Shown here: positions 1-64,000 of the stretch, in pieces | Layout of the letters: every line of letters starts with the position of its first letter | Numbering within the stretch: position 1 is the first letter of the stretch | From: Toxorhynchites rutilus septentrionalis | Lineage: Eukaryota > Arthropoda > Insecta > Diptera > Culicidae | Direction: 5' to 3' | NCBI RefSeq assembly: GCF_029784135.1 | Contig: NC_073746.1 | Span: forward strand, 183,649,983 to 183,713,982 | DNA length: 64,000 nt | Program-made: the position numbers and the translations under genes | Notes under the pieces: model-generated | The model's database searches: none | What the model was told of the DNA's origin: nothing | The model's input: the letters and a program-made list of their open reading frames with translations, nothing else

Positions 1-240
1 CCACCGAACTGAACAGTCGCAATCCCATTTATTTTCTGCCACCGGACTGAACAGAGCATCGCATCGCATCGCATCGCATTCCCCAGGCAGCTTGGTTTTG
101 ATGGCTATGTTGGGGAAACCGTGCCAATCAAAACGGGGTTGTTAGGGCGTTTAGATGACTATATTTTCTCTTTCAATCCCATTTATTTTCTGCCACCGGA
201 CTGAACAGTCGCAATCCCATTTTTTTTCTGCCACCGGACT

Positions 241-1106
241 GAACAGAGCATCGCATAGCATCGCATAGCATCGCATCGCATCGCATCGCATCGCATCACA
301 TCGCATCGCATCGCATCGTATCGCATCGCATCGCATTCCCCAGGCAGCTTGGTTTTGATGGATATGTTGGGGAAACCGTGCCAATCAAAACGGGGTTGAT
401 AGGGCGTTTAGATAACTATATTTTCTCTTTCAATCCCATTTCTTCTCTGCCACCGGACCACCGGAGAATCCCATTTACTTTCTGCCACCGGACTGAACAG
501 AGGCAATCCCATTTCTTTTCTGCCATCGAACTGAACAGTGGTTTATTAGCCGGTGCCCGCTCGGAAATTAATTTAGTTGCATTTGCAATGTGATAGGAAA
601 ATAGTTTCTCTCGCTCGCTCGCCTAAATACTATGTTCTTCACTCTCAATCCCATTTCTTCTCAGCCACCGGACTGAACAGTGGCAATAACATTTATTTTC
701 TGCCACCGTACTGAACAGTGGCACTGAACTCTCACTCGCTCCCCTAAATACTATCGCATCGCATCGCATCGCATCGCATCGCATCGCATCGCATCGCATC
801 GCTTCGCATCGCATCGCATCGCATCGCATCGCATCGCATCGCATCGCATCGCATCGCATCGCATCGCATCGCATCGCATCGCATCGCATGGCATCGCATC
901 GCATCGCATCGCATCGCATCACATCGCATCGCATCGCATCAAATCGCATTCCCCAGGCAGCTTGGTTTTGATGGCTATGTTGGGGAAACCGTGCCAATCA
1001 AAACGGGGTTGATAGAGCGTTTAGATAACTATATTTTCTCTTTCAATCCCATTTCTTCTCTGCCACCGGACTGAACAGTGGCAATCCCATTTATTTTCTG
1101 CCACCG
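241..1106. repeat. segmental duplication within satellite, copy 1
   Basis: This ~866-bp block recurs 2,280 bp downstream at 2521-3386, almost base for base, including the long pentamer array. The two arrays have equal total length, but their marker variants are displaced: a GCTTC variant lies at 801 in one and at 3086 (offset 2,285) in the other. Confidence 0.8.
754..949. repeat. (GCATC)n pentamer array, about 39 units
   Basis: Nearly uninterrupted pentamers with a few one-base variants (GCTTC, GCATG, ACATC, AAATC). It is flanked on the left by 'CTAAATACTAT' and on the right by the CCCCAGGCAGCTTGG core. Confidence 0.95.
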
Positions 1107-1979
1107 TACTGAACAGTGGCAATCCCATTTATTTTCTGCCACCGCACTGAACAGAGCATCGCATCGCATCGCATCGCATCGCATCGCGTCGCATCGCATC
1201 ACATCGCATTCCCCAGGCAGCTTGGTTTTGATGGCTATGTTGGGGAAACCGTGCCAATCAAAACGGGATTGATAGGGCATTTAGATAACTATATTTTCTC
1301 TTTCAATCCCATTTTGTCTCTGCCACCGGACCACCGGAGAATCCCATTTATTTTCTGCCACCTGACTGAACAGAGGCAATCCCATTTCTTTTATGCCAAC
1401 GGACTGAACAGTGGTTTATTAGCCGGAGCCCGCTCGGAAATTAATTTAGTTGCATTTGCAATGTGATAGGAGCACAGCTCTCACTCGCTCTCCTAAATAC
1501 TATTTTCTTCTCATTCAATCCCATTTCTTCTCTGCCACCGGACTGAACAGTGGCAATCCCATTTATTTTCTGCCACCGTACTGAACAGTGGCAATCCCAT
1601 TTATTTTCTGCCACCGCACTGAACAGAGCATCGCATCGCATCGCATCGCATCGCATCGCGTCGCATCGCATCACATCGCATTCCCCAGGCAGCTTGGTTT
1701 TGATGGCTATGTTGGGGAAACCGTGCCAATCAAAACGGGATTGATAGGGCATTTAGATAACTATATTTTCTCTTTCAATCCCATTTTGTCTCTGCCACCG
1801 GACCACCGGAGAATCCCATTTATTTTCTGCCACCTGACTGAACAGAGGCAATCCCATTTCTTTTATGCCAACGGACTGAACAGTGGTTTATTAGCCGGAG
1901 CCCGCTCGGAAATTAATTTAGTTGCATTTGCAATGTGATAGGAGCACAGCTCTCACTCGCTCTCCTAAATACTATTTTC
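1036..1979. repeat. 472-bp direct tandem duplication
   Basis: Sequence from about 1036-1507 is repeated at about 1508-1979 with an offset of exactly 472 bp. Both copies contain a short pentamer array with the same GCGTC variant, so the whole composite unit was copied recently. A third, slightly altered copy starts near 3550. Confidence 0.85.
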
Positions 1980-2520
1980 TTCTCATTCAATCCCATTTCT
2001 TCTCTGCCACCGGACTGAATAGTGGCAATCCCATTTATTTTCTGCCACCGGACTGAACAGAGCATCGCATCGCATCGCATCGCATCGCATCGCATCGCAT
2101 CGCATCGCATTCCCCAGGCAGCTTGGTTTTGATGGCTATGTTGGGGAAACCGTGCCAATCAAAACGGGGTTGTTAGGGCGTTTAGATAACTATATTTTCT
2201 CTTTCAATCCCATTTATTTTCTGCCACCGGACTGAACAGTCGCAATCCCATTTTTTTTCTGCCACCGGACTGAACAGAGCATCGCATAGCATCGCATCGC
2301 ATCGCATCGCATCGCATCGCATCACATCGCATCGCATCGCATCGTATCGCATCGCATCGCATTCCCCAGGCAGCTTGGTTTTGATGGATATGTTGGGGAA
2401 ACCGTGCCAATCAAAACGGGGTTGATAGGGCGTTTAGATAACTATATTTTCTCTTTCAATCCCATTTCTTCTCTGCCACCGGACCACCGGAGAATCCCAT
2501 TTATTTTCTGCCACCGGACA

Positions 2521-3386
2521 GAACAGAGCATCGCATAGCATCGCATCGCATCGCATCGCATCGCATCGCATCGCATCACATCGCATCGCATCGCATCGTA
2601 TCGCATCGCATCGCATTCCCCAGGCAGTTTGGTTTTGATGGATATGTTGGGGAAACCGTGCCAATCAAAACGGGGTTGATAGGGCGTTTAGATAACTATA
2701 TTTTCTCTTTCAATCCCATTTCTTCTCTGCCACCGGACCACCGGAGAATCCCATTTACTTTCTGCCACCGGACTGAACAGAGGCAATCCCATTTCTTTTC
2801 TGCCATCGAACTGAACAGTGGTTTATTAGCCGGTGCCCGCTCGGAAATTAATTTAGTTGCATTTGCAATGTGATAGGAAAATAGTTTCTCTCGCTCGCTC
2901 GCCTAAATACTATGTTCTTCACTCTCAATCCCATTTCTTCTCAGCCACCGGACTGAACAGTGGCAATAACATTTATTTTCTGCCACCGTACTGAACAGTG
3001 GCACTGAACTCTCACTCGCTCCCCTAAATACTATCGCATCGCATCGCATCGCATCGCATCGCATCGCATCGCATCGCATCGCATCGCTTCGCATCGCATC
3101 GCATCGCATCGCATCGCATCGCATCGCATCGCATCGCATCGCATCGCATCGCATCGCATCGCATCGCATCGCATCGCATCGCATCGCATCGCATCGCATC
3201 GCATCACATCGCATCGCATCGCATCGCATTCCCCAGGCAGCTTGGTTTTGATGGCTATGTTGGGGAAACCGTGCCAATCAAAACGGGGTTGATAGAGCGT
3301 TTAGATAACTATATTTTCTCTTTCAATCCCATTTCTTCTCTGCCACCGGACTAAACAGTGGCAATCCCATTTATTTTCTGCCACCG
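2521..3386. repeat. segmental duplication within satellite, copy 2
   Basis: Second copy of the 241-1106 block, offset 2,280 bp. The outer halves are practically identical; differences are single substitutions plus shifted variant positions inside the pentamer array. Confidence 0.8.
3034..3229. repeat. (GCATC)n pentamer array, copy 2
   Basis: Counterpart of the array at 754-949, with the same overall length but a different arrangement of variant pentamers. Confidence 0.95.
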
Positions 3387-6333
3387 GACTGAACAGAGCA
3401 TCGCATCGCATCACATTGCATTCTCCAGGTAGCTTGGTTTTGATGGCTATGTTGGGGAAACCGTGCCAATCAAAACGGGGTTGATAGGGCGTTTAGATAA
3501 CTATATTTTCTCTTTCAATCCCATTTCTTCTCTGCCACCGGACTGAACAGTGGCAATCCCATTTATTTTCTGCCACCGTACTGAACAGTGGCAATCCCAT
3601 TTATTTTCTGCCACCGGACTGAACAGAGCATCGCATCGCATCGCATCGCATCGCGTCGCATCGCATCACATCGCATTCCCCAGGCAGCTTGGTTTTGATG
3701 GCTATGTTGGGGAAACCGTGCCAATCAAAACGGGATTGATAGGGCATTTAGATAACTATATTTTCTCTTTCAATCCCATTTTGTCTCTGCCACCGGACCA
3801 CCGGAGAATCCCATTTATTTTCTGCCACCTGACTGAACAGAGGCAATCCCATTTCTTTTCTGCCAACGGACTGAACAGTGGTTTATTAGCCGGAGCCCGC
3901 TCGGAAATTAATTTAGTTGCATTTGCAATGTGATAGGAGCACAGCTCTCACTCGCTCTCCTAAATACTATTTTCTTCTCATTCAATCCCATTTCATCTCT
4001 GCCACCGGACTGAACAGTGGCAATCCCATTTATTTTCTGCCACCGTACTGAACAATGGCAATCCCATTTATTTTCTGCAACCGGACTGAACAGAGGCAAT
4101 CCCATTTTTTTTCTGCCACCGGACTGAACAGAGCATCGCATAGCATCGCATCGCATCGCATCGCATTACATCGCATCGCATCGCATCGTATCGCATCGCA
4201 TCGCATTCCCCAGGCAGCTTGGTTTTGATGGATATGTTGGGGAAACCGTGCCAATCAAACCGGGGTTGATAGGGCGTTTAGATAACTATATTTTCTCTCC
4301 ATTTCTTCTCTGCCACCGGACCACCGGAGAATCCCATTTATTTTCTGCCACCGGACTGAACAGAGGCAATCCCATTTCTTTTCTGCCATCGGACTGAACA
4401 GTGGTTTATTAGCCGATGCCCGCTCGGAAATTAATTTAGTTGCATTTCCAATGTGATAGGAGCACAGCTCTCACTCGCTCTCCTAAATACTATTTTCTTC
4501 TCTTTCAATCCCATTTCTTCTCCGCCACCGGACTGAACAGTGGCAATCCCATTTATTTTCTGCCACCGTACTGAACAATGGCAATCCCATTTATTTTCTG
4601 CAACCGGACTGAACAGAGTCAATCCCATTTCTTTTCTGCCATCGGACTGAACAGTGGTTTATTAGCCGGTGTCCGCTCGGAAATTAATTTAATAGCAATT
4701 GCAATGTGATAGGAGCACAGTTTCTCTCACTCGCTCCCTTGGTTTTGATGGCTATGTTGGGGAAACCGTGCCAATCAAAACGGGGTTGTTAGGGCGTTTA
4801 GATAACTATATTTTCTCTTTCAATCCCATTTATTTTCTGCCACCGGACTGAACAGTCGCAATCCCATTTTTTTTCTGCCACCGGACTGAACAGAGCATCG
4901 CATAGCATCGCATCGCATCGCATCGCGTCGCATCACATCGCATCGCATCGCATCGCATCGTATCGCATTCCCCAGGCAGCTTGGTTTTGATGGATATGTT
5001 GGGGAAACCGTGCCAATCAAAACGGGGTTGATAGGGCGTTTAGATAACTATATTTTCTCTTTCAATCCCATTTCTTCTCTGCCACCGGTCCACCGGAGAA
5101 TCCCATTTATTTTCTGCCACCGGACTGAACAGAGGCAATCCCATTTCTTTTCTGCCATCGGACTGAACAGTGGTTTATTAGCCGGTGCTCGCTCGGAAAT
5201 TAAGTTAGTTGCATTTGCAATGTGATAGGAGCACAGCTCTCACTCGCTCTCCTAAATACTATTTTCTTCTCTTTCAATCCCATTTCTTCTCTGCCACCGG
5301 ACTGAACAGTGGCAATCCCATTTATTTTCTGCCACCGTACTGAACAATGGGAATCCCATTTATTTTCTGCAACCGGACTGAACAGAGGCAATCCCATTTC
5401 TTTTCTGCCATCGAACTGAACAGAGGCAATCCCATTTCTTTTCTGCCATCGGACTGAACAGTGGTTTAGTAGCCGGTGCCCGCTCGGAAAATAATTTTGT
5501 GATAGGAGCACAGTTTCTCTCACTCGCTCCCCTCGCTCGCTCTTCTCTTTCAATCCCATTTCTTCTCTGCCACCGGACTGAACAGTGGCAATCCCATTTA
5601 TTTTCTGCAACCGGACTGAACAGAGGCAATCCCATTTCTTTTCTGCCATCGGACTGAACAGTGGTTTATTAGCCGGTGCCCGCTCGGAAATTAATTTAAT
5701 AGCAATTGCAATGTGACAAGAAAACAGTTTCTCTCACTCGCTCCCCCAAATACTATGATCTTCTCTCTAAATCCCATTTCTTCTCTGCCACCGGACAATG
5801 CCAGTGGCAATCCCATTTATTTTCAGCTACCGGACTGAACAGAGGCAATCCCATTTCTTTTCTGCCATCGGACTGAACAGTGGTTTATTAGCCATCGCAT
5901 CGCATCGCATCGCATTCCCCAGGCAGCTTGGTTTTGATGGCTATGTTGGGGAAACCGTGCCAATCAAAACGGGGTTGATAGGACGTTTGGATAACTATAT
6001 TTTCTCTTTCAATCCCATTTCTTCTCTGCCACCGGACCACCGGAGAATCCCATTTATTTTCTGCCACCGGACTGAACAGAGGCAATCCCATTTCTTTTCT
6101 GCCATCGGCCTGAACAGTGGTTTATTAGCCGGTGCCCGCTCGGAAATTAATTTAGTTGCATTTGCAATGTGATAGGAAAATAGTTTCTCTCGCTCGCTCG
6201 CCTAAACACTATGTTCTTCTCTCTCAATCCCATTTCTTCTCAGCCACCGGACTGAACAGTGGCAATCACATTTATTTTCTGCCACCGTACTGAACAGTGG
6301 CACTGAACTCTCACTCGCTCCCCTAAATACTAT

Positions 6334-6470
6334 CGCATCGCATCGCATCGCATCGCATCGCATCGCATCGCATCGCATCGCATCGCATCGCATCGCATCG
6401 CATCGCATCGCATCGCATCGCATCACATCGCATCGCATCGCATCGCATCGTATCGCATCGCATCGCATTC
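6334..6470. repeat. (GCATC)n pentamer array
   Basis: About 27 pentamers with ACATC and GTATC variants near the right end, again followed by the CCCCAGGCAGCTTGG core. Confidence 0.95.
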
Positions 6471-8571
6471 CCCAGGCAGCTTGGTTTTGATGGCTATGTT
6501 GGGGAAACCGTGCCAATCAAAACGGGGTTGATAGGGCGTTTAGATAACTATATTTTCTCTTTCAATCCCATTTCTTCTCTGCCACCGGACCACCGGAGAA
6601 TCCCATTTATTTTCTGCCACCGGACTGAACAGAGGCCATCCCATTTCTTTTCTGCCATCGGACTGAACAGTGGTTTATTAGCCGGTGCTCGCTCGGAAAT
6701 TAATTTAGTTGCATTTGCAATGTGATAGGAGCATAGCTCTCACTCGCTCTCTTAAATACTATTTTCTTCTCTTTCAATCCCATTTCTTCTCTGCCACCGG
6801 ACTGAACAGTGGCAATCCCATTTATTTTCTGCCACCGGACTGAACAGAGGCAATCCCATTTCTTTTCTGCCATCGAACAGAACAGAGGCAATCCCTTTTC
6901 TTTTCTGCCATCGGACTGAACAGTGGTTTATTAGCCGGTGCCCGCTCGGAAATTAATTTAGTGATAGGAGCACAGTTTCTCTCACTCGCTCCCCTAAATA
7001 CTATGTTCTTCTCTTTCAATCCCATTTCTTCTCTGCCACCGTACTGAACAGTGGCTATCCCATTTATTTTCTGCAACCGGACTGAACAGAGGCAATCCCA
7101 TTTCTTTTCTGCCATCGGACTGAACAGTGGTTTATTAGCCGGTGCCCGCTCGGAAATTAATTTAATAGCAATTGCAATGTGATAAGAAAACAGTTTCTCT
7201 CACTCGCTCCCCTAAATACTATGTTCTTCTCTCTCAATCCCATTTCTTCTCTGCCACCAGCTACCGGACTGAACAGTGGCAATCCCATTTCTTTTCTGCC
7301 ATCGGACTGAACAGTGGTATATTAGCCATCGCATCGCATTCCCCAGGCAGCTTGGTTTTGATGGCTATGTTGGGGAAACCGTGCCAATCAAAACGGGGTT
7401 GATAGGGCGTTTAGATAACTATATTTTCTCTTTCAATCCCATTTCTTCTCTGCCACCGGACTGAACAGTGGCAATCCCATTTATTTTCTGCCACCGGACT
7501 GAACAGAGGCAATCCCATTTCTTTTCTGCCATCGGACTGAACAGTGGTTTATTAGCCATCGCATCGCATTCCCCAGGCAGCTTGGTTTTGATGGCTATGT
7601 TGGGGAAACCGTGCCAATCAAAACGGGGTTGATAGGGCGTTTAGATAACTATATTAATCGCACCCCCAAATACTATGATCTTCTCTCTAAATCCCATTTC
7701 TTCTCTGCCACCGGACAATGCCAGTGGCAATCCCATTTATTTTCAGCTACCGGACTGAACAGAGGCAATCCCATTTCTTTTCTGCCATCGGACTGAACAG
7801 TGGTTTATTAGCCATCGCATCGCATCGCATCGCATTCCCCAGGCAGCTTGGTTTTGATGGCTATGTTGGGGAAACCGTGCCAATCAAAACGGGGTTGATA
7901 GGGCGTTTAGATAACCATATTTTCTTTTTCAATCCCATTTCTTCTCTGCCACCGGACTGAACAGTGGCAATCCCATTTATTTTCTGCCACCGGACTGAAC
8001 AGAGGCAATCCCATTTCTTTTCTGCCATCGGACTGAACAGTGGTTTATTAGCCGGTGCCCGCTCGGAAATTAATTTAGTTGCATTTGCAATGTGATAGGA
8101 AAATAGTTTCTCTCGCTCGCTCGCCTAAATACTATGTTCTTCTCTCTCAATCCCATTTCTTCTCTGCCACCGTACTGAACAGTGGCAATCCCATTTATTT
8201 TCTGCAACCGGACTGAACAGAGGCAATCCCATTTCTTTTCTGCCATCGGACTGAACAGTGGTTTATTAGCCTACGCATCGCATCGCATTCCCCAGGCAGC
8301 TTGGTTTTGATGGCTATGTTGGGGAAACCGTGCCAATCAAAACAGGGTTGATAGGGCGTTTAGATAACTATATTTTCTCCTTCAATCCCATTTCTTCTCT
8401 GCCACCGGACTGAACAGTGGCAATCCCATTCATTTTCTGCCACCGGACTGAACAGTGGAAATCCCATTTCTTCTCTACCACCGGACTGAACCGTGGCAAT
8501 CCCATTTATTTTCTGTCGTCGGACTGAACAGTGACAATCCCATTTATTTTCTGCCACCGGACTGAACAGAG

Positions 8572-8759
8572 TATCGCATCGCATCGCATCGCATCGCATC
8601 GCATCGCATCGCATCGCATCGCATCGCCTCGCATCGCATCGCCTCGCATCGCATCGCATCGCATCGCATCGCATCGCATCGCATCGCATCGCATCGCATC
8701 GCATCGCATCGCATCGAATCGAATCGCATCGCATCGCATCGCATCGCATCGCATCGCAT
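8572..8759. repeat. (GCATC)n pentamer array with GCCTC and GAATC variants
   Basis: Last long pentamer array of the block. GCCTC variants occur twice 15 bp apart (near 8627 and 8642), as expected if a three-unit piece was duplicated by slippage. Confidence 0.95.
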
Positions 8760-9278
8760 TCCCCAGGCAGCTTGGTTTTGATGGCTATGTTGGGGAATCC
8801 GTGCCAATCAAAACGGGATTGATAGGACGTTTAGATAACTATATTTTCTCTTTCAATCCCATTTCTTCTCTGCCACCGGACTGAACAGTGGCAATCCCAT
8901 TTCTTTTCTGCCATCGGACTGAACAGTGGTTTATTAGGCGGCGGTGACACTGGATGCAGAAAAGTGGTCGTACGAATTGTATGCAATAGTGAAGCTAAAC
9001 AACCACATTGAGTTGTATTGGTGTGGTTACATTGCTTCCCCCTTGCTTCGTTCGTATTCGTCAGCTTCTATCTAACAAAATTGTTTGTTTCTATTCGTAC
9101 AATCAAATTTTCGTGCGTACTCCTATCCAAAGTAACCTTAGCCTTAGTCATCGCAACGCATCGCATCGCATCCCATTCCCCAGGCAGCTTGGTTTTGATG
9201 GCTATGTTGGGGAAACCGTGCCAATCAAAACTATGACTATGTTGGGGAAACCGTGCCAATCAAAAAGAATGAGTAGGT

Positions 9279-9299
9279 TATATCTATGATATAACCGCA
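9279..9299. repeat. perfect 21-bp palindrome at the end of the dispersed repeat
   Basis: Arms GGTTATATC and GATATAACC flank TAT. The same palindrome, followed or preceded by 'CCGCAAGG', recurs near 11520, 14840, 15690 and, with one base changed, 18050. It is always next to the same end of the dispersed repeats. Confidence 0.8.
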
Positions 9300-9837
9300 A
9301 GGTTCACGTGGAACTACCTTAGCTTAGCAATCATTCGTTTGTATTGATTAAATTCTTGATTGAATGAAACAGTTTCCAAATTCAATTGAGTTCAATATAT
9401 TTGCTCTGTGAGTGAAAAAAATGAACAAATGCCGTGTAAAGTCAATTCATTTATTGTGATTGATTGTTCTTCGTTACAAGTAAATTTAATGACGGACCTT
9501 TTACGTTTGGTATGATGACTAGAACAAAATACATGTACGGAAGAATTATCAAACGTTTGATGAACCAGCCTAAGGCTGAAAATCTTTCCAATATAGACAA
9601 AAAAAAATTATCAAACGATTATTTTATTTTACATTTCCCTCTGAAGTTTACATCCCAAAAGTGTACATACTTCTCGAATCTCGAATTTGCTTGAAACTGG
9701 GAAGTTCATTCGCTTCAAGTGGCTGCACGATTTTCCCATGTTCCTAAGTTTAGAAGATCATGTTAGGACAGACATATTCCACTCTGCACAAAGGCAAGCG
9801 AGGACAAAAGTACTCGCAGTTTGCATTTATTTGCAGA

Positions 9838-10345
9838 GCCGATTTCCCCAGAAACCTCGGTTTTGAAGTCTGTGTTAGGGAAACACATTTCAATCGGAAC
9901 AAAAATACCCCCGATTTGTATGACTTCGCAATGCCGATTTCCCCACGCTTCATGGATTTGAAGTCTGTGTTAGGGAAACACATTCCAGCCGGAACAAAAA
10001 TACCCCCGACTTGCATGAATTTGAAATACCGATTTCTCCAGGCACCTTGGTTTAGAAATCTCTATTAGGGAACACATTTCGGTGGGAACAAAAGCTCCCC
10101 CTACTTTCGTGTGTTCTTTTTCTTCTTTTTGGCTTTAAGAGGGTTTAAACTTTTCAGTTCACTCGCCTCTAGGCTCTTTCGTGTGTTTGCAATGCCGATT
10201 TCGCTGCTTGGTTTTAAAGTCTGTGTTAGGGAACATTTTTCGATGAGAACAAAAGTCCCCCTACTTTCATGTATTTGCAATGCCGATTTCCCCAAGGCTG
10301 CTTGGTTTTGATGGCTGTGTTAGGGAAACCGTAAATCGGGCCAAT
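9838..10345. repeat. 95-bp tandem repeat array
   Basis: The marker GCCGATTTCCCC or a close variant starts at 9838, 9933, 10028, 10194 and 10282. The first three are exactly 95 bp apart. Each unit continues with a CTTGGTTTTGA-type segment, 'GTCTGTGTTAGGGAAACACA' and 'GGAACAAAAATACCCCC'. The last unit has changed to 'TTTTGATGGCTGTGTTAGGG', which is nearly the core of the large satellite upstream. Confidence 0.8.
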
Positions 10346-10450
10346 CAAAACGATGCAGTTAGGGCGTTTAGATAACGCCTAATATTTTACAGTTATTCAA
10401 TTGTTTATCTAATGAAAAACAACATTTTGTTTTATTTGTTATTATACATT

Positions 10451-11177
10451 GCATTGCATCGCATCGCATCGCATCGCATCGCATCGCATCGCATCGCATT
10501 CCCCAGGCAGCTTGGTTTTGATGGCTATGTTGGGGAAACCGTGCCAATCAAAACGGGGTTGATAGGGCGTTTAGATAACTATATTTTCTCTTTCAATCCC
10601 ATTTCTTCTCTGCCACCGGACTGAACAGAGCATCGCATCGCATTGCATCGCATCGCATCGCATCGCATCGCATCGCATCGCATCGCATTCCCCAGGCAGC
10701 TTGGTTTTGATGGCTATGTTGGGGAAACCGTGCCAATCAAAACGGGATTGATAGGGCGTTTAGATAACTATATTTTCTCTTTCAATCCCATTTCTTCTCT
10801 GCCACCGGACTGAACAGTGGCAATCCCAATCCCATCGCATCGCATTCCCCAGGCAGCTTGGTTTTGATGGCTATGTTGGGGAAACCGTGCCAATCAAAAC
10901 GGGATTGATAGGGCGTTTAGATAACTATATTTTCTCTTTCAATCCCATTTCTTCTCTGCCACCGGACTGAACAGTGGCAATCCCAATCCCATCGCATCGC
11001 ATTCCCCAGGCAGCTTGGTTTTGATGGCTATGTTGGGGAAACCGTGCCAATCAAAACGGGATTGATAGGGCGTTTAGATAACTATATTTTCTCTTTCAAT
11101 CCCATTTCTTCTCTGCCACCGGACTGAACAGTGGCAATCCCATTTCTTTTCTGCCATCGGACTGAACAGTGGTTTAT
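10451..11177. repeat. satellite units between the two dispersed-repeat copies
   Basis: Pentamer arrays (10452-10500 and 10630-10688) alternate with the core. Two further units repeat with a period of about 158 bp (GCATCGCATTCCCCAGG at about 10833 and 10991). Same family as 1-8934. Confidence 0.85.
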
Positions 11178-13048
11178 TAGGCGGCGGTGACACTGGATGC
11201 AGAAAAGTGGTCGTACGAATTGTATGCAATAGTGAAGCTAAACAACCACATTGAGTTGTATTGGTGTGGTTACATTGCTTCCCCCTTGCTTCGTTCGTAT
11301 TCGTCAGCTTCTATCGAACAAAATTGTTTGTTTCTATTCGTACAATCAAATTTTCGTGCGTACTCCTATCCAAAGTAACCTTAGCCTTAGTCATCGCAAC
11401 GCATCGCATCGCATCCCATTCCCCAGGCAGCTTGGTTTTGATGGCTATGTTGGGGAAACCGTGCCAATCAAAACTATGACTATGTTGGGGAAACCGTGCC
11501 AATCAAAAAGAATGAGTAGGTTATATCTATGATATAACCGCAAGGTTCACGTGGAACTACCTTAGCTTAGCGATCATTCGTTTGTATTGATTAAATTCTT
11601 GATTGAATGAAACAGTTTCCAAATTCAATTGAGTTCAATATATTTGCTCTGTGAGTGAAAAAAATGAACAAATGCCGTATAAAGTCAATTCATTTATTGT
11701 GATTGATTGTTCTTCGTTACAAGTAAATTTAATGACGGACCTTTTACGTTTGGTATGATGACTAGAACAAAATATATGTACGGAAGAATTATCAAACGTT
11801 TGATGAACCAGCCTAAGGCTGAAAATCTTTCCAATATAGACAAAAAAAAATTATCAAACGATTATTTTATTTTACATTTCCCTCTGAAGTTTACATCCCA
11901 AAAGTGTACATACTTCTCGAATCTCGAATTTGCTTGAAACTGGGAAGTTCATTCGCTTCTAGTGGCTGCACGATTTTCCCAGGTTCCTAAGTTTAGAAGA
12001 TCATTGTCACATCCCTATCGGTCGGCGCTCCTCATCGAAGCAATCTGGATCGTGCAGCCATTGGGAGAGATTGAAACGTCAAGGTGAAAAAATATCATTG
12101 TCACGATTTTCCCATTACTATCCATTACCTGAAGAAAATTATATTATTATTGAATGAGAATGCAACGATTATAATAAATTATGAAGAGGAGAAAAATAGA
12201 GACAGAAGGAGAGAATAAGGAAACTAAACGTAAGTGAATTAGAAATGAAGTTGTTTCAGGGAATAATATGAATTGTTGTCTGCAGGAAATTTTTAATTTT
12301 GTGAATACAATATTAATTATACGGAACCCGCTTTATTCTTTCGTCTAACGAGTAACAATCATGTTAGGACAGACATATTCCACTCTGCACAAAGGCAAGC
12401 GAGGACAAAAGTACTCGCAGTTTGCATTTATTTGCAGAGCCGATTTCCCCAGAAACCTCGGTTTTGAAGTCTGTGTTAGGGAAACACATTTCAATCGGAA
12501 CAAAAATACCCCCGATTTGTATGAATTCGCAATGCCGATTTCCCCACACTTCATGGATTTGAAGTCTGTGTTAGGGAAACACATTCCAGTCGGAACAAAA
12601 ATACCCCCGACTTGCATGAATTTGAAATACCGATTTCTCCATGCACCTTGGTTTAGAAATCTCTATTAGGGAACACATTTCGGTGGGAACAAAAGCTCCC
12701 CCTACTTTCGTGTGTTCTTTTTCTTCTTTTTGGCTTTAAGAGGGTTTAAACTTTTCAGTTCACTCGCCTCTAGGCTCTTTCGTGTGTTTGCAATGCCGAT
12801 TTCGCTGCTTGGTTTTAAAGTCTGTGTTAGGGAACATTTTTCGATGAGAACAAAAGTCCCCCTACTTTCATGTATTTGCAATGCCGATTTCCCCAAGGCT
12901 GCTTGGTTTTGATGGCTGTGTTAGGGAAACCGTAAATCGGGCCAATCAAAACGATGCAGTTAGGGCGTTTAAATAACGCCTAATATTTTACAGTTATTCA
13001 ATTGTTTATCTAATGAAAAACAACATTTTGTTATATTTGTTATTATAC
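11178..13048. repeat. dispersed repeat, copy B, interrupted by a solo LTR
   Basis: Direct copy of 8935-10450. The left part aligns with an offset of 2,243 bp and the part right of 12357 with an offset of 2,601 bp. The 358-bp difference equals the inserted LTR (353 bp) plus its 5-bp target duplication. The 95-bp array is again present (about 12439-12945). The two copies differ by only scattered substitutions, so the duplication is young. Confidence 0.8.
12005..12357. mobile_element. solo LTR with 5-bp target-site duplication
   Basis: The segment begins TGTCACATCC and ends GAGTAACA, so it has the TG...CA (here TGT...ACA) termini of retroviral-type LTRs. It is flanked by a perfect ATCAT duplication (12000-12004 and 12358-12362). 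The empty site is visible in copy A near 9769-9773. There are no internal retroelement genes, so this is what remains after LTR-LTR recombination. The family (gypsy or BEL) cannot be decided from the LTR alone. Confidence 0.85.
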
Positions 13049-13280
13049 ATCGCATCGCATCGCGTCGCATTCCCCAGGCAGCTTGGTTTTGATGGCTATG
13101 TTGGGGAAACCGTGCCAATCAAAACGGGGTTGATAGGGCGTTTAGATAACTATATTTTCTCTTTCAATCCCATTTCTTCTCTGCCACCGGACTGAACTGT
13201 GGCAATCCCATTTATTTTCTGCCACCGGACTGAACAGAGCATCGCATCGCATCGCATCGCATCGCATCGCATCGCATCAC
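13049..13280. repeat. satellite unit with pentamers
   Basis: One more core unit followed by pentamers (13238-13277), directly abutting unrelated retroelement sequence. This is the right boundary of the satellite block. Confidence 0.85.
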
Positions 13281-13570
13281 ATTTGTGTAAAATATGATTG
13301 TATCCACACGAGAAATGGCCGTGCAAAGCCTCAGTGTGCGGATCTGATGGTTGTCAAGAATACCATCACAGGTTCCTACAGCCGGGGAATCCATATGAAG
13401 CTGAGCATCCCAATCGTATAAACTCAGTGGTAGTTAACGAATTGGGCAAACTCGCACGTGCTGAAGGGACTTCGAGCAACACGGGTGGGTATGTGCACAA
13501 CGCTATGAAGCCCCTCGTTCACTACAAACGTCCCCACATTCCGTTTTGCCTGCCAAGATCGGGTCGATGA
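13281..13570 (+). pseudogene. BEL/Pao-like gag zinc-knuckle remnant
   Basis: A short open frame contains the pattern W-P-C-K-A...C-G-S-D-G-C-Q-E-Y-H-H-R-F-L-Q-P-G-N-P. This matches the Cys/His knuckle that precedes the protease in BEL/Pao polyproteins. Nothing else of the polyprotein is visible; the frame stops at 13570 and both sides are unrelated. It is a fragment, not a gene. Confidence 0.5.
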
Positions 13571-13891
13571 AATGTCAACAATCGACCTCAAATGCTGCCA
13601 CCTTGCAATCGATTTATCGACCTTTTATATGTATTCATCGAACAACTTGACGTTCATTGAACTCTTTTTTAGAACTTAGTCCGAACCTTGTACATTTTAG
13701 TGGCGACGAGGAAAAAGAAAAGCCACTACGCGAGTGCAAAAAGTGCTGGTCATGATAAAAAAATATAGTGTTGCATACAGTGTGTATTGTGCGAGCCTCG
13801 CCCTCGCGAGTTATCGCCGAAACAAAGGAGGATTTTTTCTCCGGCGGTGGTTCAATTCGCTATTGTTGCGACCGCTCTAGTTGTTTTTTTT
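13571..13891 (+). mobile_element. Ty3/gypsy 5' LTR end and primer-binding region (remnant)
   Basis: After an AT-rich stretch ending in TTGTACA comes TTTTAGTGGCGACGAGG at about 13695-13711. A 'TGGCGACGAGG' tract a few bases after a CA-ended LTR is the usual gypsy layout for the tRNA primer-binding site. The next 170 bp look like untranslated leader and stop at the T-run where the 13892 element begins. I infer that this is the 5' end of the same gypsy copy whose gag starts at 15718. Confidence 0.45.
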
Positions 13892-14818
13892 TTGACGTGG
13901 GACGTCTAACCGTCTAACCGGAATATATGGGGGGTAAAATGAAAATATAAACACTGAACATGCAGGAAAAAATGCAAGATTTCGAATGCTTATAACTCGA
14001 ACATTTTCTACTGGATCGGGAAGATGTTTGCATCAATTGATAGGGAATATTTCTACGCATCTATCGCAATTAATGGAATGTTATTTTTCATTAGATAAAT
14101 AATTGAATGAATTCGTTTTGATTGACCCACTTTACGGTTTCCCCAACACAGACTTCGAAGCCAAGCAGCCTTGGGGAAATCGGAATTGCAAATACATGAA
14201 AGTAGGGCGACTTTTGTTCTCTCCGAAATATGTTCCCTAACACAGACTTCAAAACCCAGCAGCGTTGGAGAAATCGACATTACAAATACGTGAAAGTAGG
14301 GGGAGCTTTTGTTCCCACCGAAATGTGTTTCCCTAACACAGACTTCAAATCCAAGGAGCGTGGGGAAGTTGGCATTGCAAATACATGCAAGTCGGGGGCA
14401 TTTTTGTTCCGACTAAAATATGTTTTCTCAACACAGGCATCAGAACCAAGGTGTCTACGGAAATTGGGATTGCAAATTCATGCAGATCGGGAGTATTTTT
14501 TCCGACTGAAATCTGTTTACCTATAAAGACTTCTAAACCAAGGTGTCTGGGGAAATCGGCATTGCAAATACATGCAAACTGCGAGTAAATTTGTACTTGC
14601 TTGCCTTTGTGCAGACTAGAGTGCGTTTCCTTAACCCGGTCTTCTAAACTTAGGTACCTGGTAAAATCGTGCAGACACTAGAGACATGGCATTTGTTCAA
14701 ACTTTTTACTCACAACGCAAATATAATGAATTCAATTGAATTCGGAAATTGTTTAATTTAATCGAAAATTTAATCAATACGAACAATAGATTATTAAGCT
14801 AAGATAGTCCCACGTCAA
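13892..14818 (-). mobile_element. complete dispersed repeat with terminal inverted repeats (95-bp array inside)
   Basis: The left end TTGACGTGGGAC and the right end GTCCCACGTCAA are inverted copies. Inside, in the opposite orientation to copies A and B, lies a decayed 95-bp array (about 14115-14660) with 'CAACACAGACTTC'-type units. The other terminal block ('GGAATATATGG..GGGTAAAATGA') is shared with 63010-63200. There is no transposase. This behaves like a non-autonomous inverted-repeat DNA element of about 930 bp; the superfamily is not clear. Confidence 0.55.
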
Positions 14819-15239
14819 CCTTGCGATTATATCATAGATATAACCCACCCATTTTTTACATGAAGAACACTTTTTTTTATTGTATCAATAAAAGTATATT
14901 CCGTGACGCTACCTGTGAAAATCATTTGCAACCGCTAAGGGAAATCAGATTGCGAGGACCTTTTCCCTTTTCCTGGTGCGATTTCCTCGTTGGTGCGGAG
15001 GTCAAAGCGAAGCGGTCTATGCTGGTACGCTGGGAGCTTCTGAATCCGAATAATACCATTGAACGTGTATGGCACGTTGATTGACCGTAAAGGGTGAGCA
15101 GTTGGACATTTCTGGTAAGCCAATTTAACTATTCCTTTTTTTGGTATATTGATTGTGCGAAAATCTATTGTGGTCAATTCCCCAATTGGTGCTAATTCTA
15201 ACACAGCAATGGAAGCCTCATATCAGCAGTCCCGAACAT
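14819..15239. other. unassigned segment between two dispersed-repeat copies
   Basis: Starts with the palindrome-bearing flank (GATTATATC-type) and then about 400 bp of moderately GC-rich sequence. An 87-codon open frame here is partly shared, at its start, with the frame at 15673 because both begin in the same repeat flank. I see no conserved domain. It may be leader sequence of the broken gypsy element. Confidence 0.3.
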
Positions 15240-15717
15240 GGGAAAATCGTGCAGCCACTAGAAGCGAATGAACTTCCCAGTTTCAAGCAAATTCGAGATT
15301 CGAGAAGTATGTACACTTTTGGGATGTAAACTTCAGAGGGAAATGTAAAATAAAATAATCGTTTGATAATTTTTTTTTGTCTTTATTGGAAAGATTTTCA
15401 GCCTTAGGCTGGTTCATCAAACGTTTGATAATTCTTCCGTACATATATTTTGTTCTAGTCATCATACCAAACGTAAAAGGTCCGTCATTAAATTTACTTG
15501 TAACGAAGAACAATGAATCACAATAAATGAATTGACTTTACACGGCATTTGTTCATTTTTTTCACTCACAGAGCAAATATATTGAACTCAATTGAATTTG
15601 GAAACTGTTTCATTCAAGAATTTAATCAATACAAACGAATGATTGCTAAGCTAAGGTAGTTCCACGTGAACCTTGCGGTTATATCATAGATATAACCCAC
15701 TCATTTTTTTCCACAAA
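15240..15717 (-). repeat. dispersed repeat, truncated inverted copy
   Basis: Reverse complement of about 9280-9740 of copy A, including the 76-codon frame (seen at 15283-15513 on the minus strand) and the palindrome near 15688. The 95-bp array is absent. The gag start codon lies immediately after it. Confidence 0.75.
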
Positions 15718-16230
15718 ATGGCTAAAGTGCAAAATACAACGGCCGCGACCATTGAAGAATATAAGAGGAACAAATCCTTTTCAAATTGGGTGGAGCGCCT
15801 TGAATATTATTTCATTGTGGGCAACATCCCGAAAGACTCAAAAAAAGTCTTTTTGATCACGCTCGGTGGAGATGATATTTTCAACGAATTGAAGCTTCTC
15901 TATCCCAACGGGGATTTAGCAACGGTTACCTATGGCGACATGGTAGAAAAACTCAAAAGTAGATTTGAAAACACTGAATCAGACATGATTCAGCGTTTTA
16001 AATTTAACAATCGGGTTCCACAACCTGATGAGTCTGTCGAGGATTTTGTTCTCAGTGTTAAACTTCAAGCAGAATTTTGCAGATTTGAAAGTTTCAAGGG
16101 AATGGCAATACGTGACCGCATTGTAGCGGGCGTCAGAGATCCTGCTTTGCAGTAACGGTTCTTGAATGAGGAAAATATTTCTCTGGAAGTTGATTGTGGC
16201 CAAATGAGAGCTCGTTAAAGCTAGTGCCAG
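15718..16230 (+). pseudogene. Ty3/gypsy gag remnant
   Basis: From ATG at 15718 an open frame runs 146 codons to a TAA at 16153, inside the motif R-D-P-A-L-Q. Gag-like sequence (L-N-E-E-N...L-E-V) continues in the same frame past the stop to about 16200. The domain has the retrotransposon-gag features F-S-N-W-V-E-R-L-E-Y-Y-F near the start and V-E-D-F-V-L-S-V-K-L near the end. The stop most simply comes from a Gln codon turned TAA. No zinc knuckle can be read. It belongs with the protease/RT pieces that follow. Confidence 0.75.
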
Positions 16231-16279
16231 ACCATTAGGAGTATCGAATGCCGGAAGTAACCTCCATAGATTTGAATGT

Positions 16280-16880
16280 ATGCATGTGTCGTTCGTGAAC
16301 AGAGTGAATGAGCCGTATCTGATTGAACTGTTGATTGAAGGTAAACTAATAAAAATGGAGGCTGATTGTGGTTCGTATGTGTCTGTAATGAAAAAAAAAC
16401 CATATTCTCTAAATTTTACAACCCCTTTGAGGGAATCTAGCAAATAATTGATAGTTGTCAATGGAGCCAAAATTGAAATTTGAAAATTGAGAGAGACGTT
16501 TGTCTAGGTAAAATTCAAGGGAATTGAACAAAAATTGAAATTGTTAGTGTTGGATACTTCACATGACTTTATTCCATTGTTTGGACGTACATGGTTGGAC
16601 ATTTTCTTTTTAGATTGTAGAAATTTCTTCGTACAAATGCAGTGAGAATGTATTTGAAGATATTAAACAACGTTTTTATTCAGTTTTTGTGAAGGATTTT
16701 TCTTCACCAAATGAAGCCGAATTGGTTTTGAAGAACGAGATCCCTATTTTAAGGAATCTTATGGCGTACCGTATCGGCTAAAAGATAAAGTTTTAGATTA
16801 TTTGACGAAGTTGGAAAAACAAAAAGTAATTACACCAATTAAAACTAGCGAATGGGCTTCTCCTGTGCTGCTCATGTTTA
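16280..16880 (+). pseudogene. Ty3/gypsy protease and N-terminal reverse transcriptase remnant
   Basis: Around 16290-16395 the sequence reads V-N-E-P-Y-L-I-E-L-L-I-E-G-K...M-E-A-D-C-G-S-Y-V-S-V-M, an aspartic-protease start in which the catalytic D-T-G has become D-C-G. At about 16575-16625 comes L-F-G-R-T-W-L-D. At about 16735-16875 is the RT entry region Y-G-V-P-Y-R-L-K-D-K...V-I-T-P-I-K-T-S-E-W-A-S-P-V. The frames are joined only through stops and shifts. The RT then breaks off and resumes at 19703. Confidence 0.7.
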
Positions 16881-18074
16881 CATTGGAGAAGGTATCACCA
16901 ACACCATTAGTGTTGGGAAAACCCAATTTTGTTGTTTTTTTTGCCTACAAGTGTAACCATGCAAATTTCCAATGAAATAATCTGTGCAGTTGAAAGATAT
17001 AATATTATCAGCAAAAAGACAGCCTAGGATCTTTTATGGATTAAAACATATTTTTCCATTTGGAAAACGCTTACGCATATTTATGCGGACAATCAATCGT
17101 TTCAATGAACATTTGTTCGCATAGCTAGACGTAATCACCAGGTTGTTCTGTCTGTAGCGTTAGTATTTACATTTACGATAATAGTCAAAACGTCTCCGTC
17201 GGTAGTTTCAGTTGTTATCTGATAAAATCGAAAAGGTTTGGAAGAAATTTAGTGAAATGTCTGGAAAAGGTGATCTGGATTTGCTGCGAGTCTATGATAG
17301 TACTTTACAGCAGGTTCGTGTTTTTTTAATTAATTGAATTTGTAAAGGCAATCTGCAATGTTGGTAATTTCTGCAACATGACTTACCGATATCACGATCA
17401 ATCGCATAAAGATGGTGGAGTGACTTACACCAACGATATGAGTAAATGCTGAGTATGTGGAATAATACGATGTTGAATCCGAGGTGTTATAATGCTAAGA
17501 ACCAATATTATTCTGATTTTACTACTGATCTGATTGTTTCATTATTTACTTGAAGATTCAAATGCAGGAATTTAGGTAATTATAACTTTAAAAAACACAA
17601 TTACTTCTCTTTGTTCATCGCGGTGCGGTGTACAGAAAATAGTAATTATAAGAGCAACGTTTCAATGGTTTCTTATATTCATCTATTAGGAAACACTAAG
17701 TACTAAGGCACTATCGTGATAGGCATGTTTGGACTCGACAAAGAATGTGATTCAAATGTAGATTTAGCTTATAGCACATGGTACTGACAATTGTTGATTT
17801 TCGAACGATGTATGAAAGCTGTATGAACTAAGTCTGTTATGTGGACAAACAGTGATTTTTGGGAAACGTTTTTTCGAAATTGCTCAAATGTTTTCGAACA
17901 AAAAATGTTTTTTTGCATGTTGAGCAAACATATTACATTGCGTAGAATGCATAACGGCGAAAAAGTCGATTTTGTTCATTTTGTCGCTTACGTCTCCTAT
18001 ACAAACATTGGCAGTGTGATTGTTGTCATGAAAAAAACAGGAAGTGGGTTATATCTATGGTATAACCGCAAGGG
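16881..18074. other. insert of unknown origin splitting the gypsy RT
   Basis: About 1.2 kb with no recognisable transposon protein. It holds one candidate short exon at 17257-17313 and ends with a variant of the palindromic flank near 18047-18070. Otherwise AT-rich and featureless. Confidence 0.4.
17257..17313 (+). CDS. putative first coding exon (19 codons) of an unknown gene fragment
   Basis: ATG at 17257 in a favourable context (AGTGAAATGTC) opens 19 codons encoding MSGKGDLDLLRVYDSTLQQ, followed at once by CAG|GTTCGT, a plausible splice donor. About 50 bases upstream is an initiator-like TCAGTTG within 'GTAGTTTCAGTTG'. The layout looks like the 5' end of a normal cellular gene, but no following exon is evident before the next repeat at 18075. 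It could be a gene fragment carried into the gypsy element, or chance. I do not recognise the peptide. Confidence 0.22.
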
Positions 18075-19702
18075 TGACGTAGGACTATCGTTGATTTAGA
18101 GATCATTTGTTTGAAGTTGAATCTGAACTCATTCTGAATGAATGAATATTTGGGGGACTTCGATAACGAGAGCGTTACGTTGGAGGCACAAGGTTTTATG
18201 CATCCAATATTGGATACGGAAATATCCTACTGATGGGGAAGAATAATCTTCAGAAGCTATTCTGTTAATTGCGATTGAAATCACAAAACCAAATGTATTT
18301 GGTCACAGTGTTACATGTATAGAAAACATTCAAATAAACTCTTTCACATGAATGTATTTTTAAATTCCCAGAGTAACTGGCAGATTATTTTCCGGATCTT
18401 TCTTGATGTTGAATGGCATCCAAACGGAAAGAATTCCGTGCGTGTATGTGTATGTGTGTAGCGGCTGCTTTGATGGTCACCTTCTCTTCTCCTGAAGGAT
18501 CGGCTTCTCAGTGCTCCCTCACAGCTTTAAACAAACTGCTTGAGTTTCAGGTCAGATCTCGATCCTTCGCCGTCCAGCACCCTCAGCAACGATGTTGTCT
18601 TGACGATGTCCTCACGAAAAATGAATGCATCTCACCACCAGAATATCGCTTAAGTATGCTTTTTGTGCGTGATTGAATCGAGAGAAGGCGTGATTTACGA
18701 TGGCAATTTGGAAGGCAAACTAGAGGGGAATGAACTCTCTGAATTCGAAACTTTCGGCGACTGAGCAATAATCGATTGCGGGCGCATACAATATTGGATA
18801 CGGAAATATCCTACTGATGGGGAAGAATAATCTTCAGAAGCTATTCTGTTAATTGCGATTGATTGAAAAATCACAAAACCAAATGTATTTGGTCACAGTG
18901 TTACATGGATAGAAAACATTCAAATAAACTCTTTCACATGAATGTATTTTTAAATTCCCAGAGGAATTGGCAGATTATTTTCAGTAACGATTAGATATTT
19001 CCACATTTTCCTCGATACTGGAAGCCCACCAGTGGTTAATGCTAACTCGATAACCATCTGTTAATAGCACTTGATTGAAACATATTTGGTCACAGTGTTA
19101 CATGGATAGAAAACATTCAAATAAACTCTGTCACATGAATGCATTTTTAAATTCCCAGAGGAACTGGCAGCTTATTTTCCGGATCTTTCTCGATGCTGAA
19201 TGGCATCCAAACGGAAAGAATTCCGCGCGTGTGTGTGTGTGTGTGTAGCGCCTGCCTCGAGGAACCGTTTGTGGCATCACTCTCCTCCTGATGGATTCCC
19301 TTCTGGCCTAAGGTGCACAAACAGGCTCTTGGTGACACCGTTCATTCGCGCTTTCATGATAAACGAAGAGCTTCACCACAACAGCGACGACATGCTCCAA
19401 TCGCTGTTCAATCAGAACTGAGTGGATTTCTGAGCGGCGCTCGCTTATATACCGATTGGTGATTTCAATAGCCTGTTTTGAAATCAATTTTAAGACTATT
19501 GAAACAAGTTTTTGGATCAGAAAGTAACAAGTATAGAACGCGTAGACATTTTATCTTTCGAATGAAGTGTTTATCATACCATTTCGTTCAGTTGTTTAGG
19601 AGCTATTAACGCTCAAAATCTCGGTCTCCGGCGTAACGCTTTTGTTTTCGAAACTTTGATTTTACACCCCGGTATAGAAATGAAAGACGTAGTCCTACGT
19701 CA
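18075..19702. mobile_element. inverted-repeat element with internal tandem modules, inserted in gypsy RT
   Basis: The left end TGACGTAGGACTA and the right end TAGTCCTACGTCA are inverted copies, and the gypsy RT resumes right after the right end. Internally a module of about 200-250 bp (GGATACGGAAATATCC ... CATTCAAATAAACTC ... GGCATCCAAACGGAAAG) is present near 18205-18440, 18785-18990 and, in part, 19075-19240. Two open frames beginning MASKRKEFRAC arise only because this module is repeated. No transposase is visible. The ends resemble those of the 13892 element, so the two may share a mobilising enzyme. Confidence 0.5.
19411..19459 (-). promoter_or_regulatory. TATA plus initiator core promoter motif
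   Basis: On the minus strand TATATAAG (19451 down to 19444) is followed by TCAGTT with its A at 19419, which is 32 bases downstream of the first T: the textbook spacing for an arthropod core promoter. A CCAATC lies directly upstream of the TATA. Downstream transcription would run into the repeated modules of the 18075-19702 element. What, if anything, it drives is unknown. Confidence 0.4.
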
Positions 19703-19976
19703 AAAAATAACGACATTCGACTTGTAATTGATTGTAGAGTTTCAATTAACAAGTTAATTATCCCTAATACTTACCCATTATCAGTTGCTCAGGACATCTT
19801 TGCACAGCTCTCTGGCTGTAAAGTTTATTGTTCTTTGGATTTGGAAGGATCAATTAAATTTATGGTCATCAATACGATCAAAGGTCTTTTTACTTACAAT
19901 CGTTTACCACAGGGAGCTTCTTCTAGTGCTGCAATTTTTCAGCAAATAATGGATCCAGTCTTCAGAATGCAACTCG
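19703..19976 (+). pseudogene. Ty3/gypsy reverse transcriptase, central part
   Basis: Reads N-D-I-R-L-V-I-D-C-R-V-S-I-N-K, then S-L-D-L-E-G and, after an internal loss, M-V-I-N-T-I-K-G-L-F-T-Y-N-R-L-P-Q-G-A-S-S-S-A-A-I-F-Q-Q-I-M-D. This continues the RT broken at 16880. About a dozen residues normally lying between S-L-D-L and the M-V-I-N motif are missing. It ends where an unrelated repeat begins. Confidence 0.75.
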
Positions 19977-20160
19977 GTGCTGATGTGTTACAAGATTTTT
20001 GTACCTAGTTGAGCTCCCACTCCTCGTGTACACATGTGCTCTGGCGAATGAGCACGCTCCGAAACACAGATGAAATGTTTTGTTGTCAGCATCGTTTTTG
20101 CGCTGAGTTCACGCTGAATTTTGCGCCGTATTTCTATACTAGAGGCGACCCTTCTGGCCT
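19977..20160 (+). repeat. interspersed repeat shared with 51455-51650
   Basis: Begins GGTGCTGATGTGT.ACAAG and contains 'TGGCGAATGAGCAC', 'GAAATGTTTTGTTGTCAGC' and 'GCGCCGTATTT.TATAC'. The same run is found at about 51455-51630 in the same orientation. Short open frames in both copies (with NTDEMFCCQ- or NTDQMFCCQ-type peptides) are by-products. Confidence 0.7.
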
Positions 20161-20815
20161 TCGAGCGGTGAATATCATACTAACATTCCTTTCCTTCCCC
20201 TGGTGACTGTAAGGACGTGGCCGGCGTTATTATTGATCATTTAAAGCTCGAATCACCGAAAAATGCACAACGAGAATGATTTGCTAGTCCCAAGCGTCAT
20301 TCTGTGTGTTCTTTGTGCATTTTGGTTGGTTCAGGTAAATCACGGAGAGCAACTACGAATTGTACAGTCTTCCCAAGCTCAAGCTCACAAAATCCATCCA
20401 ATGATGTGATTGAGCCAAGGTTTGAGTCAACGATTTCGATTGACCCTTTGGACAAGCTGATGGAGGGGGATTCTGTGGTACAAGAATCATAACCCCCATC
20501 ACAAGCTTCGCTGGTTAAAAGCTATGATTCTAAAACGCATTTCTAAAAACGTTTTCCAGGTGCTTGTTGGAAGATGTAGTGTATTCGCCATACCTTATGT
20601 ATACAACATTGTGCACCTTCAAAAGCAAGAGCTAAAACATGCTCACCTATGAAGAGTGACATTGATCTTCTGGTGACAGACAGTAGACCATCAGATTCGA
20701 GCGGAAACGTAGATTCATCCCCGATGACTCGGATACACCTGCAGGTCACGTACCACGGCGTTCGAAGCGAGCCCGGACGGCAAAAGTTTCCAACGATTTC
20801 GTTTACCAAAAGTGA
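20161..20815 (+). pseudogene. decayed gypsy pol segment with recognisable C-terminus
   Basis: Most of this piece has no clear frame. Its last 78 bases (20738-20815) read P-A-G-H-V-P-R-R-S-K-R-A-R-T-A-K-V-S-N-D-F-V-Y-Q-K followed by TGA, the basic tail typical of gypsy polyproteins (P-R-R-S-x-R-x-R). Integrase motifs could not be found upstream, so the middle of the element is deleted or scrambled. Confidence 0.45.
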
Positions 20816-21129
20816 ACTCGAATTTTTAAGCATGAACTGCAATCAATCTCGTGAATTTTGTAAATATTTACATGCTGATTTTTTGTATATACTTGGCTAA
20901 GATTTAAACGTTGGTTAAGTAATTGAATTGCTATCAGTGAACTTTAGCTTCACGTTCAGTTTAACACAACGGAAATTGTTACAAGGCGGATAAGTAAACG
21001 AAAAGGAAATAAATTGTAAATAGATTCTAAATATACTACAACATTAAACGAAATTAAAATTGAATATTGCAGCTAAAAGCTTATTCTAAAAAAAACGAGT
21101 TTGTCTGAGGAAATCCGAACGATTTCACC
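20816..21129. other. AT-rich segment, possible 3' LTR remnant of the gypsy element
   Basis: Follows the pol C-terminus directly, where a 3' LTR would be expected. No paired 5' LTR match is obvious at 13571-13694, so this is only positional inference. Confidence 0.25.
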
Positions 21130-21760
21130 GTCTATGTAACAACGACTCTGAAATTCTGTGTCACTCGCTGTCTATCGCCAATAGTTAGAAGATTCGGAGA
21201 AATTATCAGATTCATGCCCGGTTGCTCAACGACGAACCGGATATTTACATTGCGGCAGATCTTCCGAAAATGCTGCGAGTAACAAGTCCCTAGCACCACA
21301 CCTTCATCGACTTCAAAGCCGCATATGATACAGTCGACCGACGATAGCTATGGAGAATCATGGACGAGCACGGCTTTCTCCGGAAGCCGCCAAGACTGAT
21401 TCAGACAAGGAAGAACTGTGTGCGGGACAGTTTGCGGATCTCATGCGACCAGCCGGAATCGTTTGAGACGCACAGGGGACTTCGAGAATGCGATGGGTGG
21501 AACATGTTGTCAGAATGCCGTTCAGCAGGCCCGCGAATATAATGTTTGATAGTGAATTCACAAGAAGAACAGATGCCCAGCGAGCGAGGGGGTTGGATCA
21601 GACGGACCAGGACTTGGCAAGAATCGGTGTGGCTCAGAGTTGGAGAATTGCAGCTATGTACCGGGTTTATTGGCGAAATAATGTTACAAGTAAGATCCAA
21701 TCTCTTGGGGGTGTAGCATCATTGTAAATTAATCGTAATTTGATAAATTTACTGCATGTT
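21130..21760 (+). pseudogene. RTE-like non-LTR retrotransposon 3' remnant
   Basis: Around 21305-21480 the reverse-transcriptase signature D-F-K-A-A-Y-D-T-V-D-R-R...L-W-R-I-M-D-E-H-G-F is followed by E-S-F-E-T-H-R-G-L-R. From 21488 a second frame carries the C-terminal pattern R-W-V-E-H-V-V-R-M-P...D-L-A-R-I-G-V-A-Q-S-W-R-I-A-A-M-Y-R-V-Y-W-R-N-N. The same C-terminus recurs at 62516-62800. The palm catalytic part between these motifs is deleted. Confidence 0.65.
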
Positions 21761-21790
21761 TTTCGGACATTATTAATCGTAAGACTAAAC

Positions 21791-21813
21791 TTTATTATAT
21801 TTTCGTCTTTATT
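21791..21813 (-). terminator. candidate polyadenylation signals of the SAXO/MAP6-like gene
   Basis: On the minus strand AATAAA occurs at 21813-21808 and again at 21796-21791, about 150-170 bases after the stop codon at 21961-21963. This is the first such pair downstream and gives a short 3' untranslated region that stops just before the RTE-like remnant. Confidence 0.5.
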
Positions 21814-21960
21814 TTTCGAAGCAAACTATTAAAGGGTTATATTAGTAACAATATTATAGTTCTGCTGTCGTTTAGTTGTATATCGTAAACAAAGCAACAA
21901 TAAAAAAAAAGCCGTTATTGTTTTGCGCATCTGCGAAGATTGATGAATCCGCCATTCTTA

Positions 21961-24900
21961 TTATCTTCTATCACGCACATAGTAGGTATGTTGCTTAGTA
22001 ACCTTGGATACCTTCAAGTTATCATTAATAGCATGCGCAGGACAGCGACCATCGTTCTGTTGCACATATTGCATCTTGTACGAGCTAGTGCCGTGGAATT
22101 TATTATCGTCACCAAAAGATATGCTGGACGCATTTGCTTTCGTTGAGCTTTTGGTCACGTTCAATGCTGCGTGATAATCACGCAACGATTTAGTCTGTTG
22201 CATGGTGGAATGTTGACCAATGGCGCTGCTACTCGTGCTGCTAGCGTTCGTTTGAGTTGTCATCGTTGGAGGCGGGCATGGTTGTAGTTTGGCACGTGTT
22301 GTAATACTTCCAGACTCGAGAGTTTTCACGTAGTTTTGCATTCTGGAATCAACCGATTCTTTCTCACGTCGGTGCAATGAGCTGTAACTAGTTCGATTAT
22401 TTGTCGAGTACATGTTATTGTCGTTCAAATTGGATATGCTCTTGCGTTGTATCGACCCGGAGATACTCAAACTGCTACCTGAAGGATGAACATTTGAATT
22501 CTGCTGGCGGCAAAGGATAGCGTTATTAACATTGTCGGAAGATGAAAATGCACTTTTCCGCGAAAACTGTTTAGTGCTAGCAGACTGTGAAATATTCTGC
22601 GACGACTCGTGGCTTGACTCTTGGTGGATCGATGAACTTACATTTGATGACGATTTCGCAGCTACTGACTCAGAATAGATAATATTATTCATTGAGTCTG
22701 CACGACTTGTTTTCATTGTGGAAACATTACTGTTTCCATCACTTACAGCCATTTGAACTAACTTTCCTCCAATAATTTTCGTTGTGGCGTTTTGTTTTGA
22801 TGAAATATTAGTGCTTTCACAGTTGTCATTTGAATGTTGAGAATGTTGAGAGTGTTGAGATGCCATAGAAGAATGCTTTTGAGTAGCAATCGCATTGTTG
22901 TGATGTTGTTCGGCACCATGCTTATCAGTTCCGTTCTCAGTGACCGTTCTCGTAACCCATTTGCCTCCAATTAGTTTTCTCACCTGCACTTGCTTCCCAA
23001 CATCTGAAGCGTGAGTTGTTTTATTGCTTGTATTTCCGCTATTTTCATATGAAGATGTGCTGACAATAGTTTTACTTTGACTATTCTGGGAACTGGTACG
23101 TCCGGAAACCGTTTGATCGTCGTGTTTCATTATCACATTTTTCATATCAGTACTTTTATGTAAGGTGGATAGTTCATCATGTCCAGTGACCCGTCTGTCG
23201 TCAAAAGATTTGTTATATTTCACTTGTCCATCTTCAATAAACTTATCATGACCCGATGCATGGCTTACAGTTTTGTCAGTAACAACTTTCCCATCTATGA
23301 CTATAGTATTACTAGCCGATGAAATGTTGGATCCCGAAGAGTGTTCCTGAGTTCTCACTGTTCCGACTTGTTCTGAAGAAATATTAGAACGATCGTAATC
23401 AAAACTATTATTCGATTGTTCTGTTGTCATAGAAGAGTGCTTCTGTTTAGCAACCGAATTTTTGTCATGCTGTTCGACAACACTCTTATCGGATCCAGTC
23501 TTTGTTACCGTTCTCGTGACCCATTTGCCTGCAACCAGTTTTCTCACTTGCACTTTTTCTCCGATATCCGAAGCATGAGTAGTTTTATGGCTTTCGTTTA
23601 CTTTGTTGTCATGAGACGAGGTGTGGATAATGTCGTTCATCTGACTTTTCTTGGAATTGATATCCGACACTGTCACTTTCCTCATTCCAGTGTTCTCCTG
23701 TAGATGTGCTATTTCGTCGTGACCAGTGACTCGTCTTTCATCAAATGCCGTATCAACCTGTACCCTGCCGTCTTTGATAACCTTTTCAACTCCAGACTTC
23801 TCAGTTACAACTTTGTCGGTAACGACTTTCCCATCGATAACCGTGATATTGCTGGCCAACGAAGCTTTGGATCCAGTGTAATGTGCGTGTGATGTTTTGC
23901 GAATATGTGGTGAAGAACCGTGGGGTAAGCCAGTTATATCATCACCCGAAGATGTTATGTGACCATTTGTTGTTTTTTCACTACTTGAAATAATCTGCCT
24001 AGATGACGTCTGACTTCTGGTGCTTTGCGATACATCCTTAATTGTTTGCGAATCTTCGGAAGACATTGTGTTCATTGCAAAGGATTTCCTCGTGCTACTT
24101 TGTGTACTTTCCCTCATATTTCGCTCAGCCTGAGATAAGGTTTTTTCGATGTTCGTCACGTCATGTATATGCTTCAGGTTATCGGGATGCTGCCTTGGAG
24201 AGGAGATTGTTTGGATATTCGAATCTCCCAAAATATTCGTAGCAGACTGAGAATGAACAGAAGATACCGATTTCTTCGAGGATGTTTGTTTAATCTCAGA
24301 ATGGGTATGGCGTTGTGTGTCATGTGCTGTATGGGAGAGTGCGTGTCCGGTATCTTTCTTAACGCTTGTATCGATGTATCTTTGATTGATTTGATTCTCC
24401 CTACTCTCATCGTGAGATATGTGCGAAGTGGACTCGTAATGCCGTTCATTCGTCTGAGATAGCATGGTGTTATCCTCTGTCTCCGATGTTATAACTTTTT
24501 TGCCCGTAGCTTTCGGTTTTTGACCCTTGACAATAGTCGTGACTTTCTGTGTAGTAACTAGCACAGCTCCATCAAGAATTTGATCAATTTCATGAACTTG
24601 TTTAAGTTCATCTTCTTTGCGTTGCTTAGTTTCCTTATATTCCGTCAATGAGTGATAGTCTCCTTCCATATGCAAATTATCTTTAGGTTTATATTGCTTT
24701 GGGCGCTCTGCTTGTCGGTACTGAGGTTTCTCCACAGGTCTCTCGAATTCACCTTCCGGTCGTAAGTTATCCCCATGCCGAATCGGCTTTGGCCTTTCTC
24801 CTGGTTGGTATTTTGGCTTATGAGGCATATCCATTGTTCCTTCTGATTTGAGATTATCCTCTGGTCGTGTTTGTTTTGGACGTTCAGCTGATTTGAATGG

Positions 24901-27900
24901 AGCTTTCGTTGGGCGCTCAAATTCGCCCTCTGGACGTAGATTGTCATCTTGACGGATCGGCTTCTGTCTTTCGCCTTGCTGATACTTTGGTTTTTCCGGA
25001 GTTTCGAATGAACCTTCAGGTTTCAAATTATCTTCAGGTCTGACTTGTTTCGGTCTTTCGGCAGGTCTGAATGGTGATTTTTCCGGACGATCGAATTCGC
25101 CCTCCGGGCGCAGATTATCGGTTTGTCTAATAGGTTTTTGTCTTTCACCTGGTTGATATTTAGGCTTATCAGGTGTCTCAAACATTCCTTCAGGCTTCAA
25201 ATTGTCTTCTGGTTTAATCTGCTTTGGTATCTCAGCTGGTCGATACTTGGGTTTTTCCGGTGTTGTGAAGGATCCTTCAGGTCTGAGATTATCATCCGGC
25301 TTGATTGGTTTCGGTCGTTCACCCGCAATGTACGTCGTTTTTTCCGTTCGTTCGAAAGTACCATCCAAATATAGATTATCTTCGTGTCGTATAATCTTGG
25401 ACCTCTCCACTGATCGATATTGTGGTTTCTCGGGTGTTTCAAATGTTCCCTCGGGTCTAAGGTTATCCTCGGGACGAATTTGTTTGGGACGTTCAGCCGG
25501 TCGGAACGGTGACTTTTCTGGACGCTCAAAGTTACCCTCTGGACGTAGGTTATCATCCGGACGAATTTGTTTTGGACGTTCTGCTGGTTGATACCTTGGT
25601 TTATCTGGCTTTTCAAATGTTCCTTCGGGCCTCAAGTTGTCCTCAGGACGAATTTGTTTGGGACGTTCAGCTGGTCGGAATGGAGACTTTTCTGGACGCT
25701 CGAAGACGCCTTCAGGACGTAGATTATCGTCAGGGCGGAATTGTTTAGGGCGTTCTCCTGGCTGGTATTTCGGTTTATCCGGACTCTCGAAAGTTCCTTC
25801 AGGTCTCAAGTTATCGTCAGGACGGATTTGTTTCGGACGTTCAGCAGGTCGGAATGGAGACTTTTCGGGTCTCTCAAAATCACCTTCTGGACGCAGATTA
25901 TCATCTGGACGAATTTGCTTTGGACGTTCAGCTGGTTGATATCTCGGTTTATCCGGAGTTTCGAATGTTCCTTCGGGCCTCAAATTGTCCTCTGGACGAA
26001 TTTGTTTGGGACGTTCAGCTGATCGGTACGGAGACTTCTCCGGTCGATCGAACTCGCCTTCAGGACGTAGATTATCGTCAGGGCGAATTTGTTTCGGGCG
26101 TTCCCCTGGTTGATATTTTGGTTTATCCGGACTCTCGAATGTTCCTTCGGGTCTCAGATTGTCTTCTGGGCGAATTTGTTTAGGGCGTTCAGCTGGTCGG
26201 AACGGAGTTCTCTCAGGACGGTCAAATTCACCTTCGGAACGTAGATTATCATCCGGACGAATCTGTTTCGGACGCTCAGCTGGTTGATATTTGGGTTTAT
26301 CCGGTGTCTCAAATGTTCCTTCCGGTCTCAGATTATCCTCAGGGCGAATTTGTTTGGGACGCTCAGCAGGTCGGAACGGAGTCTTCTCTGGTCGGTCAAA
26401 TTGACCTTCGGAACGTAGATTATCATCCGGACGAATTTGTTTCGGACGCTCAGCTGGTTGATATTTCGGTTTATCCGGAGTCTCGAACGTTCCCTCAGGT
26501 CTGAGATTATCCTCTGGGCGAATTTGTTTTGGGCGTTCAGCTGGTCGGAACGGAGTCTTCTCTGGTCGATCAAAATCACCTTCGGAACGTAGATTATCAT
26601 CTGGACGAATTTGTTTCGGGCGTTCGGCAGGTTGATATTTCGGCTTATCCGGTGTCTCAAATGCTCCCTCAGGTCTCAGATTATCCTCTGGACGAATTTG
26701 TTTAGGACGCTCAGCGGGTTGGAACGGAGTCTTCTCTGGTCGGTCAAATTCACCTTCAGAACGTAGATTATCATCCGGACGAATTTGTTTCGGACGCTCA
26801 GCTGGTTGATATTTGGGTTTATCCGGTGTCTCAAATGTTCCTTCCGGTCTCAGATTATCCTCAGGGCGAATTTGTTTGGGACGCTCGGCAGGTCGGAACG
26901 GAGTCTTCTCTGGTCGGTCAAATTCACCTTCGGAACGTAGATTATCATCCGGACGAATTTGTTTCGGGCGTTCGGCAGGTTGATATTTCGGCTTATCCGG
27001 TGTCTCAAATGCTCCCTCAGGTCTCAGATTATCCTCTGGACGAATTTGTTTGGGACGTTCAGCTGGTCGGAACGGAATCTTCTCGGGTCGATCAAATTCG
27101 CCTTCAGAACGAAGATTATCGTCGGGGCGAATTTGTTTCGGACGTTCTGCTGGTTGATATTTTGATTTATCCGGAGTCTCGAACGTTCCCTCAGGTCTGA
27201 GATTATCCTCTGGACGAATTTGTTTGGGACGTTCAGCTGGTCGGAACGGAGTTTTCTCAGGACGGTCAAATTCGCCTTCGGAACGTAAATTATCATCCGG
27301 ACGAATCTGTTTCGGACGCTCAGCTGATTGATATTTCGGTTTATCCGGTGTTTCAAATGCTCCTTCCGGTCTAAGGTTATCCTCAGGACGAATTTGTTTG
27401 GGACGCTCAGCTGGTCGGAACGGAGTCTTCTCTGGTCGATCAAATTCACCTTCGGAACGTAGATTATCATCCGGACGAATTTGTCTCGGACGTTCTGCTG
27501 GTTGGTATTTTGGTTTATCCGGAGTCTCGAACGTTCCCTCAGGTCTGAGATTATCCTCTGGACGAATTTGTTTAGGACGCTCAGCTGGCCGGAACGGAGT
27601 CTTCTCTGGTCGATCGAATTCGCCTTCAGAACGTAGATTATCGTCGGGTCGAATCTGTTTCGGACGTTCTGCTGGTTGATATTTGGGTTTATCCGGTGTC
27701 TCAAATGTTCCTTCCGGTCTCAGATTATCCTCAGGGCGAATTTGTTTGGGACGCTCAGCAGGTCGGAACGGAGTCTTCTCTGGTCGGTCAAATTCACCTT
27801 CGGAACGAAGATTATCATCTGGACGAATTTGTTTCGGGCGTTCGGCAGGTTGATATTTCGGCTTATCCGGCGTCTCAAAGGCTCCTTCAGGTCTAAGGTT

Positions 27901-30900
27901 ATCCTCAGGACGAATTTGTTTGGGACGCTCAGCTGGTCGGAACGGAGTCTTCTCTGGTCGATCAAATTCGCCTTCGGAACGTAGATTGTCATCCGGACGA
28001 ATTTGTTTCGGACGTTCTGCTGGTTGGTATTTTGGTTTATCCGGAGTCTCGAATGTTCCCTCAGGTCTGAGATTATCCTCTGGACGAATTTGTTTAGGAC
28101 GCTCAGCTGGTCGGAACGGAGTCTTCTCTGGTCGATCGAATTCGCCTTCAGAACGTAGATTATCGTCGGGTCGAATCTGTTTCGGACGTTCTGCTGATTG
28201 ATATTTGGGTTTATCCGGTGTCTCAAATGTTCCTTCCGGTCTCAGATTATCCTCAGGGCGAATTTGTTTGGGACGCTCAGCTGGTCGGAATGGAGTCTTC
28301 TCTGGTCGATCGAATTCGCCTTCAGAACGTAGATTATCGTCGGGTCGAATCTGTTTCGGACGTTCTGCTGGTTGATATTTGGGTTTATCCGGTGTCTCAA
28401 ATGTTCCTTCCGGTCTCAGATTATCCTCAGGGCGAATTTGTTTGGGACGCTCAGCAGGTCGGAACGGAGTCTTCTCTGGTCGGTCAAATTCACCTTCGGA
28501 ACGTAGATTATCATCTGGACGAATTTGTTTCGGGCGTTCGACAGGTTGATATTTCGGCTTATCCGGTGTCTCAAAGACTCCTTCAGGTCTAAGGTTATCC
28601 TCAGGACGAATTTGTTTGGGACGCTCAGCTGGTCGGAACGGAGTCTTCTCTGGTCGGTCAAATTCACCTTCGGAACGTAGATTATCATCCGGACGAATTT
28701 GTTTCGGACGTTCTGCTGGTTGGTATTTTGGTTTATCCGGAGTCTCGAACGTTCCCTCAGGTCTGAGATTATCCTCTGGACGAATTTGTTTAGGACGCTC
28801 AGCTGGTCGGAACGGAGTCTTCTCTGGTCGATCGAATTCGCCTTCAGAACGTAGATTATCGTCGGGTCGAATCTGTTTCGGACGTTCTGCTGGTTGATAT
28901 TTGGGTTTATCCGGTGTCTCAAATGTTCCTTCCGGTCTCAGATTATCCTCTGGACGAATTTGTTTAGGACGCTCAGCTGGTCGGAACGGAGTCTTCTCTG
29001 GTCGATCGAATTCGCCTTCAGAACGTAGATTATCGTCGGGTCGAATCTGTTTCGGACGTTCTGCTGGTTGATATTTGGGTTTATCCGGTGTCTCAAATGT
29101 TCCTTCCGGTCTCAGATTATCCTCTGGACGAATTTGTTTAGGACGCTCAGCTGGTCGGAACGGAGTCTTCTCTGGTCGATCGAATTCGCCTTCAGAACGT
29201 AGATTATCGTCGGGTCGAATCTGTTTCGGACGTTCTGCTGGTTGATATTTGGGTTTATCCGGTGTCTCAAATGTTCCTTCCGGTTTCAGATTATCCTCAG
29301 GGCGAATTTGTTTGGGACGCTCAGCTGGTCGGAACGGAGTCTTCTCTGGTCGATCGAATTCGCCTTCAGAACGTAGATTATCGTCGGGTCGAATCTGTTT
29401 CGGACGTTCTGCTGGTTGATATTTGGGTTTATCCGGTGTCTCTAATGTTCCTTCCGGTCTCAGATTATCCTCTGGACGAATTTGTTTAGGACGCTCAGCT
29501 GGTCGGAACGGAGTCTTCTCTGGTCGATCGAATTCGCCTTCAGAACGTAGATTATCGTCGGGTCGAATCTGTTTCGGACGTTCTGCTGGTTGATATTTGG
29601 GTTTATCCGGTGTCTCAAATGTTCCTTCCGGTCTCAGATTATCCTCAGGGCGAATTTGTTTGGGACGCTCAGCTGGTCGGAACGGAGTCTTCTCTGGTCG
29701 ATCGAATTCGCCTTCAGAACGTAGATTATCGTCGGGTCGAATCTGTTTCGGACGTTCTGCTGGTTGATATTTGGGTTTATCCGGTGTCTCGAATGTTCCC
29801 TCAGGTCTAAGATTATCCTCAGGACGGATTTGTTTGGGACGTTCAGCTGGTTGGAACGGAGACTTTTCTGGTCGTTCGAAGTCTCCCTCTGGTCGTAGAT
29901 TGTCGTCGTGTTTAATTGGTTTCGGCTTCTCTCCAGCAATATACACAGATTTTTCAGTCCGTTCAAAGCTACCTTCAATACGGAAATTATCTTCATGACG
30001 TATTATTTGCGATCTCTCCACTTTGCCAACAGTTACTGGTTTTGGACGTTCGAATTCACCTTCGGGTCTCAAATTATCTTTCGGACGAACCTGCTCTGGT
30101 CTCTCAGCAGGACGATATTGTTGCTTTTCAGGAGTTGTAAATTCACCTTCAGTTTTCAAATTATCATCAGGTTTAATCGGTTTTGGACGTTGCCCAGAGA
30201 TATAAACACTTTTTTCAGTTCTCTCGAAAGTTCCTTCTAGGCGCAAGTTATCCTCGTGTCTTACGATTTGGGATCGTTCCACTTTACCAAATACGATTGG
30301 TTGTGGACGCTCGAACTCACCCTCTGGTTTTAAGTTATCTTCTGGACGAACTTGCTTAGGACGTTCAGCTGGACGGAAGGGAGACTTTTCTGGTCGATCG
30401 AATTCGCCCTCGGGACGCAGATTATCATCCGGCCGAATTTGCTTCGCACGTTCTGCTGGTTGGTATTTCGGTTTATCCGGAGTCTCGAAAGCCCCTTCAG
30501 GTCTCAAATTATCTTCTGGACGAATTTGTTTGGGACGTTCTGCTGGTCGGAACGGTGATTTTTCTGGCCGCTCAAACTCGCCCTCGGGATGCAAATTATC
30601 TTCAGGTCGAACTTGTTTCGGACGTTCGCCAGGCTGATATCTTTGTTTTTCCGGCGTTTCAAATGTTCCTTCCGGTCTCAAATTATCTTCTGGACGAATT
30701 TGTTTGGGACGTTCAGCTGGTCGGAATGGTGACTTCTCTGGTCGATCAAAGTCACCTTCTGGACGCAGATTATCATCCGGACGAATTTGTTTCGGACGTT
30801 CGCCAGGCTGATATCTTTGTTTTTCCGGCGTTTCAAATGTTCCTTCCGGTCTCAAATTATCTTCTGGACGAATTTGTTTGGGACGTTCAGCTGGCCGGAA

Positions 30901-31967
30901 TGGTGACTTCTCTGGTCGATCAAAGTCACCTTCTGGACGCAGATTATCATCCGGACGAATTTGTTTCGGACGTTCGCCAGGTTGGTATCTTGGTTTATCC
31001 GGCGTTTCAAATGTTCCCTCAGGTCTCAAGTTATCCTCAGGACGAATTTGTTTCGGACGTTCAGCTGGCCGGAATGGTGACTTCTCTGGTCGATCAAAGT
31101 CACCTTCTGGACGCAGATTATCATCCGGCCGAATTTGTTTCGGACGTTCACCAGGTTGATATCTCGGTTTATCCGGCGTTTCAAATGTTCCCTCAGGTCT
31201 CAAGTTATCCTCAGGACGAATTTGTTTCGGACGTTCAGCTGGCCGGAATGGTGACTTCTCTGGTCGATCAAAGTCACCTTCTGGACGCAGATTATCATCC
31301 GGACGAATTTGTTTCGGACGTTCACCAGGTTGATATCTTGGTTTATCCGGAGTCTCGAATGCCCCTTCAGGTCTCAAATTATCTTCTGGACGAATTTGTT
31401 TGGGACGTTCAGCTGGTCGGAACGGTGATTTTTCTGGCCGCTCAAACTCGCCCTCGGGATGCAAATTATCTTCAGGTCGAACTTGTTTCGGACGTTCGCC
31501 AGGCTGATATCTTTGTTTTTCCGGTGTTTCAAATGTTCCTTCAGGTCTCAGATTATCCTCAGGGCGAATTTGTTTGGGGCGTTCGGCTGGTCGAAACGGT
31601 GACTTATCTGGTCGTTCAAAATCACCCTCTGGTCGCAAATTATCTTCAGGGCGAATTTGTTTCGGACGTTCAGCTGGTCGAAACGTAGTTTTCTCTGGCC
31701 TCTGAAAGTCACCTTCTGGTCTCAGATTATCTTCTGGTCGTATTGGTTTTTGTCTCACTATGTCGTATGAATCTTCCCTCAGTTTAGTTATGTCGATTTT
31801 TTCAAAGTCTTCCTTTGTCCACGTTAGTCTGCGATTGGTTACATTTTGCTCTGTGCTGCTGCGTTCGATGGATGTAGCTTGTGTGCGACTTAAATACTCA
31901 TCGGCATCTTCCTTCGTCCAAGTGCGTCGCCTAACAAACGTACTCTCTTCATTCAGTTCAGACGTTT
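21961..31967 (-). CDS. exon 5 of the SAXO/MAP6-like gene (repeat array and C-terminus)
   Basis: A single 10,007-base exon with acceptor TTTCGCAG|AA completing a split Glu codon. It opens with two short R-R-x-(T/L)-T-W-T-K-E-D repeats, then runs into about 82 modules of 29 residues (31755-24650) and a Ser/Thr/His/Gln-rich region to TAA at 21961-21963. The frame stays open for about 3,335 codons, so strong purifying pressure on frame is evident. The part right of 31758 has no ATG, so a gene prediction limited to one open frame would wrongly start at a GTG. Confidence 0.9.
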
Positions 31968-34900
31968 CTGCGAAAGAATTGGATGATCAAATACGTAACA
32001 GATTGCGCACAAATAATATGAATAAATGGTACCTTTCTGATAAAAGTTCTCAGTGTTGCTGACAGTAGCTGTTTTCGAAGATGTTTGAGTTGTTGCACCA
32101 CCACAGTTGAAGCAATTGTGACGACTGGAAAAAAGAGTCAAAATTTAATAAGAAATTTGTTATTGTCAACGTATTATTGTTAACGTCACACGCAATAATA
32201 TGTTAGGAAAATATTGAGAAACAAAACTATTCGCTTTTATGTTTCTCAATGTTCGTTTTGACGTGGAAAAGATGCAGAAGATCGTAAATGGGTTCAACAA
32301 TGAGTTTGGCAAATTAGACACAATTTGTGCTCCATATCAACATTGTGGCGTTACATTATGAGTGCTGGCAAGGCTAGATTTTCAGGATGGTTTTACAATC
32401 TATCAGAGCTGCAGCATCACAGCAGTTCCATCACTCACTTCAAATACCGGTCAAGGAAAAGATTGATTGATTTGATTGAGAAGTTCTTTGTGGCTTCCTT
32501 ACCAGACTTCACAAGTCTGTAATAGCTCTCACCGTGACGAGGGTGATGCAGAAACGGGTGATTAAATGGTAGTCACCGTTAAAGAAGAATTCTATGCGCA
32601 GATAGAGCGATAATACGATCGTTGCCTAAAACATGGCAAAAAAATCGTTATCAATGATTTAACACGTTGAGCCCCGTGTCGGTCTCTAGGGACCGACGTT
32701 GATCTTTTCGATGGAAAAACGTTGATCACTGGGACTGACAGTTGCAAAATAAGGAAATATAAAAAAAATGTTTTCGGATGTTTTACGACATGTGACTGCT
32801 TTCTGACTGCTGAATAGTCAAGTTTCTGACTATTTTATTTTCATACAGTAAATATCCTTAGGAGAGAGGACTGACACTGATATTGTGCAAATGCTCCAGA
32901 TACGGGATGAATGGGAAGTGCAGCAAGAAAAATTCGAGGTTGAACGTGTTAAACACTCAGGTTGGCCAAGGGGATTAGCTCAGACAGGTAAAGGACATTT
33001 TCAGGATAGTGCTCCAGAAATGTCTGGACGATGGTCGCTTTCCTAAACAATAGAAAATACAGAAGTTAGTGTAGCTGCCGAAACTAGGAAAAACCTCGGG
33101 AGTATCAACATCATATATGCCTGCTGGATATGCTCGGAAAAATCTTGGAAAGGATTATCCTTGACCGGCTGACAAAATGTACGGAGAGTAATAATGGTCT
33201 GTCAAAAATGCAGTTTGGTTTCCGGAAAGGCAGGCCCACTGTTTGTGTTATCCGCACGGTTATCGGAAAAGCTGAGAAGTCGTCGAAACAAAAGCGGAGA
33301 GTGACCGACACTGCGCAGTGGCCACGATCGACGTGAGAAATGTGTTCAATAGCGCTAACTGGGGCGCTACTGCCGAGTTCCTGTATCGTATGAAGGTTCC
33401 TGGGTACCTGTGCAGAATTCTAGGAAGCTATTAACATAACCACGTTCTAGTCTACGAGAAGGGCAGAGGGCAGATACTGATGAAGATAACGGAAGGAGTA
33501 CAACAAGTCTCTATCCTGGTTTCAACGCTGTCGAATCTTATGTACAACGGAGTGCTGACATTGAAGCTTTCCAAAGACGTGGAGATCGTGGGCTTCGCGG
33601 ACGATATCGCACTCACATTGACAGGCGAGACACTGGAAGAGGTGATGATGTACAGTACATTGCCACAGTAGGAAACTGAATGCAAGCGTATGTTAAAGTA
33701 CTTGGGAGTTATGATCGACGACCGACTGAGTTTCAATAACCACGTCGACTACGCCTGCGAAAAAGCTAGGATAATGCCGAACATCGCTGGACCCTGCAGT
33801 AGTAAAAGGCGTCTTATAGCTACTGTATACTTGTCAATACTGTGGTACGGAGCGCCAGCCTGGTCTGCGATTCTTGAAAACGGAATCGCAGGAAACTGAA
33901 CCGTACGTGTCGGCTCATGGTGATGAGAGTTGCGAGTGCATATAGGACGATTTCTTTGGAAGCAGTGTGCGTTATCGTCGGCATGATCCCGATTGACATA
34001 AGCCTGGCGGAAGACGGTGAGTGTTATATACGTGAAAAAACCAACGATGTCCAGAAACAGCAAGAGCAGAATCACTATTGAAGTGGAAGTATGAATGGGA
34101 CACGCATGGGCTCATACCGATAATATCGACTTGGCTGAACGGGAAGCACGGAGAGGTGAATTTTAGTCTGACACAGTTCCTGTCTGGATATGGTTGCTTC
34201 AGGCAATATTTACACCGGTTCGGGTACGCAAGGTCGCCACTCTGTCCGGAGTGTGAAGATGCGGAAAAAACCGGAGCACGTCGTATTCATATGTCTCAGA
34301 TTCACCGCAAGGCCCGAGTGCACATCACACATCATGTCCGAATTACAGCGAAAGTGGAGGACCGACCAGCGTGCCTGATTGATTAAGGAGAACATCTGCA
34401 ATGATTGCTCTAACGGATGGTACCCCACGAGAGTAGCTGCATTCCGGCATTCCGCTGGTAAGAGAAATCCTGCGAGGGTGACTGAAACGGGGCGCGCGTT
34501 ACGTTGGAGGGCGTTTCCTAATCGGTTCACGTCTCGACACGTGAGAAACCCCGCGAGGGTGGCTGTGACGGGTTGCGCGTCAAGTTGGAGGGCAACTCCT
34601 AATCGGTACACGTCTCGTCGGGTAAAGTAACAGTGGCGAACCAGCCAAAAGAGTTGAAAGTCACTATAAAAGAGAAAAACAAAAATACTGGCGAAATGGA
34701 ATGCAAGCGGAGTTTCGAATACCAAAAGGCGTGCAGGCAGTGCCTGATCGTGGACTGGAAGGATGAACACTGCGAGGATCGTTTCTAAGGAGCGAGCGTC
34801 AAGGAAGGAGTCGTCTAGCCGGTGCATACCCTACGAGAGTAGCCGTGCGGAGTGCGCGTTTTGTTTAAGGGCACTACTTATTAGACGTTCTGTTGGGAAG

Positions 34901-37900
34901 AAGAAATCCCGCGAGGGTGGCCGTGACGGGTTGCGCGACATGTTGGAGGACAATCCCTAATCAGTACACGTACACGTACGACGGGTGAACGGTTGATGAC
35001 ATAATTGGAATTGCACGAAAGAAAAGGTGTAAGATAATAACAACAGGTGAAATGCATGAGCACAGCCGTTTCCCGAAGTAGTCGCCTAGATGTGGTCCCA
35101 GGGGGAATGGGGCTACGAATAGAGAGCTTGGTTTTAGTGGGTGAGAGTCACACTCGACGTCTGGATTAACCCTTCCATGGTTTTTGAACCCCACTGACAG
35201 CTGTAATGGTGGCATCATTCAAGCACACAGGAAGAGATAGGCGATAGTAGGCTCTGATTCTCATTCGAATAGTACATTTTCATTCTTCATTGCACTTTGC
35301 ATAGGCGCCACCAAGACGGGTCTATGGTACTAGGTGAGGCCGTTTCGTCACTAAATTGGTTAGGGGAGCGGTATACCAAAACAGTACGGAAGAAAGCAGA
35401 AGGGGAATTATTTGCTTGAAGCGTGAAAGAGACAGACTGATCACGAGCGAGCTCCGGCACAAGCGTATTGTGTTTTGTTTACAAACAAAACACAGTAGAC
35501 TTCCAAGATGGCTGAAGAGTGGTTTTAGCAAGTTGGCCCACCCTAGGATATACTTCTACGCGCCTTGGGCGCCACAACTGAAAATCGAATCAGGTTTTTT
35601 TCTACCGTATTGGAGAACTGAAATTTGTAAGTAGAGTGAAATTGTTTATGGAAATTTTCTGATAATAAAAACAATTATTGCAGTTTGAGGTGTACAACAG
35701 GAAGCTGCGCATATAGTTTTCTGACAATTATCCGAACACCGATGGTATTCAATGGGCCTTATTTCCGTATACACTTCACGCTGAAAACGAAATTAACGGT
35801 ATCTTATTGAAGTTCGTTTTACAAGTTGGATTTTCAGGCAGAATGAACACTTTCCAAATAGAAATAATGAATGAAAATAAACCCCTCTTTATCAAATTGT
35901 TGGTCAATGTAAATGAAAAACTTTGTTTTGTTCATGTGGTAAAATAGTCACTGTAAAAAATCATATTTGTAGATAATGTTTAACTATAATGATAAGTTTT
36001 AGTGGGAATATCGCAAAGTTTACAGAAAATAGGTTAAGTTAAGGTAAGAAAAACGCACAAAAAAAAATAAATGACGCCTAGTAAAATTTTTCATTTCAAT
36101 TTTAGCAATTTAAAATTGCCTTCGGGCCGGCTTATCTGATAGAGAGTGGAATGCCTTGTTAAAAATTAATTTCTTACGCAGATATCGACACTGTACCGTT
36201 GTCATCGCGGATACACTTCATTTTGCTTTCATCGTGAAGTGTATACAGGAATAGGGCCCAATGTTACCGGTTGCACTGTGGGCAGGATTGCCAACTATAA
36301 TTTTCAAAAATCAGGAAGAATAGAAATAAAAATCTGGAAGAAATCAGAATAGCTCACATCGGTTTGTCCGCAAAGTTCGCGTCGATTTTTGGGAAAACAA
36401 AAGTATTATTTTTAGCTTTCACGCGGCTTAAAAAATCTTTTGTGCCTACTTTCTTGTCGAAAACAATTCGAGATATTTTTTTATTTGGCCTTTTAATTTG
36501 TCAAGTTGCGAGCAATACTTGTGGGAATTTTCGACCGATTGTTTGATAGTAGCTCATAATACAGAATTTCTTCCCGATCCCATTAGACACAGAGTATGGC
36601 TTTCTTCGGGTGAAGACCGGTTTTAGGTTAAGCTAATGGTGGTAGATTTCACTCACCCCATGTTTTTGCCGCTCAACATTGTTGTAAATTAACCGTTTTC
36701 ATCACCAATCACCAATAACAATTTCGCGAATTTCAATTGAACTTAAAACATTACAGTAGAAAATGTTCAGAATTTTTCCATCTTCCTTCAAAATATTCCA
36801 ATCTTTTTGCCTTAGCAGCTACGGGCAGAGACGAACACAAGAAAATGAAACAACTTAAATCGGGCAAACCGTTGTCGAGTTTTGAACATATTTGGTGTAT
36901 CATTTTCATTTGTATAGATATAGAAGTGCATTATTCCACCTGAAAAACTATTGTCATTACATTGCATCTCTGTTCACGAGTTTTGCACTAAACAACACAT
37001 TTGCCATGTTATTTTTATGTACGAGGCTATCCGATAAGTTTTTAACCTCATCGCCCGATAGTGTCAGTATCGCAAAAGAGATTACTATCGTGTAGTACTC
37101 GGAAACGGCTACTGTCAAAATTTCAGCCGAATCGGACTCGTAGTTTTGTTTTGACAGTGTGCGGAAGCAGGCGTGTTCGCGGGTTTTAGAAAAATGGAAA
37201 AAGAACAATATCGGTCGGTGATTCGATTCTTGTTTTTGGAAGGGAAATCGCCTAGCGGAATCAAAGAGCGCTTGGATGTTTTTTTTTTTCCAAAATATAT
37301 ATTTTTATCAAGGCTCATATGGCGTTAGCCTCACGGGGCCGGGAGTTCAATACTTTGACAATTTTTCTTATTATCTATGTTAGTAATATGTAACCGATTA
37401 CTCGCGGTTGGCTCGAGGTTAGTATTACAAGTGTTTTCGTAATTCGGATGTTGCTGTCTCCAATGCTCTGTACGTGTGCCCGACTCGGGATACTTCCTAT
37501 TGGGATGCAGCTGACCCTTGATCAGCAACGTCCCCCTAGTCTGTACCTCATATCTAGCGTGGTGCGTCTTTCTCGACTCGAGGAATCCAGGATAGAATGG
37601 TCACTAACCGGCGCAATCATCAGTTCATGTAGAGTTGTCATGAGCGGTACAACCTTTGGCTCTTGTTGAATCATCAGTGGACTGCACAACCTTTGGCCCG
37701 TGTATCTGTAAAGAGTGTGTGTATGTATTGCCGCGACTAAGTAAAAGTTTATCGATCGGATAGGAGGGATATAAAACGGGGACACAACGAAGGAAACATC
37801 ATTAAACGTTGACATCGGCGTTCCTGAGGAACAGGTATAGATGAAGCAGAAGATCAGGATCACGGCTACCTAAGATATCCCGGACGGGGATCTCCGATTG

Positions 37901-40900
37901 TCTGCCTTGTGCTCTCAGTGCTCTAGAGAGCTGAGAGCGAGCAGCATGGAACCGGATACACGACCAGACAACATGCTCGATGTCGTGATAGCCATCGCCA
38001 CAATCACAAAGATTGTTTGCTGCGAGCCCAATGCGATAGAGATGCGCGTTTAGGTTGTAGTGATTGGACATAAGCCGAGATATCACGCGAATGAAATCAC
38101 GACCTACATTCAATCCCTTGAACCATGCACTCGTCGAGACCTTAGGGATAATCGTGTGTAACCAACGACCGAACTCATCTCCACTCCACATGCCCTGCCA
38201 ACTTACGAGCGTGTACTGACGAGGAATGTGGAAAAATTCATTATAAGCAATTTGCCTTTCAAAAAGTGTGCCTTCTAAAGCGCCCACCTTAGCTAGCGAG
38301 TCCGCTTTCTCATTCCCCGGAATCGAGCAATGAGAGGGAACCCATGCTAAGGTAATCTTGAATAATTTTTCGACCAAAACACTCAATAATTGTCTTATTC
38401 TTGTTAGGAAATAAGATGAGCGTTTATCAACTTTCATTGAGCGGATTGCCTCTATTGAGCTGAGACTGTCTGAAAAAATAAAATAGTGGTCGATGGGCAA
38501 TGTTTCAATGATCCCCAGTGCGTAGTATATCGCACCCAGTTCAGCGACATACACGGAACAAGGATCTTTGAGTTTGAAAGAGGCACTGGAATTTTCATTG
38601 AAGATGCCGAAGCCAGTGGACCCGTTTATGTATGAACCGTCAGTAAAGAACATTTTATCAGATCTAACTTTCCCATATTCTGCCGAAAATATCGGCGGAA
38701 TATAATCGGAGCGTAGATGATCTGGGATTCCATGGATTTTTTGTCGCATGGACAGATCAAAAATGACAGAGGAATTGCAAAAGTATGGGAAGCAAACTTG
38801 GTTGGAGATGCCTGGTGAAGGGTGCACGTCGTGGGTAAGGTACTCATGGTATAAAGACATAAAACTTGACTGAGGAATCAGTTGGAGTAGATTTTCGAAG
38901 TTATCAATCACCAATGGATTCATGATCTTGCAACGGATGAGAAATCTGTAGGATAATTCTGTGAACCGAAGAGTAAGCGGGGGTACTCCTGCCAAAACTT
39001 CGAGACTCATCGTATGTGTCGAATGCAAACACCCCATGGCTATACGCAGGCAACGATATTGTATTCTCTCCAGCTTGAGAATATGAATCCTGGCAGCTGA
39101 TCGGAAGCAAAAACTGCCATATTCTAACACTGATAATATCGTTGTTTTGTATAACTGAATGAGGTCTCCTGGATGGGCACCCCACCATGTTCCGGTTATT
39201 GTTTGGAGAAAATTGATTCTTTGCTGGCATTTCTGTTTCAAATACGCAATGTGTATTCCCCAGGTACATTTAGAGTCAAAATATACCCCAAGGTATTTGA
39301 AAAACATCGAGTGCTTGATCGTTTTGCCGGATAGGTGAAGCTGGAATTGGGCGGGTTCGTGCTTCCTAGAAAAAACGACCATTTCAGTTTTCTCCGTAGA
39401 GAATTCGATACCCAGCTTGAGGGCCCACGTGAACAGATTGTTCAGGGTATCTTGCAACGACTTTTGCAGAACGACGGGATTAGTACCCGTGATGGAAATA
39501 ACTCCATCGTCTGCAAGTTGTCTCAGCGTGCAGTCTCTAGTTTGACAATCATCTATATCATTGACGTAAAAACTGTACAAGAGGGGGCTTAGGCAGGAGC
39601 CTTGTGGTAGGCCCATAAAACTGTATCGAGAAGATTTCAAGCTGCCATGATTGAAAAACATGTGCTTTTCTGACAGTAAATTGTACAGGAAATTATTCAG
39701 AATTGGTGAAAGTCCACGATTATGAAGTTTCTCTGAGAGAATTTCCATGAAAACTGAATCAAATGCCCCTTTGATATCGAGGAAAACGGAAGCCATTTGT
39801 TCTTTGCGAGCAAATGCGATTTGGATTTCAGAAGATAGCAGCGCCAGACAATCGTTCGTCCCTTTACCTCGGCGGAAGCCAAACTACGTATTTGACAGCA
39901 AATTGTTCGCTTCAACCCACTTGTCCAAACGAAGTAGAATCATTTTCTCTAACAATTTACGAATACAGGATAACATTGCAATCGGCCTATACGAGTTGTT
40001 ATCGCAAGCCGGCTTGTTGGGTTTTCGTATGGCTATCACTCTCACTTGCCTCCAGTCATGTGGGACAATATTCAGCTCCAGAAACTTGTTGAACAAGTTC
40101 AGCAAACGCTGTTTTGCCAAGTCGGGAAGATTCTTCAACAAGTTGAATTTAATCTTGTCCATCCCAGGAGCTGAATTGTTACATGAGAGGAGGGCAATTG
40201 AGAATTCTACCATCGAAAAATTCTCATAGTCGCATTGGAGCGGAATGTCGCGTACGACGCTTTGTGCAGGAACGGAATCGGGACAAACCTTTCTTGCAAA
40301 TTTGAAAATCCAACGGTCAGAGTATTCCTCACTTTCATTTGTATGGTTCCAGCCACGCATTCTCCTAGCCGTATTCCAAAGAGTGCTCATAGCGGTCTCC
40401 CTTGACAAACCATTGACGAACTTTCGCCAATATCCACACTTTTTTGCTTTAATCAGACCTTTTAGTTTGGCTTCTAGAGCTTGGTACTTTCGAAACCATT
40501 CCACTAGTCCAGTTTTCCGGAATTTTTTGAAAGCGGATGATTTTTCAAGGTAGACCTTTGAACACTCCTTGTCTCACCAAAGTGATGGAGGACGACGTCG
40601 GAAAGTGGTAGCAGGAACACGTTTCTTTTGAGCTTGAAGTGCGCTTTCGTAAATCAAACTCGATATAAAGTTATACTCTTCGAGTGGAGGAAGTTCATGC
40701 ATTGAAACAAGTGCTTCAGATATTATTTCTGCAAATTTTCTCCAGTCAATATTTTTCGTGAGGTCATACGCAATATCGACTGACTCACGAGAACCTGATT
40801 CATTGGCGATCGATAAAATTATTGGCAGGTGGTCACTACCGTGGGGATCTTGGATTACCTTCCACGTGCAATCCAGGGATAACGAAGAAGAGCAAAGTGA

Positions 40901-43900
40901 TATGTCTAGCATACATGCCCGTGCAGGGGGGTTGGCTATTCTAGTTGCTTCCCCAGTATTCAAAACTGTCAATTTGAAGTTGTCGCACAGATCATAAATC
41001 AAAGTGGCACGGTTGTCATCGTAGAGTGAACCCCATGCTGTTCCATGGGAGTTGAGGTCACCTAAGATTAGCCGCGGCTCCGGCAGTGCCTCGATGATAT
41101 CAAAAAACTGATGGCGGCCAACCATAGTTCTTGGAGGAATATATATCGAGGCAATGCAGAGGTCTTTGCCATTGATTTGTGTCTGGCAAGCGACAACTTC
41201 AATGCCTGTCATCGATGGGAGAGTGACTCTATAGAAGGAGTGACATTTTTTGATCCCCAATAGTACGCCACCAAACGAGTCATTTCGATCGAGGCGAATA
41301 ATGTTGAAATCGTGGAAATTCAGTTCGTCGGCTGAAGAAAGCCATGTTTCACAGAGGGAAAATACATCACAGTTAGAACTATGAATTACAAATTTAAATT
41401 GATCTAGTTTAGGGATGATGCTTCTGCAATTCCACTGTATTACAGTGGTCAAATCCTTGACCTCTTGCACTGAATCAGGCATCGAGGGAAATGAACGCTG
41501 CTAAAAAACCACATTTTTCTTTCAAAAATGTTCTCACAATCGGGAGCAAACATAATACTATGCTTTTAAGAGGGTCATTTATATTTAAAGCATTTAAAAT
41601 ATTGTCCACCAGGTCAGAAAGCGCAAGCAAGCCAGATTGTGGCTGTTGCCTCGACCGCGAAAAAGGAACAGACGTGTTGGGCTCTGCTCCGGGAAGTGCT
41701 GAGGACCCCTGGTGCGTAGAAGAACCGCTTAAACCAGGAGGTACTTGCTTCGGTCTATTCTCAGCACGTTCGATACGAGGTTTCATTCCAATTTGGGAAG
41801 TTTCGGTCTTCTTTCTGGGGAGTGATGGAAAAGAAGTAATTTTTCTTTTCCTAATGGCACCCTGCGATGTACCGGAACTTCCTGCATTGGGAGCGTCAGC
41901 AACAGGCTCGTCGTTCTGCAGAATGGAGTAGGGATTGTCCTGAGTCGTTGAAGCGGAACTCTTAAGCATTTCTGCATAAGTCCGCTTGGAACGTTCCTTT
42001 AAGGAACGCTTGAGTTTTTCCCCTCGTTGTATGTACACCGGGCATTGAGAAAGATCATGTGGAGCCTCGTCGCAATGAAGACACTTGCGCTCTTTTGCGC
42101 AAGAAGTCCCATCATGACTCTCTCCACAATCTGCGCAACGTTGTTTATTGCAACAATAGGCGGCCGTGTGACCGAGTTGCATGCATTTGTTGCATTTCAT
42201 TACCCGGGGTACAAACAACCGAACAGGTAAACGAAGTGCACCTATTGCAACGTAGTTTGGAAGAGCGGAACCCTCAAATGTCACACGAAAAGAGTTTGTC
42301 CGATTGAGAACTCGTTTGTCATTTTTAAGTGACACAGACTTCAGTCGATCGCATTCAAGAATCTTCACACTTTTAAGTGAGGAGTTCTTGAAGCGACCGA
42401 CACCATCGAGTATCTCTTTTCGAGTCAAACCATTTTCGTTTATTACACCGTCTATTTCAACGTTACAACAGGGTACGTATACGCGATACTCAATCGCAAA
42501 GAGATCACAGCGCGTTATTGCATTCGCTTGGGTCCTGCAAGAGACGACAACTCGTAATTTGTCTGGCCCCATCCGAGTAATTTCAGTAACTTTGGAAAAT
42601 TTCTGCGTTAGTTCTTTTGAGATGCGAATGACATTAAGAGGTTTTGATTTTCGTCTAAAGTATACAATGAATGGACCTTTGAATCCCTCCGGGTATTCCT
42701 TTAGACGAAAATCATGTTTTTCATCAATTTCCTCATCTTCAGAACTTTCTACTTCATACACAGAATTTTCCTCCTCAACGTCTGCTTCATCCTCCTGCTC
42801 TTCAGGAGGTGGGTCAGCATCAGAAACATTCAATGACGTGGAGGGGGGATCCTCCCCGCCCTCAGCCAAAATAATAAATTAGTCACCTGTTCGATGTGAA
42901 CAGTATAGAATAATAATAAAAAAATAGAAAAAAATAAATGAGTAAATAAATTATATTTGTATTCAAGATATATATAAATTATATTTATTTCAATTTTTTA
43001 TTGTATAAATTCAAAAATGAAAAAAAGTTTCAACAAAAGTTCAACGGTAATGTAAGAAAATTGTACACCCCTAATGCCAACGCTTGCCGATTTGGTAAAT
43101 ACAATGTTGGACAATGGTGTAAATCGTACACAGGAGGTTGAAGGAATGATAAATGGAACAATAGAAAAATAAACTTCTACTTGCCGCTGCTGTGTAGCGT
43201 GTGATGAATGTGTGTTGATCTGAACTGGATCCTCAGCGTCTCGATCGTGCACCACTTTTAATTGAGCTCGCTTCACTCGCAAGCGCTGATGAAAAAAGCA
43301 CAATATAAATCTGCGTGAAAAAAAACACCGTTATCGGATCGATTCTCAAGCTTATCCGATCAGCTCGCGAGTTCTCGAACGAGTGTGGAGCTTGGATGTT
43401 GTATACGGTGACTCTTCTCCTTTGATGGCGACCGTCAAAAATTGGTTTAACGAGTTTCAACGAGGTCTCATGTCGATTTCTGATGAGCCACGCCCAGGCG
43501 CCCCGAAAACGGCTACCACTGAGGATAACGTGACAAAAATCCACAATCTCGTATTGGCAGACCGCCGATTGACCCTACAAAAGACCGCGTGGGTCATTTC
43601 TTGCATGAAATTTTGGGCATGAGAAAGCTGTCGGCGTTTGCTCACTCCAGACAACAAGCGCAACCGTGATACCACTCCAGAGCAGTGTTTGACGCTGTTT
43701 AAGTGCAATCCGAAGGAGTTTCTACGTCGTTTCGTGACCGTCGACGATACATGGATCCACTGGTATACACCAGAGACCAAGGATTTCGACTGTTCCTTGG
43801 TCTCTGGTGTACAGTGAATTTCACCCGGCGAACGTGCTCCGAAGAAGGCGAAGACTGTCCTATCGGCGGCTAAGGTGATGGCCACCGGTTTCTGGGATTC

Positions 43901-46900
43901 ACAAGGTGTGATCTACATCGACTACCTGGAGAAGGGCAAAACGGTCATAAGGCTCTACTATGCCGAATTATTGGGCCGATTCGACGCCGAATTGCCGAAA
44001 AAACGGCCCCATTTGGCGAAGAAAAAAGTGCTTTTCCACCATGACAACGTCACACCTCCGCCGTCGTCACGGCCAAATTGGTCGAATTGCACTACGAACT
44101 GCTGCCCCATCCACCGTATTCTCTAGATTTGGCACCGCGCGGCTTTTTTTTTTGTTTCCAAACTTGAAAAAGTCACTCGCCGGGCAACAGTTTGAGTCGA
44201 ATGAGGAGGTCATCGCCGCCACGGAGGTCTAATTTGCAGACCTCGAGAAAACGTATTTTTCAGATGGATTAAAGAAGTTGGAGCATCACTGGGTCAAGTG
44301 TATCGAGCTAAAAGGAGACTATGTTGAGAAATAAATCGCCAATCTACCAAAAAAAATTTTTTTGTAGGCTAAGTACATATCGATCTGCCTTCGTATATTG
44401 ATATAATATTTTCCGAAGAATTTTATTGAGTGAATGATACCAAGAATATAACCATACAATTAAACATTCTTAGATGTACTAGTTTTGTTCTCTAGAACGA
44501 AAATTTCTTGGATGACGAAGCGAATTTGCAAAGGAAATTATGATTTTTGGAAGTCTTATCATTTTGTCAAATCAAAAGCAACTCCAGCAATATTCTCCCT
44601 AACAACGCCAATAAAGGAGGAGGCGATCTGGCGTAGTGGTAACATCCAGGCCTCTCACGCTAAAGGTCACGAGTTCAATTCTCACTCCCGACATTCTTCC
44701 AAAAATGGAAGTTAAAGTGACGAACCAGCCGAATGAGTTCAAAGTCACTAATAATACAGATATAAAAAAAACGCCAATAAATCGTCGAAAGGTAACTATC
44801 CGGTTCTTTGTTTAAAAAAAAGCCACGGATTTCCAAATAAATCGCGTAGTACAACAGTACACTTATTCTGTTAAAAAATTAGAATTGCGATCTGTCAAAA
44901 ATACTAAACTTCTCGATAGAAGGTCAGAGAGAAACGAATCGTGTGTTATTATGCTCAGGGAATTTTGTATAATATTCACCGACTGAATCACAAAAACTTT
45001 TCAATTGTTTTACATGAATACGAAAACACTGAGCATAATTTTGAATCTAAATTTCAATCAGATGTCCATTCGAATAAATGTGTTGAAAATAATGACATTG
45101 GAATAAATATTTTTCATTCTATACTTTATTCTCAAAATACGGTACAGATTGATAATAAGACGGGACAATTAAAATAGGCCCTAAAAACGGTACTGTTCTG
45201 TTAAAAACGGTACGTTTGGTCAGCCTAAATATAACAGAATATGTATCTTCTTTATTATGCTCTACATAATTCTTAGTGGCTAGTATTCCGTTCATTGTTT
45301 CCATTTGTAGTGTATTTCTAATCTTTGTTTTATTAACACTTTGACGTCCGCACGATTCGTAAAAAAATATGCGCTTGGCGTCGGCAGCGCTAACTCGGAT
45401 TACTTGGCTTGTCGCCGCCCGTTCTTGACATTATCGGGAAATTAAAAATTGAAATTGAAATAGAAATAGATCTAGATCTAGATCTAGAAATAGAAATCTA
45501 ATCTTATCGTTAGTTTTCATAAGTTCTCAACCCTATTCCCCTAATTTCATGAAATTTCGAAGATATACATACGTAAATATTACAAACATGTCCGTATTCC
45601 CCCCACTATATGTCAATACGGATAATCATCGAATAAATGTTCTACTTTTCGGTCTGTTTTAATTTTGTTAAAAACATTGAGAAACCTTTGACCGATTATT
45701 TCGAAAAAAAGTACATTGAAATGCAAGAAACTGCATTTAAGTTTGGTAAAACACGAGTTTCGAAAGATATAATAAAAGTTCTTCTTAATATGTCCGTTTT
45801 TCCCCACCTTCCCCACTTATAAAAACATTAAAATTGATATATGTTATTGTTACGTAAACCAAACCCCAACTGAATGCAAATGATACTCAAGTGCTATCGC
45901 CGGCCACTGAGATACTATGCGCACGTAACCACTGTGGTGTCGCCGGACGCCAAAGTGTTAAGATTGAATTGAGAGAAAAGTCGTTCTACCGATGCTGAGG
46001 AATATTCAAGAATTTATAAGCATGGTATAAACTCTCGCAGAAATGAAAAAAAAACTGTGTTTTGTCAAATCCTTTGATAGGTTATATTTTCCCCAAAAAC
46101 CTACAGCATCACTATAGTCAATTGTAGAGTATGTAGAGAAATTCAGTATTCAGAATTTCTCTAATTTCATCGTCCATACTTGGCAATTAATCTTTATTCA
46201 ACAAATAGGGAGGCATATCAGAAGTGGATGAATTGTTGAATGTTTCCTATTTTTGATGTTATTTGATTCGATTTCTCCTCCTCCTCAGGCAACCCAATAT
46301 TATGATAGTGCAGTTATGATCAGGAAAATTTTTGCAGAGGTCCCAGTACATTTATCACGGATAATTTTCATTCTGATAAACAAAAAAGTACAAAAATCAG
46401 GAGAAATCAGGATCATTTTTGAAAAATCAGGCAAAATGGATCAGGAAGGTTGGTATCTCTGGCTGTGGGTGGAATTTGAAAACACAAGAAAACATTCTCC
46501 TCCACATGGGAAAATGCCGGCACGAGCATGATTTCCAGAGGCTTGGTTTGGTACTAACGACATGTTTGACTGCCAAAAAGCCTGGGAAATCCTGAAAAAT
46601 CAGGAAGGTTGGTATCTCTGACTGTGGGTGGAATTTGAAAACACAAGAAAACAAGAAAACATTGGCCACATGGCCAAATGCCGGCACGAACGCGATTTCC
46701 AGAGGCTTGGTTTGGTACTAACGATATGTTTGAAGTGTTGAGTTGTCTATAGTGACGAAAATGAGAGTGTTTTTTCGAGAAATAAAACGATATAAATTTT
46801 ATTTTTCTATAAAATAAAAAAATAATTGACCAAAGTATCTCCAGAGACAACCAAAACTGCTTCAATTCAAGCGAGATTAATTCGAAGTAGAATGGTAATT

Positions 46901-49480
46901 TTTTTGAATTGCAAAACTAGAAATACATACAACATACACACAGCATACATATTTAACCCGACAGGCGAATAAAACAAACCCGAATGATGACGATATATGA
47001 GACCGGTGATGTCATTCTGCCATATAAAGAAAGAAGTGTAAAACGAATGCAAATCAACATCACGTCGTAAGAAGGCGGCCTCAATTGACCATCTACGGCA
47101 AGTATATTCCAGTAGATAGCAGGTTTTTTTTTGCGTGGTATATAGAAACTCGGTAAAAATTTTCGTCCGAGACTGTAGTTTGCGTGGTCGGTAAAGTATA
47201 CAGTGTTCCATTGGCGCTGAAAAATAAATACTCACCCACAGGTACAGATCTCACAGATGCATTGTTCTTTCACAATTTTGTCCGTTTGCTTCTTAATCTT
47301 GCTGAGTCTTCGGTTCTCTTCACTAAGGTCACTTATTTCTTGGACAACAACTTTATCCTGAAATGAAAAGTAGCAATATATAGAATGACCCAAGTGGTTG
47401 GCAGTGGTTGCGGCATACTCACCACTGTGTCAATACTTTGCAAGTTTCGCACCCTCTCCGATTCATTCAGTTCGGTTCGTCCACTACTTTCCTCAAGGTA
47501 GCTGATTTTTTCAAGCACATCTGTGTACTTTTTTTGATCTACAGTTTTCCATTGTTTAGTATTCGCATCATAAACCTGACCAATGGATAAAACTTGTTGA
47601 AAAGATCGTTTTCACGAAAGAATGAGCCTTCTGGGACTTACCTTTGTCAGTTGAATTGTGGTTGTAATATTTGCAAGCTCAGGACGTTCTACTTCTAACT
47701 CGTGCACTATTTCTTCTGGAATAGTGACAGTGATATCCTTCTCCAGAACAGTTTTCTGGTCTACCAATTCCCACCGTTTTAGTTTTGGATTATACAGTTT
47801 TGCTTCGAAAGATGTTTTCGTGACATTCGTTACGTCATCCTCAATATCCTGAATAATCGCATCTCTGGAAACAACTTTCTCATCCACGAGATTGAGTCGT
47901 TTCACTTTTTCATCATACGTTTTACGTTTAAAAATTGCAGCATTCGATTCACGCTGCTCGTGATAGTCAGTGACTTGTTTCCGTGATCTGGATTTTTCAT
48001 CCATTTGCTCATAGTGCGATGATTTTTCATAATTTTTCGTTGATTCAGAGTGTTGCGTTCTTGATGATACATCTTGACTCGATTCGGTCATTAATTGAGT
48101 GCTCTGAATAGTATTCGATTGGGAATCATGGGCGGATGAAATGCTGGCGATAGTATGCGCTGAGGCGCTCTTCGGAAGCATATTTGATTGAGTCACATTG
48201 TCTTGAATCTTATAATTTTCCAGTGTCATTGAATCGATTATGGAATCGTTCGCTTCAACGCTGTGAATGTTCGAAACGTTGACAACGTTTGACGAAGTTT
48301 TCTGCTGCTTTGAGGACGAAACATGAACCGAAGAACTAGTTGCCAAGGAATGATTCGAGTCTTGAATGTTACTACTTTGAACGATTGTTTCTCCCGATTT
48401 GGAAGACGATTTGTTGCTGACGATTTTGTTTCCCAATGTGTCATAAATAATCTCCGTTGTGGGAGCGATTTTTTCAGCAAAAGAATAACTTTGTCTATCA
48501 GAGAAAGTCTTAGTGTTTCCGGTATCATCCACATGAAGAGATCCACCGTGAATAACGGAATAATTTCCAATGTCCTGAAACTGACTACCCACTTTCAGGC
48601 CATAATCCTTACTATCCGTTTTTGATGTCATAGATTTATGGAATGAATTATCTAGCGTATCACTTATATTGGAGATGTTCACAATGTTTGACGAACTTTT
48701 TTGTTCAACTGAAGATGACGTGATGGCCGACGAATTTATAACGGAATGGCTCGAGTCTTGGATGTTTCGGCTTTGTATGATATTTCCTCCTGACTTGGAA
48801 CTTACTGTTGTGCTGGTGATTTTATTCCCTGCCGAGTCGTACATGATCTGTGTGGTCGGAGCTGTTTTCTCAGAAAACGAATAACTTTGACTATCCGAGA
48901 AATGTTTCGCACCACCAGAAGAACCCGCAACGTGATATTCGCTACTCTGAAGGAAGGAATCATTTCCGGTGTCTTTAAGCTGCTTCTCAAATTCAAGAAC
49001 TGAATCTTTCAGATCCATATCAGACTTTATGGATTGCACGTCGAAATCTTTTTTGTGGAATGTACTGGTATTGAGGGCGGTTCCCATTGAAGATGATAAG
49101 TTTACGGTTTTTGATTCGGCAACATGTACCGACTTTTGAGACTGCGAAGAACTTGATTCACTTATAAACTTCTCACTACTCATAACCTGAGATTTTGACG
49201 ATTGCTTTTCATTTATGGCACTGCTAATTGTGGTTGAATTTGCACTACTATTTCGCACTGTCTTGGAATTCGACATTTTACTGGACGAACTTGAAGATGC
49301 AGTCTGCATTCTGCTGCTACCACTTATATTCACTGGGGGATTGTGCTGCTCTGTGATCACATTTGACACGTCAGTAGCAGCATGTTCCATGCTGCTAACA
49401 GCAGAATGAAACGATCTTTCTGCATCAATTAAATTCTGGCTTTTCAGCTTATCCTGTTTGTCTCGTTTGTTCAAGCCCAT
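21961..49480 (-). CDS. giant SAXO/MAP6-like repeat protein, five coding exons, about 4,070 aa
   Basis: Five minus-strand exons join in frame: 49480-47642, 47575-47423, 47357-47236, 32124-32033 and 31967-21961 (12,213 nt, 4,070 codons plus TAA). Donors are GTAAGT, GTGAGT, GTGAGT and GTACCA, and all acceptors end in AG. Introns are 66, 65, 15,111 and 65 bp. The protein has a Ser-rich N-terminal part, three 'Y-D/N-x-x-x-K-x-W-x-x-V-D-x-K' repeats (residues about 522-630), a cysteine motif C-I-C-E-I-C-T-C-G-R-H-N-C-F-N-C (697-712), about 82 modules of 29 residues (about 808-3172), and a Ser/Thr/His-rich tail with a duplicated ~180-residue unit. CxCxxCxCGRHxC upstream of repeated modules is the hallmark of SAXO proteins, relatives of MAP6, which bind and stabilise axonemal or cytoplasmic microtubules through such modules. 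Cytoskeletal function is therefore inferred from architecture. The start was chosen at 49480 (CCAAGATGG context); the reading frame upstream has no ATG. Confidence 0.8.
22730..23870 (-). repeat. internal duplication in the C-terminal region (~180 aa, two copies)
   Basis: Copy 1 starts near 23862 and copy 2 near 23321. Each has, in order, V-I-D-G-K-V-V-T-D-K, a hinge, D-(E/D)-R-R-V-T-G-H-D-E, H-A-S-D-(I/V)-G-x-x-V-Q-V-R-K-L, G-K-W-V-T-R-T-V-T and Q-K-H-S-S-M. The conserved islands inside otherwise low-complexity sequence look like short folded or binding motifs. The 'GKWVTRTVT' and 'RKL' pieces recall the 'KRWELVDQK' repeats of exon 1. Confidence 0.8.
24650..31755 (-). repeat. coding tandem array: 29-aa modules in 58-aa (174-bp) pairs
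   Basis: Modules alternate between an A type (R-P-E-D-N-L-R-P-E-G-T-F-E-T-P-D-K-P-K-Y) and a B type (R-P-D-D-N-L-R-S-E-G-E-F-D-R-P-E-K-T-P-F), each joined by a P-A-E-R-P-K-Q-I linker. This gives a 174-bp DNA period. The first ~16 and last ~12 modules are diverse, some with H-E-D-N-L or V-E-R-S-Q-I variants. The central block (about 26.2-29.8 kb) is nearly uniform, with longer repeats at multiples of 174 bp (for example 26304 and 26826, 522 bp apart). No unit breaks the reading frame. Confidence 0.95.
32033..32124 (-). CDS. exon 4 of the SAXO/MAP6-like gene (second half of Cys motif)
   Basis: 92 bases with acceptor TTTTTTCCAG|T and donor AAAG|GTACCA. It completes the split Gly and continues R-H-N-C-F-N-C-G-G, so the joined motif is CxCxxCxCGRHxCxxC. 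The remainder is a Thr/Ser-rich linker ending N-T-E-N-F-Y-Q-K. The phase fits exon 3 directly across the 15.1-kb intron, so no missing exon is required. Confidence 0.8.
32560..32660 (+). pseudogene. short RTE-like endonuclease fragment
   Basis: Contains 'GAAGAATTCTA.GCGCAG' and K-I-V-I-N-D-L-type sequence that match the endonuclease units at 58857 onward. It is cut off by the MITE at 32663. The preceding 32125-32559 holds nothing I recognise. Confidence 0.45.
32663..32948. mobile_element. TTAA-flanked MITE (piggyBac-like), 286 bp
   Basis: Flanked by TTAA at 32659-32662 and 32949-32952. The left end CACGTTGAGCCCCG and the inverted right end CACGTTCAACCTCG share 11 of 14 bases. TTAA duplication is the signature of the piggyBac superfamily. 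No transposase is present. Confidence 0.6.
32953..34400 (+). pseudogene. R1-clade non-LTR retrotransposon RT remnant
   Basis: Reading across several frames: G-K-I-L-E-R-I-I-L-D-R-L (33127 on), Q-F-G-F-R-K-G-R-P-T, T-I-D-V-R-N-V-F-N-S-A-N-W, K-I-T-E-G-V-Q-Q-V-S-I-L, then the catalytic F-A-D-D-I-A-L-T (33595-33618), Y-L-G-V-M-I-D-D-R-L-S-F, and a C-terminal zinc-type region F-L-S-G-Y-G-C-F-R-Q-Y...C-P-E-C near 34175-34260. These are R1 hallmarks. The usual G-V-P-Q-G-S box is degraded to G-V-Q-Q-V-S, and frameshifts and stops are frequent. The first endonuclease ORF is missing. Confidence 0.75.
34401..35180 (+). repeat. R1-type 3' tail with ~81-bp tandem repeats
   Basis: Three clear copies of a unit beginning AAATCCCGCGAGGGTGGC and containing 'GTTGGAGGGCAA' and 'CCTAATCGGTACACGT' start at 34462, 34543 and 34901. 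A decayed copy lies near 34825. Between them, 34624-34680 matches the 3' part of the SINE at 44616-44770 (CGAACCAGCC..AAAGTCACTA) without its tRNA-like head. The segment ends with 'CACTCGACGTCTGGATTAACCC'. Confidence 0.6.
35181..35737. other. intronic sequence without recognised features
   Basis: No conserved reading frame or repeat with a second copy in the window. A near-palindrome TTGTTTACAAACAA at about 35476-35489 is the only local symmetry. Confidence 0.5.
35738..36271. mobile_element. foldback MITE with long inverted repeats, about 530 bp
   Basis: The left arm has 'GGGCCTTATTTCCGTATAC' plus 'ACTTCACG' and the right arm has 'CGTGAAGTGTATACAGGAAT' plus 'AGGGCCC', exact or near inverses extending about 50 bases inward. 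The middle is AT-rich and non-coding. No target duplication is obvious. Confidence 0.6.
36272..37019. other. intronic sequence without recognised features
   Basis: AT-rich. A short run of 'AAAAATCAGGA' pieces near 36305-36350 resembles the 46390-46610 repeat region. Nothing else is supported. Confidence 0.5.
37194..37280 (+). pseudogene. mariner transposase, N-terminal part
   Basis: ATG at 37194 gives M-E-K-E-Q-Y-R-S-V-I-R-F-L-F-L-E-G-K-S, the usual helix-turn-helix start of mariner transposases, reaching ...K-E-R-L-D-V where the I-type element's poly(A) tail, seen here as a T-run, interrupts it. The C-terminal part resumes at 43390. Confidence 0.75.
37802..41482 (-). pseudogene. I-type ORF2: endonuclease, RT, RNase H; two nonsense codons
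   Basis: One frame of 1,226 codons with only two stops, TGA at 40574-40576 (in place of Trp after P-P-S-L-W) and TAG at 39884-39886 (in place of a residue before F-G-F-R-R-G-K-G-T). Order of domains: AP-type endonuclease from the start (Q-W-N-C-R-S-I-I-P-K, L-G-D-L-N-S-H-G, G-S-D-H-L-P-I), RT (L-D-I-K-G-A-F-D-S-V, G-L-P-Q-G-S-C-L-S-P, catalytic L-A-D-D-G-V), RNase H (F-T-D-G-S, A-E-L-G-A-I, F-S-D-S-L-S-S, W-V-P-S-H-C-S-I-P-G-N-E-K-A-D), then a CxCx7Hx4C finger (C-D-C-G-D-G-Y-H-D-I-E-H-V-V-W-S-C). The start codon overlaps the ORF1 stop (ATGCCTGA), suggesting coupled translation. Confidence 0.85.
41475..42869 (-). CDS. I-type ORF1 nucleocapsid-like protein, intact, 464 aa
   Basis: Unbroken from ATG at 42869 to TGA at 41475-41477. 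The N-terminus is very acidic (E-E-Q-E-D-E-A-D-V-E-E-E). The central part has the R-V-Y-V-P-C-C-N-V-E-I-D-G-V motif. Three zinc knuckles follow: C-N-K-C-M-Q-L-G-H-T-A-A-Y-C, C-A-D-C-G-E-S-H-D-G-T-S-C and C-L-H-C-D-E-A-P-H-D-L-S-Q-C. A basic K-R-S-L-K-E-R-S-K-R-T stretch comes next. Such proteins bind the element's RNA. The homologous ORF at 52861 is frameshifted. Confidence 0.85.
   Translation of the reverse strand: MAEGGEDPPSTSLNVSDADPPPEEQEDEADVEEENSVYEVESSEDEEIDEKHDFRLKEYPEGFKGPFIVYFRRKSKPLNVIRISKELTQKFSKVTEITRMGPDKLRVVVSCRTQANAITRCDLFAIEYRVYVPCCNVEIDGVINENGLTRKEILDGVGRFKNSSLKSVKILECDRLKSVSLKNDKRVLNRTNSFRVTFEGSALPNYVAIGALRLPVRLFVPRVMKCNKCMQLGHTAAYCCNKQRCADCGESHDGTSCAKERKCLHCDEAPHDLSQCPVYIQRGEKLKRSLKERSKRTYAEMLKSSASTTQDNPYSILQNDEPVADAPNAGSSGTSQGAIRKRKITSFPSLPRKKTETSQIGMKPRIERAENRPKQVPPGLSGSSTHQGSSALPGAEPNTSVPFSRSRQQPQSGLLALSDLVDNILNALNINDPLKSIVLCLLPIVRTFLKEKCGFLAAFISLDA
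43390..44334 (+). pseudogene. mariner transposase, main part (degenerate)
   Basis: Starts with V-V-Y-G-D-S-S-P...V-K-N-W-F-N-E-F, then D-E-P-R-P-G-A-P-K-T-A-T-T-E-D-N-V. After frame changes come T-V-D-D-T-W-I-H-W-Y-T-P-E (first catalytic Asp), L-F-H-H-D-N (second), Y-S-L-D-L-A-P-R-G-F-F (where the third catalytic Asp of D,D34D, normally in A-P-x-D, reads Gly), and the C-terminus L-K-G-D-Y-V-E-K before TAA at 44332-44334. It is inactive because of frameshifts, a palindromic insertion at 43766-43811 and the lost Asp. Confidence 0.75.
43766..43811. repeat. perfect 18-bp-arm hairpin inside mariner transposase
   Basis: Arm TACACCAGAGACCAAGGA (43766-43783) and its exact inverse (43794-43811) are separated by 10 bases. 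The insertion falls directly after W-I-H-W-Y-T-P-E-T-K, breaking the frame; S-P-G-E-R-A-P-K-K resumes behind it. It looks like a templated inverted copy made during repair. Confidence 0.8.
44616..44770 (+). mobile_element. tRNA-derived SINE with 11-bp target duplication
   Basis: Target duplication ACGCCAATAAA at 44605-44615 and 44771-44781. The head has pol III box A (TGGCGTAGTGGTAA) and box B (GGTCACGAGTTCAATTCTC); the tail has 'GTGACGAACCAGCC' and 'AAAGTCACTA' and ends A-rich. The same family is inverted at 50970-51117. Aedes carries tRNA-SINE families such as Gecko, but I cannot assign this one by name. Confidence 0.85.
44782..45336. other. intronic sequence without recognised features
   Basis: AT-rich, with a 78-codon open frame on the plus strand (44941-45177) that has no recognisable motif and lies antisense in the intron. 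I do not call it a gene. Confidence 0.5.
45337..45957. mobile_element. TTAA-flanked MITE (piggyBac-like), 621 bp
   Basis: TTAA at 45333-45336 and 45958-45961. The left end CACTTTGACGTCCG and the inverted right end CACTTTGGCGTCCG differ at one base. A short TAGATC microsatellite (about 45467-45487) lies within. No transposase frame. Ends differ from the 32663 MITE, so this is a second family. Confidence 0.7.
45962..46434. other. intronic sequence without recognised features
   Basis: AT-rich, no frame or repeat of note until the 46440 duplication. Confidence 0.5.
46435..46745. repeat. ~160-bp tandem duplication
   Basis: 'ATCAGGAAGGTTGGTATCTCTG.CTGTGGGTGG' occurs at about 46441 and 46602. Each is followed by 'CACAAGAAAACA', 'AAATGCCGGCACGA' and 'CAGAGGCTTGGTTTGGTACT'. 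The second copy has a doubled 'AACAAGAAAAC'. Confidence 0.75.
46746..47235. other. intronic sequence next to the exon 3 donor, no recognised features
   Basis: AT-rich; open frames are short and lack motifs. The donor GTGAGT of exon 3 begins at 47235 on the minus strand. Confidence 0.5.
47236..47357 (-). CDS. exon 3 of the SAXO/MAP6-like gene (first half of Cys motif)
   Basis: 122 bases, phase 0 in and phase 2 out. After a charged, probably coiled-coil stretch (D-L-S-E-E-N-R-R-L-S-K-I-K-K-Q) it ends C-I-C-E-I-C-T-C-G, with the Gly codon split by the donor TGTGG|GTGAGT. The four cysteines (697, 699, 702, 704) are the N-terminal half of the SAXO-type cysteine motif. Confidence 0.8.
47423..47575 (-). 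CDS. exon 2 of the SAXO/MAP6-like gene
   Basis: 153 bases, phase 0 at both ends, with acceptor TTGGTCAG| and donor GTG|GTGAGT. It encodes residues 614-664, starting V-Y-D-A-N-T-K-Q-W-K-T-V-D-Q-K. This is a third copy of the repeat that ends exon 1, and that continuity is the main reason to join the two. The rest (L-E-K-I-S-Y-L-E-E-S-S...E-R-V-R-N-L-Q-S) looks helical. Confidence 0.8.
47642..49480 (-). CDS. exon 1 of the SAXO/MAP6-like gene
   Basis: Encodes residues 1-613 and ends exactly after a Lys codon at AAG|GTAAGT. The bulk is Ser/Thr/Gln-rich and likely disordered. It contains an internal duplication about 131 residues apart, marked by F-S-D-(S/R)-Q-S-Y-S-F-(S/A)-E-K-(T/I)-A-P-T-T near 48880 and 48490. 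The last 90 residues turn acidic and ordered, with two 'K-x-Y-(D/N)-x-K-x-K-R...V-D-(E/Q)-K-x-V' repeats at residues about 522 and 563. Only one long frame is open on this strand over 1.8 kb, which supports coding. Confidence 0.85.
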
Positions 49481-50035
49481 CTTGGAAGTTGAAACACCAC
49501 AATAATAATCAATCAATTTTCGCTTGCACTCGATCACTTATAGACTTAGACTTTAAACACACTTTATCTCATGCCTTCACTTTTCGTTCCAAAAGCATTC
49601 ACTCATTAATATAGATAAATACACTTTTATAATTTTCTTCTTATTTATTCACAGTTTCGCAGATCTCAATGAGGTCATCAGTGCGAGAGCATCAGCGGTG
49701 TGTAGCACTTGTTTTGCGGTTAGTACACTGTTTAAGCTGCGCGATTTACTACGGCAAGTTCGCAGGAGAGGGAGATCACTTGTTTGCTGTTCCACGAGTT
49801 CGAAGTAACTAAGAGGACTTCGCCGAGTTCATTCAATTAAATATCATCGAGAGCAGCGAGTGTCGCGCGAAGGTCTTTTCAATCTATGGCGAGAAAACAG
49901 CGAGACATTGCATTTATGAGTGGGATCGTGACACCTACGTACAAATACTACGGTACTGGCCGTACAACGCGTAGCCTCAGCGCACACTAGGCGGCTGCCA
50001 GAGCCGATGACACAAACTGAACTGAACTGTCCACT
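49481..50035 (-). promoter_or_regulatory. 5' untranslated and likely promoter region of the SAXO/MAP6-like gene
   Basis: Directly upstream of the chosen ATG. The first ~200 bases are AT-rich leader-like sequence and 49680-49990 is more GC-rich. No clear TATA with correctly placed initiator was found, so the transcription start is not fixed and a 5' non-coding exon further upstream remains possible. Confidence 0.3.
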
Positions 50036-50969
50036 TAATGTATCACTGGTCCATGGTTCAAATGAACATTCGAATTCGCGCGTTCACTCTCACTCTCTTT
50101 TAAATCAACACCCGTTCATTTAATTTTATCTTCTACATTTCCTCATGCATCTCTCCTCAACAGGTCATAGTTTGATAATCCCACTCAAATTTAATTGCAT
50201 CGGTAGACTTCACTGAAAGTTGTGCTAAATAAAAACAAGCCTAAAACTGTAGCACTTTTAGTAAAATGGAACCTTTATCAAGAAAGTGAATGAAATTCTA
50301 TAATTAGACGCTTGCGTGAATGGATCATTCATCCTGCCACAAGCTTCGTCATAATCGTCATAATCAAGAAGCTTTGAACGCAAACACATCATCTTCCTTT
50401 TTGTCCAATTTTGTATAAACGCTATACGAATCGAATCGAGCGCTGGTCGAGGTGAATCACTGTTTCATGTTGTATTTCGAATCCAAATCTGGACCTATTC
50501 GTGTGCCCACGTATTGTGGAGCAGGAATTAATTTATGGTCCAACCCACGTAATAATAATCGGGCGAAAAAGTCTCAATGGCGAGTTTTGTTTGGTTCGGT
50601 TGCAGTTAGGACTTTGCCGAAATATCCGGCTTTTTCTTATATTCTTGTTGATTGTTTTTTTGACTAGGAAGGGATTGAAAAAGTATGTCTTTGTTGATAA
50701 CCAACATTTGAGTTATTTCTTCAATATTCGAATGAGAAGCGATTGCATCCTTTGCTTTCATTTTTTTTGTCTGAGATCAAATGCGACATGAAAATCGTAT
50801 TCAATGGTTTACAGCGACAGTAAACTCGAATCACGAAAATGTCATTGTTTGAGCCTAGTTGTAAAAATAAAGTTGTAATAACTATCATTGCACAATGGTC
50901 CAGGAAGCGCATTTAAGTGGAAATTTGCATCTAGCGCTCAGCAGTTATACTCTAGACAAAAACTGTCTT
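50036..50969. other. intergenic sequence without recognised features
   Basis: AT-rich. Two overlapping plus-strand frames (50452-50667 and 50501-50791) lack motifs and are not supported as genes. Ends at the left target duplication of the SINE (50956-50969). Confidence 0.5.
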
Positions 50970-51117
50970 TTTCTGTATTATACTGACTTTCAGCACTTTT
51001 GGCTGGTTCGTCACTTTACTTCCAAGTTTTTGAAGAAAGTTGGGAGTGACAATCGAACTCGTGGTCCTTAGCGTGAGAGGTATGGATGTTACCACTGCAC
51101 CAGATTGCCTTCACACT
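50970..51117 (-). mobile_element. tRNA-derived SINE, inverted copy with 14-bp target duplication
   Basis: Reverse complement of the family at 44616-44770: 'GGCTGGTTCGTCACTTTA' (tail), 'AATCGAACTCGTGGTCC' (box B) and 'TACCACTGCACCA' (box A). Target duplication CAAAAACTGTCTTT at 50956-50969 and 51118-51131. Confidence 0.85.
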
Positions 51118-51131
51118 CAAAAACTGTCTTT

Positions 51132-51454
51132 GACAATGTTTTTAAATATGATAGAGCTCTCATTTTTATATTATCAAAAATAGGGTGATCGAAATTTTCG
51201 ATGAGATATAAAATCTAACTTCTTTTTTTTTATAGATAGAGGTAAACATAGTTCGACAATGTTGCAACCCCAGATATTGTAAGCAACATTGTTGAACAAT
51301 TTCTATCTCTTAAAATAACTTCAAGCTTTTTTCTAAGTTGCGTTAGGGTAACCATAAGCTCTAAAAGTTGTCAGAAGACAACTTTGATGTAAAATTTAAA
51401 ATATAAAAGTTAGAGCAAAAAAAAACGTTTTTTTTCATAGTCAATCTCAGTCGC
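51132..51454. other. intergenic sequence without recognised features
   Basis: AT-rich; contains 'CAACATTGTTGAACAA', a small imperfect inverted repeat near 51285, but nothing assignable. Confidence 0.5.
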
Positions 51455-51650
51455 GGTGCTGATGTGTAACAAGTTTTTTTACTCAGTTGTGCTCTCACTC
51501 CTTGTATACACATGCGCTTTGGCGAATGAGCACCCCAGAAACACAGATCAAATGTTTTGTTGTCAGCCTCGTTTTTACACTGAGTTTTGCGCCGAATTTG
51601 CGCCGTATTTTTATACCTGTTTTACATCGCCCTTGAATCTGGTTTGCTTT
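51455..51650 (+). repeat. interspersed repeat shared with 19977-20160
   Basis: Same order of motifs as the copy in the gypsy remnant (GGTGCTGATGTGTAACAAG, TGGCGAATGAGCAC, TTTTGTTGTCAGC, GCGCCGTATTT). Its right boundary is not sharp; sequence beyond 51630 is not shared. Confidence 0.7.
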
Positions 51651-52421
51651 CTCTGTTGAGTTAGTTTTCTGCACATAAGCGCATGCGGTTAGTATGGAAG
51701 CGCGCTGTTGTTTTTATGCTTTGCTTAGAGCGAGCGAAGACAAAACGGGCGCCAGAATTTGATGTGTGTATGTATAAAATGAGGCGCGCATCACACAAGC
51801 GAGAAGTGATGTTTAGTATCTGAACTCTGTGCTCTCTTGTTTAGGATTTTTTTTACACTTCGTACCAAGAGAAAATACGTGTTTGTTATGAACGCGCTCT
51901 GATGGAAATTAAACTCAAGTGATTAAAATCAATATTTTGATTTGTATGTTTGCGACAACTCATCTCACAGTAGGCCGATTCAAATGAAATCAATTTTATT
52001 ATTCTGAGTGTACCGTCGTGCTAAAGTGGAAGCGTAGTCGCGATTTTCCCGCGTTCAAAATCTGTTCCAGACGGTACATAAGTGCAACATGCCTCAGACA
52101 TACATTGACGAACACAGAATATATCATTGAAACCTGTCGCGAGTTACGAGTAATAGTAATAATAGTAATACGAGTTATTGTTACCACTAATACTCGTGTT
52201 AGCGACATACTCGTGTTAGCGACAAATGTTAATTTAATCGATAATTCATCAGAGGTTTATGTTCAATTTTTTTTCCAAGTGAATGGAAAAGTATATGCCT
52301 TTGAATTCTATATTTTTAATGTTTTCACTGTGCTCAACACCTCTCATTCTGATCGCGTCAAAGTCACTCGATCTATTATGGAAGCCACCATATCTTTTAG
52401 CTTCTATTTTTAACCAAAATC
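51651..52421. other. intergenic sequence with minor simple repeats
   Basis: Contains a short AGTAATA-type run near 52150-52170 and a 14-bp doublet 'ACTCGTGTTAGCGACA' near 52190-52225. A 131-codon plus-strand frame (52018-52413) has no recognisable domain; I leave it uncalled. Confidence 0.5.
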
Positions 52422-52860
52422 AATAACAAAAGAGATCATTCGTCTTCCTAAGTTCGAAGCCGCCGGACGCATATATTTCGTGATCGTGTATCGTTGAAGT
52501 GATACCGTTATTCTCGTGGCTGGTCAAGTGATTGTGCGCAATAACGGGATTCCCTAGATTGTAACTGGATTGCATTGAAGCGGACACAACAAGCAGGAGG
52601 AAGAAGGCCTGCAGCGCGGGCGCTGTATGCTGTGTGCTGGTGAACTTATCGCCTCTCGTCATCGACACCATTATCGTGCTGTGGTGCGATACACCGGTTC
52701 AGCTGCACCGAAGGATTGATACGCGTTGGAGATTATCCGCACTGGTGTAGTGTGCATTATAAGTATAAATAATTTTATTAGGTTAGGTTTATTAGGTTAA
52801 GAAAGAAAAAACAAAAAAAAATTGAAAAATTAACTAAAAAGTGTACATCTGCCACTTTAA

Positions 52861-54393
52861 ATGGCAGATGAAGAAGGAACCGTTGACATGGAGATTGAAT
52901 CCACTGTCTACCCCTCCATATCTACGGGAGCTGGAAAGTCGCTTAAACGCGTTCCCCCCTCGGATGTCTCTTTAGAGGGAGAGTTAAGTCACCTAAACAA
53001 GCCCCCCTCAAGAAAATTTGCAAACCTTTCCTCTTCACCCCCTCAATCTCCTGCTCCCGCTTCCGATCAACTCCCGAACTTGCCTCCCAGCCCTACTGTT
53101 CCTGATCCCGCTCAACAATCGACCTCGTCCTCCCCCTCAGTTGTTTCCTCTCCTCGTGTCAAGGTCTATCCAGAAGATTCACCTGGATCTGGCCCCTGGG
53201 TTGTTTTCTTCCGGCCCAAACCAAAAGGAAAATCTCTAAATGTCTTTCAAATTTCTAAAGATCTGGTAAGATATTATTCCTCCGTGGTCGAAATTAGAAA
53301 GGTTAGACCGAACAAACTGCGTGTTGTCGTGGCTAATCGGAAGCACGCTAACGATATTGTTGTCGACAATTCTTTTTGTAATAGAATATCGCGTATATGT
53401 GCCCTGCCATAACGTAGAAATTGCGGGGGTGATTACAGAAACGGGTCTGACGAGCGAAATAATAAAAGAGGGAGATGGCAGATTTAAACAGCTCCCTTTG
53501 AAGCAAATTAAAATTTTGGACTGCCAGCAACTTGGAAAAGTTTCCCAGAATGGGGAAGAAAAAAAATTCGCGCCGTCCGACTCGTTTCGAATAACTTTTG
53601 CTGGTTCCGCCCTCCCTGACTACGTTATGGTGGATAAATTAAGGCTTCCAGTGCGACTCTTTGTGCCAAAGCCCATGACTTGCAACAAATGCAAGTCAGT
53701 TGGTCATACAGCAGACTATTGCGCCAACAAGGAGCGCTGTGCCACTTGCGGAGAGCAACATGAGGGGAAATCCTGCAGGTCGACTGAGCATAAATGTCCA
53801 TATTGCGGGGATCCCCACACGAGCTCTCAGCTTGTGAAACTTATAAGAGTCGCTGGGATAAACAGAAGCGCTCTTTGAAGGAACGCTCGAAGCGCACTTT
53901 TGCGGAAATTTTGAAGGGCGCTTCTCCACCGGCTCAAGAACAACAACCAATCAATACACAAAATGCCTTCGCCACGTTGCCCGTTGACGAAATGGAAGCG
54001 GACACAGCTAACGGGGGCACACCGTTCATTTTCCAAGGAAATCCCCGGCGCAAAAATGTGACCACTCCCAAAGTTCAAGGACAAGTCCCTCCGGTGATAA
54101 CCCCTGTTAGCTTGCCTAAAAAATCGAGTGCAGCGGACAAGCAAAATCAGGTTCCTCCTGGCTTCCGTGGCAATAGTTCACCTTCGAACGACCCAGCACT
54201 CGAGGGGACATCAAAAACCCCAACTGTCCCTATTTTTCCGTCCAGCTCAACTTCCCAATCGGGATTTATAAAGTTGTCTGACCTTTTGGATCAAATCTTC
54301 AAGTGTTTTAATGTTTCCGACTCCATCAGAACCATTGTCATCTCAATGCTTCCAGTATTAAAGACAATTTTACAGCAATTGATGCAAACATGA
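52861..54393 (+). pseudogene. I-type ORF1 (nucleocapsid-like), two frameshifts
   Basis: Starts at ATG 52861 with a Pro/Ser-rich N-terminus. The frame shifts near 53375 in a T-run just before V-I-E-Y-R-V-Y-V-P-C, then again near 53815 before S-P-H-E-L-S-A-C. Zinc knuckles C-N-K-C-K-S-V-G-H-T-A-D-Y-C and C-A-T-C-G-E-Q-H-E-G-K-S-C and the basic K-R-S-L-K-E-R-S-K-R-T stretch align with the intact ORF1 at 41475-42869. Confidence 0.8.
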
Positions 54394-54421
54394 CCCCTCC
54401 TTGCAATGATTATCTCTCTTG

Positions 54422-57400
54422 ATGTCTAATTCAAATAGAGAGGTCGGAGATATCACTGTTTTACAGTGGAATTGTCGTAGTCTTATCCCTAAATTGGATA
54501 CATTCAAATTTTTAATTCATAAGTTCAATTGTGATGTTTTTGCTCTGTCCGAAACTTGGCTTTCTTCGCGAGATGATCTCTCTTTCCATGATTTCAATAT
54601 TATACGCTTGGACCGTGCGACAGATACGGAGGGGTGCTATTGGGGATCAATAAGTGCCACTCATTTTTTCGAATTGACCTTTCACCTATTGGAGGGATTG
54701 AAGCTGTTGCTTGTCATGCAAACATCAGAGGAAAAGACCTCTGTATTGTCAGCTTGTATTGGCCTCCGAGAGCTGCGCTTAGCCGCAAGCAACTTGTTGA
54801 CATGTGCTCACTTCTTCCTGAGCCACGATTGATCTTGGGAGACTTAAACTCTCACGGAACTGCCTGGGGGGAACAGTACGACGACAATCGTTCATCGTTG
54901 ATATATGACCTTTGTAACAGCTTCAATATGACCGTTTTGAATACTGGGGAAACAACACGTGTTCCTAAACCTCCTGCTAACCCAAGTGCTCTTGACCTCT
55001 CGCTTTGCTCGAATTCACTATCGTTAGATTGCAAGTGGAATGTAATCCAGGACCCCAACGGTAGCGATCACTTGCCAATCAAAATTTCCATCACCATTGG
55101 GTCGAATTCTTCTGAATCTATAAACATGGCATATAACCTCACAAGACACATTGACTGGAAAAAATATGCGGACGCGATTGCTCTAGCCATCAATTCCAGC
55201 GATGGTTTTCCTCCATTGGAGGAGTATAACTTCATTTCTCGTTTGATCTATGACAGCGCGGTTCGCGCTCAAACGAAACTCATCCCAGGTTCCACTATAC
55301 GTCGAAGGCCTCCCAATCCATGGTGGGATAGCCAATGTTCCAAGCTTTATCAGGATAAATCGAACGCATTCAAAGCTTTTCGGAAACGTGGAACCATTGA
55401 AAATTTTCAATCGTATTTCGACCTTGAAAATCAATTTAAAAACTTGATCAAAGGGAAAAAACGTGCTTATTGGCGAAATTTCGTGGGAGGTTTGTCACGA
55501 GAAACGTCAATGAAAAAATTATGGAAAGTGGCTCGAAACATGAGAAATCGCTCTTCAACGAATGAAAGCGAAGAATATTCACATCGATGGATTTTCAATT
55601 TTGCACGGAAGGTTTGTCCTGATTCCGCTCCTGTGCAAAAAATTGTTCGAGATATACCTCAAGATAGGTGCAATCTTGATTCCGAGTTTTCGATGGTAGA
55701 ATTCTCCCTTGCTCTCCTTTCTTGTAACAATTCGGCTCCAGGAACGGATAGAATTAAGTTCAACTTGTTGAAAAACCTCCCTGATGTGGCGAAACATCGC
55801 TTGTTGAATTTATTCAATCGGTTCATGGAGCATAATATTGTTCCAGATAATTGGAGACAAGTAAGAGTTATAGCTATTCAAAAACCCGGAAGGCCAGCGT
55901 CCGACTTCAATTCGTACCGCCCAATAGCAATGCTGTCTTGTATACGGAAATTGTTGGAGAAAATGATCTTGTTTCGCCTTGATCGATGGGTTGAAACGAA
56001 TGGCCTACTCTCAGATACACAATATGGGTTCCGCAGGGGCAAGGGGACGAATGATTGTCTTGCGTTGCTTTCTTCAAGAATTCAAATGGCTTACGCCGAA
56101 AAAAAACAAATGGCTTCAGTATTCTTGGACATAAAGGGGGCCTTTGATTCTGTTTCAATAGAGGTTTTGTCAGACAAATTACACTCTCGGGGTCTGCCGC
56201 CTCTATTGAATAATATGTTATATAACTTGCTTTGTGAGAAACATTTGAACTTTTCTCACGGAGATTCGGCAGTAAGTCGGTTCTCTTACATGGGCCTCCC
56301 CCAGGGCTCATGTTTAAGCCCCCTTTTGTACAACTTCTATGTAAGCGACATCGACAATTGCCTTACACAAAATTGCAGCCTAAGACAACTTGCAGATGAT
56401 GGAGTGGTGTCGGTTGTAGGATCAAACGAATCAGATCTGCAAGGACCCTTACAAGATACTTTGAACAATTTTTCAACCCGGGCCATTGGGCTAGGTATCG
56501 AATTCTCCACGGAGAAAACAGAGATGGTGGTTTTTTCTAGGAAGCATAGACCAGCAAAACCAAAGCTTCAACTTTTGGGTAAACCGATCACTCATGCTAT
56601 GTCATTCAAGTATCTTGGGGTCTGGTTCGACTCCAAATGTACTTGGGGGGCCCATATTAGGTATCTGAGTAAAAAATGTCAACAAAGAATAAACTTTCTC
56701 CGTACAATTACCGGCACCTGGCGGGGAGCCCATCCCGAAGATCTTATTATGTTCTATCGAACAACTATTCTCTCAGTGATGGAGTATGGCAGTTTCTGTT
56801 TTCAATCAGCTGCCAAAACACACCTCATTAAACTCGAGCGAATTCAGTATCTTTGTCTCCGTATTGCGTTGGGATGTATGCCCTCAACGCATACCATGAG
56901 CCTCGAGGTTTTGGCAGGCGTACTCCCACTAAAAGATCGCTTCAATTTATTATCCCTTCGGTTCCTCATCCGGTGTAAGGTTATGAACCCATTGGTGATC
57001 GGAAATTTTGAGCAACTGAGCGAGCTAAATTTTCATTCTGGATTTATGAGCTCATATCATGAATTCATCTCCATGCAGGTTGATCCTTCTTCGTATATTC
57101 CCAACCGTGTTTGTTTCCCTGACTACATCAATTCCTCTGTACATTTTGATCTGTTCATGAAGGAGAAAATCCATGATATTCCAGATTACCTTCTATCGGG
57201 GATCGTTCCTACGATCTTCAATGCAAAGTATGGGCGTATCAATTGTGATAATATGTATTTTACTGATGGGTCCTCTATGAATGAGTCCATAGGATTTGGA
57301 GTGTTCAACGTATTTTTTAGCACCTCACACAGTCTTCAGTATCCTTGCTCAGTATATATTGCTTAATTGGCAGCAATACACTGGGCGCTGGACAGCGTCG

Positions 57401-58104
57401 CCTCAAGACCTGTTGAACACTATTACATTGTAACGGATAGTCTTAGCTCTGTCGAAGCTATCCGTTCAGTGAGGCCGGAAAAGCACTCGCCGTACTTCCT
57501 TGAGAGAATACGAGAAATTTTGAGTGCTTTAACCAGACGCTGTTATGTCATTACCTTTGTCTGGGTCCCTTCACATTGCTCAATTCCGGGTAATGAGAGG
57601 GCTGACTCATTAGCAAAGGTAGGTGCAATTGAAGGCGAAATTTATCAGCGTCAAATCGCCTTCAATGAATTTTATTCTTTAGTTCGTAAAAATACCATCG
57701 TTAACTGGCAACGCAAATGGAACGAAGATGAATTGAGCCGGTGGCTCCACTCAATTATCCCTAAGGTTAGCCTTAAACCATGGTTCAAAAGTCTGGACTT
57801 GAGTCGGGACTTTATTCGCACCTTCTCCCGACTCATGTCCAATCACTGTTCGTTAAACGCGCTACTCTTTCGTTTTGATCTTGCCGACAGCAGTATCAGT
57901 GCCTGTGGCCAAGGTTACCACGACATCGAACACGTTGTTTGGTCGTGCGAGGAGTATCTTGTTGCCAGATCGAATTTAGAAAACTCTCTTCGGGCTAGAG
58001 GAAGGCAGCCCAATGTGCCGGTGAGAGATGTGTTGGCTAGTTTAGACCTTGATTACATGTCCCAAATATATGTCTTCCTAAAAGTTATCGATCTTCGTGT
58101 CTGA
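54422..58104 (+). pseudogene. I-type ORF2: endonuclease, RT, RNase H; one frameshift, one stop
   Basis: Begins ATGTCTAATTC at 54422. The endonuclease start (L-Q-W-N-C-R-S-L-I-P-K, S-E-T-W-L-S-S) is in one frame until a G-run near 54630, where one base is lost; the rest is in the next frame. RT motifs are L-D-I-K-G-A-F-D-S-V, M-G-L-P-Q-G-S-C-L-S-P and L-A-D-D-G-V-V. RNase H begins F-T-D-G-S-S; TAA at 57364-57366 replaces the codon after Y-I-A, normally the Glu of A-E-L. Then comes W-V-P-S-H-C-S-I-P-G-N-E-R-A-D and a terminal zinc-type motif to 58104. Confidence 0.85.
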
Positions 58105-58492
58105 TTGTCCTTATATCCTTATATTCTCCTTTTCCTTTTCCTTCGCGAGAAATCAAATCCCTTCTTATTAACAATAGAATAAGGTGAAATGTAAATACAT
58201 ATTAGATATAAGATAGGCTTAAGAATTGAGTGTAATGAATGTGAGTGTGAATGTGAGAGTGAACATTGTCAACATATCCTTTTATCCCTTCCTTCTCCTG
58301 AAGAAAATATGTCACCCTTCTAAATTCGAGTAGACCGCGAGTAATCGGTTTTCTACACCATTAACATTAGAATTAAGGAAAAATGTTTATATATACTTGT
58401 AACAATACAGTCAGGAGTTTGGCTCCTTTAAACTTATGTAACTGAACCTGTAAAAATAAACGATTTAATAAAAAAAAAAAATAACAAAAGAG

Positions 58493-58856
58493 GACCCAAC
58501 TTCGAATAAAAACTATAATAACGGCATCCACCTCCGGATATATCGCGAATGCTTGTCGTTTTTCACTCCAGATGATTTTTTCACCTTTCGCCTTTCAGAG
58601 TGTGACAAGTGACTCAAGTCATTCTACACCAGCATAAGGGTCAATGTCACGCATACGATAAGTGCTCTAAAAGAGTGTTACATGTAGGCGATATCATTTC
58701 ATGCACATGCACATGCACAAAATACGACGTAAAATACGGCGTTAAAAAGCTCAATTGAGTACAAAAAACTTGCTTGATCGGCTGATGGCAAATCAATGAA
58801 TGAATGCACATATTGAGAATTCGAAATCACTTCTTCAACATAAGCATCATGAACGT
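58493..58856. other. intergenic sequence without recognised features
   Basis: Short stretch between the I-type element and the RTE-like element; contains only a 'CATGCACATGCACATGCAC' tract near 58700. Confidence 0.5.
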
Positions 58857-60050
58857 CCACCTAAGTAGCACCGATGACGATGAAGAAGAATTCTACGCGC
58901 AGCTAGACCGTGGGTACGAATGCTGCCCAAAACTCAGCATCAAAATCGTTATCGGTGATTTGGACGCTCAAATCGGCCAAGAGGAGGAGTTCAGACCGGT
59001 AAATGGTAGGTTCAGCGCCCATCTGCGAACCAACGAAAATGATCTATGACTTCTCGACTTCACCGCCTCCAATAACATAGCCATACACGAACACGTTTTG
59101 ATCGATGGTCAGCGCCTCTGAGGCATCATCGACGTCAGAACCTATCGTGGCGCTAACATCGATTCAGATCACTACCTTATGTTGGTCAAGTTGCGTTCTA
59201 AACTGTTAGTTAACAATAACATAAGCTCAAAAAAACGTGGTGAGTGCATACCGTCATTACAACACCTAAGTCCACCTAAGTAGCACCGATGACGATGAAG
59301 AAGAATTCTACGCGCAGCAAGAGCGTGAGTACGATTGCTGCCTAAAACTCAGCATCAAAATCGTCATCGTTGAATTGAACGCTCTGAACGGCCAAGAGGA
59401 GGAGTTCAGATCGGTAACTGATAGATTCAGCGCCCATCTTTAAACCAACGAAAATGATCGATGACTTCTCGACTTCACCGCCTCCAATAACATAGCCATA
59501 CACGAACACGTTTTGATCGATGGTGGACCTTATGTTGGTCAAGTTGCGTTCTAAACTGTTAGTTAACAATAACATAAGCTCAAAAAAACGTGATGAGTGC
59601 ATACCGTCATTACAACACCTAAGTCCACCTAAGTAGCACCGATGACGATGAAGAAGAATTCTACGCGCAGCTAGAGCGTGAGTACGATTGCTGCCTAAAA
59701 CTCAGCATCAAAATCGTCATCGTTGAATTGAACGCTCTGAACGGCCAAGAGGAGGAGTTCAGATCGGTAACTGATAGATTCAGCGCCCATCTTTAAACCA
59801 ACGAAAATGATCGATGACTTCTCGAATTCACCGCCTTCAAGAACTATAGCTATGTTCATACGAACACGTTTTGATCGATGATCGACACTTCTCAGATATC
59901 ATCAACGTCAGAACCTATCGTGGCGCTAACATCGATTCAGATCACTACCTGGTGATGGTTAAGATGCGTTCAAAGCTGTTAGTCGACCATAACATAAGCT
60001 CATCGCGTGGTGAGCTCATGTCGCTCTTAACACCACGATACAAACTGTCG
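58857..60050 (+). pseudogene. RTE-like endonuclease segment in three tandem copies
   Basis: Units start at 58857, 59272 and 59625, each with 'GATGAAGAAGAATTCTACGC'. The translated pattern is E-E-E-F-Y-A-Q-L, K-I-V-I-G-D-L-D-A-Q-I-G, N-I-A-I-H, then [13 protein letters not shown], i.e. AP-like endonuclease of the RTE-like group. Unit 2 is 62 bp shorter than unit 1 because it lacks the segment around V-R-T-Y-R-G-A-N. No unit has an unbroken frame. Confidence 0.7.
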
Positions 60051-61216
60051 TAGGTAGCGACTGCAGGAGCCGAAAATTGCTGCAACATGATCGGCACTTC
60101 TCAGATATCGGCATTCTCTGCCTTCCTCACTCTCGCACAAACTACGGTTACAACGAACCCGTATCGAGTATGTCTCGTGTATTTAACCGCTGTTACTTAT
60201 CTTATGACTTTCACTTATCTCGCGCCCGTTTAAGAAAGGCATTCTTGACCGCTCTTTCCAGTTAGGCATAGTTTTAAGTAGATTAAGTATTTTAAGTTAT
60301 TAATTTATCAGGTATCATTAGGGCACTCATGTTCAGGCCTGTTGATAGTAATGATTACACAAACAAACATACTTGCAGCGTCTTGAATTTGTGTTTCCGG
60401 AGGTAGACGAACTGAATGCGAACTTCCCTCGATGAATGCTGGAACACATTGAAAGCAGCAATTAGCAGCACAACAGAGACCGTGATCGGGTATGAACAAC
60501 ATGGACAACACGGAATGAATGGTTAGACTAGGAGTACCGAGTTTTTTTGAGCGAGAAGCATGCGCAGCCTTGACGAATGAACGCGAGGTGATCGAAAGAA
60601 TGAGATTGAATGAGACTGAGAATGAGCTACGACGACGGACAAAAAGTTTCCCCTAGACGACGGGGAAAGTTAAGGATGTCTTTAATTAGCTTAAGAAACA
60701 CAAAGTAGCTGGTAAAGATAGCCTCGCAGCGGAGCTCTTCGAGGAAGTTCCGAAAAAACTTATAGAATGTATGCACTAATTGATAATCAGTATATGGGAC
60801 ATGCAACAGTTACCGGAGGAGTAGAAAGAAGGGTAATCTGCCCTATCTATAAACAGGTGACAAGCTGGATCCCGTGCAATCACAATCCCGAATGGTGCCT
60901 ACTAGCTCGGTAGCTCGATGACAGACCAGACTTTTACCCTGCGGTAGATCCTCCAAAAGTGCAGGAGGGACTGATCGTAACAGAATATTTCTTGGTTGTG
61001 GCGTTGTGATCAACGACGATGAACTCGAGGTGGTCGAGGAATTTATCTACTTTGGATCGTTGATAACAACTGACAAAACAATTTCGAAATTCTAAGACGC
61101 ATAGTTAAAGGAAGTCGGGCCTGCTATGGTTGTACTCTATGGGCACGGAGCAGAGACGATGCTCGAAGAGAACTCATGAGTACTTGGTGTTTTTGTATGC
61201 CGGGTACTCAAAACAG
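60051..61216 (+). pseudogene. RTE-like linker and reverse transcriptase remnant
   Basis: Near 60405-60520 reads E-L-N-A-N...C-W-N-T-L-K-A-A-I-S-S-T-T-E-T-V-I-G-Y-E-Q. Near 60670-60860 reads L-K-K-H-K-V-A-G-K-D-S-L-A-A-E-L-F-E and G-x-I-C-P-I-Y-K-Q, the entry part of RT. Near 61000-61190 reads I-N-D-D-E-L-E-V-V-E-E-F-I-Y-F-G-S-L-I-T, a C-terminal landmark. The catalytic F/Y-x-D-D segment is deleted. The frame K-T-V then stops at the DD37E transposon and resumes at 62514. Confidence 0.65.
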
Positions 61217-61218
61217 TA

Positions 61219-62513
61219 AAGGGTGGAACGACCAAAAAGTTCTTAACTTCGATGAAGCATTAATCCTATAATCGATTGTTTGAAAAAAATGGGAACCCCT
61301 ATTTTTGTTGGCACAGGTGTGTAGAATGATGTGCCTGCTTTGTTTTCGGCGTACACTCTTCAGTTGTCAAAATGGCCTTCACGCAAGAGGAACGGCGTTT
61401 AAAAATTCTGCACGCGCACCAAGAATTACCGCTTTTGTCACATAACCAGTTAGTGAAAAAGCTCAATTTGCCTCAAATGACGGTGTCTAAAGTGCCTAGA
61501 GTGTTTGGGAAGAGGTTGACCACAATACGGGAGCCTGGAAGTGGAGGAAACCGTATCCCGATGGCCCAAAATACAACCAAAGTGGTGAAGAGAACATACA
61601 CGAGGAATCCAAACTTATCGATCCGGGATGTGGCAAATAAAGTGGGAGTGTCCCACACCACGGTGCAATGCCCCAATAGAAGAGCTGGGCTGTTAACGTA
61701 CTAAAAGGTAAAGACCCCAAACCGCGACAAAAAGGAAAAAACAAATCGAAACCAAAAAGAGGACACGGAAGATGTACACGACGATGTTGACCAAATTCGA
61801 CTGTATCGCTATGGATGACGAGACATACGTCAAAACCGACTTTAACCAGCTTCCGGGACAAGAACTCCACACGGCGACGGGAAGGGACAAGGTGTCAGAG
61901 ATATTTAAAAACATTAAATTGTCGAAATTCGCAAAGAAATTTCTGGTTTGGCAGACGATATGCTCGTGTGGAGAGAAGAGCAGCATTTTTGTAACAACCG
62001 GCACCATCACAACCAGGAAGTTTACGTCAAAAAGTGCCTCCAAGAACGACTCCTGCCGTTCCTGCAGCAGCACACGGGTTCCGTGTTATTTTGGTCGGAT
62101 TTGGCCTCATACCATCACGGCCAAAGGCACTGGAATGGTATGCGGCCAACAACGACCAATTCGTGCCTTATGATATGAACCCGCCCAACACCCCAGAGCT
62201 TCGCCCGATCGAACAATACTGGGTCATCGTGAAGCGGAACTTACGCGAGACAAAAAAGTCGTCGGGAGCGAGCAGCAATTCGAGGCGAACTGGTTTGTAG
62301 CAGCTGAAAAGGTCGACAAAACAACTGAACAAAATTTGATGCAGCATGCGAAAATGAAGGCCCGAGCATTCGTTTCTTCGTCGCAGAAGAACTAACCTAA
62401 TGTTTTTTTAATAATGTAATGTATGAACTTCAAAAATAACATGAATTTTTAAATTAAAAATGAACATACTCTAAACGTTATTTTGTCTAAGCACTTTTTG
62501 GTCGTTCCCTCTT
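61219..62513 (+). mobile_element. DD37E (ITmD37E-type) Tc1/mariner transposon, 1,295 bp
   Basis: Flanked by TA at 61217-61218 and 62514-62515. The ends AAGGGTGGAACGACCAAAAAG and, inverted, AAGAGGGAACGACCAAAAAG form about 27-bp inverted repeats. It holds one degenerate transposase gene. It sits inside the RTE-like frame, and removing it with one TA copy gives an uninterrupted reading K-T-V-Y-G-G-V-Q-K-N-G-V-W-R. Confidence 0.85.
61372..62395 (+). pseudogene. DD37E transposase, degenerate
   Basis: From ATG 61372: two helix-turn-helix regions (L-S-H-N-Q-L-V-K-K-L-N-L-P-Q-M-T-V-S-K and L-S-I-R-D-V-A-N-K-V-G-V-S-H-T-T-V-Q), stop at 61702, then in other frames M-D-D-E-T-Y-V-K (first Asp, about 61812), V-L-F-W-S-D-L-A-S-Y-H (second Asp, 62098-62100) and N-T-P-E-L-R-P-I-E-Q-Y-W (Glu at 62211-62213). 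The Asp-Glu codon starts are 113 bases apart, one base short of the 114 expected for D37E, so the spacing fits D37E with a one-base deletion. At least three frame disruptions make it inactive. Confidence 0.8.
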
Positions 62514-62515
62514 TA

Positions 62516-62840
62516 TACGGTGGTGTACAGAAAAACGGAGTATGGAGAATGAGTATGAACTACGAATTGGCGGAACTCTACGACGAACTCAGCATCCAGA
62601 AAATTGCCAACAGTCCTGCAAAGATGGTGTTTGCATCGAATCCGGTGGGGACAATAATAAGAGAACCCCAGCGAGCAAGATGGTTGGACCAGGAGAAGCA
62701 GGGCTTTTCAAGTATCGGTGCGCCCCGGAGTTGGAGATCTGCAGCTATGGACCGGGTTTATTGGCGAAACAGTGTTGTGAATAAGATCCAATCTATGTAG
62801 GATGTAGGGATGTAGCAGCATTGTTAATAAATAAAACCTC
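62516..62840 (+). pseudogene. RTE-like element C-terminus and 3' end
   Basis: Continues the frame broken at 61216: Y-G-G-V-Q-K-N-G-V-W-R-M-S-M-N-Y-E-L-A-E-L-Y, then F-A-S-N-P-V-G-T, A-R-W-L-D-Q, and A-P-R-S-W-R-S-A-A-M-D-R-V-Y-W-R-N-S-V-V-N-K-I-Q. The last pattern matches the remnant at 21600-21700, so both belong to one family. AATAAA near 62830 closes it. Confidence 0.7.
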
Positions 62841-63005
62841 TTACTGTTTTATTTACAGTATATTTTTAATATGGCTGCAAAGTGGCTTTGACATATTGAC
62901 CCTAGTAGTAGTATGCTTCTTAGGGCAGTGATACATATCAGTTTGACAGTTTGATAGCTTTCGCTATTGACGTTGTCACATGCCGGGACCGTCAACCAGG
63001 GATTT

Positions 63006-64000
63006 TGACGTGGGACTACGTCTAACCGGAATATATGGAGGGTAAAATGAAAACCTAAACACAGAACATGCAGGACAAAATGAAAGATTTCGAATGCTTA
63101 TAGCTCGAACATTTCGTACTGGATAGGAGAGATGTTTGCATCACTTGATAGGGAATATTTCTACGCATCTATCGCAACTAACAAAATGTTGTTTTTCATT
63201 AGATACACAATTGAATAACTGTGAAATATTAGGCGTTATCTAAACGCCCTAACTGCATCGTTTTGATTGGCCCGATTTACGGTTTCCCTAACACAGCCAT
63301 CAAAACCAAGCAGCCTTGGGGAAATCGGCATTGCAAATACATGAAAGTAGGGGGACTTTTGTTCTCATCGAAAAATGTTCCCTAACACAGACTTTAAAAT
63401 CAAGCAGCGAAATCGGCATTGCAAACACACGAAAGAGCCTAGAGGCGATTGAACTGAAAAGTTTAAACCCTCTTAAAGCCAAAAAGAAGAAAAAGAACAC
63501 ACGAAAGTAGGGGGAGCTTTTGTTCCCACCGAAATGTGTTCCCTAATAGAGATTTCTAAACCAAGGTGCCTGGAGAAATCGGTATTTCAAATTCATGCAA
63601 GTCGGGGGTATTTTTGTTCCGACTGGAATGTGTTTCCCTAACACAGACTTCAAATCCATGAAGCGTGGGGAAATCGGCATTGCGAATTCATACAAATCGG
63701 GGGTATTTTTGTTCCGATTGAAATGTGTTTCCCTAACACAGACTTCAAAACCGAGGTTTCTGGGGAAATCGGCTCTGCAAATAAATGCAAACTGCGAGTA
63801 CTTTTGTCCTCGCTTGCCTTTGTGCAGAGTGGAATATGTCTGTCCTAACATGATCTTCTAAACTTAGGAACCTGGGAAAATCGTACAGCCACTAGAAGCG
63901 AATGAACTTCCCAGTTTCAAGCAAATTCGAGATTCGAGAAGTATGTACACTTTTGGGATGTAAACTTCAGAGGGAAATGTAAAATAAAATAATCGTTTGA
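63006..64000 (-). repeat. dispersed repeat with 95-bp array, inverted copy, cut by the window end
   Basis: Starts with the terminal block TGACGTGGGACTACGTC, then the leader shared with 13892-14100, then the 95-bp array in inverse orientation (about 63290-63790), then the flank 'CTAGAAGCGAATGAACTTCC'. It is closer in sequence to copies A and B than to the 13892 copy, and retains the terminal block those two have lost. Confidence 0.8.

Follow-up and report, generated by a model that had tools for sequence, protein, structure and literature searches.

In SAXO proteins, as characterized in PMC3280300, an N-terminal cysteine motif is combined with a proline-rich chain of Mn-like modules, in which T/S and F/Y are six positions apart, the last Mn motif carries a Cys-Pro, and the published pI and proline content lie between 8.25 and 9.05 and between 11.6 and 20%, respectively. 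For hSAXO1, 12 modules are described (PMC8131560), and for TbSAXO six. In Toxoplasma SPM1, a microtubule-lumen protein of 351 residues with six 32-residue repeats that are true Mn motifs, each repeat is reported to follow the 8-nm spacing of the tubulin dimer along one protofilament, with T/S and F/Y marking the two ends of a short helix, which sits at the intradimer interface, and with all 32 residues needed for filling the 8-nm spacing (PMC8144581). MAP6 and MAP6d1 also contain the Mn motif, and the MAP6s stabilize microtubules; they are described as restricted to vertebrates and as devoid of the SAXO motif 1. Lastly, titin is a huge protein with Pro/Glu/Lys-rich repeats of about 28–29 residues, whose hallmarks are Ig/Fn3 domains and PEVK/PPAK repeats.

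The window, that is, the whole stretch of 64,000 nucleotides analysed here, comes from the 902-Mb genome of the mosquito Toxorhynchites rutilus septentrionalis. From it, we re-assembled a minus-strand gene that runs from an ATG at 49480 to a stop codon ending at 21961, and whose five exons (1839, 153, 122, 92 and 10007 nt), separated by GT-AG introns, yield a single frame of 4,070 residues plus stop with a predicted mass of 469 kDa. The original prediction of a five-exon, in-frame gene of about 4,070 residues is thereby borne out exactly, and the observation of a giant five-exon predicted gene with an array of 82 modules is confirmed at the sequence level. Its features are the following:

47642..49480, minus strand: exon 1, with the start codon, a Ser/Thr-rich N-terminus and the first hairpin-type repeats; aligns with Anopheles bellator P0018
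47423..47575, minus strand: exon 2, with a TKxYDxxTKxWKxVD repeat; its junction region is conserved in P0018 and P0004
47236..47357, minus strand: exon 3, which terminates within the cysteine motif
47236..47261, minus strand: opening half of the SAXO cysteine motif (CICEICTC plus part of the G codon); coordinates derived from the exon table
32125..47235, minus strand: intron 3, 15.1 kb, containing a decayed non-LTR retrotransposon
32033..32124, minus strand: exon 4, which finishes the cysteine motif (RHNCFNC at 32103-32124)
21961..31967, minus strand: exon 5, with the module array, followed by a Ser/Thr-rich C-terminus and the stop codon
24592..31752, minus strand: module array, 82 modules with 29 residues each (DNLRPEG.F..P.K..Y.PAERPKQIRPE); coordinates from residues 808-3194
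22036..22086, minus strand: C-terminal Mn-type motif with Cys-Pro, SSYKMQYVQQNDGRCPA; 19 of the 20 homologues have a similar motif
21791..21813, minus strand: polyadenylation signals, two AATAAA, 147 and 164 nt past the stop

The predicted protein is composed of a Ser/Thr-rich N-terminus, about three copies (counted by eye) of a TK.YD..TK.W..VD repeat, the cysteine motif, the 82 modules, a Ser/Thr-rich C-terminus and the motif SSYKMQYVQQNDGRCPA, in this order. It thus resembles SAXO1 and TbSAXO in its cysteine motif, its proline-rich module chain and its last, Cys-Pro-bearing Mn motif, but differs from them in its size (82 modules in 4,070 residues, against the 12 and six modules described), in the internal position of its cysteine motif (residue 697) and in its modules, only 36 of which retain both Mn residues. 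Its overall pI of 8.36 falls inside the published SAXO range; its proline content of 11.1% lies slightly under the published range for proline, while that of the array is 18.1%. The N-terminal repeat can also be written as TK.YD..TxTW+.VDE and is found at 47642-47878 and 47423-47575 (minus strand), with more copies in the gall midge protein P0004 (residues ~555–850); structure prediction renders these WxxVD repeats as hairpin-like paired strands at a pLDDT of 50, too weak for use.

We compared the gene with 20 records of homologues, isoforms among them, which are 1,713–4,437 residues long; 19 belong to 15 named species of insects: one bee, seven ants, one fig wasp, one gall midge, one fungus gnat, one Anopheles, one butterfly, one phylloxera and one firefly. 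The insect giants (Dufourea, Ceratosolen, Kallima, ants, Daktulosphaira, Contarinia, Anopheles bellator and others) share a CICE[IL]C motif, DNLxPEG modules and a C-terminal Mn-CP in the same order; their modules span about 29–33 residues, whereas the period in our gene is a nearly perfect 29. At both protein ends, the closest of the 20 is Anopheles, another mosquito. A homologue search with C-terminal words retrieved nothing in 2609 scored candidates, which leaves room for giant arrays in other mosquitoes. With one regex, the homologues contain 6–62 modules and our gene 82; with a looser one, the numbers are 6–66 and 83. The bee and the seven ant records reach 35–62 modules by one regex, so that the array described here is the longest among the 21 sequences, though of the same order as those of bee and ants. 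The ‘extreme’ expansion of the original prediction therefore stands in relation to described SAXOs such as hSAXO1; within the insects, our gene represents the top of a range. Nine modules were counted in P0018, which may be an undercount: this protein is interrupted within the cysteine motif (CICEICTCGRPKY) and runs directly into the modules, and its gene model probably misses a small exon equal to our exon 4.

Eight of the homologues are named titin, eight are uncharacterized and one, from the butterfly Kallima, is named ‘SAXO downstream of blistered’. This is the only descriptive name, and it ties the family to blistered, the fly SRF gene, a regulator of wing and trachea; presumably, it derives from the fly gene Sdb. 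Our literature search returned no paper on ‘SAXO downstream of blistered’, on SAXO together with blistered in Drosophila or on Sdb, no insect SAXO paper by title among the matches listed for SAXO with insect or Drosophila, and no occurrence of the term SAXO in the available text of the wing papers searched. The giant family is not new and exists in databases under poor names, but seems to be hardly studied.

The kinship with SAXO proteins is supported by sequence comparisons at both ends of the array. The cysteine motif, CICEICTCGRHNCFNC, which straddles the exon 3/4 junction, starts at residue 697 rather than at the N-terminus, and at residues 511–1643 in the homologues that possess it (19 of 20). 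The strict cysteine regex published for SAXOs (Dacheux 2012, PMC3280300) fails on it, while a version that we relaxed matches CICEICTCGRHNC. Depending on the piece submitted, the region scores 27.8, 28.7 or 31.4 bits against the Pfam family PF05217 (SAXO1-2), above the curated cut-off of 26.5. Two of five pieces with an intact motif from other sources also pass this cut-off and the remaining three match below it; the P0018 piece, with its incomplete motif, has no SAXO match in Pfam. In the PDB, our cysteine piece finds SAXO1 at an E-value of 0.11 only; the corresponding piece of homologue P0003 finds SAXO1 at 3.2e-4, and its next matches are two chains of the STOP family (0.23 and 0.34). Only pieces revealed this kinship: Pfam and PDB scans with whole exons found no SAXO, and neither did Pfam scans with four whole homologues. 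Likewise, an NCBIfam scan yielded nothing relevant, and a PF05217 search found no match in the host genome, nor in the control genomes, which makes this negative uninformative. In other insects, TTT..E[FY] stretches occur near the motif; none were seen in our gene.

At the C-terminus, the Mn-type motif followed by Cys-Pro, which has a counterpart in 19 of 20 homologues and was absent from the original prediction, also favours SAXO kinship. A profile built from 11 out of 19 C-termini (nearly identical ant sequences and isoforms omitted, one cut short) obtained nine PDB matches at E ≤ 10, the best two of which are SPM1 (1.6e-7 and 2.1e-7). Each of these scores adds up six weak stretches spaced like the repeats, the last one carrying the CP; the best single stretch, the final Mn-CP, reaches 13.8 bits with an i-Evalue of 0.36, and none is significant alone. 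The other seven matches (E 0.21–3.6) comprise FAP363, a flagellar-associated protein and DMIP27, by name all from microtubule structures, and four unrelated proteins. Single C-termini found no Mn protein in the PDB, but chance matches (virus E1 and structural-polyprotein chains) or nothing. The likeness to SPM1 thus extends from tandem repeats of about 30 residues to this best match of the insect C-terminal profile, final Mn-CP included, and, judged by sequence, would allow a concrete hypothesis, in structural terms, on the binding site of at least one end of the protein. Membership in the MAP6/MAP6d1 group, by contrast, was rejected, as our gene has the SAXO-type motif 1 that is missing from MAP6s.

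Between these ends, the array is highly regular. A strict regex counts 81 modules; if it is relaxed slightly, the count is 82. The 81 spacings between these 82 comprise 80 of 29 residues and one of 30, and the regex used for the spacings also yields one stray match outside the array (83 in total). In the DNA, the tandem period is 87 bp, but 174 bp, or two modules, fits better: modules two apart are on average 82% identical and adjacent ones 64%. Over all 3,321 module pairs, pS is 0.694 and pN 0.178; for the 420 pairs of core modules that share their parity, the values are 0.363 and 0.014, a pN/pS ratio of 0.04. Core modules that differ at 36% of silent but only 1.4% of replacement sites indicate that the array is real and selected, as recent or artefactual amplification would leave no such pattern; by this sequence measure, the modules are under strong purifying selection. 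The whole array resides in one exon, and all 18 scored module matches in the host genome fall into this gene, with no second copy among the best candidates.

Whether the modules are Mn modules is less straightforward. The consensus in most insects compared is DNLxPEGxF...K..[FYW].P.ER...., in which DNL..EG is predetermined by the regex used in the search; F9, P19 and R22 of the 29-residue modules are retained in most modules across all seven insect groups compared. The two Mn residues, T/S11 and F/Y17, occur together in 36 of our 82 modules, mostly in every second one; F/Y17 is present in 79, in 43 of them without T/S11. An array-only piece has no SAXO match in Pfam, and the PDB contains no match to a module profile at E ≤ 10, even though the alignment behind this profile (28 of 39 picked modules, the 11 omitted ones mostly being without an aromatic residue at the expected place) would have favoured an Mn match. 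When compared with SAXO1 and STOP-family fragments, a module HMM built from 352 distinct modules of 12 of the 21 sequences lands in register on their Mn motifs, with low scores of 8.0, 8.3 and 14.0 bits that were attained by 6, 0 and 0 of 2000 shuffles. The spacing T/S-x5-F/Y exceeds the shuffle maximum in just one of 20 homologues (on our gene, this test is inflated because the modules are copies of one another), whereas an aromatic residue 8–13 positions past EG beats every shuffle in 19 of 20. In an AlphaFold prediction of five modules, there is no global fold (pTM 0.12, mean pLDDT 71), but one four-residue helix per module, every 29 residues, located at PxDN rather than at the T..Y stretch. 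Of the predicted 82 SAXO/MAP6 modules, what holds is a weak, in-register similarity to Mn motifs, while the Pfam and PDB searches provide no SAXO match for them; the SAXO kinship stands at both ends, and the prediction of 82 SAXO modules is borne out in part. On balance, descent of the modules from Mn modules is likely, with contacts that have since changed.

Given these results, our preferred reading, to which we assign a probability of roughly 60%, is that the gene encodes a giant insect member of the SAXO/Mn family, a microtubule liner or stabilizer with a derived module, whose binding site, ruler role and tissue we infer. The chain would extend along one microtubule protofilament, with about one 8-nm tubulin dimer contacted per module in the manner of the 32-residue SPM1 repeats; by our estimate, 29 residues in a mostly extended conformation would be just able to bridge this distance, and full engagement would cover about 670 nm (82 x 8.2). 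The classical C-terminal Mn motif would probably anchor the chain in the lumen or the lattice, and the modules would represent a derived insect version whose contact with tubulin has moved away from that of the original Mn helix. Gripping one dimer after another through many weak contacts, such a protein might give rise to long-lived, force-bearing microtubule bundles that resist depolymerization; these would be expected in cells of epithelia, tendons, wings or tracheae more than in cilia.

Alternatively, the array could mainly act as an elastic, disordered polyampholyte spring or spacer of the PEVK kind, of which the ends alone touch microtubules, such that the name titin would be right in function, though not in ancestry. 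Its composition (18.1% Pro, 14% Glu, Lys/Arg-rich, pI 8.2), the missing global fold in the AlphaFold prediction, the titin label on eight of 20 homologue records and the module profile without a PDB relative are all compatible with such a spring. The conservation of F9, P19 and R22 and the pN/pS of 0.04 in the core, however, are more residue-specific than a spring requires, and Pfam detects no titin-type domain or other family in exons 1 and 5, although HMMER filters may hide some. We therefore consider it unlikely that the array is mainly a spring. As for titin itself, the likeness is that of a huge protein with Pro/Glu/Lys-rich repeats of similar length; membership was rejected, since exons 1 and 5, which were scanned whole (exons 2–4 in pieces only), contain no Pfam family at E ≤ 10, with the proviso that HMMER filters can drop repetitive proteins. 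The evidence suggests that this set of insect genes named titin should be grouped with the microtubule inner proteins instead of muscle titin, and that the label misleads users of these gene names.

A more far-reaching version of our preferred reading would be that insects evolved a length-coded liner, a ruler or clamp outside cilia in which a re-invented tubulin-binding module determines, by its number, the stretch of protofilament covered (~0.67 µm). Lineages might then differ in how module number changes, some expanding the array and others removing entire modules by splicing. For the latter, phylloxera (Daktulosphaira vitifoliae) is of interest, with five records (P0006 and P0012–P0015) that are predicted isoforms. 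Compared with the longest, three of them exhibit one clean gap each, of 377, 261 and 290 residues, or 13, 9 and 10 x 29, and the fourth has net 203 residues fewer (7 x 29), with a replaced stretch. If these predicted isoforms are real, phylloxera varies its module number by splicing, unlike the one-exon array of our gene. We regard this length-coded scenario as rather improbable; still, a strict 29-residue period at such length constitutes a natural test of whether a protein's length can measure that of a microtubule.

It is equally doubtful that the protein is an axonemal SAXO of the conventional type that became larger to serve long sperm flagella or chordotonal cilia. Both of its ends are SAXO-like, and SAXO1 and TbSAXO are described as ciliary or flagellar proteins (PMC3280300, PMC8131560); against this, modules that keep both Mn residues are the minority in the array (36 of 82), and the sole descriptively named homologue points toward blistered. 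The role in sperm flagella or sensory cilia that the original prediction had considered thus finds no backing, as none of our results points to cilia.

On the level of the gene model, P0018 aligns with residues 1–706 at 42% identity (E 2e-155) and with the C-terminus at 32% (E 6e-112), and gall midge P0004 aligns with residues 12–758 at 23% (E 4e-46). These E-values are flattering, since low-complexity and composition corrections were off and Ser-rich parts are included; the clear part of the alignments is a three-way block surrounding the junctions between exons 1 and 2 and between exons 2 and 3, and the part encoded by exons 1–3 is common most clearly to Anopheles and the midges. For the exon 4/5 junction region, the alignment with homologues reveals no clear conservation. 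The cysteine motif, which intron 3 splits here, is unbroken in 19 of 20 homologues, and to complete it in our gene, exons 3 and 4 must be joined. A division into two genes (exons 1–3 and 4–5), for which the 15.1-kb intron with its retrotransposon and the exon 4/5 junction might speak, or an array that is an assembly artefact is highly improbable, as the intact motif and the array are consecutive in the same chain in those homologues, the core modules diverge widely at silent sites and the 18 scored module matches, the best candidates in the host genome, all fall into this gene.

Mobile and repetitive elements were noted within and around the gene. The remains of the non-LTR retrotransposon in intron 3 (37802-42878, minus strand) comprise endonuclease, reverse transcriptase and RNase H in separate frames, and a second such element, with endonuclease-reverse transcriptase and RNase H frames, is located upstream of the gene on the opposite strand (54592-58104, plus strand). 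Downstream of the gene, we noted a reverse transcriptase-like fragment, recognized by eye (19637-20008, plus strand), a retroelement gag-like fragment with a weak PNMA match below the cut-off (15670-16155, plus strand) and, at 753-14577, many satellite-like tandem repeats with periods of 5 (ATCGC), 38, 95 and about 150–470 bp.
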